Positions 1 to 64,000 of a stretch of 64,000 bases of DNA are shown piece after piece; the first letter of the stretch is position 1; the number at the start of each line of letters is the position of its first letter. The DNA is from Acorus gramineus (taxonomy: Eukaryota > Streptophyta > Magnoliopsida > Acorales > Acoraceae): the NCBI GenBank assembly GCA_030737835.1, contig CM060851.1, positions 5,670,615-5,734,614 on the forward strand, given 5' to 3'. The position numbers and the translations under genes are program-made. Under the pieces are notes generated by a model that had not been told where the DNA came from, did not search any database, and saw nothing but the letters and a program-made list of their open reading frames with translations.

Positions 1-1260
1 CACCACATGATTTCTAAATAATTCAAATAAATGAAGGGTGTCCACTCTGGTAGATTTTCTAGAACTTGAGGGGGATTCTCCATGTTTCCCTGAAAGTCCC
101 AGTTTAAATAAATTAATCAGTTTGAAAAGAGAACAGATCAGATCAATGAAGATTAACAGTAGATTGATGAACTGTACTCACTGTTGTTTTTGAAACAATG
201 ATTTAAATATGTGTATAATTTAAAAGTGAGCTCCAATTTGGGTGATAATGTATATGGGTTCCACAAAAAATTTGATTTATTATATTCTTATTTTATGGTA
301 GACATGCTTTATATTTTCATTTGGGCTTGTACCAACTCCGATAGGGATCTTTCTGCATCCCTGACAGATGCCTAAATTGAATACACATTATTGTTTAATA
401 TAGGACTTGTATATATACTCTTCATAATAAAATCTCAACATAAATTTAATGGGTGACAGTAAATGCATAGTAATGTGCTACTCAAAAGGAGTATATATTG
501 TTGGTGGTGATATATCCAAGCAAGATATATTGGAAACAGATTTCACCACATAAACCTTGTATGCTATAAAATCATGGGTTTGTATATTTAATAAAATATA
601 ACCCATTGTTTTAAACATTATTTTTATTAGTAAAAAACATAAGATCTATTATATCATTACTCTTGTTTGATGGAGGAAGTAGTTTATTAAGATCTAGCCT
701 TCCCTAGAAAATAAAAAATTATATATGGATCAAACACAAAAAGATATATTTTTGTTAGCCAAAAGCTAAGAGTAAAACTCAATGATTGCAATCCTAAAGC
801 AATTTTTTTTTTTTGGGGGGTTTTGCAAATCCTAAAGCAATTAAGTCCCATGAAATAATGTCCTCCTAGAACATGGTCACATTTAAAATACAGAACTATA
901 AAAGGTGGACCACTTACAATTATGTGTAGAAACTAGAGACAAGGAAGTCAGCACTCCCCTCTCACCCCACACAAAAAAGGGTCCACTTTTAAATCCTCTC
1001 CCCAACCAAATTGAAAAACATGTCAGTGCTTGACATCAATCTCCCTCAGTGGACTCAGACATGAGACACCAAAAAATCTGTTGTACTCTACTACACAAAT
1101 ACCAAAACAAAACTTCCCTTCCCAACTACAATTGGATTCATGTCTGATTCAGATACACACTGCACTAGTTATTCCCTCCCTAACCAGGGAGTGACAAAAA
1201 TTTTGAACATCAGTGACCCTGGTTATTCCCACCCTAACAAGAGAGTGACAAAACTTTTGA
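1..1260. other. intergenic, no gene seen
   Basis: AT-rich sequence with short homopolymer runs and no reading frame of interest. An imperfect tandem duplication of about 54 bp lies at roughly 1167-1220 and 1221-1275; each unit contains GTTATTCCC, GAGTGACAAAA and TTTTGAACAT. I see no RNA gene or regulatory element that I can support here. Confidence 0.6.
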
Positions 1261-1272
1261 ACATATCCCACT

Positions 1273-1441
1273 AGTGACCATAGCACAATGTGAAGGGTAA
1301 GTTTTGGTATGGGGTATTGACACTGACTTAATCCTTGTATATATTTATCGGTTTAAGGTTACACAAGCGAATGTAACTTACTTAACTTTGTTGCAAGGCG
1401 AGTGACAGGGCATCCCTCTCTTAATAAAAAAAAAAAAAAAA
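1273..1441 (+). repeat. SINE-like retroposon with poly(A) tail
   Basis: It opens with AGTGACCATAGCACAATG, a head also found at 14905 (AGTGACCATAGCATGATGG) and, more diverged, at about 14433 and 22806. A middle part has TTGACACTGACTTAATCC, and it ends in an A-run at about 1426-1441. The layout fits a plant tRNA-derived SINE with a degraded B box. No target-site duplication was clear. Confidence 0.5.
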
Positions 1442-1565
1442 GTGAGCCAAACCATTCTACCACCTTTGAATACAGGGGTTATTATTTATTAGATTGGTTT
1501 AAATCATCAAATTAGTTAAATTTTTTATTTTTATATACACATTTCACGTGATGTGTTACTGTCTC

Positions 1566-1790
1566 AGGGGCTGTTTGGTTCACCCAAAATTCAGCCCTTA
1601 TTTGGCTTAAATCGGATTTTCAATACTTAATGGGTTACCAGTATGTTTGGTTGGATCCAATTATAAGCTCTACTAAATTCATCTTTCAGTATTTTTTCAC
1701 CCCAAAATATAAGCGAAGGAGGACCTACTTATTTGTCGCCAAACGCTCCTCACCCAAATTCAACCCCTGTGAAAAGACCAAACAGCCCCT
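1566..1790. mobile_element. short MITE with GGGGCTGTTTGG termini
   Basis: The left end AGGGGCTGTTTGGTT and the right end GACCAAACAGCCCCT are inverted repeats about 225 bp apart. This terminus type is common in small plant DNA transposons of the PIF/Harbinger (Tourist) or hAT kind. No clean target-site duplication was found, so the superfamily is open. It lies directly upstream of a TATA-like site and gene-like leader. Confidence 0.6.
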
Positions 1791-1799
1791 GCCCTTTTC

Positions 1800-1939
1800 C
1801 CATTATTACACAGGGTATATAACCCTGTTTTTCACTCTCTCTCTCCCCTCATTCGACATTTTTGGAGACACTTCCGAAACCCTAGCTATCAAGTTCATCC
1901 CCATTTCAAGATTCCTTCATCGATCGCCCTCTCGCCGGT
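1800..1939 (+). promoter_or_regulatory. putative core promoter and 5' leader
   Basis: A GGGTATATAACCC TATA-like box lies near 1815-1827. A CT-rich stretch and an AAACCCTAG telo-box-like motif near 1877-1885 follow, then an ATG at 1940. This is a usual plant promoter/leader arrangement, but the gene it would drive is not recognised. The call rests on motif order only. Confidence 0.4.
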
Positions 1940-2207
1940 TCATGGAGGTGGAGACCACGGATCTCCGGTTGGCGCTCACCGAGACAACCCGTCGCGGTGG
2001 AGAATCCACCGGAAACAAGATCGGCAACGGCGTGGTCGAGCCCTCCATCGCATTCCTCTCCAACTCTAGGTCCACCTCAATCACCCCTCTCAGCCACAAC
2101 TTTCTCTCCCGCGAGACTGCCCACCACCACCCCTCCACCCCCTCCTCTCCTCTGCCCTCGCCTCTGCCCGCATCACCCCCTTCGACGTCGACTGCATCGG
2201 AAGTTTG
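1940..2207 (+). pseudogene. unrecognised GC-rich coding fragment or gene start
   Basis: A GC-rich open frame begins at ATG 1940 and closes with TGA at 2205-2207, giving about 88 residues. The first part reads like real protein (MEVETTDLRLALTETT...; ...NSRSTSITPLSHNFLSRE). The end becomes a low-complexity Ser/Pro run. A +1 shift near 2130-2150 instead gives a plausible continuation containing SSALASARITPFDVD and IGSLIQRVF. That suggests a one-base frameshift in an old gene, or a first exon whose frame I misjudge. The leader carries a TATA box and telo-box. No downstream exon was found before the protease gene at 2895. I do not recognise the family; it may be a truncated gene copy. Confidence 0.3.
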
Positions 2208-2209
2208 AT

Positions 2210-2894
2210 TCAAAGGGTTTTCACTGGATTTTGGTGTGTGTGTGTGTGTGCGAATTGTTTGATTTTTGTACTAATATCATTGAACATGTTGGAATTGTTA
2301 ATTTTGGATTTGTGTTTGTGTTTGGTATAGGTTTGAACAGGTTTGTTTGGAGTTGTTTGTGCTGTGAATTTATTTTTTTATTTTTTGTGTTCTTTTTTTC
2401 TTCTAATGCATAGGTTTTCTTAAGAGCATCTTTAACCCTCGATTGGTACTCTTATCAAATTTAAATTTGTGTAAAAATCCGTTGTTTAAGCTATAATGAG
2501 TGGCATATGTATTAATGGAATAAATAAGAACTTTATTTTAAATATTCAATCAAATATCAAAATAACATTCAGCACTTATAAAATGGACTGAAATATCCTG
2601 TAAATAAGCACATATGTTAAGTGGTCAACCAAACACACTTATCTAAATAACTGTATAATATTATCAACATAATCTCTTTCTATATTTATTAATCAGTATT
2701 TAAAATCCGCATTCCGTTGCCAAACGCCACTTGAGTCTTTCCTTCAAAAATTTTCATTTAACTAGCCAATCAGATCTCCTCATTTAAATCTTCCCAAAAC
2801 ACCCCCATCTGTCCCCTTATTTATTCCCAAAAACCCTCGAAATTAAATCACACCATCAAAGTTCAACAAAACAAAATATCCAGGGTCGTCAAAA
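2210..2894. other. intergenic, upstream of the protease gene
   Basis: AT-rich after 2400 with no supported gene. A (TG)n microsatellite lies at 2234-2250. The last 70 bases before the ATG at 2895 are A/C-rich and look like a plant 5' leader. An AGAGCATCTTTAACCC-type sequence at about 2424 resembles the end of common small plant TIR elements, but no partner end was identified. Confidence 0.4.
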
Positions 2895-4235
2895 ATGGCT
2901 TCTTCACTCCACCACCACCACCACCTCCTCCTCCTCCTCCTCCTCCTCCAAAACTCTATTGCACTCTCATTCACACCCAACCCCCCCAAAAAGCTCCAAC
3001 CTTTCATCTTCCCCCTTAAAACCCAGAAAATCCCTGCCATGTCCCTCCCAAGACCCTCCCCAAACAAGCTCCTCTTCCACCACAACGTCAGCCTCGTCGT
3101 TACCCTCACCGTCGGATCCCCCCCACAAAACGTATCAATGGTCCTCGACACAGGGAGCGAGCTCTCCTGGCTCAACTGCAAATCCCACTCCGACCCAACC
3201 CTTAAAGATCCCACCTTTTTCAACCCCTCCTCATCCCACACCTACTACCCCTTCCCCTGCGCCTCCCCAACCTGCAAAACCCGAACCCTCGACCTCCCCA
3301 TCCGACCCACCTGCGCCGCCTCCGGCTCCTGCCACGTTTACCTCTCCTACGCCGACGCCTCCTCCGCCGAGGGCACCCTCTCCTCCGACCTCTTCTCCTT
3401 CACTCCCTCCAACCCTTCCAAGACCATCTTTGGCTGCATCGACTCCAGCTTCAGCAGTACCACCTCCGACACAAGCTCAATCGGGCTCATCGGGATGAAC
3501 AGAGGGTCCCTCTCACTCGTCTCCCAAATGGGTACCCCCAAATTCTCATATTGCATATCGGGAAGAGACGATACGGGGGTGGTCCTCCTCGGGGAGGCGG
3601 AGCTTCCATGGCTGCTCCCGCTCAACTACACCCCACTTGTCGAGATGTCCCTCCCCCTCCCCTACTTCGACAGGGTCGCCTACTCTGTTCAGTTACAGGG
3701 GATCCGAGTCGCCCAAACCGTTCTGCCACTTCCCAAATCGGTCTTGGTCCCGGACCACACCGGGGCCGGTCAGACCATGTTTGACTCCGGGACCCAATTC
3801 ACATTTCTTCTCGGCCCGGTCTATGAAGCTCTAAAAATCGAATTTTTGAAGCAAACGACGGGGGTCTTGAAGGGTCTGGGTGAACCAGAGTTCGTCTTTC
3901 AAGGGGCTTTTGATACTTGTTTCAGAGTCCCGGCGGGTGTGGGTCGGGTAGGGGAGGGGTTGCCGGAGGTGGTGCTGATGTTTCCGGGGGCTGAGGTGGC
4001 GGTGACGGGGGAGAGGCTGTTGTACAGGGCGGAGGGGGAGGTGAGGAGCGGCGGAGCAGAGTGGGTTTATTGTATGACGTTTGGGAACTCGGATTTGGTG
4101 CCGATGGAGGCGTACGTGATCGGGCACCACCACCAGCAGAACGTGTGGGTCGAGTACGACTTGAGAGGGGGTCGGGTCGGGTTCGCTCCGGTCCGGTGCG
4201 ACATCGCGGGCCAACGACTCGGTGCGGTGGTTTGA
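2895..4235 (+). CDS. PCS1: PCS1-like pepsin-type aspartic protease
   Basis: Intronless gene for a 446-residue A1-family aspartic protease. Residues 1-24 look like a signal peptide (a His run, then a Leu run). The motif MSLPRPSPNKLLFHHN (residues 49-64), characteristic of Arabidopsis PCS1 (PROMOTION OF CELL SURVIVAL 1), precedes the catalytic domain. The two catalytic aspartates lie in DTGSE (D85) and DSGTQ (D297); the cysteines between them fit the nepenthesin-like plant subgroup. PCS1 is known as an ER-located protease restraining cell death in reproductive tissue; that role is inferred here. The start is the first ATG of the frame, after a typical leader. The gene is far GC-richer than its surroundings, with a Pro/Ser-rich first third. 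It appears intact. A close nepenthesin-like paralogue is the alternative. Confidence 0.9.
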   Translation: MASSLHHHHHLLLLLLLLQNSIALSFTPNPPKKLQPFIFPLKTQKIPAMSLPRPSPNKLLFHHNVSLVVTLTVGSPPQNVSMVLDTGSELSWLNCKSHSDPTLKDPTFFNPSSSHTYYPFPCASPTCKTRTLDLPIRPTCAASGSCHVYLSYADASSAEGTLSSDLFSFTPSNPSKTIFGCIDSSFSSTTSDTSSIGLIGMNRGSLSLVSQMGTPKFSYCISGRDDTGVVLLGEAELPWLLPLNYTPLVEMSLPLPYFDRVAYSVQLQGIRVAQTVLPLPKSVLVPDHTGAGQTMFDSGTQFTFLLGPVYEALKIEFLKQTTGVLKGLGEPEFVFQGAFDTCFRVPAGVGRVGEGLPEVVLMFPGAEVAVTGERLLYRAEGEVRSGGAEWVYCMTFGNSDLVPMEAYVIGHHHQQNVWVEYDLRGGRVGFAPVRCDIAGQRLGAVV

Positions 4236-5729
4236 GTTTGGCGTCCAGATCCAGTGTCAGTCTGATCAGTTTCAAACTGCACAGCCTGTGAATTAAAATA
4301 CATAGTCTATGAATTGAACTGCACGTCAAATATTGGTTACATGTGTTACTCTTTCATTGGATCCAGTCAAAGTCTGGGTTTAGTCAGTACCAACAATATC
4401 CAATAAAAGAGTAACACTTGAACAATTGAATGTGCAATTCGATTCATGAGTTTTGTAATTTGATTCATACATTGTGCAGTTAGATACTGGATCCGAAACT
4501 CTTGAGTTTGTGTATGCTTGGGGGGGGGGGGATGAATCTGGACTGTCGGATCGAGTGGAATGGACGGTTGGGATTGGATTAAGTGATGGGAGAGATTTTG
4601 TGGTGTTGTAAAAACAAAATGTTGGTGTGACAATAGTATGAGTTGTAAAAATTTTGTGTTGTTAGATGGTTAGAGAAGATGTATATTTGTTTTTTCATGA
4701 AATTTAGGTTAAACGTGTTAGGAGTGGTTAATGATTAATTTTGATTGTTAGTGGTGTTTAACATGGATTTTAATGATGATGTTTTTTTTTTTGAGTGGGC
4801 AAAGATTGTTTTTGTGGTGCCTAACAACTAGGCCTACCGTGTGGTTTTGTAAGTTTAGGCAATTTTAGGAAGGACAGAAGGGATGACGTGAAGGTTCAAA
4901 CGGGAAAGGTTGGGAAAAGAGGAGTTGTTGTTACCTGCTATCTTTTTTAAAATTTCCTTTTCAGTTCCATGTGCTCCAGTTAAGTTATCCACGTGTAATC
5001 ATATTACTGAATTTTTTTTTTAAAGAATAATGTTATTCAAGATTTGATCTTCTAACATTTTTAGTGAAAATGGAAGGTGTTTTCTGTCTTAACTAAAGTT
5101 TAGTTTTATATATAAATATATATATGTATATATATTATACAATTTATTAAAATATATATTTTAACAAATAAAATATATTTTTAAATAAAAAAAAAGAGTG
5201 TGTCCTGCATTTGGGTTGTAAAAGAAAAATCATGTGTAATATTATTCTTTGGAAAGAAAATGATTTATAATCCTGTGGCCTAGTTCTAAGGGACATCATG
5301 CCTTTCTTGTCTCTTTAAAAAAAAAAAAAAAACACTTCTGCGCTAGTTCTCATGAGTTTTTGGGCCACTGCTTACTGGTTCTCATGAGATAATCGTTTGG
5401 GATTTGGAAATGATACATTCAATTATATTTATCAATCAAAATTAGGACCTCATATGTTTTCATTTTTAAAAAAATAGTAAACATCATATAATAAGGTATA
5501 TGCTTTGATAAAAAATGTATATCGTTCTATTTCGAGTTGAATGAATACATTTTAAATAAGTGTAAAAAAAAAATTAGTGAGGTATATACATTATCTAATG
5601 ATGTATATGTTTCATTGAATCTGTAACGGGTATATAGATCTGTGTTTTGGACTGAAAAAAAAAAAGAGTGTAGCACTCTTTGGGGCATTAAAAGGATTAA
5701 TGGATTATTGTGTAATGGGCCTTAATAGA
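4236..5729. other. intergenic, AT-rich
   Basis: The first few hundred bases are probably the protease 3' UTR. The rest is AT-rich with a G-run at about 4520-4531, many T/A homopolymers and TATA-type dinucleotide tracts near 5110-5160. No gene is supported. Confidence 0.55.
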
Positions 5730-5738
5730 TTAAGTTAA

Positions 5739-6008
5739 GAGTGTTGTTACACCCAGATCTGTTCTAGTCTCAATTATAGTCTCATAGGCGTCGATAGAAA
5801 ATTAACGGAGCATATTCTCATATTAAACCCAAGGTATATGCTTCAATATTTTTTTTTTTACATTTTCTATAAATGTATCCATGCAATTTATAGGAATATA
5901 TGCTTTATTTTTTTTATAAAAGCATGTACCTCGTTAGATAAAATATATTATTTTTAAAAAATTCAAAACACATGTAAACTGAAAATGGGGCCTTATGTAA
6001 CATTATCC
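5739..6008. mobile_element. Mutator-like MITE, copy 1 of a family
   Basis: A 270-bp element begins GAGTGTTGTTACACCCAGAT and ends ATGTAACATTATCC, which is the degenerate inverted repeat. It is flanked by a perfect 9-bp direct repeat, TTAAGTTAA (5730-5738 and 6009-6017). Nine-base duplications are typical of Mutator-superfamily insertions. Relatives lie at 6024-6264 and 25885-26174. It has no coding capacity. Confidence 0.8.
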
Positions 6009-6023
6009 TTAAGTTAAAGGAAA

Positions 6024-6264
6024 GAGTGTTGTTACACATTTTTTTCATCCCCAATTCTAGTCCCATATGTATTCGATGTATATTTATTGGTAGAAAATTT
6101 TCACAGTTTTTTATAAATGCATTCATGCGATTTATTGGAGCACATGTTTCATTTATTTTTATAAAAACATGTATTTCATTAAATGATGTGTACTATTTAA
6201 AAAAATTCAAAACACGTGTAGATTAGAATTGAAGCTAGAAACATGGCTGTACATAATATTATCC
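6024..6264. mobile_element. Mutator-like MITE, copy 2, adjacent to copy 1
   Basis: It begins GAGTGTTGTTACACAT and ends ATAATATTATCC. It shares internal sequence with the element at 5739 (ATGCATTCATGCGATTTAT versus ATGTATCCATGCAATTTAT). Its own imperfect 9-bp duplication is TAAAGGAAA at 6015-6023 and TAAAAGAAA at 6265-6273. The left duplication overlaps that of the neighbouring element, so two insertions lie nearly back to back. Confidence 0.7.
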
Positions 6265-6273
6265 TAAAAGAAA

Positions 6274-7079
6274 ATGTTACTTAGAATTCTTTTTTCAATC
6301 ATAATTTTTTTAGTCAACACATATTTTTATTTTAGTATATCTTATCTAATTAGATATATGTTTTTATAAAAAAAGCAACATATATTCTAAATTATACGAA
6401 TTCATTTATAGAAAAAGTAAAAAAATTTAACGAGGTATTTATAATTCGTTAATGAGAGTATAAAGTGCTAAACATGATAACCATGTTTGGATAAATAGCA
6501 TAAGCTTGATAATCATTTTTAAGATGCTGAAATGGCTTAAAATGGCTTTATTAATGGCAATAATGAAAATACTCTTCTATTACATTTTAAAAAATTATTT
6601 TACCTAACACTCATACACATATTTTAAAAAAAACATGTCACATATATTATATTTATATTACATATATATCTCTTACATCGTACTCCCAAACATAAACATC
6701 ATAAAGCAATATTGTTATTTAAAAATTTATAAATTTTTATCCATCTATTATTCTTCACTCATTTTCATTTCCTCCAACATGAATAATAAAAAAAAATATA
6801 AAATTTTTCTTAACAAATATAACACAACAACAATTAAACCAAAATTATTTATTCTGCGCTATTCAACCAGTTACAAAATACCAAATGTAAATAACGCTAT
6901 ACCCCTAGGGATGGATTAAAATGTAATTGTCCAAAACCGGTAGTTTCGAGAAAGACCCGAATCGAACGAGAATGAAAGCTCGCGATCACCAAACTGTACA
7001 ATAAAAAGCAACGGCGTGAGCATATCAGTCTCCCCAACAAATAAACCCCTATATGAATAAAATATTGGCAAAAAATATT
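6274..7079. other. intergenic before SDIR1
   Basis: Very AT-rich to about 6880, then mixed composition approaching the SDIR1 leader. Short frames at 6635-6919 are low-complexity. No gene or structured RNA is supported. Confidence 0.5.
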
Positions 7080-9362
7080 CCGATAGATCAGAGAGAGAGA
7101 GAGAGAGAGGGAATTCGAATCCGAAGCCTTCAACGCGTAAGTGAAAGAACTTTTAATTTATGCTTTTTTTAGGGTTTCAGTTTTCCTGGATTTGGTGTGA
7201 TTTGTCGATTGGTTGAGGTCCTGAATCGGGGTTCGAAATCTATGATTAGGGCATCGTATGTGTTGTGTTGAATTTTCGCCGAATTGGATTTCTTTGGCTC
7301 GAATTATGTAATCTGATTGTCGTTGATGTTTAGGATTCATGATGCTTTTTACGGTTTAAAATGGAAAAATCAGTTTCATGCGTTTCTTATCGAGAAGTTG
7401 CAAGCATTAGAAATCGAGTTTAAACGAACCTTCGCTGTTTAGATTTGTATTGGGTGGGTGGTATGAGAGACAAGGGGACAATGTGGGCATTTGGTGCGGT
7501 ATTCATCACTGGCATTGAAGTTGGGCCCTTTCCCTTCTCATCTGTTTATTGTGTAGGATTGATGTTTTTTCCCCATATCTGTGAAAAGATGTATTTGGAT
7601 TCAATCTTGTATATGAAAAAGAAGAGCAAAGACGAAGGGAAAGATTGTTAGAAATGATATATTTTTTACATCATGGTGTTGTTATTTCGTATTTGGAGAA
7701 GATTTAATAACCCATAATTTGACCCATTTTTATGGACCAAACTAATTTGAACCAACATTAGTACATTACAAGGACAACCAACCCTCCCTAAAATGTTAGA
7801 ATTATGTCTTGTTATCAGTGGTCTAAATCTAAATGAGTTTGGGGCAATATAAGGGACACTGGAAGAATGCTGTTTTGATGTAGGACTGGTTTTTGGAAGT
7901 AAATATTTGATGTTCTGTGATCATTAATTCTTTATTTGTTTCTTTTTGGTTATCACTTATCACTAGAATGCCCAAAAGCACTGGCTATTTTTTTCTTTCT
8001 TGAAGTGCTCTTCTTGATGATCATCTATTTGCTGGATGGAAACTCTCTTTGTTTATAAAAAGTGAAGTGACAATTATGGTGACATTTCTTATTAAGTTGA
8101 GGGGTTCAAACCTTGCAGGGGGATGCGGGTTTCTTATTCTAGGGGCAAATTCCTTATTGAGGAGTAGCATTTTGGCTTTTGTGGGCCGATTCTTGGTAGA
8201 GTCCTTGTCTACTGTGTCTCAGTCTTGCCCCATGGGCTCCATCTTGTAATCTTTGTTGCGGGCATTGTTTTGATATTAATACAATCAAGGTACATGCCTA
8301 CCATCTTTAAAAAAAATAAAATTAAGTAATGGTGAAATTCCATGAGGGGTATAAACTAAAGATTTAAAGGTGGAAAACTAGAAATAAATATTATTACTTT
8401 TTTTCCATCAATTGATCTCTTCTCTAACAAATTCATAAAAGGACAATGCCTTTCACTCCGCACACCTCTCTCTCAACTCAGCAATCATTTAATTTCTCAC
8501 TCTTCCCCTTTCTATAGACATTGCTTTATGCGCAAGACATGTGATCTCTTCTTGTAACCCCAATTGGCAACAGGCTTGATGATTTTCCAAATTCGACTAA
8601 ATGCCTACATGAGCCAAAATGAAGACCTTTCTAAAATAGTGTCAAATTATGGAAATGCTACTCGGATGTCTGTGCAGTTTAAAATTAGATAAAAGTGGAC
8701 ATGAGTATATCAAAACAGTTCTTTGAGTTTTTTTTAAACATTTTGATGGATTGATAAACATTATGAATATTTTGAACATTTGATGGGTAGAGTTTATGAT
8801 TTTCTATTAGCAATATGCACATGGGTGGGTTATTAAAGTTAAAGGTTCAATTTAGTCCTAATGGAAAAAGAACATAACAGAGAGATTGGGTCCTAAGGGT
8901 TAAAAAGCAAAAGCTGAATATATTTTGAACTTATAAAAGGACTAGTGGTCACTTATTTCATTATTTGAGTGTCATCAGTTCTATTTTGACTGGTGTTCTG
9001 ATTCAAGGTGGAGAAAATCCTAGCAGTCTATGTGTTCTGAATGTCTTGGTGTTGTTTCTTGATTTTTTTCTCCTTCTTTTATGTCTAATTCTTGGGTTAT
9101 TGCTAGTAGTAAATATGTGACCATGCAGAACTCCAGTCAAATGACTTTGCATACCTGCACTTGTAATGTGTATTGGTTAATTATGTTTCATTAAATAATG
9201 GACCAAACAAATTAAGGAGCGGTAGTTAGATTTATTCTTTGCTGATTATATCTTTATATTTTTAGGTTTTTGAAAGTTCTATTTGCAAGGATCCCAGGGG
9301 AGTGGCAGACTTTAGAGGGGGTCTCAATTGTTCTATTCCCAGTCTCTTTAACATTGTCAATC
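7080..9362 (+). promoter_or_regulatory. probable SDIR1 5' UTR with a long leader intron
   Basis: A (GA)n run at about 7089-7110 sits in a leader-like stretch that ends at a strong donor, CAACGC|GTAAGT, with the GT at 7137. The next good acceptor before the coding ATG is TTTTTAG just before about 9266, followed by about 97 bases of leader to the ATG at 9363. An intron of about 2.1 kb in the 5' UTR is inferred; no transcript proves it. Frames inside this span (7445-7651, 8049-8249) match nothing I recognise. A segment near 8060-8310 ending in an A-run could be an old retroposon. Confidence 0.5.
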
Positions 9363-12232
9363 ATGAGCTTTGCTTTTAGAGGGACAAGAGCTGACATAGA
9401 GAATGGATTTCCTGGAATCATTCCAGAAAGACGTGGAATGGTAAGGTTCTTGATGTGTTTAGTTTTGTTTGTTTGAAATAGGCCATAAATATCGTGGGTG
9501 TTTTTTTTCCCTATATTTTGTTTATATGGCATCTAAATTACTATTTTTGTTATGTCTCAGCGCATGTATGCTGGGGGTCGGCCAGTTAACACTAATTCAA
9601 TGGCATTCCTTGTCACAGGTATCCTATATGCTTTAGAGTTGTTATTCTATTCTTTTGTTTCGGTTCTAACAACTGTTCATATTCTGCAGTTCTTCTCTTG
9701 TTTATGATTCTTAACTCCCATCAAATGTCTCCAAATTTTCTGGTACTAAATCACCTTCTAATGAATTCACTTGAGAATAATGCCAGTTTATGGTGTAAGT
9801 GGATGCATTATTGAGCTGTCTTCATCTTTTCTCCTGGTGTAGCTTTGGTTGGTTTTGGGTGTGTTTCTTCTTGCCACAAGTCTTAGGATGTATGCGACTT
9901 GTCAGCAGCTCCAAGCCCAGGCCCAAGCTCACGCTGCTGCTGCCAGTGGCCTGCTTGGAGGTACTGAATTACGGCTGCACATGCCTCCATCTATTGCCTT
10001 TGCAAGCAGAGGGCGCTTGCAAGGTCTCCGGCTCCAGCTCGCTCTTCTTGACCGAGAGTTTGATGACCTTGGTATGGAATTTTAATTAATTGTTATCCCT
10101 TAGCTGCTCAACCAACTTTCTTGATGGTTTCAGAACGTTTTAAAGAACCAACCTTTTATTATGTTGATTGCCTTTGGTGGCACTGGCTAATCCAAAGTCA
10201 TCAATTTAGAGAAGTTACAAATTATTTGTAGGATTTATCTGTCACCTTACTTGTACATTGATGATTTGGATTGTCTTTCAATAGGCTGTTTGAAGAAATA
10301 TGAGGATCATTGATATCAGAAATTGAAATCTTCACTTGCAGATTATGATGCTTTAAGAGCACTGGATTCTGAAAATTCTCCTGGAGCTCCTTCAATGAGT
10401 GAGGAAGAGATTAATGCTCTGCCGGTTCACAAATACAAGGCTCAGTCTCGTCATGGATCTTCTGGTGGCCCTCAAAGGCAACCTATCATTTTTTTTCTCT
10501 TTTCACTTCGATTTAAGTAAGGCATTTGACATTTTTCTGAGAAATATACAACTATTGTCACTTGCTCTTTTAAATAGGGAAGGGTCACCACAACAAGCAT
10601 CATCGTCAGCCACTTTGACTGAGGTAATCTTCATGTTCACCATTCAATTTGCAATTTTCCATGGTCAAATGCTTCATAAATACAAAAAATCCTTAATTTT
10701 TGCTTGCCTCTTTGCTGTGAGAATTTGTTATAAAATCAAATTTCAATTCCTAGTGGCATCTGGGCAGTTGCATTTTTGTTTCCTTGAGTGAAAGGAAGAT
10801 ATTTATTAGTTTATTTTAGAGAATGATAGTTTATTAGTTTTTTCTGATAAGAGGGAAATTTAAACTAAATTAAACATCTAATGCTTTAAGTTGGAGCGGC
10901 ATCCATTCGTTGTGCATTTAATAGCAAATCATTTTAGAGCGTTTTAATCTTGGTCAATGATTCTGTTTGCTTTCTTTTGTACCTTTGGCTTGTCCTTTGT
11001 TACTTAATTGAAAGAGGTAGCAGGCCTACCAATAATTCTCAATAAAAAAAAAATCTAGGTCAATGGATAGGAGAATCTGCAGACTAATGTACACAACGTC
11101 CAGTTGAAGCAATATAAGATTTCCATGATTAGAGTTAAATGGAAAATATTTGCTTTACAATATTTGTATTCTGAAACATCTGGTTGACTGTTTTACTAAT
11201 TCCTTGTGCTTGTATTGAGCAGAAAAAACTAGATTCTGCCCGGGCGGATGGAAGTGGAAAATCTGATGATGAACTGACATGTAGTGTTTGCCTGGAACAA
11301 GTCAATGTTGGAGAACTTATACGGAGTTTGCCTTGTCTGCATCAGGTAGCTGCTTTTATTTTTGAACTGTGTTGTACACCAATATTGTATAAAATTGGTT
11401 ATATTTTGGTAGCATTTTCCTGACACCTGTTTTTGTGTGATTTTTCTATGGGAATGCTTTCTTCTGAAAATCTTTAGGAAATGTCATGAACCCAATTGTA
11501 TTTGCAGTAAATATTTTTAATTTTTTTGTTCTCGAAAACTAATCAATTGAATGTTTGTAACTACTCAAAGTAAGAAAACTGATTTAATACAAGGATGGTT
11601 AAAACTGATTTAATACAAGGATCGTTATAAAATGCTATTCCATGTTATGAACATTATTTTTTCTTTGGCTGATCATACGCAAGATCAATTTTCTTTCTTC
11701 TTTTTTAAACCAAACTTTTATGATTTTGAAGCTCTTAATGACAAGACAATGACCATTTTTATTATGATTGTTATTTACTTTTTTTTTTCCATGGGAGTTG
11801 GAAATAATTGAATAAACCAAGGGCTGTCACAATGTTCCTTTTGTTTTGCATGCCTGGTTATAGAGGAAGTGGGTTTGTTGTTTTCAGAAACATTTTTGAA
11901 ATGTCATGATGAATGATGATGGTGTGATGAAGTTTGGGGAAGTTTTTTTTCTTCTGGAAACCTGAATAATGCAATGATACGATTACTTGCTTATTTACTC
12001 TTTTATAATTCAAATGCTATAACATGTAAAATTATTATGTCAGTATTCAAGAGATTTTTTTATTGTTCTATTGTCAATATTGTCTGACATATCTACCTTG
12101 TCACAGTTTCATTCAAGCTGCATCGACCCATGGCTGCGGCAGCAAGGCACGTGCCCTGTTTGTAAATACAAGGTGAGCTCAGGGTGGCAGGATGGTGAGG
12201 AGACTGGATCAGATGCTTCATTCATGGTGTAA
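9363..12232 (+). CDS. SDIR1: SDIR1-like RING-H2 E3 ubiquitin ligase
   Basis: Eight coding exons read as 9363-9440, 9561-9618, 9690-9742, 9843-10071, 10342-10464, 10583-10623, 11223-11345 and 12107-12232, giving 276 residues (Arabidopsis SDIR1 is about 273). The start MSFAFRGTRADIENGF matches the family N-terminus. Two membrane segments follow (about residues 40-58 and 63-82), then a coiled QQLQAQAQAHAAAA stretch, the conserved RGRLQGLRLQLALLDREFDD block and MSEEEINALP. The RING-H2 domain runs from C214 to C254 (CSVC, CLHQFHSSC, CPVC), and the tail ends ASFMV. SDIR1 is an ER-membrane E3 ligase acting positively in ABA, salt and drought signalling; that role is transferred from the family. The exon 5/6 junction (10464/10583) is the least certain; an acceptor at 10577 is an alternative. 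Confidence 0.93.
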
Positions 12233-12464
12233 CAATCACTTACAAAACATATTTAGTTGATGGTATCCTTAACCTTTGGCAGTTCAAGCTGAATTCCATG
12301 TTAGTGGAATTGTATAATCAATGTTTTCAGTATGATATATATGTTTTCATATATATCTATAAAAGTTGTTTCATGACCCAACTTTCATTGCTCAAAGATG
12401 AACGTACCATTTTCTGTATCAATGTCATCTTGGCCTCAACTCTGCTTCTTCAGTTTTGAGGGTC
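12228..12464 (+). repeat. SDIR1 3' UTR segment duplicated at 21998-22228
   Basis: The segment starting at the SDIR1 stop codon region (TGTAACAATCACTTACAAAA) recurs at 21998-22228 with small differences and a short indel near the TATATA stretch. Similarity ends abruptly at GAGGGTCT in both. Here it is the 3' UTR of SDIR1. The second copy has no SDIR1 coding sequence and marks the start of the second duplicated block. Confidence 0.9.
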
Positions 12465-14364
12465 TGTAGTATTGATGTATTTGACTGAATATCTATTTGT
12501 AAATATATGTCATGTGATTTAGTGTTTCATTGATTTCTATAATGGGCATGGTTAGGTTTTCTGTGTATCTTTAATAGAAAATGAATTATATTTTGAACGA
12601 GTTGAAGTGTATCTTTTCATTTTTTTTTTTTTGGCAGAGGGTAGGTGATGATGACAGGAATGACTGACTGAATGTATCAGCATTTTGAAACAAGTTTCTG
12701 TAGGAATTGTTCTAGGATGGGGGCCACAAAAAGGAAGATACCATCAAACTTCTATCCCACTTGTTATTCCAAGTTGCCAAAGTTGTTCCAGTGATTCAAA
12801 CTTCCCTACTTATATGGAAAATAACAGGTCTTGTGACTTTTGCTTCTGTGGGATCATAAATTCAAACCCAATAAGTGTTCCTGATATCTTCCCAAAATCA
12901 AACAGATATCATTTTGGGCTATAATTAGTGAACTTGCAAAATTTGACTTTCATCATGCCCGGGGGAAAAAAAACATCAACCCCTTCACAGTTCACATTGA
13001 CCTAAAATTTTTGGTCTCACACAACAAACAGAGAGAAACCATTGCATTCTCTATTCATTCATTCATTCACCACCACCACGACCACCACCTCTCCATTAAT
13101 AGTCCATCCAGTATGGTCTTTGATTCAATGCAATTAGGTAAGTGGGAGGACAGTTTATCTCCATTTTGTATAAAAAATGATTAGGATAAATTATGAACAG
13201 TTCTCCTAATTTTGAAATGAAAATGGAAATATTTTTTTTCTACTTAAAGGCTTGGATAACATTTATCGTAATTTTTTGTCTCAATTTTGACAAATGTAAA
13301 TATGAACAAATTTTATCATTTTTTTATCATTTAAAATTAGGACAACTTATCCTTAAAACCTTAACTCATCGCCAAACTTTAAAGAATATGTTCACATGCT
13401 CAAGTCTGACTTTGATCAGTTAATGATAAAAATAATTCTCAGTGAGTTATTCTACTCATCCCGTTTATTTAAATAAAAAATTGATTCGTTACATTGTATC
13501 TTATATCTAATCCACCCCACGAGTTCAACATACAAGATGTCTTTTATGTTTAAAAATAGTTTGACGTGAATCATTGTCCATCGGGAACCAGAAATCTTAT
13601 TTCTAGTCGACATAGACGATGTCTTCTATGTTTAATGTGGTTCGACATGGATCATGTCGACCGGGAAACCGGTGGATCAAAGACAAATGAAATTTTGGTT
13701 GATTATCAACATCACATCGCATATCGTGTATGGAATGACAATATACTTTAATACACTATGTATATGATAACCTATATTGATTTGGGTGTATGACGATCGT
13801 TCTTTGTTGGTGTCGTTAACAAAAAAAAAAACATTGAAGGGCTGGAATATATTGGATGAATCATTGACCTTCATGAACAGTAAAACAAATTAGTTTGTGG
13901 TCATTGGTTGTAATATATCAACATTGTGTCTTTCACTTTTATTTTCTAGATTCATAATATAAACACATTGGTGATTGGGTCACAAATATTATAATTCAAT
14001 AAGATTTTATTACATCAAATGTTTTAACACTTTATCATAAATGTAAGTCCAGGTCATCAATGTAATAGTCGACCCTTTTATTAACGGGTAAAACGTGGTA
14101 TGTGAACTCAAAAGGGATTAGGTTATGATTTGGATGCCAAACCTCAATCTCTGAAGATAAATTGGCATCCTTTTAACCATTGTTGAATTTATAAAAACCC
14201 TATGCTTATCTTGATCAATGAGGATTGGATTAGGGACCACAATCCATGGCACAGAGAAAAATATCCAAGACCTTGAGAGTGATATAGCAACCTATTTCTG
14301 TTCCTAGAGTTTTTGGAGAAAGATAATAAAAGAATAGTCATTGAAAGAGATTTTCTCATTCTTT
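12465..14364. other. intergenic, no gene; small direct repeat
   Basis: AT-rich sequence. Two imperfect direct copies of about 55-60 bp lie near 13531-13590 and 13615-13672; each contains GATGTCTT.TATGTTTAA, GTTYGAC and ATCGGG/ACCGGG. No frame is convincing, including 12685-12924. No RNA gene was recognised. Confidence 0.5.
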
Positions 14365-14383
14365 AACAACCACCCTAGCATAC

Positions 14384-14647
14384 AGGCAGAGATAGTCTTC
14401 CGAGCTCGACCATAAGGTCAACCATGAGGGGTCCCCAGTGGTCATAGCAAAATGGTTCATGGCTTAACGGTGTCACCCATAGGTCCTGAGTTCGAGTCTT
14501 GACGCTGACTTAACCATCTATTTATTGACGATTATTCAAAAGAATTTTTTGTGAGGTCGAGGCAAACATGCGGAGGTTGCCTTCCCAGCTCAACCGTAAA
14601 GTCAGCCACGGAAGGTCCCTGCGATATCATAAAAAAAAAAAAAAAAA
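14384..14647 (+). mobile_element. dimeric tRNA-derived SINE
   Basis: The main unit starts near 14433 (GTGGTCATAGCAAAATGG, A-box-like), has GAGTTCGAGTCTTGA near 14489 (B-box-like) and ends CAGCCACGGAAGGTCCCT plus a long A-run. The 49 bases before it (CTTCCGAGCTCGACCATAAG, CATGAGGGGTCCCC) match the 3' end of the same unit, so the insertion is a 5'-truncated monomer joined to a full one. Flanks repeat AACAACCACCCTAGCATAC at 14365-14383 and, with three extra bases, about 14648-14669. Duplication copy 2 has the uninterrupted site near 24115-24135. Confidence 0.85.
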
Positions 14648-14903
14648 AACAACCACCACCCTAGCATACCTATTGCATCACCCTATCAATCTAACAAAAC
14701 TAAAATTCCCTCAGCAAAGCCAACTTGGATTTTGACATGCCTCACTATCATTGTCAGCCAAAATATCTAAGTTAATTCAATGCACCGTGGTTGGAATACT
14801 GAGTCATTCGTTAGGCACAAAATCCATCTCTTGCTGGATCTCCAACTCAGAGCCCTTTTGACCTATTTGGTGGTCTTTTGATTGTAACACTCCCCAATTA
14901 TAC

Positions 14904-15095
14904 CCAGCAGTGACCATAGCATGATGGTAAATGTTTATATGTGTTAAAGGTATGTTTTAATATCGAGTCTTGACGCTAATTTAACCCCTGTGTATTTATG
15001 TGAATTTGAGTTTGAGAATACACAGACGAAGGTAGCCTATCCAACTTGACATTAGACCAGCTACATGGATACCTCCGTTATCGAAAAACAAAAAA
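14904..15095 (+). mobile_element. SINE-like retroposon
   Basis: It begins GCAGTGACCATAGCATGATGG. It contains ATCGAGTCTTGACGCTAATTT (a B-box-like core also in the element at 14384), a GCCTATCCAACTTGAC to CTCCGTTATCG tail, and a short A-rich end. It is most like the element at 1273. No equivalent is visible at the matching site in duplication copy 2. The duplication of target bases is unclear. Confidence 0.55.
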
Positions 15096-16297
15096 ATATC
15101 CCATGTAAAACAATTATCCAGTAGGAAATATATAAGCACCTAAGTTGTATGAAAAAGTGTGTTGATACACAGTAATTGATGTAGTCAAGTAGCGGACCAG
15201 AAATTTTTTTAAGAAGGATTTAAATTTAACAACTCATGTGTGTCTTGAAAACTTTTGTTATGATAATAAAAAGATCTCCCTTATCTTTTTCTATTTTTAT
15301 CCATTTAAATGATTAAAATATAGTATTTTTCAAAAAATGTATTATCTTAATTAGGTGGACGCTGAGTATCCTTGTGCCACTCAAACAATAACATATACAT
15401 AATTATCATTGTTGACTTTATCATTAAAATATTTTATTTCTCATAATCCTAAAAATTTAGGTAGATTTTCAAATTTGAAGCATTCATATAAAGAGTATTT
15501 CCAATTCTATACTTAAACCATTATCTAAATTTAAATTTGAATAAAAGTCACAAAAAACCCTCTCCAACCATTTATCTATCTCCATACCAAATCAAGCTTT
15601 TATTCAGATCTTTAGACTCAAATCTTTACCTAAATTTTCAATATTTTTTTCTCGTTATCTCTACATTTTCTTCCAATGTGACATTTTTTTTCCCTTCAAC
15701 TCTACCTTTAGTTGAATTATATTAGATGCCTTCCCACCCCCAAAATTTTCACCATCTCTTGAAACCTATATAAAAAAAATGGTATTCTTTCTTAAGTCTT
15801 TACCTTTGTTTTTTAATTTTTTATTTTTACTCCAATAAAAAATATTAATTTTATCTTTTTCAAAAAATTGGATTAGTATAATTTTAAATTTAAATATCTT
15901 GAAGGAAAAAAAAATTGAATAGTAAAAATGTTTGGGGAAAGACTTTGAAAATGTTTATAGGAAATAATTAGAAGAAAATATGAATTTTTAAAAAGATTTG
16001 AGTAAAATAAAAATGATGGTTAGAGACATATCATATCAAATTAAGTTTTTATTTAAATTTTAAGTAAAATTTAGATATGTTTTAAGTGAGGGGCGATTGC
16101 CTCAAACAGTTAATAAAACTATCTTCAATATTTTAAACGAAAGTTATGTACGACTTTTTTTTATGCCGCGTTCACCTAATTCAATTAAATAATAAAAAAA
16201 AAACCGAGAAGTGAAAGTAACGTTAACATCTCAACAATATCACTCCGTTATCTTCCATGCTATTATCCTTAAAAAAAAATAATTAAAATTTAATTAA
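15096..16297. other. intergenic, shared with copy 2, old repeat remnants
   Basis: AT-rich sequence partly alignable to 25200-25880. A segment starting AAGAGTATTTCCAATTCTATAC (about 15488) to about 16100 resembles the common plant AGAGCATCTCCAAC-type small DNA element and is present in both duplication copies. It therefore predates the duplication. No gene is supported. Confidence 0.45.
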
Positions 16298-16759
16298 AGG
16301 TACATGTGAACATCCATCTATTATTTTTAAGTCACTGTAAAATTTTAAGTATTTTTTAAATCCTTAAAATATTGAAAAATTATCTTTAAGCCCCTCCAGC
16401 TGGATATTGTTAAAAAATACCAAAGATGCCTCCATCCAATTATGTGAAAGTTAATAATGTACTGGGAAGTGCTAACAGTGTACTTGAGATACTTAACAAT
16501 GTATTGGAGAGTGTTTATGATGTATTGAAAGTCTGAAACAATTAGGCGGGGGGGGGGGGGGCACTCTATGCGAATGTTAACAATGTACAAGGAGTGTTAA
16601 CAGTGTACTGAAGTAATTGTGCGAGGGGAATTTTTGGTATTTTTGACAAGCATTCAGTTGAAGGGACTTAATGATAATTTTTCATTGTCTTAAATACCTA
16701 AAAAAACTTAGAAAAATTCCAGGAATGTAAAAATTATGGACGGGGGATCACATGGACCT
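16298..16759. mobile_element. long-TIR non-autonomous DNA element
   Basis: The left end AGGTACATGTGA and the right end TCACATGGACCT begin inverted repeats that can be followed for about 130 bp. Shared blocks include GAAAAATTATCTTTAAG on the left and, inverted, CTTAATGATAATTTTTC on the right. The core holds three or four degenerate repeats of AACARTGTAYTGRRAGTG. A C/G-run lies at 16545-16561. Copy 2 lacks it near 28080. Flanking AT-rich bases make the duplication hard to define. Confidence 0.65.
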
Positions 16760-17991
16760 CTAATTAATTTTTTAAAAAATTAAAGAAAATTATACATTCA
16801 ATTCATTGTACAACACGTATACATTCCTCAACTGTTTTATTTTTTTTCTTAAAATATATATACTCATCTAATAAAATACATTTTTAATTATAAACAAATG
16901 AAATATAAATCTAGATGAATCAATACATATTTTTTCTAACTATTTTTTTTTATTTTCTATATACTATAATAATAGAGTATATAATACACTAAAGCAATAT
17001 GAAATGTATAAACTACAAAACGGATGGTGGATCTATCAAAGCTATTGAAAAAAAACAAAGTACATAAAAAGTAGTTGTCACAGTAGTTGTCACACATATT
17101 GAGATGCATGTCGTGTCTCATAACCAATAAAATAAGGAAAACAATACATATATACATCCATGTCTGTATTTCCCAACCGTTTTAATTTTTTCAAAAATAT
17201 ATACTCTCCTAATTAAGTATGTATCATTATAAAAAAAATAAAATATATTTTTACATAAATCATTCCATATAAAAAATAAAAAAATTAATTTTTCATACAT
17301 GTAGTAAATATTTGTACTATATGGCTACAAAACAAATGGAATATATCATAACCCTTTAAAAAGTACAATAAAAAAAAAATTAATTGTCACATAATAATAA
17401 AATAAAATGACATTCATAAGTTAATGTTAGCCTCCATCAATCACTGACATAAATCCTAAAATCATTTCTAAATCTATTATCTCTAACTTTGATAGATAGA
17501 TCCAACAACACAGACATGATGCCATTTGAGATAAAAACAGCATTTGATTGTACGATTGAGTTTTGTTTGTGTTTGCAAGAAGCTGTTTCCACATTCATGC
17601 AATTAAACATTTTAACTGTAACAACTTACTACAGAGAGATTTTAGTTCAAAAGCTGAAGGAGTGAACTTCCTACATAAATAATTTTCAAATCCAAATTTC
17701 TACAAAATCAATTTTATAATAATACAATCAAATACATCCAAAGAAAACCTAAAAAATCTGAATAAATTTTTTATTAATATTATCAAATTCATAATAACTG
17801 GTATCTAACAAACCGTCCCCCAATTAAATAGGTACGTCCAGCAACGGAAACTTCAACGCCCCCTTAAAAAATATCCCAAAATCTGTCCTTCCTATTCTCT
17901 GGTGCAGTACACATTCCTCCAAGTCAATCAATCTAAATTTGTACTACACATATGATAATACACATATCCAGCTCAAAAAGCCCTCTTCACC

Positions 17992-18022
<31 letters not shown>
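16760..18022. other. ZIP-a upstream region
   Basis: AT-rich, alignable to 28080-29388 in copy 2. Just before the ATG is a T-run followed directly by an A-run of about 21 bases (about 17991-18022), which could fold back. No canonical TATA box was assigned. I saw no perfect zinc-deficiency element (TGTCGACA) in this stretch. Confidence 0.4.
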
Positions 18023-19907
18023 ATGGCCACCCCATCTTCCATGAAGCCCCTCAAACACCTAACCCTGACCCTCCCCATCCTCCTCTCCCTCCAAATCCTC
18101 CAAACCACCGCCCACGGCGGCTCCGACGACGATGACGGCGATGCCACAACCGGCAACCTCCATGGGAAGGGTCTGATCCTCGTAAAGATATGGTGTCTTC
18201 TCATCCTCCTCGTCTCCACTTTCGCCGGCGGCGTCTCCCCCTATTTTTACAGGTGTTGTTAAAATCAGAAATTAAAGAGAATGAATCATTTTTTTTTTAT
18301 TTTTTATTTTAGTTATAGGAGGGTATCGTTTGCCTTTTAAAGCAAAAGTTAATAAAAAAAATATTTAATTTTTCTTGTGATCAAAATTCTGATAACTTTT
18401 TTTCATTTATAAATTAGTGCATGAACACACCCAAAAAATACTAAAATTCTCTGATACATATAAATACCTCTAACAGGTGGAACGAGAGCTTCCTCTTGTT
18501 GGGGACCCAATTCGCCGGCGGTGTCTTCTTGGGGACCTCTCTCATGCACTTCTTGAGCGACTCGAACGAGACGTTCGGGGATTTGACGTCGAAGACGTAC
18601 CCCTTCGCGTTCATGCTCGCGTCGGCCGGGTATCTGCTCACCATGCTTGGGGACTGTGTGATTGCGGCGCTGACAAAGAGAGCTGGTGGTGGTGGTGGTG
18701 GGTCTCAGGTGAAGGTTGAGGGGGTGGAGAAGGGGGCGGCGGCGGAGACGGAGGCGGAGGCAGCGGCGGTGGTGGTGGTGGGGGATCACCACCAGCCGGT
18801 GTTTGTGAGGACGTCGAGTTTGGGCGATACGATTCTTTTGATCGTCGCGCTTTGCTTTCACTCTGTGTTTGAGGGGATCGCAGTCGGCGTTTCGGGTAAG
18901 ATTTCTGTTGTGTTCAGTGTAATTCAGTTGATTTGATTCGATTTTGAGTCAATCCTAATTGAATTATAGTGTTATTATATTTAATTCAAATATAAAAAAG
19001 AACCTGAATTTGAAATTGAATCTTTAAACTCATAGTTGAATCGAATTTGGTTAGTCAATCTGAATTGAATTAAGTCTGGTCCTGTTGAAATATATGAATT
19101 CAGAAAATATATCATTACAAATAAATAATTTTAAAGTATAAACTGATGATGAATGGATATTGATCTCAAAGATTACTAGAATAGAGAGTTTGGGAAAGTT
19201 AATAGTGAGTATAAAATATGGACAAATTAACAACTAACTAGTTTGAGAAGTTTGGTTCGATTTGATTCTGTTTAGTTCGATTTTTTGGAATGTGAAGTCA
19301 TTCCCGTTTTTTGTTCAACCTCTGATCCAACCAAATTAAATATTTTCTAGAAGAGAACTTTATAAGGAGGGTCCACACATGAATTTTCCATGCCTTCAAC
19401 ACATAAGGTTGTGCATAGGATGTGAAAAGTAAAAAAAGTACATATGAATATGGAAATCTTGATATCTGATTCGTATCCGATCCATTGACATCCTTACTAA
19501 CGCCTTATTCAGGCACCAAAGCGGAAGCGTGGAGGAACCTATGGACGATATGCTTGCACAAGATCTTCGCGGCCATTGCCATGGGCATTGCGCTCCTCCG
19601 GATGCTCCCGACGCGGCCGTTCCTGATGACGGCCGTCTACTCCTTCGCCTTCGCCGTCTCGAGCCCTATTGGGGTGGGCATCGGGATCGCGATCGACGCC
19701 ACCACGCAGGGCGCCACCGCTGACTGGATCTACGCCATCTCCATGGGCATAGCCACTGGGGTCTTTGTCTATGTGGCCATAAACCACCTCATCGCCAAAG
19801 GGTTCAAGCCGAGCAAGCCTTCCCGTTTCGACACCCCCACATTCAAGTTCTTGGCCGTGCTCGCCGGAGTTGGGGTGATTGCGGTTGTCATGATCTGGGA
19901 CACATGA
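18023..19907 (+). CDS. ZIP-family metal transporter, ZIP2/ZIP11-like, copy a
   Basis: Three exons (18023-18252, 18477-18895, 19513-19907) encode 347 residues (AtZIP2 about 353). There is an N-terminal signal/membrane segment, an acidic SDDDDGD stretch, [20 protein letters not shown], then [16 protein letters not shown], a family signature. The variable loop (about residues 144-185) is Gly/Ala/Glu-rich with GDHHQ, a likely metal-binding site. The transport-site motifs are [10 protein letters not shown] (H205, E209) in TM IV and [11 protein letters not shown] (H232) in TM V. The C-terminus ends VVMIWDT. ZIP2-type proteins move Zn/Mn/Fe into the cytosol from outside or from stores; the substrate here is inferred. 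Exon junctions are all GT-AG and keep frame. Copy b at 29389 is a tandem paralogue. Confidence 0.92.
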
Positions 19908-20774
19908 TTTGAATTAGTGACATTTTGGTCTGGTACATGTGAAATGAATTATATGGTTATAGAAGTGTAGTTTTTTTTTTCATTTTGAGGGGCATGTGCG
20001 CATGTTTTAATGAGAATATGCAGAAGAAAGTCGGTGTGGTACAAGGGAAAATTTTGTGCTGTTTTCACCGTGTTGTTCCGAGGATGATACCTGTGTCTAA
20101 TTAATTTTATGTGTGATTCATTGTTATGAATACAATTGGTGATGAAATGGGACATAGTCAGTGTTGAATTCCATCTGTCTTTGACATGTATACACAACTG
20201 ATTCAGTGTTAATACATGCATGATTTACGATTTTTTTCAATAAAGAAATAAACATGTAGAACAATTTGAAGAAAATAACGTACCACAATGGTACATGCTT
20301 CAATCTCACTTCTCTAATTAAGTATGTACGCCTATAATTTTTGATTTGTGTGTATAGAATACATTCAAATAATTGGAGTATTACATCTCGTTCAGTGACA
20401 CCCCATAATTGGATTCAAGAGATGCGAAAGTGGCAAAGGCGGTGGCAGGGATAGGGTAGGACTTGCACAAGCTGAATTCAAAAATGAAGGATGGCATAGA
20501 AGTTGAATTATGTATGCTGTTGTGGTGATCAGGAGAGTACATACTTGATGTGTTTGGATCTAATTGTGTTAAAGACACATGAGATTTTTTTTTTTTTTAC
20601 AATGACGCGAACAGGACGACACAATCCCAACATACTACTGATACGGGCTCATAAACCTATAATAAATTGTGTACCAAACCGACGATACCTAGCCCTTAAA
20701 GCCTTTTTTTTTTTTTTCCACTTTGTGTTAAGAGACACGTGAGAATCAGATGTCAACAACGTCATATAAAGATA
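19908..20774. other. ZIP-a 3' region
   Basis: Probable 3' UTR then intergenic sequence, alignable to 32325-33490 of copy 2. Shared anchors include ACATGTGAAATGAATTAT and GATTCAAGAGATGC. Short frames here have no recognisable product. Confidence 0.5.
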
Positions 20775-20953
20775 GTCCGAGGGTGGTAATTTTCTAGTTG
20801 GGTTTCTGTAGCTCGTTTTACTAGCTGCGGGCGGATCGCAAATCTCTTATGATCCAACCGCAGTTTTGTGTTTTTTTGTGTTTGGTTTTCTTGTTTGTTT
20901 CTCTTCTTCATCTCTGCTTTATTTGGGGCTTTCAGGCCTTTTCTCAAAAAAAA
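20775..20953 (+). mobile_element. poly(A) retroposon, copy-1 specific
   Basis: A 179-bp segment starting GTCCGAGGGTGG and ending CTCAAAAAAAA. It is flanked by near-identical 14-base repeats, GTCATATAAAGATA (20761-20774) and GTCATAAATATAAA (20954-20967). Copy 2 has the empty site GTTATATAAAGATAAATGCG near 33481. The A-tail and target duplication show L1-type retroposition. I could not see clear pol III A/B boxes, so it may be a SINE or a truncated LINE 3' end. Confidence 0.75.
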
Positions 20954-21570
20954 GTCATAAATATAAAATGCGTGATATTTTGATAAATATTATTTAAAGT
21001 AAAGTAATTTTAAAAAAATGTTTTTTTTGTCACATCCATGACACCCCTTACTAGTGTACCCAGTCAAGGACTCAAGGTAGATAGTGAACTTTTTTTTTTT
21101 TAAACTTTAAAAAGGGCTTGGACTAATCTACATATACGTAATTTAGTTCTTGTTTAAGTTAAAAAAAAAAAAAATGGAATAGGATGGAAAATGAATGAAT
21201 AGCACAATCAAACACTGCCTAAGATTGATATGATAGGAAAAATCTAAGATTGATAATGATATGCAAATCGGGTCGGAGTTTCCAACATAGAGAAAGGATC
21301 TGGGCTCTCTTTTGGGCCATAACATCAACAACATAAGGCCTAGAGTCCACAGATTGATTCTATGGGTGTAGTAAGAAAGTAAAATGATATTCATTTTTGT
21401 AATTATTTTATTATAATTTTTTGAAGCTATGTACTTGTCTAATGAGATAGATACTCTTACAAAAGATGAAATTTACTCAAGTGAAATTAAATGCTTATAT
21501 TTTTATATTTTTTTCTAATACTATATGTAAAAGTTATATATTGCATTAGAGATTTCATATACTCCACTAA

Positions 21571-21803
21571 GGGTCTGTTTGAAAATACGTTTGAAAAATA
21601 AGATTTTAAATAAAGTGGCTTAAATAGACTTGATTTCTGGAAAACACATTTTCTGTGTTTTTTAAAAAATAACATTTTTGTACTGAAAGCTATAAGTAAC
21701 TTTTTAATTAAGTCTGTTTTTTAGAATGCGTTTGATAACACTTTTCAGTTTTCTGCTTAATTGAAAGCAGAATTCTCTTATTTAAGTGTTGCCAAATGCC
21801 CCC
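21571..21803. mobile_element. Tourist-like MITE, copy-1 specific
   Basis: The ends GGGTCTGTTTG and CAAATGCCCCC are partial inverted repeats, flanked by TAA on both sides (21568-21570 and 21804-21806), as in PIF/Harbinger MITEs. Copy 2 lacks it: the corresponding sequence near 40672-40695 runs straight through. The 233-bp body is AT-rich and non-coding. Confidence 0.7.
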
Positions 21804-22228
21804 TAAGACTATAAGAATGACTAGATATCTTAGCGCATGTTAAATAAAGCTCAAATCAAACATGATTTTGATACCCTTTCATTGCCTCAACCACTTTTGT
21901 AATGATGTCTTTTTCTCTAATCTAGTATATATTATGTTAGACTTGTATATACGAACAGTGGAGCATATATATACACTAAAGATTTCATATACTACGTTGT
22001 AACAATCACTTACAAAACATATTTAGTTGATGGTATCCTTAACCTCTGGCAGTTCAAGCTGCAATCTATGTTAATGGAATTGTATAATCAATGTTTTCAG
22101 TATGATATATATATCTATAAAAGTTGTTTCATAACCCAACTTTCATTGCTCAAAGATGAACATACCATTTTCTGTATATCAATATCATCTTGGACTCAAC
22201 TCTACTTCTCCAGTTTTGAGGGTCTTTG

Positions 22229-22437
22229 GCTTGTGGATCAGTGTGATCGATCATGGCGGTGGTGGCGTTCGAGGAGGAGGATCGACATTGTCCGATTGGG
22301 TTTGCGCGGCCCCGGTAGGTCTTGCGAGTGGGGTGATTAACCATACAAGCAGGATATTGGGCTGCATTATTGACAGGCTTGTTGGCTGTATGGGGATTTT
22401 GGCGTCTCTGCTCTGGTGATCTGTATATGGAGATCAT
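22229..22437. other. unexplained GC-richer segment after the 3' UTR copy
   Basis: It follows the duplicated SDIR1 3' UTR exactly where homology to copy 1 stops. Both strands are open (+ to 22419; - from 22437), one reading Gly-rich then APVGLASGVINHTSRILG and a hydrophobic end. I do not recognise either. No terminal repeats or target duplication were seen. It may be an insertion, filler DNA or a fragment of an unknown gene. Confidence 0.3.
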
Positions 22438-22800
22438 CCTTGATCAATTATGTGACAACATTTGATTTTGGTATGAAAAATGGATCATTAACTATGAAAT
22501 CAATGTAATATTCAATTAGTCACACACGCTTATATTCATTATAGTGACAAAGTTTGTGTATGACAAATATTCGGTGAATGTTTCGTTCAGTACGATGCGT
22601 GTATATTCGTGAATTGTACGGGATAGATACGGAAAAAAAATAAAGACACATAAATATAATATAAACCATGAGTAAACATAAAATATCAAATTATATTTTA
22701 TCATCCCAATAGAATGTCGAACACATCTTTTTTATGCTAATAAAAAAGATTAGCATAAAAACATGCATAAACATAATCACATTTAACATTATGATTTTAT

Positions 22801-23008
22801 TGTCACCAATGATCATAGCACAACGGTTCAGAGCTTTGTAGTGTTACCAATAGGTCATGAATTTGAGTCTTGGCGCTAACTTACCCACCTGTTTGTTGGC
22901 GATTATTCGAATGAATTTTCCATGGGACCGGGGCAAACAGGCGGAGGTAACCTTCCAGCTCAACCGTAATGTCAGCCACGGGGGTCCCTCCGATATAAAA
23001 AAAAAAAA
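22801..23008 (+). mobile_element. tRNA-derived SINE monomer with target duplication
   Basis: It contains GATCATAGCACAACGGTTCA (A-box-like), ATGAATTTGAGTCTTGG (B-box-like), GGCAAACAGGCGGAGG and CAGCTCAACCGTAATGTCAG, and ends in an A-run. It is homologous to the main unit of the element at 14384. Flanks are ATTATGATTTTAT (22788-22800) and ATTATGATGTTAT (23009-23021), 12 of 13 identical. Confidence 0.88.
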
Positions 23009-23040
23009 ATTATGATGTTATACATCCTCTAATTGTTTAT

Positions 23041-23304
23041 TTCTTCTTCTTACTGCTCTTCAGTGATCAAATTGTCTTCTTCAATATTTGAAAAAGCATT
23101 AATGTGATCAAAATATATAGGTTTCAAAGTATTAATTTTTAGAGTACGAGTCTTTTTCAAGTGAAGATTTATTCGCACAAACACGACATCATTGAATGTT
23201 TTTGGCTCCAGGTAATTTGGGTTTGGGGCCGGGATCAGCCGATCAGGGAGGAGGCCGGAGTGAGTCACCAGCCGTATGTCAGTCAAAGCCTTGAAACACT
23301 GCAA
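23041..23304 (-). other. unrecognised short open frame
   Basis: A minus-strand frame of about 84 residues with natural-looking composition (HSGLLPDRLIPAPNPNYLEP, then FNDVVFVRINLHLKK). I cannot assign a family. It lies in a part of copy 2 with no copy-1 partner, so it could be a remnant of a mobile-element protein or a chance frame. No start context or neighbouring exon supports a gene. Confidence 0.2.
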
Positions 23305-24636
23305 TTTTTTTTTTTTTTTACTTTTAAACTAAGAAGAAGAGAAACATTGATCCGAAAAATCTGGCCAATGAAAGTTTGTTCGCCCGTTTCATTTGGAGCA
23401 CACCAAATCGGTGAATTTCACCTAATATTCTGTGAAGTTCATCAAACTTTATTGCTATGATATTCATTTACCTGATGCACATGATTTATTGGTGTTTTTG
23501 TGCATCTTTTTTATGTATATATAAAGAATAACGTTTGGGTTTCTCATCTTAAAAATATATCAATATCTGTTTTATTCGTCTTTTATTCAATATATAAATT
23601 TAATAATATATCCACACTACAGAGTATATACTATATTATATATCTTCAAAATTGATCACTCTTTTTCAAACTCTAAATTCTATAGTTACACTGATCTTCT
23701 TTCACTACACTTCTAACTTATGAATAACGCAAAACGTATTTTCAAAAGCTATTTTAAAGAGAAAAAAGTCTTTCAAACTTATCCATAAAGGTTACTCAAG
23801 TTTGACTTGATCGATCAATAATAAAAGAATAACAACTCTTAAAAAACGTGGTATGTGAACCCAAAATTAGTTTATGAGATAAAGCGAGGGATTAGTTTAT
23901 GATTTGAATGCCAAACCTCAAGCTTTGAAGATAAATTAGCATCGTATTAACCATGGTTATCTTGATCAATGAAGGGTTGGATTTGAGACCACAAACCATG
24001 GCATAGAGAAAAATTATCCCAGACCTTGACTGATATAGCAACCTATTTCTGTTCCTAGAGTTATTAGAGAAAGATAATAAAAGAAGAGTCATTGAAAGAG
24101 ATTTTCTCATTCTTTAACGACCACCCTAGCAAACCTATTGCATCACCCTATCAATCTAACAAAACTAAAATTCCCTCAGCAAAACCAACTTAGATTTTGA
24201 CATGCCCACCACTATCATTGTCAGCCAAAATATATATCTAAGTTATTCTCTGATGAAAGAATATTCAATGCACCGTAGTTGGAATACCTAGTCATTTGTT
24301 AGGCACAAAATCCATCACTTGTTGGATCTCGAACTCGATCTTTTGATTGTAACAGTCCCAAACCATGAGTTGGTGGGATGGACCAATATATATAAAACAT
24401 GCAACTTGGATAAGGATGATTAAACTTAACAAGGTCTAAACTTTCAGCTCTATAATTAGATAGATATTCTTCCACCACATATGTTTGATTTTTGGGTATA
24501 CAGTCCCAACCTAACATGTATGGTTGTACCTAAGCCTAGATAAAAACAGGCCAGATATATATCTGAACCAATCATTGCATTCTATAATGAATAGCCACGT
24601 CATGGTGCACGTGTTATTTATCAAGACGGAGGCTTG
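23305..24636. other. intergenic, partly homologous to 14090-14900
   Basis: From about 23843 it aligns with copy 1 (AAACGTGGTATGTGAAC, GATTTTCTCATTCTTTAAC, CCACCCTAGCAAACCTATTGCATC). It preserves the site into which the dimeric SINE inserted in copy 1. No gene is supported. Confidence 0.5.
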
Positions 24637-25172
24637 TAAGTGGGCATGGACAACGGCCCGGCCCGGCCCGTTGAAACAGGGCCCCAGGCCCGCTGGCCTG
24701 TCGGGCCGGCCAATGGTCAAACAAACAGGCACAAGCCCGGGCCTAAACGGGCCTACCGGGTTGGGCTCGTGCTTCAGTCTACGGGCTCGGGTTTTAAACA
24801 TGTTATTTCTTTTGATATTTTAAATTTAAGTTGTTCATTTGTATATAAATGTTAAAATAACAAAACATTGAAAGTATAATGTTGAAAAATACATTTACAT
24901 CTACTGAATTTTCAAAAATAAAATATAAAATGAATTAATTATTTAAAAAATTGAATCACTACATATACCTAACTAGATAGGCATCTATATCAATGTTAAT
25001 AATTTGCACAATTTAATGCCCCCCACGGGCCTACATGTCAGCCCGAACAGATTCAGTTCGGGTTAGCCTGTGGGCCCGGCCAGGGCCCGAACTTAGGCAG
25101 CTTTGAAAACGGGTCGCGTTTGACCTTGCGGGCCCGCGCCGGACTTTGGAGCCTCGTGCCCAATGGGGATCC
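24637..25172. mobile_element. GC-rich-ended element, hAT-like candidate
   Basis: The left end GTGGGCATGGACAACGGCCC and right end GGGCCCGCGCC...CTCGTGCCCA are runs of GGCCCG/CGGGCC words in inverted orientation around an AT-rich core. Such word runs are common in the sub-terminal parts of plant hAT elements. No target-site duplication was found, so the limits are approximate. Reading frames here are artefacts of the repetitive ends. Confidence 0.4.
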
Positions 25173-25884
25173 TTATTACTAGTTGTAGGGTCTACAAATA
25201 CTGTGAATATTAAATATATGACCCATGTAAAACACTTATTAGTAGGAAATTTCAGTTGTGCCTGAAGAAGAAGAATAGGTGAATATATATAAGCACCAAG
25301 TTGTATCAGGGAGTGTGTTGATACAGTCATTGATGTAGTATGTAGGGGACCAGAATTTTTTTAAAGAGGGATTTAAAAAAGTTATTAAAAAAAATTTAAA
25401 TTTGCATTGTACCATTTTATATTTTTTAATAAAAATCAATCATGTTCAAACAATAACACATACATAATTACAATTGTTGACTTCATTTTAGAATATTTTA
25501 TTCCATTCTTAAAAATTTAGGTAGCTTTCCAAATTTCAAACATTTATATATGACAGTTAATAGTATCTTCAATCCTATACCCAAATGTATATCTAAATTT
25601 AGATTTAAGTAAAGTCATTTAATATCTCTCCAACCATTTACCCATACCCATTCTAAATAAATCTTTTACTCAAACTTTTTTCCAAATCTATGGAGACTCA
25701 AACATTTATTCAATTTTTCAAATGCTATTTTTTTTCTTCAACTCCATATTTTATAAAATATTTGAGTAAAACATAAAATAATAATTCGAGACAATTCATA
25801 TATATCAAATAAAAATTTTATTCAATTTTTTTATAAAATTTGAGTATAGATTTAATTAAGGGCTAATGATGGCTAAATAAAAAT

Positions 25885-26174
25885 GGGCGTTGTTACACCC
25901 AGATCCATTTCTAGTTTCAATTCCAGTCCTATATGCGTCGATAGAAAATTAACGATGCATATGCTCATGTTAACAAGGCATATATTTCGAAAGAATTTTT
26001 TTATATTTTCTATTAATGTATCCATGCAATTTATTGAAGTATATTCTTCATTTTTTTAAAAAAGCATGTACCTCATTAAATGAGGTATACTATTTTTAAA
26101 AAATTCGAAGCACATGTACATAGAAACTAAAGTTGAGATTGAAAATGGGGCCGGATCTGGATGTAACATTATCC
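25885..26174. mobile_element. Mutator-like MITE, copy 3 of the 5739 family
   Basis: It begins GGGCGTTGTTACACCCAGAT and ends TCTGGATGTAACATTATCC, and its interior matches the element at 5739 (GCGTCGATAGAAAATTAACG, ATGTATCCATGCAATTTAT). The flanks AATAAAAAT (25876-25884) and AATAAAATT (26175-26183) are an imperfect 9-bp duplication. Absent from duplication copy 1 near 16115. Confidence 0.8.
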
Positions 26175-26197
26175 AATAAAATTATCTTCAATATTTT

Positions 26198-27934
26198 TGT
26201 TAAATGTGTTAGATTATATATTAGTTTGTTATTATAATATTTTGTTATGATATTAGTTTGTTAGTGTGTTACACGTGTAACACTATCTTGTTTTATTATA
26301 TAAATGGGTTTAGTCTATTTCTAATAGAACAAGAGTTTTAGGGTTTCATTATTATTCTCTCTCTTATTTCTAACATGGTATCAGAACCAACCAAAAACCC
26401 TAGATCCACAAAAGTTTTTCTTCTTCTTCTTCTTCTTCTTCTTCTTCTTCTTCTTCTTCCCCACTCCGATTGAGGAGTCTTCAATCGGAGTGGGGGAAGA
26501 CTTTTGACCATCGTCTATGAGCTCGTCTCCGTCAGCCCGCCTCTTGTCTCCGTCATCATCTTCCTTGCGCACCTATCGCGCTCGGGGGTCATCTTCCTCG
26601 CGCACCTATCGCGCTCGTCCCTGTCGCGCCGTCGATCACGCACTGTTCTCCCTGTGAGCCATTTCCGAGCGCTGCCGTCCGTCGCACCTGTAGAGTCCGT
26701 TGCCGCCCGTCCCAAAGCCATTGAGCCGAACCACGCTGTGTTGAAGTCGTTGGAGACGAGACATGTTGAAACATTGATTTGATAGTGTTTGGTGATTTAA
26801 AAAAAAATCCCGAGAATCCCATCATACATGAGATGGTGGTATCAAACAGCATGAATCACGCGTCAAGCCAACTCGTCCAACTCAATGGTTCGACTCGGCC
26901 AACTCGCCCAGATCCATTTTGATGTTTGTTTATTTCTTCGATCCGTTTTGACTTGATCAAGACAACGCGTGACTTGGCCACCCACGACTCGTCAACTGGA
27001 TCCGTCGATCAACCATCGTCGTCGTCGTTCGGTTGTCGTCGTCTTCGTCATCTCTGTTGCGTCTGTCGTGCCCGTCATGTGCAACCCATTGCGCACCACT
27101 CGTCGCATTAGGGCCGTCGTCGTTCTTTTCTTCCTTGGGTCTCTTTCTTCTTTGAGATCTTGTTCGTAGCGCTATCATTTTCGCGCGCTACTATCGCTGT
27201 CTTCTCCGCGTGGCATCGTCTTTGCACGCCATCGTCGTTCTTCTTTTCTTTGGATCTCCTTTTTCTTGAGATTTATCGTCGTCGTCGTCATTCGTCAAGT
27301 GGCGTATTTTAAACGCAGCATAGCTGCCTCCACACACGTTTTCTTTATGTGCGATCGTCATTCTTCTCTTCCTTGGATCTCCTTCTTCCTTTGAGATCCA
27401 CTATCGCCGTCGTCTACGCGCAGCACCGTCGTCTCCGTGCATCGTCGTCCTTGTGCACCGTTGTCTCCATCCACCAACACTCTGAGTGACTCAACGAGCG
27501 GGAGCGACTCCGACTGACTCAACGAGCGGGAGCGACTCCGACTGACTCAAGAAGAGCGGGAGCGAAGTGATGGATTCTAAAACATAGACGGCGACTCAAA
27601 AGTACCCTTCAGAGTTTGGGAGGGATGTTAAATAAGTATTTTGATATTTTAGTGATTTTAGTTTAATAGTACTTATTTTTGTTGGGATTTTAGTTTATCA
27701 TATTTGTGCAAACTCTAACTCTAAGGATACTACCATTCAGAATTTGAAAGGGAGTGTTAAATGTGTTAGATTATATAACAATTTGTTATGATATTAGTTT
27801 GTTATTATATTAGTTTGTTAGTGTGTTGCACGTGTAACACTATCTTATATTATTATATAAAGGACTTTAGTCCCTCTCTAATAGAACAAGGGTTTTAGAG
27901 TTTCATTATTATTTTCTCTCTTTTATTTCTAACA
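26198..27934 (+). mobile_element. non-autonomous copia-like LTR retrotransposon
   Basis: Two LTRs (26198-26375 and 27755-27934, about 178-180 bp) start TGTTAAATGTGTTAG and end TTTCTAACA. A primer site TGGTATCAGAACC (initiator-Met tRNA type) follows the 5' LTR, and a purine tract TTGAAAGGGAG precedes the 3' LTR. A perfect 5-bp duplication, ATTTT, flanks it (26193-26197, 27935-27939). The 1.4 kb interior has (CTT)n after the primer site, GC-rich Arg/Ser frames and a direct repeat near 27496-27560, but no gag, protease, integrase or RT. It must rely on a partner element. Copy 1 keeps the empty site CAATATTTTAAAC near 16129. Confidence 0.93.
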
Positions 27935-28474
27935 ATTTTAAACCAAAGTCATCTACAATTTTTTAATGTTATCCACCCAACCAATTAAAAAAATAAAAAA
28001 GCCCCGATCGAGAAGTGAATGTAACGGTCTCAAGTTCGCTCTATTATCTTCCATGCTTTTATCCTTTGAAAAAAAATGATACATTCAATCTATTCTATTG
28101 TACAACACGTTTACATTTTCAGTTGTTTTGATTTTTTTAAATATATATATATATTCACCTAATAAAATACATTATGTTATAAAAAAATAAAATGCAAATC
28201 TAGATAAATTAGTACATATTTCTTTTTAATTTTTTTTATTTTTTATACACTGTAATAATGAAATATATAATATACTAGAACAATATAAAGTGTATAGACC
28301 GCAAAGCAAAACGGATGTTACATCAAAGTTATTGAAGAAAAAAAAGGAGTATATACTTTAATCATATAACTACAAAACAAACTAAATATATTATTACCCT
28401 TAGAAAAGTACAATTTCAAAAAAATTAGCTGTCATGTAATAATAAAATGCCATCCATCAATTTATGTTAATGTC

Positions 28475-28980
28475 AGACCTGTCAACCCATCGGGTCTAGA
28501 CCTGAACTTATTTACACATGTAATTTATTCAGGACTGAATATAAAATCGATTTGAGTCTGGGTTCACCCCGACCCGATCTTATGGATCTGAGAGCACACT
28601 GTTTTATATATAAACCCATGTAATATGTAGTAAACTTAGTAATGCAATGTGTTTGTTTAACTTAATTTGTTAACTTATTTAAATATTTTGGACAATTAAC
28701 TTTTGAATTTGTATAATTTGGTTGGTTTATTGCATGATTTATTTTGGGTGTTGTTGTAACTTGTAAAGACTTTAAAAATCAGATTTGATTTTTATGTGTA
28801 TAAGACTTTAAAAATCAGATTTATAAATTGTTTTGCAAAGATGAGGTTATTCTTTTGTAGACCCAACCTGCACCCGAAAGACTTAAGACTCGATATGAAC
28901 CTGAAGGACCCGACAATCAAAACGAGTCAGATTTGGATCTACCCCGATATGATCTGAATCTGATCCATTGATAAGCCTAG
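28475..28980. mobile_element. TIR-like insertion specific to copy 2
   Basis: The left end ACCTGTCAACCCATCGGGTC and right end GATCCATTGATAAGCCT are degenerate inverted repeats with sub-terminal GGGTC/GACCC words, as in plant hAT MITEs. Copy 1 at about 17424-17435 reads across the site (TTAATGTTAGCCTCCATCAA). Short TCAG repeats at both edges may be the target duplication, but 8 clean bases are not visible. Confidence 0.55.
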
Positions 28981-29388
28981 TCAGTATCCATCAATGATTA
29001 ACACGAGTCCTAAAAGGATTTCAAAATATATCATCTTCTAAACACTGATAGATGGATTCAACACTGACAGGATGCCATGTGAGATTAATAATAATAAAAA
29101 AACCCAAAAAAATCTGAATGGAAACCTTGTTAATATTATCAAAATCATAATAAACAAACTCCCTCCCTCAGTTAAATAGAAACTTCAACGCCCCCATTTA
29201 AAATCTTTCACAAGCTGTCCTTCCTATATATTCTCTCATGCAGTACACATTCCTCCAAGTCAATCAATCTTTGTACTACACACATATGACATATTAACAT
29301 ACATACATACCCATTGACATACATACATACATAACTCAAAAGGCCCTCTTCACCCTTAAAAAAAAAAAAAAAAAATCACCCATAAACA
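28981..29388. other. ZIP-b upstream region
   Basis: Alignable to 17430-18022. It contains a (CATA)n-like tract at about 29293-29330 and an A-run just before a short leader (ATCACCCATAAACA) and the ATG at 29389. The leader differs from copy a, where the A-run abuts the ATG. Confidence 0.45.
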
Positions 29389-32324
29389 ATGGCAACCCCA
29401 TCTTTCATGAAACCCCTTAAACACCTAACCCTAACCTTCCCCATCCTCCTCTCCCTCCAAATCCTTCAAACCACCGCCCACGGCGGCTCTCACGACGTCA
29501 CCACCACCACCGACAACCTCCACGGGAAGAGTCTGATCCTCGTAAAGATATGGTGTCTGCTCATCCTCCTCGTCTCCACCTTCGCCGGCGGCGTCTCCCC
29601 CTACTTTTACAGGTGATGTTAGAATCAGAAATTGAGGAGAATGATTATTTTTTTTAGGTTATCGGAGATATCCCAAATCTTTTTGAGGCAATACTCTGGT
29701 GTCTCATTAGCATTTAACTCAAATATATAATTCTGAAATACTCTAGTACATATGAATATCTCTAACAGATGGAACGAGAGCTTCCTCTTGTTGGGGACCC
29801 AATTCGCCGGCGGTGTCTTCTTGGGGACCTCTCTCATGCACTTCTTGAGCGACTCGAACACGACGTTCGGGGATTTGACGTCGAAGACGTACCCCTTCGC
29901 GTTCATGCTCGCGTCGGCCGGGTATCTGCTCACCATGCTTGGGGACTGTGTGATTGCGGCGCTGACAAAGAGAGCTGCTGGTGGTGGTGGTGGGGCTCAG
30001 GTGAAGGTTGACGGGGTGGAGGAGGGGGCGGAGGCGAAGGGGGCAGCGGTGGTGGTGGGGGATCACCATCAACTGGTGTTTGTGATGACGTCGAATTTTG
30101 GTGATACGATTCTTTTGATCGTCGCGCTTTGCTTTCACTCTGTGTTTGAGGGGATCGCCGTCGGCGTTTCGGGTAAGTTTTTTTATTGGGCTGTAATTCT
30201 GTCGATTTTGATTAGATTTTGGATCAATTTAAATTGAACTGAAATATTATTATATCTAATTTAAATCTTAATTAAACATGAATTTGAAATCAAATTATTA
30301 AATTTATAATTGAATTTGGTTAGTCATAAATCTGAATGGAATTTAACTAAATTTAAAAATTAGGTCTTGGTAAATTATTTGATTCAAAAAATATATCATT
30401 ATAAATAAATATTTTTAAAATGAAAAATGAAGGATGATGGATGGATAGGGTCACAATGATGACTAGAATGAAGAGTTTAATTATAGAGTGAATAGTGATT
30501 AATAAATATGAAGAAACAATTAACTAGTTTGAGAAGGTTGGTTCAATTTGGTTCAGTTTAGTTAGATTTTTTGGAATGTGAAAAATTAGTAATCAGAATT
30601 AATTTGGTTTACTAATTTTTCGATCTATAATCGAACCAAACCACATAATATTATCTCAATAAAAAAAATAACTTGACAAAAAATGAGATTCAATAGGATG
30701 CGTCAGTCTTCAACGAGGGACTATTTATATCAATAGTATTGTACTATCTATGTCACACACCCTCAACCCACATTGTAGTGACCAAATACTTTGAAAATTT
30801 TCGAATGTATAGAAAATTTCATCCATTAGATATCTCTTGTAAATATTGACCAAACAAATTTTTGTTCACTTTGTGTTTTATCTTTAAAATCCAATTTATC
30901 CTTTTGGTTGTAGATGGTTTATCACATTTTCTGGAATTAAAAAAATTAACTAGCCTTAATGATTTTCTCCTTCTCTACGATCAAATGAAAGGTTTTTAGT
31001 TTTTTTTGTAAATTCTCATAACATGTCAAAAAACCAAATCAATATTTTTTGTATTTTATTATATTTATCTAATATCGTCACTTGCAAATACCAAATATTT
31101 TTTTTGTAGAGAACTTTTTTTTTTTTTTTTTTTTTTGAAACAAGATAGATATTTACTATCCGATTTCATTTCTGAAAATCGACTTAAGCTCTGAAAGGGA
31201 TGGTGGGGGTTAAAGAGAGGGCAGTAAAGAGAACATTTTAAACATCTAAACATACAATGATGGTAGGCAGCATCCCCGGTTTGAAGTATCTAACACGACA
31301 CCGCCGTTCTCCAACCGGCCTGCTCCTCCCTTTACTCCCGAGATCGCGGGAGAGGAAGTCCCCCCCCCCCCCCAAGCATGTCTCCCAATCGTGAACGAAC
31401 CTCTCGAATATGTCCCCCATGTTTTTGACATACACGGTCACCCCCGAAAGATGACCTCGTTTCTTGCTCGCCAAATCGTCCATGCGGCCGCCGGCACTAT
31501 AACTTGCGAGATCTCCTTTGCCCTTCCAGGTTGTGGTGCCCTCTTTAGATCTCTCCCCGCCACCCACTGTTCCTCGAGATTTTGGACTTGGGTTGATCAA
31601 CCAGTCTTTCGCCCGACCTCCCGCCAGAACCGCCACACAAATACGCACTCACAAAATAGATGGTTGACTGTCTCCGGCGCCACCTCGCACAATACGCATG
31701 TCGTTGGTTCATTAACAACCCACTTGGAACGGTATACCTTCGTGAGTAGTCATCCCTGGAATAACAGCCACATGAGAACTTCTTAAGTAGGGTCTTCAAC
31801 GCATGAAGTCCATATGATACAAGAAAAGTCTAAAAAGGACATATGAATACGTTGATAAAAATACATGAATACAAATATTCATATATCCGACTCGTATCCG
31901 ATCCATTGACATCCATGCTAACGCCTGCTCAGGCACCAAAGCAGAAGCGTGGAGGAACCTATGGACAATCTGCCTGCACAAGATCTTTGCCGCCATCGCC
32001 ATGGGCATCGCGCTCCTCCGGATGCTCCCGGAGCGGCCGTTTCTGATGACGGCCGCCTACTCCTTCGCCTTCGCCGTCTCAAGCCCCATCGGGGTGGGCA
32101 TTGGGATTGCGATCGACGCCACCACGCAGGGCGCCACCGCCGACTGGATCTACGCCATCTCCATGGCAATAGCCTGTGGGGTCTTTGTCTATGTGGCCAT
32201 AAACCACCTCATCTCAAAGGGTTTCAAGCCGAGCAAGCCTTCCCATTTCGACACCCCCAAATTCAAGTTTTTGGCCGTGCTCGCCGGAGTTGCAGTCATT
32301 GCGGTTGTCATGACCTGGGACTAG
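29389..32324 (+). CDS. ZIP-family metal transporter, ZIP2/ZIP11-like, copy b
   Basis: Three exons (29389-29612, 29769-30172, 31933-32324) encode 339 residues. It is a tandem paralogue of the gene at 18023 with the same intron phases. Motifs are intact: [26 protein letters not shown] (H198, E202), [11 protein letters not shown] (H225), ending VVMTWD. The cytosolic loop is shorter than in copy a, the acidic N-terminal run is replaced by [10 protein letters not shown], and the potential glycosylation site N-E-T becomes N-T-T. Intron 2 is 1.76 kb because a LINE fragment sits in it. The first half of exon 2 is almost identical to copy a while exon 3 and introns differ much more. Function (divalent-metal uptake, probably Zn) is inferred from the family. 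Confidence 0.92.
31117..31773 (-). mobile_element. 5'-truncated LINE (L1-type) fragment in ZIP-b intron 2
   Basis: Inserted antisense to the ZIP gene: it starts with a T-run on + (the poly(A) tail) and has the 3' end of a LINE ORF2 on the minus strand. That ORF is broken across frames; about 31545-31799 carries remnants of the zinc-ribbon domain after reverse transcriptase ([13 protein letters not shown], in another frame a Cys-Val-Leu-Cys-type motif), and 31238-31648 the C-terminal tail. A perfect GAGAACTT duplication flanks it (31109-31116, 31774-31781). Copy a has the single site at 19353-19360. A C-run lies at 31362-31374. Confidence 0.88.
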
Positions 32325-33683
32325 TGATTTGAATTAGTTTCACTTTGGTCTGATACATGTGAAATGAATTATGGTTATACAGGTGTGGTGGCGGTTATTA
32401 TTGTTATTCCTTTTTATTTTTTCATAACGTATGTTTAAGAGCCCTGACAGTGTAGTATATACTACGCAATCATAGCATATGTAATTTTATTATAGTGTAC
32501 GACAATTTTTTTTTATCATTTTTTTATCTTGAAAAAAAATATTAATGTATCTCAGTATATATTTCATTTCATATAACAACATCTACTCTAATGGAAGAGT
32601 ATATGATTTAAATAAATAAAAAAAAAATCAGTGTAGACTACAATTAGGATTGCACAAGTGACTTGATGTATCATTTTTCATGTTTTAATGAGAATAAGCA
32701 AAAGTTAGCTAGTGTGGTACGAAGGAAAATTTTGTGCTGTTGTTTTTCACCATTCATTTTTTAATATAGAGATTTTATGTTATTGTTTGGAAGGTTGATT
32801 CTTACGTTATTCACTGTTATGAATACAATTGCTGATGAGATGGGACTTGATCATGCCTGTATTCTATCTGTCTATGTCAGTATCTAATGAGGGATTGATA
32901 GTTTGCATGATTGACATGTGAGATTTGAGAATAATTTTAGATTTGATTCTAGATCATAGGTGACATGTGACATTTGATTTAGTGTTTCCACATGCATGGT
33001 TTATGATTTTTTTTTTCAATTCAGATGGAAAGATAAATATTTTTAGAAGAATTAATTTGAAGAAAATAACATGCAACAATGGTATACATGCTTCAATCTC
33101 ACTTCTCTAATTAAGTATGTACTCATATAATTTTTTATTTGTGTGTATAGAATACATTCAAATAATTGTGTGTGAGACCCTGTAGTTGGATTCAAGAGAT
33201 GCAACAGTGGCTAAGGCAGTGGCAAGGTAGGATTGACTTATGTAGGCTCAGGAGAATACTTATTTGACGTCTTTGGATCCTTGTATTAAAGACATAAATT
33301 TTTTTTTTTTTTTGTATAAAAGCCCGGACAGGACGACACAATCCCTACACTACATACTACTAATACGGGCCCATAAATCTATAATAAACTATGTGCTAAA
33401 CCCACGATACCCTGCCCTCTACACATTAAAGCCATTTTTTTCCACCTTGTGTTTGACACATAGATGCCTATGTCAATAACGTTATATAAAGATAAATGCG
33501 TGATATTTTGATCAATATTAATTAAAGTGAAGTAATTTAAATTTTTTTTTTTTGTCAACAATGACACCCTTATTGGTCGGGGGAGTGTCTGTTTGTTAAG
33601 AGATGTTAGCAAATGATTAAAAATAGTGCATAAGTCAAGGTGGAGTAGAATTTTTTTATTTTTATTTTTACTTTAAAAAGGGC

Positions 33684-33714
<31 letters not shown>

Positions 33715-33786
33715 GATCGCACCCCATCGTTCCTCTATATATATATATACTTTGTACTGTCTTTTTTTTTTTTTTCTCTCTCTCTA

Positions 33787-33823
<37 letters not shown>

Positions 33824-34336
33824 CTCAGTATCGTTTCCTTGAGCCCAGATAATATAATGTCCTCCCATATAATTAATGTAAAACTCACAAAACTTTAATT
33901 CATGTTTATTCTCTCTCTGATGACTTTTCTATATAGTACTCACGCCCAATGTCACAATCTGGCTCCACCACCTAAGTTTTTGGTTTTCGTTTTTCATCGT
34001 TCATATTAGGGCTGCAACTTAGGTCGTGTTAAATCTGAATCTGACGGATTAAACTTGATTTTTACATAGGTTGGGTTGATCAAATCGAATTCGGGTTGAC
34101 TAATTCAGATTGTCTCACAAATCAGGTTGGGTTCGGATTGACCTCACTCACAACCCGACCCAACCCGAACCCATAAATTAATTTCAATTTACGGCCACTC
34201 GAAGCTCTAGTTCATATGGAATAGTGGGTGTGGGGGATAATATTTATCTATATTTTTATTTCAATTTTGATATACGTGCATAAAACTAAAATTAGTAGAT
34301 TTATTATCTCATAAAATTAAAATTATTTTTTCAAAA
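32325..34336. other. ZIP-b 3' region with microsatellites
   Basis: The first part aligns with the 3' side of ZIP-a. At 33683-33830 there are stacked (TA)n, (CA)n, T-run, (CT)n and (TG)n(TA)n tracts. At about 34009-34200 a segment begins AGGGCTGCAACTTAGG and has GGGTTGGG/CAACCCGACCC words, resembling sub-terminal parts of hAT MITEs. No gene is supported. Confidence 0.5.
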
Positions 34337-34579
34337 TTTTAACTAGGGCTGGTAAACGAGCCGAGCTTCGACCTGCTCAGGCTCGGCTCGTTTATTTTTA
34401 GGGTCGGCTCGGCTCGGCTCGTTTACAAGCTTAATTTTGTGTTCATGCTCAGCTCGTTGGGCTCGTGCAAAGCTCTGCTGAAGCTCGGCTCGACTCATGC
34501 TTGTTAGAAGCTAAAATTATTTTTTTAAAGCATTTTAGAAGTTAATTTTCACAAATCACAACACTTTGTAGATGTTCAA

Positions 34580-35100
34580 AATTCCACACTAATAAACAAC
34601 ATATTCAAAATAAACAAAAAATAAACAACATATTTAAAATTCATCACCTTGAACAACTCCAACAGTCAACACCAAACATATTAATCAAACAACCTTTCAT
34701 AATTCAACCACCAAACAACCTTTCATAATTCAACCACACTAATAACAGTCCACACTAATAAACAGTCCAGTGAATCCATACTAACAAACAGTCCACACTA
34801 ATAAACAAACATATTTAATAATGGATAACAGTCCATACTAATAGATAACAGTCCACACTAATAGATAACAGTCCACACAGACCACATTAATAAACAGTCC
34901 AGTGAGTCTAAACTAACAAATAGTCCACACTAATAAACAAACATAATAGATAACAGTCCACACAGACCACACTAATAAACAGGCCAGTGAGTCCAAACTA
35001 ACAAATAGTCCACACTAATAAACAAATATAATAGGTAACAGTCCACACTAATAGATAACAGTCCACATACCACACTAATAAACAATCCAGTGAGTCCAAA
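34580..35100. repeat. tandem minisatellite inside the hAT element
   Basis: Irregular repeats built from CCACACTAATAAACA, GATAACAGTCC and CAGTGAGTCCAAACTAACAA words, recurring every 30-80 bases. It lies between the transposase remnant and the left terminus on +. Array length differences of this sort are common near hAT ends; no role is implied. Confidence 0.75.
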
Positions 35101-35363
35101 CCACCTTGAACACCTCCGATCAACACCCTATAGATTACTGCATTGAACAAAAAAATAAAATAGCAAAAGATGCATAAGTTCCAACAATGGATTGATCTTT
35201 GACACAATGGATTCACACAGACAAACAAAATGCCAAAGATTTAAAATAAAAATGAGATTTACCTTTGTAGTAGTCTCTCCACCTTCAATGACAACTTGCA
35301 TGAATTCTTCCTCGGTCTGTACATATAACATACAAGATAAATGAGATACATATTATGTAATCA

Positions 35364-37432
35364 CTACGTTAATAGAAGAAATGTAGAATATATAATTATA
35401 CTTACATTTGATGACTCAACAAGACCAAAATCAGTACGTAACCAATCTCCAACACAAATTAAATCTTCGACTGTCTCGGGCTTCAATGAACTGCGGTACT
35501 GATCAAGAACTCGTCCTCCTGCACTAAAAGCAGACTCAGAAGCAACAGTAGTAGCAGGAACGGAGAGTATGTCACAAGCCATTTTTGATAGGTTACGAAA
35601 CTTGAGTGTATTTGCTTTCCACCAAACTAAAGCATCAAACTCATTATTCACATCATCTTCAGGCAAGTAAATCCCTTCTTCCAGATAAACATCCAACTCT
35701 GACTTCATTGGTTGAACAACATCTAACTGCTTGGCCCATAAATCAAATTCATTTATGCTCTTAGTTTTCCTCTTAGCAAAGGGAGGAACACTAGAGATAT
35801 TGCCACTACTTGATGCCACATCTTTTGATGCATAATCCTTGTACAGTTCATGTAAGTGATGACGCACAAGATCAATTTGCACCCTTGCTTCAGATGTAGA
35901 ATATATTTTGGGGAAACAAAACTCAATAAACATCATTTTATATCGAGGGTCTAACACTACAGCAATTGCCATCAATAGATTGCACTCCCCCCAATACTTG
36001 TCAAATTTTTCATTCATCTTCTCAGTCATTCGAATCATGTAATCTCTAGTATTCAAACACACTACATTCAATATTTCCTTTATTTTCCTAATCTCAGCAA
36101 GAAACAAATTTGAAGTAGGATAAGAACATCCTGAAAAAGCATTTGTTGATTCATTAAAAATCTCTAAAAACTTGCACACCTCCTCAGAGCGTGACCAATC
36201 CTCATCAGATGGCAACCATTTGTAGTTAGGATCCCTTTCTTTTTACCTTGGAAACACCTGTTTGAACTCAATGGCAGACTCTAACATTGCATATGTTGAG
36301 TTCCACCTAGTAGGTACATCTAGGATTAAGCGCTTAGAAGTAGGCAATTGCAATTGTTTCACAATTTCCATAAACTTGTGAAGCCGTGATGGAGACATTT
36401 TTATATACTTGACACTCTCACGCACATTTTCTATTACATCCCGTATTTCACTCAACCCATCTTGCACCATTAGATTTAAAACATGTGCACAACAACGGAC
36501 ATGAAAAATTTTTCCACCAAAGAAAAGGCTTTCTTTCACTGAAAAAATAATCTTTCAAATTTCTAATAGCCACATCATTTGCAAATCCATTATCTAAAGT
36601 GATAGTGGACACCTTGTTCTCAATCCCCCAATCAATTAGACACTTAAAGATGCTATCAGCAATGGCTACACCAGTGTGTGGAGGTGGTAAACAATAAAAA
36701 CTTAAAATTCTTTTTTGCAACGTCCAGTCTGAATCTAAATAATGTCCAGTCAAGCACATGTATCCAATGGTTTGATTTGATGTCTATAAATCAGCAGTCA
36801 AACTAAATCTGTCAATGCTAGAAAATGCAACTTTCAACTTTTCTTTTTCCATTGCAAAAACTTTCATACATCATTCTTCACGAATTGATGCTTCAATGGC
36901 TCAAACCTTGGGTTAAATGTTTTGAGAAGCAGCATAAAAAGCTCATGTTCAACTATTCTAAATGGATACTCATACACAATAATCATTTTAGTAAGAATAT
37001 CTCTTACCTTGTCCTTATCATACTTGTAGTTTGTTAACCCCCTCCATGAATTGCATCTGCCAACCCTTCCCAAGCCAACAATTTCTGCTTCTTGCTGCCT
37101 TGACCCGAGATACTGGCTAGACGAATTGTGCAAACTTTCAAGTGTCTTAACAGATGGGTAGTGAGGCCCCCTGGAGTCATATAAAATGGTTGGTTGCAGT
37201 ACTTGCACTTTGCCTTTTGGCTTCCACTTTCATCAGTTAATACTGAAAAATCTTCCCACACTTTTGATGTCCTCTTCCTTGTAGTTTTCTTTTCAGATAG
37301 TTGAGATGCCTCTTGAGAAGGTTAAGATACTCCTTCATTTGGGGTACAATCAGCTGTTGCAGCCTCTCCAGTTTGAGCCCCTCCAGGTTGAGTAATGGAA
37401 GCCATATCTGGTGGACTGGTAGTGGTCAGCAT
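35364..37432 (-). pseudogene. broken hAT (BED zinc finger / RICESLEEPER-type) transposase
   Basis: Minus-strand remnant of a ZBED-type transposase. From the N-terminus: a Met near 37432; a BED zinc finger with CKYC and HLLRH (about 37200-37130); the RNase-H-like core with HVRCCAHVLNLMVQDGL and DVPTRWNSTY; and the C-terminal hAT dimerisation region with ILSVPATTVASESAFSAGGR and SLKPETVEDLI (about 35450-35580). It is disabled by several lesions: premature stops near 37325, 36787 and 36240, and frame changes near 37040, 36866 and 36540. The element therefore cannot supply its own transposase. The family is also the source of domesticated genes such as DAYSLEEPER, but the lesions argue against domestication here. 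Confidence 0.9.
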
Positions 37433-38229
37433 AAACCTAAACAAAAGAAGTAGTCAACATTGTTAATCTACACAAAAAAAAAGTGGGACTGAAAGAGTTA
37501 TCTAAATAAGAAAGTCTAAGTATGTATTCTCTGATGAAATTTATACTCCAATGAACCATATAAACCCACTTATAAAAATATAAAAAGTTATATGCTTCAT
37601 CATTGCATGGGGGGGCATAAACCTAAATAAGAAAGTCTAAGTACATGCTTGACAATGATAATCCATGGTGTCATACATAGGAGTATGCTAAACATGAAGT
37701 AAGGTACAAACGATAATGAGTTTCAAAACTCTCCAATACACAATTCAGTTCCTATCATTCATATCATTCCACAATTCAGTACAAACGATAATGAGATAAA
37801 CATATACACACAACATTTATATCTCTGTCCCGGACCAAAATTCAAAGCCATGACCCTATAATACTAAGCTACTGGTGAATCAAAATATCTAGCTAATGAT
37901 ACAAAATGCAGGTGGTGATAATTGATAAAAAGGGGATCAAATAACCATAACATGTTACAGGGGATCAAATAATATGTGCCCATATTAGATGCATTTACAT
38001 AGTATAAATAAAAAATTTGAGCACTCTGTTAAAAAAAACCTTAAATCAACAAAGCTACAACAATGGAATCCAGTAAAAAATAAATAAACCCTAGATCTAC
38101 AAAATAAATCATCATGGATGGACTATGACGAACCTTACCAGGTTGATCGCGGCGTCGGGGAGTTCGTGGGCTGCGGTGGTCGGGGAAGGCGAGAGGCGTG
38201 CGCGGGGAGGGCGAGCGACGTCGGGGTTG

Positions 38230-38277
<48 letters not shown>

Positions 38278-38670
38278 CAAGACGCCGAGAGATTACGCCG
38301 AGTGATTCGCGAGAGAGGGATCGGCAGAGATGGGTCGCTGGTCAGCTAGGGTTTCCATTGATGAGAGATTGAGATTTGAGAGTCGAGAGACTTGAGAGGC
38401 TGAGACTTTGAGAGTCGGGTAGTCGGGCTGCGCAGTCGGGTGGTCGGGTTGGGTGGGCCTGGGCATTCGAGTAGACTAGTCGGGATGGGCTAACACAGTA
38501 CCACTAGTGGGCTGGTAAACGAGCTCGGCTAAGCTCAGGCTCGGCTCGTTTAGAAATCGAGCTTTAAAATTTGTTCAAGCTCGGTTTGTTTATCTAATCG
38601 AACGAGCATGAACGAGCTTTAACCGAACCGAGCCGAGCTGCTCGACTCGTTTACCAGCCCTAATTTTAAC

Positions 38671-39591
38671 CCCTTTTCAACCAGCCCTAGGTTACAGAAG
38701 TGTGGTCGGACGATCTCCCATGGACCACTATATGTATTTTTAGATCAATTAATGCAAGTTTAATTAACATGAGCCAACGAATTATTTCGGCTTCATTCAT
38801 ATCACATGACAAAGGATAAGAAAATGATATGTCTATCCTTATGTGCAATCCCATCCGCAGCTTTCACCTTTTTCTTATAAATAAATATGCACCTATCAAG
38901 TGAAGTGCATACTAATGCGGCGTGGCCCTTCGCAACCTCATTCTTGACTTCTATCTTTCCGTCCATCTATCGATCATGCGAGGACTGATAGACGGTGCAC
39001 CTTATCAAGCGCATTTCCTCTCTATTATAAGAAGTGAAATATACACTTAGATATATTAGTGTATTTTAAAAAAATATATATATTTTTAACTTTTATACAC
39101 AGCGACAGCATATTTTATATTGCATTATCACAGTATTAACACTCCAAAAGATATTATCCAGGTCAATGCAGAAGAAAGAATTAAACAAAGATCGAAATGA
39201 AAATGAATGCCTTCTCAATTCAGTACTTGTGAAATGCAATTCATACATGTTTTTACCTCTTTTATTAAATCCTATGGAAAAGGAATGAATTTTATTGACA
39301 TCATATAAATTTTTATTTATATCTTATTTACATACACACCCTTACAAATTTTTTTTCTAAGATTGATATTGATAGTGGGAACCGGGAAAGATGGGAAAAT
39401 TATAAGATTGATAATGATATGCAACTCGGGTCGGAGTTTCCAACAGAGAGAAAGGGCAAGATTAAACGGATCATCCACAGGAGTAGAGAGACCGGTCTGG
39501 GCTCTCTTTTGGGCACATAAGGCCTAGAGTCCACAAATTGATCCTATAGGTGTGGTAAGACAGTAAAATGATACTCATTCATTTTTGTAAT
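38671..39591. other. intergenic between two transposons, copy 2
   Basis: No gene. From about 39360 it aligns with copy 1 at 21215 (GATTGATAATGATATGCAA, GGGTCGGAGTTTCCAAC, GGCCTAGAGTCCACA). The part before 39360 has no copy-1 partner. Confidence 0.5.
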
Positions 39592-39600
39592 TATTTTATT

Positions 39601-40525
39601 GGTTTTTTTTTTTTTTTTTTTTGCATATATACCATTGAAAACTATATTATTTATTTTTTTACTATCACAAATAGTCTATTTATTTGTATATCATTAAAAT
39701 GTTTCTTAATGAACAAATGTGTCATTCCGTCACTTTTTAAAACCAAGATAAACTTAACTAGAGTTAATTTTCTAAACAATAATTAAAAATAACAAAAATA
39801 ACCTTAGATATGATATCTTCTATAATGTAAATAATTAAACACAACAATATAATTGATTTCTTATTCTTTCCAAATTGTACATGTGCTTTTTTTCTTCCTC
39901 TTCCTTTTTCTTTATGAATAAAGAGTTAAGGGTTTTTTACTCCTTCATCAACTATGGTGGATTTTATCATTCTTCAACAACAATCATTAACGTGGTATTT
40001 TAATGTATAATATATAGATCAATTGACTCCATATGATTTTTGGCAATATGTTGCATGACGGGGGCTTTTTTTTTTATAGATTAAAATGTGTTTTATCTTT
40101 ACTTAGGCTCTTGGGGTTCAAATCTAATTGAGGATTGTGTGCTTACATGAGTTGTGACTTGTGAGTTAAATTTTTTATGATATCTCTTTTTATGGTGGCT
40201 ATCTTTTATGTTTTATATGAATTAATTTGTTTTTATAATAAAATTTAATTCTTTTTTTTTAATGGTATAAAAATAAATATAATTTTTTGATGGAATAAAA
40301 ATAAATACTATGTTTTGTAATGGCCAATATGAAAATAAAAAATTAAGGATATTTTAGTAATTTCCTCATGACTTTAACGGTGTGAGTAAAAAATTTGATG
40401 GAATTTAACTAGAATGATAAAAATGCATAATTTTAAATATTTTAATGGTATACAAATAAATAGACTATTTGTGATGGTAAAAAAATAAATAACATGTTTT
40501 TCAATGGTATATATGCAAAAAATCC
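39601..40525. mobile_element. non-autonomous Mutator-like element with ~80-bp TIRs
   Basis: A 925-bp element. The left end is GG, a T-run, then GCATATATACCATTGAAAA; the right end is its inverted form, TTTTTCAATGGTATATATGC plus AAAAAATCC. The inverted repeats stay alignable for about 80 bp (CACAAATAGTCTATTTATTTGT inside). A perfect 9-bp duplication, TATTTTATT, flanks it (39592-39600, 40526-40534). Copy 1 has the uninterrupted ATTATTTTATTATAA near 21403. No transposase frame is present. Confidence 0.9.
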
Positions 40526-40883
40526 TATTTTATTTTAATTTTTTTGAAGCTATGTATTTTTCTAATGAGATAAATATCCTTACAAAAGATGCAATAGTAC
40601 TAGATGAATTGAATGCTTGTATTTTTATATTTTTTTTAATACATATATAAAAGTTATATATTGTATTAGAGATTTCACACACTGCATCAGGATTACAGGA
40701 ATAACTACATATCTTAGCGCATTGTAAATAAAGCATAAATCAAATAGGATGTTGATACACTTGGTCATTGCTTCAATCACTTTTGTAATGATGTTTTTTC
40801 TAATCTAGTATATATTACGTTGGAGTTGTATATATGAACATAGTGGAACATGCATATATTTATACGACGGTTTCATATACTAC

Positions 40884-42501
40884 ATCATTGACATGATGAC
40901 TCTAATTAACAGGGTGTGAAAAACTATGTTTGTCAACGCCATTGTATCTATTTTTTATTCAACAAGATTTTAATTAAAATATTTTATAACTCTAAAGTCT
41001 TCTCCAAATATGACCTTAAATCATGATAACGGCAATTCAAATTATAGTAGATAGATATACCAGTATACCACATCCTTTTCTTTTAATTATTTATTTAATT
41101 AATGGATCTTTTAATGTGTAATAAACATGCTATGATGCAACAGTCATAATATATGGGAGCTCAACAGCCCCAAATCATATTCAGTGATAAAATGGAGGTC
41201 CCCAACTTTGCATGTCCAGGGTTGGCATGGGGCCATGCAAATATATATATATATAATAATTAAACACATGAGTTCGTAGAACAAATTAAACAAACATAGC
41301 ATGCAAGGAGAACCAGAAGCCACCAGCAACAGATGAGGGAAATATACATACAATACATTATTACATGCAGGAGTACCCACAAATTAAAGTAGTGCAGTTG
41401 GTGCAACCACAAGTTGGTTATACTGATACGTGGTCTGATCGAGTACATGTCAAGGCAAATTAACTCCACCTCTGAAGAACAAATACACTTAGCACTACTG
41501 AGACCTATCATATCAAGGGACAAGATTAATTTGTAAAACAAAAATTGCATGTCATTGGTGGGGGGAAGACATGGATTGGGCTTAGTGAGTTGGGTGATAC
41601 ATCTTTCTCCTTTCTTGCTTGGAGACTCGGAGAAGATGATCTTTTTAATATAGTGGGCCATGAAAAGATTGAGAGGGACCAGGAGGATATGACATTGATT
41701 TTGATTGGTTATCACCTTTTCATATTGATTGTTAGCAAAGTATGTAATGGCCCAAATCTTACAGCATCAGGGGTGGTGTATTAGGGTTCAATATAGGGTG
41801 ATATATAAAATTTCATTTTTTTAGCATTTAATTTAAGATAAGACTATCATGATCACGTTGGACAATCAAATTATCCAATACGCATCAGACTTAACCTAAT
41901 CCCAGAGTATTAATCTTAGGGAGGACACGTGGGTACCTCACATGCTACTAGACACCTTAAAATTCTTTGGAGGGAAGATTCACAATGAATTGAACTCAAT
42001 TAATTTACGTAAACCTTGAGTTGAATTGAACTAACTCTATGCTTTGAAATGAGTTCTTCGTTAATCTAATTGAACAATCCATGAATCAAACTAAATAATG
42101 TAACAATATTTTTTTTTTGAAAAGTAGGTAGATGTTTGCAACTGATTTCATTCCTAAATTCGAATTATAAACTAACATGAAATTTATTGTTTGAGTTTTG
42201 AATGGAACTAAGTAATTTTTATGGTGAACCAAAAGTACTGATTTTGAACTAAACTAAATCAATTAATGAAAACTCTCGGATTCAACTTACTAATTCATTA
42301 ATTAAACAAAATAGCACATGAATTAAACTAATTAAACGATTCATGGATTAGTTCTCCTCAGAGAATGCATGGCTCAAGTGTGATGTTCTTGTCTGAGTCC
42401 CCCACCAAGCCTAATGGAATAAACACCGACTCTAAATCCAAACCCAGATTAAGAGTGTAATTCCGCAAAACCAAGATTGATTATTCCCATAACAATCTTA
42501 A
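40884..42501. other. intergenic, no gene recognised
   Basis: A frame on the minus strand (41260-41715, about 150 residues) and one on plus (41545-41784) overlap, have no recognisable domain and look like chance frames. Otherwise AT-rich sequence of no known family. No RNA gene was recognised. Confidence 0.45.
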
Positions 42502-42991
42502 GCCCCCGTTTGGAACGGGAATAAGATTTATTCTTTGGTATACATTTATTTCGGCATAAGTGAATATAAATAAGGATAAAGTAATTTTGTATTTTGTTGT
42601 GTTTTGAATTATTCTCGTTGATAAACGTAAGAATAAATGTTTTGTTGTTTGAGTAAAATGTGAATAAAATATGGATAAGGATTTATAAAAGGTGAAAAAA
42701 TAATGATAGTTGATTTGACAGGTGATTTATAAGAGGTGATGACAGTTGATTTGATAATGGATCCACATATTCTTTGGGTGAAATAACCTTATACTAGATT
42801 ACCTTATAAGAGGTGATGACAGTTGATTTGATAATTTTAATTCCAGGGGTTTGTTGGAATCCATATACCACTTTATGTCAATTTATTCTGCATAAGATAT
42901 TCCAGGATATACCAGGCAAACAAACGGGTTAAAACCCCTATTCAGTCAATACCAGATTATCCGAGAGCTTATTCTTGTTTCAAATAGGGGC
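42502..42991. mobile_element. Tourist/PIF-like MITE in the laccase upstream region
   Basis: The left end GCCCCCGTTTGGAACGGGAA and the right end CTTGTTTCAAATAGGGGC are inverted, with TAA on both sides (42499-42501, 42992-42994). The 490-bp body contains two copies of AGGTGATGACAGTTGATTTG (about 42736 and 42813). It ends 294 bp before the laccase ATG, so it may contribute promoter sequence. Confidence 0.8.
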
Positions 42992-43178
42992 TAAAATGGA
43001 AGGTGATGAACATAAAAAGGATAAAAAAGAAAAGTAAAAAATAAAATAAAAGAGTTTTTGACTTTGGCACCACTCTAAAGTAATGGTGGTCCAACAGTTA
43101 TACTGTAGCTATTCCAAGCAACCCCAAAAGGACCTTCATCTTCTCATCCGGACTCACCTACTCAACATGATGCACACA

Positions 43179-43190
43179 CTATATAAGCAC
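43179..43190 (+). promoter_or_regulatory. TATA box of the laccase gene
   Basis: CTATATAAGCA lies about 100 bases upstream of the laccase ATG at 43286, a normal distance for a plant TATA box plus short 5' UTR. The leader that follows is C-rich (CACATCCACC...CACTCCCTCTCCC). Confidence 0.65.
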
Positions 43191-43285
43191 CTCTGAAACC
43201 CCTCCCAATAAAACCACATCCACCTTGTTCTGTATATCAATTCACTCCATCCATCACTCCCTCTCCCAATCAAAGTTTGATCAAC

Positions 43286-46142
43286 ATGGGTTCTTCTGTT
43301 CTCTATCCATTAACTCTCATCACAGCTTTGTGTTTGGCTTTGAGCATGTCTTCACTAGTGCAAGCTCAACAAACTGGCATAACTAGGCATTACACGTTCA
43401 ATGTATAAACCCAATTTGAGTTACTTTTGATAAAAGTATGATCATGATCATGTACTAACATACATTTCATGCATCATGAATGATATTTGTGTATATATAT
43501 AGATAAGGTTGAAGAACGTGACGCGCCTGTGCCACACGAAGGCCATGGTGACCGTGAACGGGCGGTATCCGGGGCCTAAGATCGTCACGAGAGAAGGTGA
43601 TCGTCTGCTTATTAAGGTCATCAACCATGTCTCCAACAACATCACCATTCATTGGTACGTTAAACCGTATTGCATAGTTTTTCTTAGTTAATCAAATTTG
43701 ATGTTCAATATCATTTGATGAATTCAAGTACAGGCATGGAGTCCGGCAGTTGCTGAGTGTCTGGGCTGATGGTCCGGCGTACGTGACGCAGTGTCCGATA
43801 CAGACCGGCCAAAGCTACGTTTACAACTTCACGGTTGTGGGTCAGATGGGCACGCTCTGGTGGCACGCCCACATTTCATGGATGAGGTCCACCGTCCACG
43901 GCCCCATTGTCATCCTCCCTAAGCTCGGCGTCCCTTACCCCTTCAAGAAACCCTACAAAGAAGTCCCCATCATCTTTGGTGATACAAAAAAAGCCTAACT
44001 AGATTAATTTTGCTATAACATTTAATTAGTCTGTTTATGTGAATATATATGTAACGTCTATGTATAGGGGAGTGGTTTAACGCGGACCCAGAGGCGGTGA
44101 TAAGCCAGGCGCTCCAGACTGGCGGCGGTCCGAACGTGTCTGACGCGTACACCATCAATGGCCTCCCTGGTCCACTCTACAACTGCTCTGCTAAGGGTGG
44201 TAAATCTCTGCCCTGCTCTGCTAAGGGTGTTTAAATTATTGGGAAAAATCTAAATAACTCATTGTAAATTGTCTGAAATTGATATAACCTCCTCAAAATA
44301 TTTATGTAAATCCAAATAACCCATTGGATTAAACTTCTGATCTGTTGACAGATAAAGAATATTATGCAAATATTCTGGTTTATTAAAACTTCCCACTTAT
44401 AAAACCTCCTAAAAATATTAAGCTTTTTCTAAAGTTCATGTAACCCCCTAAAACATTTATGTAAATCCAAATAACTCATTGAGTTAAATTTCTGATCTGT
44501 TGACAGATAAAGAATATTATGCAAATATTCTGTTTTGTTGACTCTGACTGAAAACTCAGTATACCAAAAACTCTTTATACTTTATTAAAAATGTGAAAAA
44601 CCTTCTGTACATACTATTATATCCCTCCGGATATATTATAAAACATTATCCACATGGATAAAATCGTCATTTATAAAGGATTTTTTATATTTTTAATACA
44701 TTATAGAGAAGTTTTGATATACTATGTTTTCAACCATGTTTAACTAGATAGAATATTTATAGAATAATCTTAATTTGTCCATAAAAATTTAACTAATGGA
44801 ACTATTTAGATTTACATATGTGTTTTGAGGGGGTTATATGAAATTTATAAAAAGTTAGGGGGATATATGAATTTCATGCAGTTTAAGGGGGTTATTTGGA
44901 TTTTTCCCTGAATTATATTTTTGATCCACTAATAATTTGTGTCATATATGTTGGATTAGATACGTATAAGCTGAAGGTGAAACCAGGGAAGACATACATG
45001 TTGCGATTAATCAACGCTGCGCTCAATGATGAGCTCTTCTTCAGCATCGCCAACCACACGGTGAAGGTGGTCGAGGCCGACGCCGTCTACGTGAAGCCTT
45101 TCGACACCGACGTCGTCCTCATCACCCCTGGCCAGACAACCAACGTCCTCCTCGAGACACACAGCTCTCACAGCAATGCCACCTTCCTCATGGAGGCTCG
45201 TCCCTACGCCACCGGCCAAGGAACCTTCGACAACACCACCACAGCAGCCATTCTCGAATACCATCCCAACCCAAACAGCGGAAACAGTCTCAAACAGCTC
45301 CCACTTTTGAGGCCCAAGTTGCCATCCCTCAACGACACCGCCTTCGCTACGAGCTTCGTAAGCAAGCTCCGGAGCCTCAACAAACCGCAAGTGCCTACAA
45401 ACATCGACAAACGCTTCTTCTTCACTGTGGGTCTAGGCACGAGCCCGTGCCCGAAGAACCACACGTGCCAGGGCCCCAATGGCACGAAATTCGCCGCGTC
45501 GGTCAATAACGTATCCTTCGCCCTGCCCACCACCACGGACCTCCTCCAGGCCTACTTCTTCGGCAAGTCCGTTGGGGTCTACAAGCCGAACTTCCCAATT
45601 GACCCTCTCAACCCGTTCAATTATACGGGGACCCCGCCAAACAACACGATGGTGAGCAACGACACGAAGGTTGTGGTGTTGCCTTTCAATACGACGGTGG
45701 AGCTGGTGATGCAGGACACCGGCATATTGGGCGCGGAGAGTCACCCGTTGCACTTGCATGGGTACAACTTATACGTGATCGGTCAAGGCTTCGGAAACTA
45801 TGATCCCATGAAAGATCCATTGAAGTTCAACCTGGTCGACCCGGTTGAGAGGAACACCGTCGGTGTTCCTTCTGGTGGTTGGATCACCGTCAGATTCAAA
45901 GCTGATAACCCTGGTGAGCCGCTTTAGTATCTATTATTTTTCATTTTTTTTTTTTTGGAATGAGACAGTGTTGACTTTGACCTTTGATCATTGACCATTG
46001 ACTAAAAACAGGTGTGTGGTTCATGCATTGCCACTTGGAGGTCCACCTCAGCTGGGGACTAAGAATGGCTTGGGTGGTCCTCAATGGGGATGGGCCCAGC
46101 CAGAAGCTGCCTCCACCACCGTCTGATCTTCCCAAGTGTTAA
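43286..46142 (+). CDS. LAC17: LAC17-like laccase (multicopper oxidase)
   Basis: Six exons (43286-43402, 43503-43654, 43734-43978, 44068-44196, 44960-45913, 46012-46142) encode 575 residues. Laccases oxidise monolignols in the cell wall; the closest remembered relative is Arabidopsis LAC17 (lignin). A signal peptide covers about residues 1-27. All four copper motifs are present: HWHG (H89, H91), WHAHISW (H134, H136), HPLHLHG (H476, H479, H481) and [12 protein letters not shown] (538-549, Leu at the T1 axial position). [25 protein letters not shown] and [18 protein letters not shown] are nearly invariant in this clade. Many N-glycosylation sequons are present. [10 protein letters not shown] replaces the usual QLRSGWADGP. 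Intron 4 holds a TIR element. A miR397-type site lies in exon 5. The gene looks intact. Confidence 0.93.
44241..44908. mobile_element. non-autonomous TIR element in laccase intron 4
   Basis: Termini GGGAAAAATCTAAATAAC and GTTATTTGGATTTTTCCC are inverted repeats. Imperfect 9-base flanks (TAAATTATT, TGAATTATA) suggest a Mutator-type element. Inside, a block with ATCTGTTGACAGATAAAG and ATTATGCAAATATTCTG is repeated (about 44298-44382 and 44452-44540). A related, truncated sequence lies at 47170-47320. The insertion leaves both splice sites intact. Confidence 0.78.
45009..45029 (+). promoter_or_regulatory. predicted miR397 target site in laccase exon 5
   Basis: The 21 bases coding for INAALND match the complement of plant miR397 (recalled from established knowledge) except for one G:U wobble and a mismatch at the outer end, including TCAACGCTGC and CTCAATGA. 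miR397 cleaves LAC2/4/17-type transcripts, so this gene is probably a target. Cleavage is not shown by the sequence. Confidence 0.8.
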
Positions 46143-47769
46143 GGAAACCGTGTTCGTTGGGTTCTCTCTTCTGGTTTTGTAAAAGTTTGTGTGACATTTT
46201 TTGGGGTTTTGATTTTGTTATTTTTTTCATTTTTTGTGTGGTGGGGTTCAGGAAGGGGTGCATGCATGAATTGAACTCCATCAAAATGGAATAAATTTTT
46301 GTTATCATTTTGCTGCTCAGATTACCACATATATAATAAGATGAGATGTGCTTTATTCATCATTTTTCAGAGTTTGTTGTTTATATAAAGATTTTTTCCC
46401 CAAAGATAGTAATGGATAAATTAATTCACAATTATGGTGCATGAATTTAACTAATTCGTGTACTTTGTTATTTTCAACGAACCTTTACTACATCAGATGG
46501 TAAACATGTTTTTCATAAGTTTGTATGTATCTTTACTTTGGGTGCGTTTGGTTCGGGGATTTAAAAAGCAGCTTTGAACAGAAAATTACTTTTTAAGGGT
46601 GTTTTTGTACACAATCACAAAGGAACAATGAGATAAAGTGAAAGAATGTTGATCAAAAGAAAAGTGATAGAAAAGAAAAGATTTTCCCTTCGACCAGTTT
46701 ATATGCTGTTTGTACTTGTAATGGAAAGTGATAGAAAATAAAAACTGTTGTTTGTGCTTATAATGAAAAATGACAGAAAATAAAAATGCATTGTCTATGT
46801 TTTCAAGAAAGTAATACAAACTGAAAAAAAAACATATATTTTGACAATTAATTTATCTTGTGAGGGTTTTCATTTTTTTTTTAGATGCCTTTTGCCTTTT
46901 TAACAAAATTATGGAAATCATCTTACTCAAAAAAAAAAAAAAAAACTCTTATTGTGGTTAGGTAAAAAAAAAACATATTTTGATTGCTTTATATCTTCGA
47001 CCGAGTCCTTTGATAAATTGAAAAAAGGTGGCGGCTTACGCTAATGAGGGGTTTGTTCACATAAGTTGGAAGAATCAATAGGAAAACCATTAAGAAGATC
47101 AAGGTGGAAAACTTCGAGAACGTCATTGAAATACGCATTATTATAAGAAATAAATATTTGCATAATATTTCTCATCTGTTAACGGAAGTTTAACTCAGGG
47201 GGTTATTTGGATTTACATCGGTGTTTTAAAAGGGTTATATGGATTTCAAAAGAAAAAAAATGAGAGGGTTAATTATATGGATTTTGGACAGTTTATAAGG
47301 GAATCAATGGATTTTTCCTTTTTAAAAAAATTTTAAAAAATAGATTTTTTCTATTAAAATACATACTATTATGCCAAATGAGAGTTTTTTTTTTTACATA
47401 CATTATAATAGAGTCTCATACACCGTGATAACTGATGTGAGCTAATGATAGGAGAATACAAACACAATTTTAGCGATAATAGTGGCCTGAAATATCATAT
47501 CGGAATATCTAATAGAGATGACGGTGTGGACCACATAAAGGGGCGGATATGCCCACACCAAAAAATGAGAAACTCACACCAATAAAATAACAAAAAAACC
47601 CAGAAAGTATGTTCTCTCAAAAAAAGAAAACCACCCCGACTTACCCCACCCCATTTAAACAGACCTCACCCCCTTGTACTTTTCACCCCCCAATTTCCAT
47701 AGATAGACCCTCCCCACCACAAACTGAAATACAAAAAAAAAAAAAAAAAAAAAGATATTGACCGATTTA
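46143..47769. other. intergenic, laccase 3' region and repeat remnants
   Basis: Begins with a laccase 3' UTR. A TGCGTTTGGTTCGGGG end-like motif occurs at 46542 without a clear partner. At about 47170-47320 sequence like GGGGGTTATTTGGATTTACA and GGATTTTTCC relates to the laccase intron-4 element. An A-run lies at 47731-47753. No gene is supported. Confidence 0.5.
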
Positions 47770-48165
47770 GTTCGACTATAAAAAGTTGTTCTTAAAGTCA
47801 CAAATCATCTGCTTCCAGTTAGCCTTTTAAAGTTCGGATCGACTTCCTTCGATTGAACTAGTTCGACTATCTTTAGTCATTTTCAACGTCTCAGTTCGAC
47901 CAACTCTAGTCGTCCAGTTTGAGTGAAGATCGACTGTCTTAGGTCGAATGGGTTCCAAAAGTTTTAGACATTGTTGATGGTTGTTCGATTGTCTTCAGTC
48001 ATTTTTTATGTTTCAGTTCGACCGATTCCAGTCGGCCTTCTAATGTTTTGATCGATTTCCTTTGGTCGAATGACATCCAGAACATATACTCACCGTAGTT
48101 TGACTACCTAAAGCTGTTCTTAAAATCCATGTTCGACATAATAAAGTCGACCTTTAAGTTTTATA
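47770..48165. repeat. degenerate repeats with TTCGAC/GTCGA words
   Basis: Two imperfect copies, about 122 bp apart, begin AGTTCGACTATCTTTAGTCATTTT (47859) and TGTTCGATTGTCTTCAGTCATTTT (about 47981). Both contain CAGTTCGACC, AGTCG and GGTCGAATG in the same order; weaker copies flank them. The short GTTCGACY...AGTCG arms are partly palindromic. No coding frame and no known family. Confidence 0.55.
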
Positions 48166-48736
48166 ACTTAAAAAACATATTATCAATTCCCATAATATTA
48201 GTTTGCCTTAACACATATAATAAGAAACTAATGACAGTGGTCTCCCAAACACACACTAGTGATAGGGGTCTCCAAAACATAACATTACCACTTTAAATAT
48301 AACATTGGAAATATAAAGCCAAAATAAACCTCCTATGGGTTTTAGAGAAGCAAAACAAACCATCAAATGAAATGAAAATCATGCAAATCTATCCATGCAA
48401 ATCATGCAAATCTATCTATGAAAAAATGAAATTCCACATTCTCCTAACCTGTGAATGCATGACACTCTTTCATCCCACTTTATTCTTCTAGAATTATAAT
48501 CAAAAGCGGAACAATCTCATGTTTTCTGGGAGATCATCAAGTAGTTCCAAACGTCCAACCCGTTTAACTTGTAAGATTGAGAGATTAAACAAACACCAAA
48601 AGAAAGTCCTCACAATAACATCCAATATCTCTCACCAATCCAGGAATTATAAACAAATTCAAAGAAAATAGCTTTCAAACAAAAAAACATAGCATACGAC
48701 CACCAACAAGAATTACCATATTCCCCATCAAACTCT

Positions 48737-50703
48737 TGTTGGGAAGGCCATCGATGAAGCCAACAATAAACACGAGATCAAACATAAGAACGAAACATCA
48801 CATCACACGAAGAACACAAGATATACGTGGTTCGGTCTAGGCCTACATCAAAGGGGCAAAAAAATAGAGAATCCACTTTGATAGTTGAGATACATTAAGA
48901 GACTCACAAACTCTCTCATGGAGTTACCCTCTCTTAGAACCTCTCAACCTTCCCTTAGGATCTCTACATTGTATAATGTCTGCATAGTCTTGCCATGAAA
49001 CCCTAGAAGATATTTATAGAGATAAATAACTTCATCTCCCAATAATCTCCCAATTAACAAACAAATATTGTTCCCATTAATTAAGAGATATTCACTCTCC
49101 AAATTAACAAACAAATATTGTTTCCTATTTCAAGAGATTCACTTTAAATATTAATTAAGATCAAATCTTAAATAATATTCTACTTATTTGGTGTCCAACC
49201 TAATATGGTTTCATCATGCCATCCGATGTGATACACCGGATCGAGACATAATCCCAACAATCTCCACCTTGGCTCGTATCTGGTACGCTCGGATTTCCTC
49301 GAACCCCTTAGAAGATTTCCGTTGATGTCTCCACCTTGCTCCATGTCGTCCTTGAAGCACGACCACGCGAGCAACCGTGCACCTCCACCTACAAGCAAGT
49401 GATCTTCGACTTCCTTGAGTTTCACCAGTTTTTAAGTCGCTATCACGAGTCTCTTTATGCACTAGACCCGCTCCGCAGAACTCCGCCTTGAATGGATTTT
49501 AGGAACTTCTTCTTCCGGACGTCTGCACCGTCCAATTTTGTTGGATCCATAAGCCTGCGCTCGCCTTATCATGGATCAACCCCTGAGTCAGACTCAGTAA
49601 TCGCGCATCCTCAAGTCAATGCCATGACTTGATTTCACATGCATCTATTCCACGCTCCTCGTGGATCTCCGAAGAAGATCTGGATCTTACCTCCACCTTG
49701 AACATGCCACACACGCGCTCGTGAGATGGCTGGACTCGCTCTTTTAACCGAACCACATGGGGCTGCTCCTTCCATACCTGATTCAGAACACCTTAGACCG
49801 TGTTGCACTATTCCATCTTCTTCTGTACGAACTCCGCACCCACGCTTCACGTGATTCGCCCATGTGCCTCTACGTGTCATTGCAAACTTTGCACCCCGAG
49901 CGTCTTTGCACGTCTGCTTCTCAGTGGATCTTGGACCTGCAACAAATTGGTATCATCATTGCTCACGTGAATAGATATGCCTCTTCCACCACTGAAAGCT
50001 CCATGCAACCTTGCATGATTTTTTTTTCTTCTTCTTCGCATGAAACCATGTACGACACACTGTTGTTGGAGTTTCCAACAATACATCCGTCGATGGTATG
50101 GATTCATCGACCCGTGTCATCATTGATCCTCGTTCTTCAAATCTTGTCCTCCTAGGTCAGAATCTGGAGCTCTGAAACCACTGTTGGGAAGGCCATCGCG
50201 GAAGCCAACAATAAACACGAGATCGAACATAAGAACGAAACATCACATCAAACGAAAAATACAAGATATACATGGTTCGGCCTAGACCTACATTCACAGG
50301 GTAAAAAACAGATAATCCACTTTGATAGTTGAGATACATTAAGAGACTCACAAACTCTCTCATGGAGTTACCCTCTCTTAGAACCTCTCAACCTTCCCTT
50401 AGGATCTCTACATTGTATAATGTCTGCATAGTCTTGCCATGAAACCCTAGAAGATATTTATAGAAATAAATAACTTCATCGCCAAGTAATCTCTTAATTA
50501 ACAAACAAATATTGTTCCCATTAATTAGAAAATATTCACTCTCCAACTTAACAAACAAATATTGTTTCCTATTTTAAGAGATTCACTTTAAATATTAATT
50601 AAGATCAAATCTTAAATAATATTCTACTTATTAGGTGCCCAACCTAATATGGTTTCATCATGCCATCCGATGTGATACACCGGATCGAGACATAATCCCA
50701 ACA
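48737..50703 (-). mobile_element. small non-autonomous LTR retrotransposon
   Basis: Two LTRs of about 523 bp (48737-49259, 50182-50703) have TGTTGGGAAGG...AATCCCAACA ends and a perfect 5-bp duplication, ACTCT (48732-48736, 50704-50708). On the minus strand the primer site TGGTTTCAGAGC lies beside the right LTR, and AAGGTGGAGAT next to the left LTR is the purine tract. The element thus runs right to left. The 922-bp interior lacks gag and pol; frames at 49635-49880 and 49757-50155 are unrecognised. The LTRs differ at roughly one site in 15-20, so the insertion is not very recent. Confidence 0.93.
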
Positions 50704-50708
50704 ACTCT

Positions 50709-51529
50709 AACAAACGAAAACCCAGTAAAAAAAACCCTCTAAGCATTCCAATTCATCACATATCAGATCGAGAATCCAAATTCCCTTCAAAAGCCAAATT
50801 TTCCTCAATACCCACAATCAAATTCAACTTGGTGGATTGGCAGGTACATCGAGTTGGTGTAGATGAGGCACTCAAGAAGCTCGTGCATGCTTGTCACAGG
50901 GCAGATCCCCACCGTAGCCGACACACCACCAGTCCAAATCCCAACAACATCCTTTAAAACCCTAAAAAAACTCTCCTTTCTCGTCCATCCCCATCCCAAA
51001 AACATCATTTAGAACCCTAAAAAATCATGTCCGACATTCGAGTCCACCTAGCACTTGAGCTGCTCTGCCGGATCCTCCATCTCCTTCAATCGCTGAAGGT
51101 GGTGTCGGTGCTCCCTCCTCAAATGTGTGTGTGTGTGTGTGGGGGGGGGGGGGAGAAGACAAAGGGAGAAGAAAGAGAAAAGGTAGGTGTAAAATGGTTG
51201 GGGGTGGGTTTACTTTGACAGTTTCAAATATATATAAAGGGGTGGATTTAGGGATTGACAAAAGAGAGGGGGGGTGGGCCAGATAATGGTGTGGGATTCT
51301 TGTTATTTGGTGTGGGGGTAATCGTCCCCTTGGTGAAAAAGTCAAAAAATCATTTATTAACTGTGAAATGTCAGATCTATCCTTATTTGCCGATTAGTTT
51401 CGGAAGAACCGGAGTCCATAAGCGGGTCTCGTGTTCCCAAAATGCCCCTGCAGAGCAGGTGAGCTGATACAGAGACTCTCACAGAGAAACCCAGGTCGAT
51501 CCGATCTGATCCGATCTTCATTGGAATCG
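50709..51529 (+). other. upstream region of the PAT16-like gene
   Basis: It contains (TG)n followed by a G-run at 51125-51153, a TATATATAAAGG box near 51228-51240 and a GATCCGATCTGATCCGATC repeat just before the ATG. Frames at 51027-51218 and 51025-51345 overlap in opposite directions and have no recognisable product. Confidence 0.45.
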
Positions 51530-54500
51530 ATGAAGAGGGAGCGCTTGGTGTCGCTGCCAATCGCGCTTGGTCTGTCGGTGATCGGGTTCATCTACTACGC
51601 GACGGTGTTCGTGGTGATCGACGGCTGGATGGGCCTATGGACCTCGAACGGCCTGATGAACGCCGCCGCCTTCACCGCCCTCGCCTTCATGTCGGTGCTG
51701 ACATACGCCATGGCCATCGCCGGTGACCCCGGTCACGTCCCCTCCTCCTTCGCCCCCGACGTCGAGGACTCCGATGGCACCCTCCACGAGATCAAGCGCA
51801 AGGTCTTACCCCTCTCTCTTTCTCTCTTTGGATCTCTTTTGATCTTGTTTTGGGGGGGGGGGGGAAATTAGGGTTTCGCCTTGCTTGGTTTCTTGAAATC
51901 TGTGGATGATTATTTATGTTTACATGCTCATTATATAAAGAAGATTCGATTTTTTTATATTTTTTTTTATAAACATTTATAGAGATTTTCATATCAGTAC
52001 GTCTAATTGAACATCATTTCATTAATACATTTTCATGGATATCTGTTGTTCATTCATTCATGTACTGAGAGGAATTCTATTAGTACGTTCTGATATGAAA
52101 ATTTCCGCATTTCATATTGATGGCTTGAATCATCTTTGTGGTGGGTGTTGTTGTTAGTCTTGTGTGGTGCTCCTCTATGCATGTTGGCATGTAGTGTGTG
52201 CATGCTCATGCCTTCTGGGTTCATTAATATTTTCCAATTTACCCATCCTTTATGAATAAACCTCATTTATTTTCTTAATTGGTATTTTCCTATGGTGCTA
52301 ACTCAAGGGAGGTGATCTACAATGCTCCATTCCCGTCCAAAATGGTTTTGATTTTCTGACACTAGGGTGCTTGTGGGTTGTGGCAGCTTCAATTTACTCA
52401 CGGCAGAATGATGCTTGGAAACCTCTGCTTGTTATTCCCTCCAAAAAAATTTTTTTATAGAATCTTGCCTCTTTTAGTGAGCTCCACACCTGTTAAAAGG
52501 AAGCTTTACACTTTAATAGATGGACTCTGAATATCTGCATATTTTTTACAAATATTAAAGAAAGGTCCTTGCAATGCATTCTAGAATTTCTTCCGAGCAC
52601 GGCCTAAACATTTCTGATCTGTTTCAGAGTCCTCCCTCATTTTTAATCAGGCATGCTTTGAACCTTGAAGGGGTTGGAGAAGTATGACAAATGTTCTTAT
52701 ATTGAGGAATTTATATTTGGCATGCATGATTACACGCTCCGTTGAAGCCTCAGTATCTGCAGTCATTTTAAATGTATATAATTATACATATTGAGCGAAT
52801 ATACCTTGGGCCAAAAGTGGAGATAATATAGTGTTGGATATAACATTTTTCTATGTGCACACATGACATATTGATGGGCTGTTGCTTCAATATTTGAAAA
52901 CTGAGAAAGTTCTTTTGTATAAAATGAGAGAAACGTTATGGATAAAACTGGTCTCATTAAGAATTTTTTTGGGAAGAATCTCATTAAGATTTTTTGCCAT
53001 GCAGGGAGGAGATTTGAGATACTGCCAGAAGTGTTCCCGCTACAAGCCTCCGCGTGCCCATCATTGTCGTGTTTGCAGAAGGTGTGTGTTGAGAATGGTA
53101 TGTCCAGGTGCTTGTTTGGTATTTTATCTTCATCTTGAATGCTTTAGGATTTGCTGATAACTCCCCTTTGATGCTTACAGGATCATCATTGTGTATGGAT
53201 AAATAACTGCGTGGGGCATTCAAATTACAAGGTTTTCTTTGTGTTTGTGTTGTATGCTGTGATAGCATGCGTTCACTCCTTGGTATGTTTTTTTCCCCTT
53301 TCATTTTGACTTTGGAAGGACATTTTGTTCTGGGGAAGGGACTTATGTCTTGTTCCTAGGTCCTGCTTGTGGGTAGTGCAGCTGATGATGTCCACATGGA
53401 TCAACATCAGAATGGAGGCTCTTTCAAAACCACTTATGTGAGTTCTTACTCAGATAACTATATAGGCTCCATGATCTCGCCCATGAATTACTCATCATCA
53501 TGCTTGACAGATCATATGTGGAGTGTTGCTCGTTCCTTTAACCCTGGTATTAACGGTACTCTTAGGGTGGCATATTTATCTCATTTTACATAACAAGACA
53601 ACAATTGAGGTATGTGTTTACTGATGGCTTGCCAGGATTATGCAATCTGTGCATCCAATTCAATGGTGTCATTATATGTTTGTTGGACTAATGCAGTATT
53701 ATGAAGGAGTGAGAGCAAAGTGGCTGGCGGAAAAGGCGGGAAACACATATCGGCATCCATATGATCTGGGTGTTTATGAAAACCTTGTATCGGTAAGATA
53801 ACTGGCTAACAACCTCGTGATTTCCTTAAACTTCTGCATTTTAATTTTTTGGAGTTGTGGCATGATGTTTAGATTGATATTAAATGTCTTTTCATATTAA
53901 AAAAATCATTTAAACCTCAATATCAAACCGGCATGTCAAAAAATTTATACCTCCAGTTACTATCTAAAATACATTGGAAAGTGTGGTATAAAATTAAAGG
54001 GCCTGGAGAGTTGGAGCAGATCCAACATAAGGGCTGAGAACAGTTAACAGGGAGGGTTTTTTCTTTACAGAATGTGTGTAGATTGGGTTGTGGGGTTGCT
54101 GTTTTTTTCCCTCTTCCTTTCCTTGTAAGACTTCTTGTCTTCCTTTTTCTGTCTGTCCTGCTTTGGAAGTCCTTCATTAATTATATAATAATCACGGATA
54201 ATATCCCATCCTTCTCTCAAAAAACTCTCCAGATCCCCTCTGGAGGAAAGGGACACCAGAAGATGAGTATTTTTCTTTCTGCCTTTCAAGTTTAAGATGT
54301 GTTCTTCCATACCTCTGTCTCCGACATCTGAACTCTCAGTAACCCACTAAATGTTTCATATTAAAATACCTTCTTCAGTTGCTTGAATTTTCAGTCTTCA
54401 CCATCCTTTCGTGCAAGGAATTTTAACAAGTACAAATGTTAAAAGCCCTAATAGACTAAACAAAATTTGTCTCTTTTTTGTTTTTCCTAATACTTGCCCC

Positions 54501-54936
54501 ACCACCTCATTAGAACCATATATCTGCTCCTACTTATGTATGGACATGTTCATGAATCATGAACTTCTTCTGGTGTCTCCAAGGACAATCTTAGGACAAA
54601 TCCTTGGACATGCAACATATAATTGGTTCAAATGAACAAGAATACAGTTTGACGAGCTAATGTGAGTATGTGAAGACAAACTTTGACATAAATGATAAGT
54701 TTTATCTTTAGCAGTATACACTTGTATTTACTCTTTGCGTTAGCAGAATACATTGGTGGGTTTTTTTTTTTCGTCTTCCAGTTTTTGTCCATTCAAAAGA
54801 GATGTTTGGTTTGGTTCAATTACAGGTACTGGGCCCAAACCCTTTTTGCTGGATATGCCCCACTACTGGCCATATAGGTTCTGGTCTTCGGTTTCGGACT
54901 TTGCATGACAGTTTCCTTCCTACGATGTCTAGATAA
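51530..54936 (+). CDS. PAT16: DHHC protein S-acyltransferase, PAT16-like
   Basis: Seven exons (51530-51802, 53005-53097, 53181-53282, 53360-53437, 53511-53609, 53697-53792, 54826-54936) encode 283 residues (Arabidopsis PAT16 about 286). It transfers palmitate to cysteines of membrane-associated proteins. Two membrane spans in exon 1 flank a short loop, then DPGHVP and ends HEIKRK. The cysteine-rich domain runs through YCQKC (C98, C101), HHCRVCRRC and the catalytic DHHC (residues 123-126), split from exon 2 by an intron before Asp123. Two further spans follow (about 136-162 and 184-205), then TTIE (212-215). The C-terminus has [11 protein letters not shown] and GSGLRFRT, as in PAT16. All junctions are GT-AG and keep frame. 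The final exon is small and lies 1 kb downstream. Confidence 0.92.
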
Positions 54937-56089
54937 CATCAGAGGTGGCATGGTTTTTGTTATTCAAAAGCTACTTACAAGTTACAACCATGAAAAGTAC
55001 CATATTTATTTTCCATACAGCATACATTTGAGATAATACAAAAGACCAATCTGTATACGAGAGAAGAAAGGAAGAAAGAATGACAAACTCTATATGATTG
55101 TTCATTACATTTTTCATTCTGTGCATTTGTTGGCCAGCACTGAATTGAAACTATCCAGATGCCGCTTTTGAGGTACAGGGAGCATCGATGTTTTTGAGTA
55201 TTCTGAACATCCAGATGTAAATGTTCACTTTGGAGTATAAATATATTGTGGAATACCATTTTTTTTATCTTGAAATGGGATTCACATTGATTCTTGAGAT
55301 CTAAACACTTTGATTTTAATCTGGAGTGCTGTTACATTAAGTTTTTTTCTCAGTCCGAAACACAATCCTATATACCACTTTACAAAAAGTATATATTAGT
55401 TAGATGTTGTATATACTATATTAAATATTTTCTTATACTTATTAAAAATAGATTTATTCAATTCGAAATGAAGTGATATACACTTTTTATCAAAGTATAT
55501 ACTTTATTAGATTATGTTTATTATTTTTTTAAAAATGAAAATATGTGACGTCAGAGTTTTGGTTGGTGAATGTGACTGAGTCTAATATTTTCCTTTAATC
55601 TATTCTTTATTTTGTTTGGAAAAATTTAGGTTGTTCTTTTTGCCGCCTCTGTTTGCATTCCACTTTTTTTTTTTTTTGAAGTATATAATTGACTAAACGG
55701 GTACTTCCTTTTAGAAAAGAATGTAACATATACTCTTTGAATTAAATTAAATTTTTTTGTTAATGTTCTTTGTGATAAAGTATATATTTACATAATAGTA
55801 TATATATTACAACTGAGTCTGCGAAAAGTATTGCCATTTTGTTTTCATTTGGGAAGAATTACGTTTTTTGCAGGAGTTTTCGGCTCATTTTCATTAAACA
55901 ATTTGAATTACATGAAAATTCCTTGGGAAAGTAGAAATAACATTTTTAATTTTTAGTTTATACAGAAAATGCTCCTATCAATATATATATTTTTTAATGT
56001 CACGTAACTCATAACAATTATTTTTCCCTCTAATCTGATCTTATATCTTGGTAAAATGGTATGTTGAACCCCATTTGTAGTTCACACCA
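54937..56089. other. intergenic, AT-rich
   Basis: Presumed PAT16 3' UTR, then AT-rich DNA with TATATAC-rich stretches at 55380-55510. No gene, TIR pair or RNA was recognised. Confidence 0.5.
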
Positions 56090-56389
56090 TTTTTAATTGT
56101 GAGGAATTGTCCAAATACCCCTACACCGATCCCCTTATTTTTTCTGTGTCCCTGAACTTTAGAAAAAAAAAATTTACATTTGCAGACTTGTCTCCTTTTT
56201 TTTTTACCCCTTACCCCTGCTGTAGATACTCTAATTTTGACCGTCTAAAGAAAAGAAATTTACTTCAAGTAATACTTAAGAAATAACCACATTTGGACAA
56301 CTAAAAGAAAACTCCTTTAGAAACCAAAAACCAAAAACCCTGGTCCAAACCCTTAGGAAAACCTAAGACCTAGACAAAAACGGCTACTT

Positions 56390-57065
56390 GAGAGTAGTCG
56401 CCCCATAGGCGACTAATTTTAACTAGCCGCCTCCCTGACTGACCCCAAACCGCCTTCTTGGATGGGACATAAAGCAAGCATGATTGCGGCGGATTGTCCC
56501 TTCTAGCCGTCCCATCTTAATTGGTTCATTCTTAGTAATCGACCCAAGCCACCGCTTGTCAGAGATGAGACGTTTGACAGGTTATGATGGGGGTGGCCCC
56601 TCACTGGGCGGCTAGTTCCAACTAGCCGCCCCTCACCTGGACAATGTCAGAGAACAAAGATCTAATGGAAGGTCAAATCAAGCACCTTATTACCCATTTT
56701 GATCTATTGTCTAGTGGACACTCCCCTACACCTCTTTTACTATAAATAGGGGGGTCTCTAAGCATTCATTCATAATCAATAATCCACAACAACCCACATT
56801 TCCAATCATCAACAACACATACAAGCCTATACCCCCCACACCACCATTTCAGAAACCCTTGAGAGAGAAAGTGAGAGAGAAACCTATTTCCTACACCAAA
56901 TCACTCTCCAAATCTACTCTTTAAAACCTAGGTTAAACCTAGCTTAATCTCTGCTAAACACCCAAATCAAACCCTACCCAGGTTCTGCCCAAATTGAACG
57001 AGACACCAGGCGGCTACCCCCAACTAGCCGCCCCCTACCAGGCAGCTAAATATAACTAGCCAACC
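56390..57065 (+). promoter_or_regulatory. promoter-like stretch with GGCGGCTA repeats
   Basis: It has GCGGCTAGTT/ACTAGCCGCC words at about 56395-56450, 56610-56630 and 57010-57055, a TATAAATA box at 56741, and a leader with CATTTCAGAAACCC and GAGAGAGAAAGTGAGAGAG. The start TGTAGATACTCTAATTTTGACC at 56221 resembles a Ty3/gypsy LTR start, so this could be an LTR promoter rather than a host one. Confidence 0.4.
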
Positions 57066-57513
57066 CTTCCTTAGCCCACCTCAGTCCCAATTCTCCTTTA
57101 GTCAGGTTCCCGAAGCATAAAAGGATCCCTGTTTTCACCTCTGTGTACGGCATATCCGTGTCTCAGAGCAGAGACCCCACAAACTCCCCCCGAAGGCGAT
57201 CAAATCCGCCCCAACTTTTCCTGCTTTTTTTAGAAAAGTAGGTGGCGATCACTACAACCCCTGAATCCTCATGAGGACCCGTCAACCGCTTCAGCCAGGA
57301 ACGAAATTCCCCCACCACCCTTTCTGAGAGACGATCCGACCGAGTCTGCCATGGCGCAGCTCTCCGGATCTGAGCCTTTGAAGAACCCCCACACACGCAC
57401 CACCCTGGAGGACCAAGAGGAGGAAGCGAGGGAGGAAGGCTTCCCGGAGCATCCCCCAGCTAACCGCGCCTCTTCCCCCCTTTTCCCGAAATCAGATACC
57501 GACACCTGCCACA

Positions 57514-57799
57514 TCACTTTTCCCTACCGAAATTACCCCACCCTTTCCCCCTGAAATCCTCCCCTCTCCACACTGATCTCCCTCTCACACTGCAGCCTTG
57601 TCTCCCGATTGACAACTCCTTATGGGTGTCAAACTGGAGATCAAGACCGTCTCCAATCTTTGGTTTGAGATCTCTGCCAGCGTGACCTCCCTCAATCTCT
57701 CCGACCTCCACTGCCCGATACGAACCGTCCACGTTGTAGGTGTCGCCAGCTCCTGCAGAGCTGCAGATGAAGTCGGCGTGGTCGAGGTCCAGCTCAAAA
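57514..57799 (-). pseudogene. uncharacterised GC-rich coding-like fragment in the MULE
   Basis: A minus-strand frame reads ADFICSSAGAGDTYNVDGS, then GEIEGGHAGRDLKPKIGDG and FDTHKELSIGRQG. The composition resembles real protein, but I do not recognise it. The adjoining 57163-57517 minus frame is also GC-rich. Because these lie inside a TIR element with no nearby exons, captured gene fragments are the best guess. Confidence 0.3.
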
Positions 57800-58429
57800 T
57801 GGAGTGGTGCAGCGGAAGTACATAATTTGTCTAAAAAGTTGAATTTCTTTTTTTTTTGTTTTGATTTGTTTTCACTGTTTATGTTTTAATGAAATGGGTC
57901 ATAGATGAATTGGGTGTGTATGTGTTTTTTTTTTCAGAGGCTGCAGAGCAGAATGAACGAGAAGAAGAAAGCGTGTTGTGACAAGGCATGATGAAAAAGA
58001 AGACATGTAAACACTGTAAGAAAAACATGGCCGTGACAGAGTTTTCTCTCACGTGTATTCTTAATTCTTTCTTTCTCCACATCATAGTATCTTCATTTTG
58101 TCATCTTGATTTGGTTTTCTTTTGTGATTTTTTTTTCTTGTATTATTATTGTTATGATTATTATTGTTTTTATTGAATTGATTATCAGATTGATGCTTAA
58201 TAAATTTATGTAATTGGTTAGTTTAATTTTGTAATTAGACATTACATTGTAGTTTCTGAACTTATTCAAAATATGCTCCATAGCTCAAGTTATTAGTTAA
58301 TTAGAATCATTTGATACACTATTATTTTAGTACTGTTGGAGCTTAAATTAATCATTGCTAAATAGTCCTAGTTACTTATCTTATAGTTATGTTATAGTTA
58401 TTACATTAGATATGTTTATCATGTTGTAG

Positions 58430-59110
58430 TTATGTTGTATTTATTATATTGGATATGTAATGTTGGTTATTTTTTGTTATTAACAATTTCTAGTTTTTGT
58501 TCTTAGTGGTCTTTGTAATTGAATTGTTTCTGTTTAGTAAATGGTAATTTTCGTTATTTAAATAGTAGTTTATGTTCTGTATATGATAGTTTATGTTTTG
58601 TAAATAATACTTTATGTAATTTCATAGTAAATTTTCTAAAGTTGTTATATTTATGTGATAGGGCATTACATTTTTGTACTAATGTGATTTACATATATCT
58701 TGCTTAGAGGATCTAACGAAAAGATGTTGGGGAAACAGGGGTTCCCCTAGGATATATTGGCGGATGCACGGCGGTCTTAATGGTTAATTTACCCTATTTG
58801 TTTTTAAACAATCTCCCCCTCCATTCCTTATTTTATGTAACACATGTGGTTGACCTCCTCTGCATAAGATTCACGCACATCAGATTTAGTATAAAATTGT
58901 AATGTTCAATCATATAATTATAATTACAACTTACAGAACTGGAATAAAAAATTACATAAACTTCCATTTACATAACATAAAGTACCATTTACATAATAGA
59001 AATTACTGTTTACATAAATGAAACAATTCAATTACAAAGACTATTAATAACAGAAACTATCAATTACAAAAACTACTAATATTACATATCCAATGTAACA
59101 ACTACAACAT
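58430..59110. repeat. long inverted repeat inside the MULE
   Basis: The arm at about 58430-58630 (TTGGATATGTAATGTTGG, GTCTTTGTAATTGAATTGTTTC) recurs inverted at about 58950-59110 (GAAACAATTCAATTACAAAGAC, CATATCCAA). The arms are about 200 bp with moderate identity and a 300-bp spacer holding TCTCCCCCTCCATTCC. A transcript through it would fold into a long hairpin. Confidence 0.8.
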
Positions 59111-60517
59111 AATAACTACCAATATAATGTTCAATTACAATTGAAACTGTTATTCATAAAATGTAATGCAGTAACTACAACACAATTACACTAAGGATAT
59201 CATGTAATGCTCAAACTATAAGACAGAGATATATATCAGTTTATGGAATTAAACTAAGGCCCAAACTATATAAAACAACAATTATAGAATGTAATGCCCA
59301 ATGTAACAACTACAGTATAACAAGTATTAATGTAATATCATCTATCATTCATATAACAACTATAACACAATTACATAATGTAATGCCAATTACAAACAAT
59401 ACCCAATTACATAATTAAACCAACAATTTACATATATGTAAATGATAGAGATTTATACAAATTTACTAAAATGTGATAACCATGTACAAATATAAAATAC
59501 AAAATTACAAAAACTTGATAAGCATTTGCATAATATAATTGTTGGTTTACAAAAATCATTCACATAGCAACACTTAACAGAATGAAATGTAAAGCAAACC
59601 AAGAAGCATAAACTCAGAACAACAAAGTATATTAGTTGCCCTCTCTCATATATTTTCTAAACCATCCTTAAAAGTGAATTTTATGGCTATTTTCAGCTCT
59701 CATTCAAGTTGATTCTATTGAATGAGTGGTCTAAACTCAATGATTAATATCAAATATCCTCTACTTATTAAAAAAAGAAGACCCTAAATCGGTCAACACA
59801 CATTAAAAATCCATTCTTTCTGAAATTAAGATTAACAGAACCAAAAAAAAAAATGAAATTTAAACAACCAACATAGAAAAGGCAACTCCTTTTCAGCATC
59901 ACCTCTTCAACTCCTTCTTTTATCAATTTCTGTCATCACCACCATTGCTACCTCTATTGTCGCTACTCTTGGAGTTCTCGGCCTCTCCATGACTGGACAC
60001 GAGTGGGAGATGAAGGAGCGATGGACACAGCAATGTCACGGCAACGGTGTGAACGATGGCGATTCTCCTTAGTGACGAGGTGAGCGGCAGAATGATGAGC
60101 GGTGAGGTGAACATCGACAAGGTGAAGTTGATAGATGAGATGCACTCGTTTGGGAAAGGAAGAAAAGACACTCGTTTAAGAAGGAGAAGAAAAAAATGAA
60201 AGGGAGAATGATTTTAGTTTGTCTTATATGAGGGGGTAATATTGGTATTAAGAAAAAATAAGGGTAAAAAAAAAATAGGACAACGGTGCAGGGATAAAAA
60301 AAAACAAAAAAAAATCAAGGGGCATGAAAAAAATAAAGGGATCGGCCCAAGGATATATGGGCAATTCCCCCTTTTCAATTTTTTATTTTTTAAAAAAACT
60401 ATTATCTTCTATTGAATTACATTGAAATACATAATGTTATATGAAATGATATATATACGAAGATATACTAGTGTAATTAATAAATTTTATTTACTTCATA
60501 CATTATGATAGAAACTA

Positions 60518-61955
60518 ATAATGATTTCTAGACCCCAACTTTCCGGGCCCCATCACAGGCCCCATGATGTGGCAATAGGACATTACCTATTATACCCTTT
60601 AATTGATAATCACTTCTAAATAAGGAAAACGGTTTGATTTATTCATAGGATTGTGGAGATTTCATTAATTACTGTATTTCTTCTTTCTTCCTTGTGTAAA
60701 ATCATTAATCCCTATAATTTATTCGTAGCAGTCCCGAAATTGATCTCTCTTTCGGATCAGGTTTGTCAATTGTTTTTTTATTTTTTATTTATCTTATTGA
60801 ATGAAAGTCACATCGAATTTGAAATTAAATTTTTGATGAACAAATATTCAATCTATGTTACATGTTTCAATTCAAAAAATGAATTTTTTTTATGTTTTGA
60901 TCACTATTTCACACTTTTTTTTATATTTGTTTTGTTATAATTTCATAAATGTAATTTTGATATTGTTACATTTAATTATTACTGGTTCGTGTGATGTTTA
61001 TATTAGACTCTCGAACTCGGATATTCATTTACACAATTTTGTTACATTCGTAAATGTAACACTCTGAAATGTAACATTATCTCATGTTGTGCATTTCTTT
61101 TAACAATGCAAATAGAAATGACGTATAAATGTAACAGTGAAGTACATACTTTTACAGATGATTCTGATACATTTTCTTTGGAAGGCAGTGCACTAGAAAT
61201 TGAAATAGATAATTTTAAATAGTAAATGTAACTGTTTGACATTTAGGTAAATATAATTGTTTGTTCCATCTATATAAATGTAACAGTTTTTATATAAATG
61301 TAACAAATCGTTGTGAGAGATGTAAACATTTAAGAAATGTATTTGTAACTACCAATATAAAATGTAACAGTTTCATATGTTAACTATATGTGTTTTTTAT
61401 TTAAATTTGAATACAATAACTACCTAGAGAAAATGAGTTGTTTGAAGGATTTTAATGAAAACAATTTCGGTAATTTTTGGTGTAATCTAGGTTCAATTAT
61501 AATTTAAGTAATAATTTCAAAATTTAGGTAATGATCGAACGGTTGTTATTCAAACTATTTGAATAACAACCGTCCGATCTTTTTCTTTTTTTGGTGAAAC
61601 AAAATATCCAAACGTCCAAATCATTTTAAATTGTTTGATAAACATTGAGAAACACTAAGTCTTAAAATCAATAAGATAAGATTGAATATAAATGTAAACA
61701 AACTAAATAATTTTAAGATTTTAAGGATTTTAAGATTAGATAAGGATTTTAAGATTTACATGGAAGAGTCATAACCAAATAGAGAAAATGAGGGGATTTG
61801 GGTTAATAAGACAAATTTTTAATGAAGGACAAATTTGTATTTTATCATTTTACCATTTTTTGAAAAAGTCAACAAACCAAAAAACCAACCAATGAAATGA
61901 TGACACCTCATGGGGCTTGTGAGTGGGGCTTATATTATGGGGCCTGGGTATCATG
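60518..61955. mobile_element. TIR-like element with GGGCCCC-type ends
   Basis: The left end has GACCCCAACTTTCC, GGGCCCCATCACAGG and CCCCATGATGTGGCA. The right end has the inverted counterpart: ATGATGACACCTCATGGGGC, GTGGGGCTTATATTATGG and GGCCTGGGT. The interior is AT-rich with seven AAATGTAAC words between 61040 and 61380. The target duplication is doubtful (ATGATTTCT and ATCATGACT), so the limits are approximate. Confidence 0.5.
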
Positions 61956-62891
61956 ACTGATTAAAATAGTACAGTATATAATATGTTTTCATAGTGTATA
62001 AGATTGCAAAACATCGTATGAGTATGGTGGATCTTGTCATCAAAACCATAGATTTTGCTCCATCCCTCTTCCTGTATTCATATCCAAAAACCAAAATCTC
62101 CCTCTTTGTTGAATTCTTTGAGGTGAATAAGTAATAGAGCACCTTTTAATAGTAAAATTATTGCGAAGTATGCAAGAAACATATAAACATGTGCAAGTAT
62201 ACAGTTATAGAACACCTTTCATTTTGTCCACCTTTCAAACACACAAAGAAGGTCCCCCAATATTTGGATGAACATGAAAAGAAAATTACAGAATGAACAA
62301 TCAGGTTTGTGATGCAAATTGAAATAGGGTTGTTTTGATATTATTATTATTTTTATTAGATAATTAATTTACATAATTAGTTAGAATTTTTTTGTCTTAT
62401 AAGTTATAACCATAGATTTCGTCTATGGATTTAAAAATAAATTTGATCTGGTTAGAAATTTATTGACTAGGTGGTGAAAAATAGAGTTATAAAAGGAATT
62501 CAGTTTTTTATTATCATTATTTCTCCAACTTTAAAAGAAATCTATGATAACTCATTTAACTTCCATTTATGATTCTGTTGGAAGAATAATAGTTTTAAAT
62601 TTAAATCTCATTCTTGAAGGTATCTTTTTCTTCTCTGCACATCTACAAATCATAAATTCAGCTAAAAATCACCAACAGCTGATGAACTCAACGACAGCTT
62701 GGTTGAAGGTTTATGATACTATGATGACCTTGTTATTATATATAATGTATTCAAACAGCTCTTGTTATTGTACCTCATCATGAATGGCTGCCTTCGACTT
62801 ACATGTAAAGTTTGTCATAATTTACAAAAATGTTATTGTTATATCATCCTGGATAAGTAGCAGTAGAAGTTCATGTAGAAGTCAGAAGAGA
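61956..62891. other. intergenic and FKBP 3' region
   Basis: AT-rich with no supported gene. The part nearest 62891 is expected to be the 3' UTR of the minus-strand FKBP20-1 gene. Confidence 0.5.
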
Positions 62892-63922
62892 CTATTTTGA
62901 CTTGCCTTTGCCCTTCCCCTGATTCTTCTTAGCATCTAGCTTGGCCTGAATCCGAGCCGCAGCTGCGGCTTTTGCTTCCTCTCTCTTCTTCTTCTCCTCC
63001 TCTTTGTTTGCTGCCACCATTTCTCTCTGCTTCTTGAGTTCCCTGATTTGCAGTTCAGGAAACATGTCAATATTTTCAGGCCAATCTTTACAATCAATGA
63101 AAGGTTTGGTTTTATGTAGAGTTGGAGGCATATACATATTAAATAGAATCTTAGGTATCATTTGGAAATGAGGTTGAAAAACAGCAGCTTTTGAAAATAG
63201 CTTTCGAGAAAGCAAACCTTTGTTATATACTTGAAAAGCTATTTTAATTACCAAATGTGTTTTTTTGCTTTCTTCAAAAATCGGGGTCAGAGACATTTAT
63301 AAAAAATGAGTTTAAATTAAGTATGATTCCTACAAAAACAGAATCTCTAAAAGCTGCCAAACTTGTTTCCAAATGTTGTCTTAACCTTCGACACAAATGA
63401 AGCACATGATCATAGGATGAGAAAATTTTCACTTACTCTAGCCTAGCCTTCTCATCCGAAACAATGCTCAGACTTGAGCCTTTGCGAGGCCTGCAGGCGA
63501 CCAACTCCACCTCAAAAATAAGCGTAGCCCTTCAACAAATGAGAGACCATTATCATCTCTATCGTTTTTGTTATTTTGTTGCCAACAAACAAACATAAAA
63601 CATGACTTTCTGTGAGATAGAATACTCTGGTGGGATTTCAGGTGGTGAACCGGCACTTCCATAGGCATACTCTGGTTTACAAGTAATCTTTGCAACCTCC
63701 CCAACCTTAAATCGCCAAACAAATGACAGGTCACGAAGAATTCATATTTGAAATGCAAGTGCTATGTCACTGTCCTAATACTACTTACCTTCATTGTTCT
63801 CAAAGCAATGTCCCATGCTTTGATCACAGAACCCGTTCCAATCTCAAAGGAGAAAACAGTGTTGTCTTCATGAGTTGTGTCAAAAACTTCACCAGATTCA
63901 GCAAGGATGCCTTCGTAATGAA
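62892..63922 (-). CDS. FKBP20-1: FKBP20-1-like peptidyl-prolyl isomerase, 3' part
   Basis: Minus-strand gene cut by the window edge. Four exons read, in gene order, 63922-63789, 63705-63626, 63529-63437 and 63042-62892. They give the C-terminal two thirds: [78 protein letters not shown], then a charged Lys/Glu/Ala-rich helix ending GKGKGKSK. This is the order of Arabidopsis FKBP20-1: one FKBP domain plus a basic C-terminal tail. It is a protein-folding isomerase; FKBP20-1 is reported as nuclear. Phases join correctly at each GT-AG. Upstream exons lie beyond 64000. A 134-residue frame from 63296 reads through the last intron and is not the protein. Confidence 0.92.
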
Positions 63923-64000
63923 CTGCCAATGAACCAAGAATGTAAAACGAAATATAAATTCAATAAATAATCAAATAGATCCATGATGAAGTGTTGAGGA

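Follow-up and report, generated by a model that had tools for sequence, protein, structure and literature searches.

A probable old head-to-tail duplication from the last codon of an SDIR1-like gene to beyond a neighbouring ZIP gene in Acorus gramineus

Tandem duplication is an ordinary and well known process in genomes. The term appears in papers on the plant ZIP family, and kochia EPSPS is an example of tandem duplication mediated by transposons or repeats (PMC6808082). The locus described here is a fresh instance of the process. It lies in a stretch of 64,000 bases (C5:5670615-5734614; 36% GC, no N), referred to below as the window, which holds two ZIP genes and, between them, an orphan copy of the SDIR1 3' UTR. 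The evidence supports tracing all three to a tandem duplication with its ends at the SDIR1 stop codon and 2.1 kb downstream of that of ZIP, very probably an old, head-to-tail one whose left end lies within the last codon of the SDIR1-like gene.

The duplicated unit and its junction

The genes of the window and the parts of the duplication are as follows.

2847-4232: aspartic protease (Pfam TAXi_N, TAXi_C, Asp)
9246..12232, plus strand: SDIR1-like RING-finger E3 ligase gene (from ORF pieces, exons approximate; stop codon TAA at 12230-12232)
12228..12465, plus strand: end of the last Val codon, stop codon and 3' UTR or downstream part of SDIR1, the source of the orphan (self-comparison and junction letters)
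12228..21995, plus strand: copy 1 of the duplicated unit, 9,768 bp
18023..19907, plus strand: ZIP copy 1 (exons 18023-18252, 18477-18895 and 19513-19907; 347 aa, intact in haplotype A)
21996..21997, no strand: duplication junction, two bases GT (self-comparison and letters; identical in a second contig)
21998..40883, plus strand: copy 2 of the unit, grown to 18,886 bp through later insertions
21998..22225, plus strand: orphan SDIR1 stop codon and 3' UTR with no SDIR1 gene ahead of it (11 substitutions at 226 aligned sites relative to SDIR1's own)
29389..32324, plus strand: ZIP copy 2 (exons 29389-29612, 29769-30172 and 31933-32324; 339 aa, intact)
44887-45924: Pfam match of a multicopper oxidase (start near 43.2 kb inferred from ORFs)

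An earlier note on this DNA had proposed that a block running from the end of SDIR1 to beyond the ZIP gene is present twice in direct order, and self-comparison of the window together with a sensitive search bears this out (12228-21995 against 21998-40883). In the self-comparison 12228-12465 matches 21998-22225 at 89.6% and 21807-21995 matches 40691-40883 at 81.7%, and between these two end pairs the ZIP exons and the intergenic and intron blocks keep their order in both copies. The sensitive search placed 14 of the 23 plus-strand matches on one collinear chain covering 4,784 of the 9,768 bases of copy 1; a control with copy 2 reversed gave 2 matches and 257 bases, and the collinear similarity sought outside the ZIP exons and the UTR is thus present. 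The copies are adjacent, in the same orientation and collinear beyond the gene, as befits a tandem segmental duplication. Around half of copy 1 lies off the chain, and there is one conflict of order, between 14431-14640/22802-23009, which is in the chain, and 14113-14383/23887-24134. The stretches 12466-14112 and 22226-23886 have near-equal lengths and occupy corresponding places without detected similarity, and approximately 13443-14074 belongs to a repeat family present dozens of times across the genome.

Both breakpoints can be placed to the base. The left one (12227/12228; ...TTC ATG G/TG TAA, the slash marking the break) falls within the last Val codon of the SDIR1-like gene, and the right one lies at 40883/40884 (...TTCATATACTAC/ATCATTG). 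At the junction copy 1 ends at 21995 (...TTCATATACTAC), GT occupies 21996-21997 and copy 2 runs from 21998 (TGTAACAATCAC), the letters across the join being CTAC-GT-TGTAAC. The earlier note had seen the end of copy 1 meet a second SDIR1 3' UTR at 21995-21998, which stands, but its second range began at 21996, two bases ahead of the actual start of copy 2. The unit's right end thereby meets its left end with 2 bp between them, the sequence that ends at 21995 being the one that ends at 40883, and the start at 21998 being that at 12228. The GT represents either two added bases or a unit that starts at 12226 with one base changed since; a join of ends, or a switch of template, would leave either.

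By eye, and in the self-comparison within the window, the sequences on either side of the unit (before 12228 and after 40883) look unlike each other. Comparison of the letters at the junction revealed no microhomology at the join, and in the self-comparison of the window no repeat was seen to link the two flanks. Because the flanks look unlike and the junction carries at most two extra bases, the likeliest mechanism is template switching between sister chromatids or the joining of non-homologous ends. Unequal crossing over between repeats in the flanks is not supported, given how unlike the flanks look and the lack of a linking repeat within the window. A retrocopy is ruled out, since both ZIP copies have both introns and the flanks were copied too. 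Searching the genome with the junction also returned two short matches elsewhere, of 44 bases on C8 and 35 bases on C32, which end about 44 bases before the junction.

If the duplication took place in this way, the segment from the last SDIR1 codon to past the ZIP gene would have been copied head to tail by one of these two processes. The unit took in the entire SDIR1-ZIP intergenic region, so the new ZIP gene retained its introns and upstream DNA. SDIR1 remained single, since no more of it than the stop codon and 3' UTR lay in the unit. Both ZIP copies have since been, on the whole, under purifying selection, and the hAT transposon and LTR element described below entered copy 2 later.

Haplotype copies and gene content

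In the genome searched (398.6 Mb in 137 contigs), the junction query found a 97% match 100 kb downstream. Window coordinates 7134-97106 (C5:5677748-5767720) are repeated, with insertions and deletions, at 107107-192394 (C5:5777721-5863008); exactly 10,000 N lie between them (C5:5767721-5777720) and both copies of the locus are flush with the edges of this gap. The two locus copies, A and B, differ at 1662 of 73,381 positions (2.3%), a low estimate drawn from 22 blocks of at least 300 bases and more than 88% identity (74,182 of 89,973 bases). With both copies flush against the gap and a divergence plausible for alleles, the best reading is that the locus was probably doubled through overlapping, uncollapsed haplotype contigs, and we refer to A and B as haplotypes accordingly. 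The same junction is found in haplotype B (121982/121985 in window coordinates), hence the duplication is older than the split of the two locus copies. Users of the assembly should be warned that the locus, if annotated naively, would yield two SDIR1 and four ZIP genes. Divergence between the haplotypes peaks at 21000-30000, mostly in copy 2, at 4.9-6.3% per 3-kb bin compared to the mean of 2.3%.

Along the window the gene order is aspartic protease, SDIR1-like gene, ZIP copy 1, orphan UTR, ZIP copy 2 with its transposons, and the multicopper oxidase, which is presumably a laccase. No known structured RNA or tRNA was detected in the window using Rfam at gathering cut-offs and ARAGORN with the bacterial code. 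The RING gene, a putative SDIR1, has a zf-RING_11 match in one exon (11175-11420, E 1.1e-4, below the Pfam cut-off), and the other exon scanned hit no family. Its exon 9843-10082 has two matches in the genome, one for each locus copy, and the search with this one exon found no further SDIR1 beyond the haplotype pair.

The ZIP genes are identified by PF02535 above Pfam's curated cut-off, with matches to exons 2 and 3 of copy 1 (none to exon 1 alone) and to exon 3 of copy 2. Gene models are complete for copy 1 in haplotype A and for copy 2 in both haplotypes. The haplotype B allele of copy 1 lacks 1 bp of exon 2 (the counterpart of 18477-18895, at 118452-118869 in window coordinates), which reflects either a null allele or a consensus or base-calling error. 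Copies 1 and 2 are separated by Ks 0.184 and Ka 0.046, and across the haplotypes Ks between the copies is 0.184-0.204 and Ka/Ks 0.205-0.249. A ZIP gene on C4, 69% identical in exon 3, served as outgroup: among 7 fixed differences in exon 3, three look derived in copy 1, two in copy 2 and two in neither, while the 9 in the exon 1-2 piece divide into three, none and six, respectively. There is no clear asymmetry between the copies in derived changes over these 7 and 9 differences. Other clusters of ZIP matches lie on C1 near 17.2 Mb and on C5 near 27.6 Mb, so tandem ZIP copies are not unusual in this genome. The tandem duplication explains why two divergent, selected copies of a metal transporter gene stand beside an apparently single-copy SDIR1.

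Copy 2 is longer than copy 1 because three elements lie inside it.

26198..27934, no strand: small LTR-type element, 1.7 kb, in copy 2 of haplotype A only (180-bp direct terminal repeats; 5-bp target duplication ATTTT)
34344..38662, minus strand: hAT DNA transposon, 4.3 kb, in copy 2 (8-bp target duplication ATTTTAAC)
near 39617-40522: inverted-repeat element, in copy 2

The hAT element contains pieces of a transposase on the minus strand (35364-37321; Pfam hAT-like RNase-H, Dimer_Tnp_hAT and zf-BED), and two of its parts, 34787-37143 and 37672-38470, also align in haplotype B. At the position of the LTR-type element haplotype B has a clean empty site. The terminal repeats of that element are only 88% identical, making them more diverged than the haplotypes despite its presence in haplotype A only. 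Another small LTR element (TGTTGGG...CCCAACA, with a 5-bp target duplication ACTCT) is found at 48737-50703 in haplotype A, where haplotype B has a single LTR copy.

Divergence between the copies and alternative readings

At noncoding sites the two copies of the unit differ by a Jukes-Cantor (JC) distance of 0.21-0.22, compared to 0.023 (copy 1) and 0.044 (copy 2) between the haplotypes. The divergence of the copies far exceeds that of the haplotypes, and the duplication is therefore old. A typical rate is about 6.5e-9 per site per year, which would loosely place it some 15 million years ago, or more if the lineage is slow, an age that depends on the rate assumed. Over 19 blocks, 513 informative sites group copy 1 against copy 2 and the other two groupings have 1 and 4, counts to which block 14431, mis-projected for copy 2 of haplotype B, adds a single site, and in which the projection of two other blocks spans only 70-80% of their length. 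Recent gene conversion between the copies within a haplotype is unsupported by this 513:1:4 distribution.

The earlier note's further claim, that one event explains both the two ZIP genes and the orphan SDIR1 3' UTR, agrees with the outer ends, the junction and the collinearity, but sits less easily with a divergence that is uneven along the unit. The left 3 kb or so, including the orphan 3' UTR, has only about a third of the divergence found in the remainder of the unit. In the UTR pair 11 of 226 sites differ (0.049), and blocks 14113, 14651 and 15128 give 20/246, 15/208 and 10/93, against values of 0.138-0.340 in all but one of the 16 noncoding blocks from 15381 on. Summed, the four left-end pieces give 56/773 (0.07) against 689/3302 (0.21) for the rest, block 14431-14640 being omitted from these counts and the next. 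For the UTR by itself, the 19 noncoding blocks outside it differ at 734 of 3849 sites (0.19), and the UTR departs from this value (Fisher p 1.5e-9). A single neutral event predicts equal divergence throughout, so these uneven values do not fit one. If one event is to explain the unit, the left end has therefore probably undergone gene conversion since, or been held under constraint. Were SDIR1's own UTR alone fully constrained, half the divergence would be expected there, and 11 or fewer differences would then have p about 0.01; block rates range from 0.069 to 0.340 and the sample is small. The similarity at the left end may thus stem from old gene conversion, constraint or both.

The alternative that survives best is a refinement of the main reading, namely a history in two steps in which the duplication was followed by conversion between the copies over approximately 12228-15224 before the haplotypes separated. 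We take this possibility seriously, although we would stop short of calling it probable. It would account for the low left-end blocks next to the higher values of nearly all blocks from 15381 on, and block 14651 in particular combines ordinary divergence between haplotypes (8/205, 6/227) with low divergence between copies. However, the informative sites reveal no tract common to both copies within one haplotype, the UTR is low between haplotypes as well (0/238, 2/218), which fits constraint better, and near the right end block 21232-21403 is also low (11/159). A stronger form of constraint, that the orphan 3' UTR is itself under selection, e.g. as a regulatory sequence for the downstream ZIP gene or to end transcription of the upstream one, we consider improbable; were it true, the 3' UTR region of SDIR1 would also serve the neighbouring ZIP gene.

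A further alternative concerns the ~90 kb repeat, which could be a true recent segmental duplication instead of a pair of haplotypes. Its copies are in tandem order on one scaffold, and a true duplication with an assembly break exactly at its junction would look alike. Against this, the copies stop precisely at the edges of the 10,000-N gap. For comparison we turned to a region of C10, chosen for two equal weak ZIP matches, below the cut-off, that lie 300 kb apart and whose main blocks are 97.3-98.0% alike. Two of 30 probes of 100 bases there were all N, as were 12 of 18 finer probes and every probe inside the gaps. This locates two gaps, each measuring exactly 10,000 from edge to edge. Beginning at its very first base, the contig that follows the second of them matches C10:4501243-4502021, further back on C10, at 99%, which again favours haplotype overlap. 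The other three C10 edges gave, in turn, a repeat with at least 40 matches, broken matches, and a match of the whole 722 bases to two other places on C10 (99% and 98%) and to C6 (96%); this last edge thus has more matches than two haplotypes give, which favours true duplication. On the other side, ~9.8 kb of the 1.0-Mb contig C79 aligns to C9 at 98.1%. Taken together, we regard a true 90-kb duplication as very unlikely, and retain overlapping haplotype contigs as the origin of the repeat. The regions C10:4501243-4780000, and C9:9720400-9730399 with C79:340000-349999, are other probable haplotype overlaps or alternative contigs.

That the duplication or its junction is itself an artefact of assembly, at 21996 or elsewhere, has next to no probability: the assembly does seem to hold uncollapsed duplicate sequence around the locus, but copies 1 and 2 are ~19% apart at noncoding sites, far above the difference between contigs, the window contains no N, and the identical junction occurs in the two contigs.

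Comparison with known tandem duplications

The kochia EPSPS locus (PMC6808082) resembles this one in having direct-order copies of a gene-bearing block. It differs in that here no repeat common to the outer breakpoints is seen in the letters compared or in the self-comparison of the window, and there are only two copies per haplotype.

Compared to tandem gene duplication in plants generally, as in the ZIP family, the likeness is close: a complete gene was copied head to tail with its introns and flanks, its copies are under purifying selection, and transposons have inserted. Where the present locus differs is that its breakpoints can still be read to the base, one of them lying in the last codon of the neighbouring gene, and it is in this respect that it provides a clean example of an old tandem duplication.
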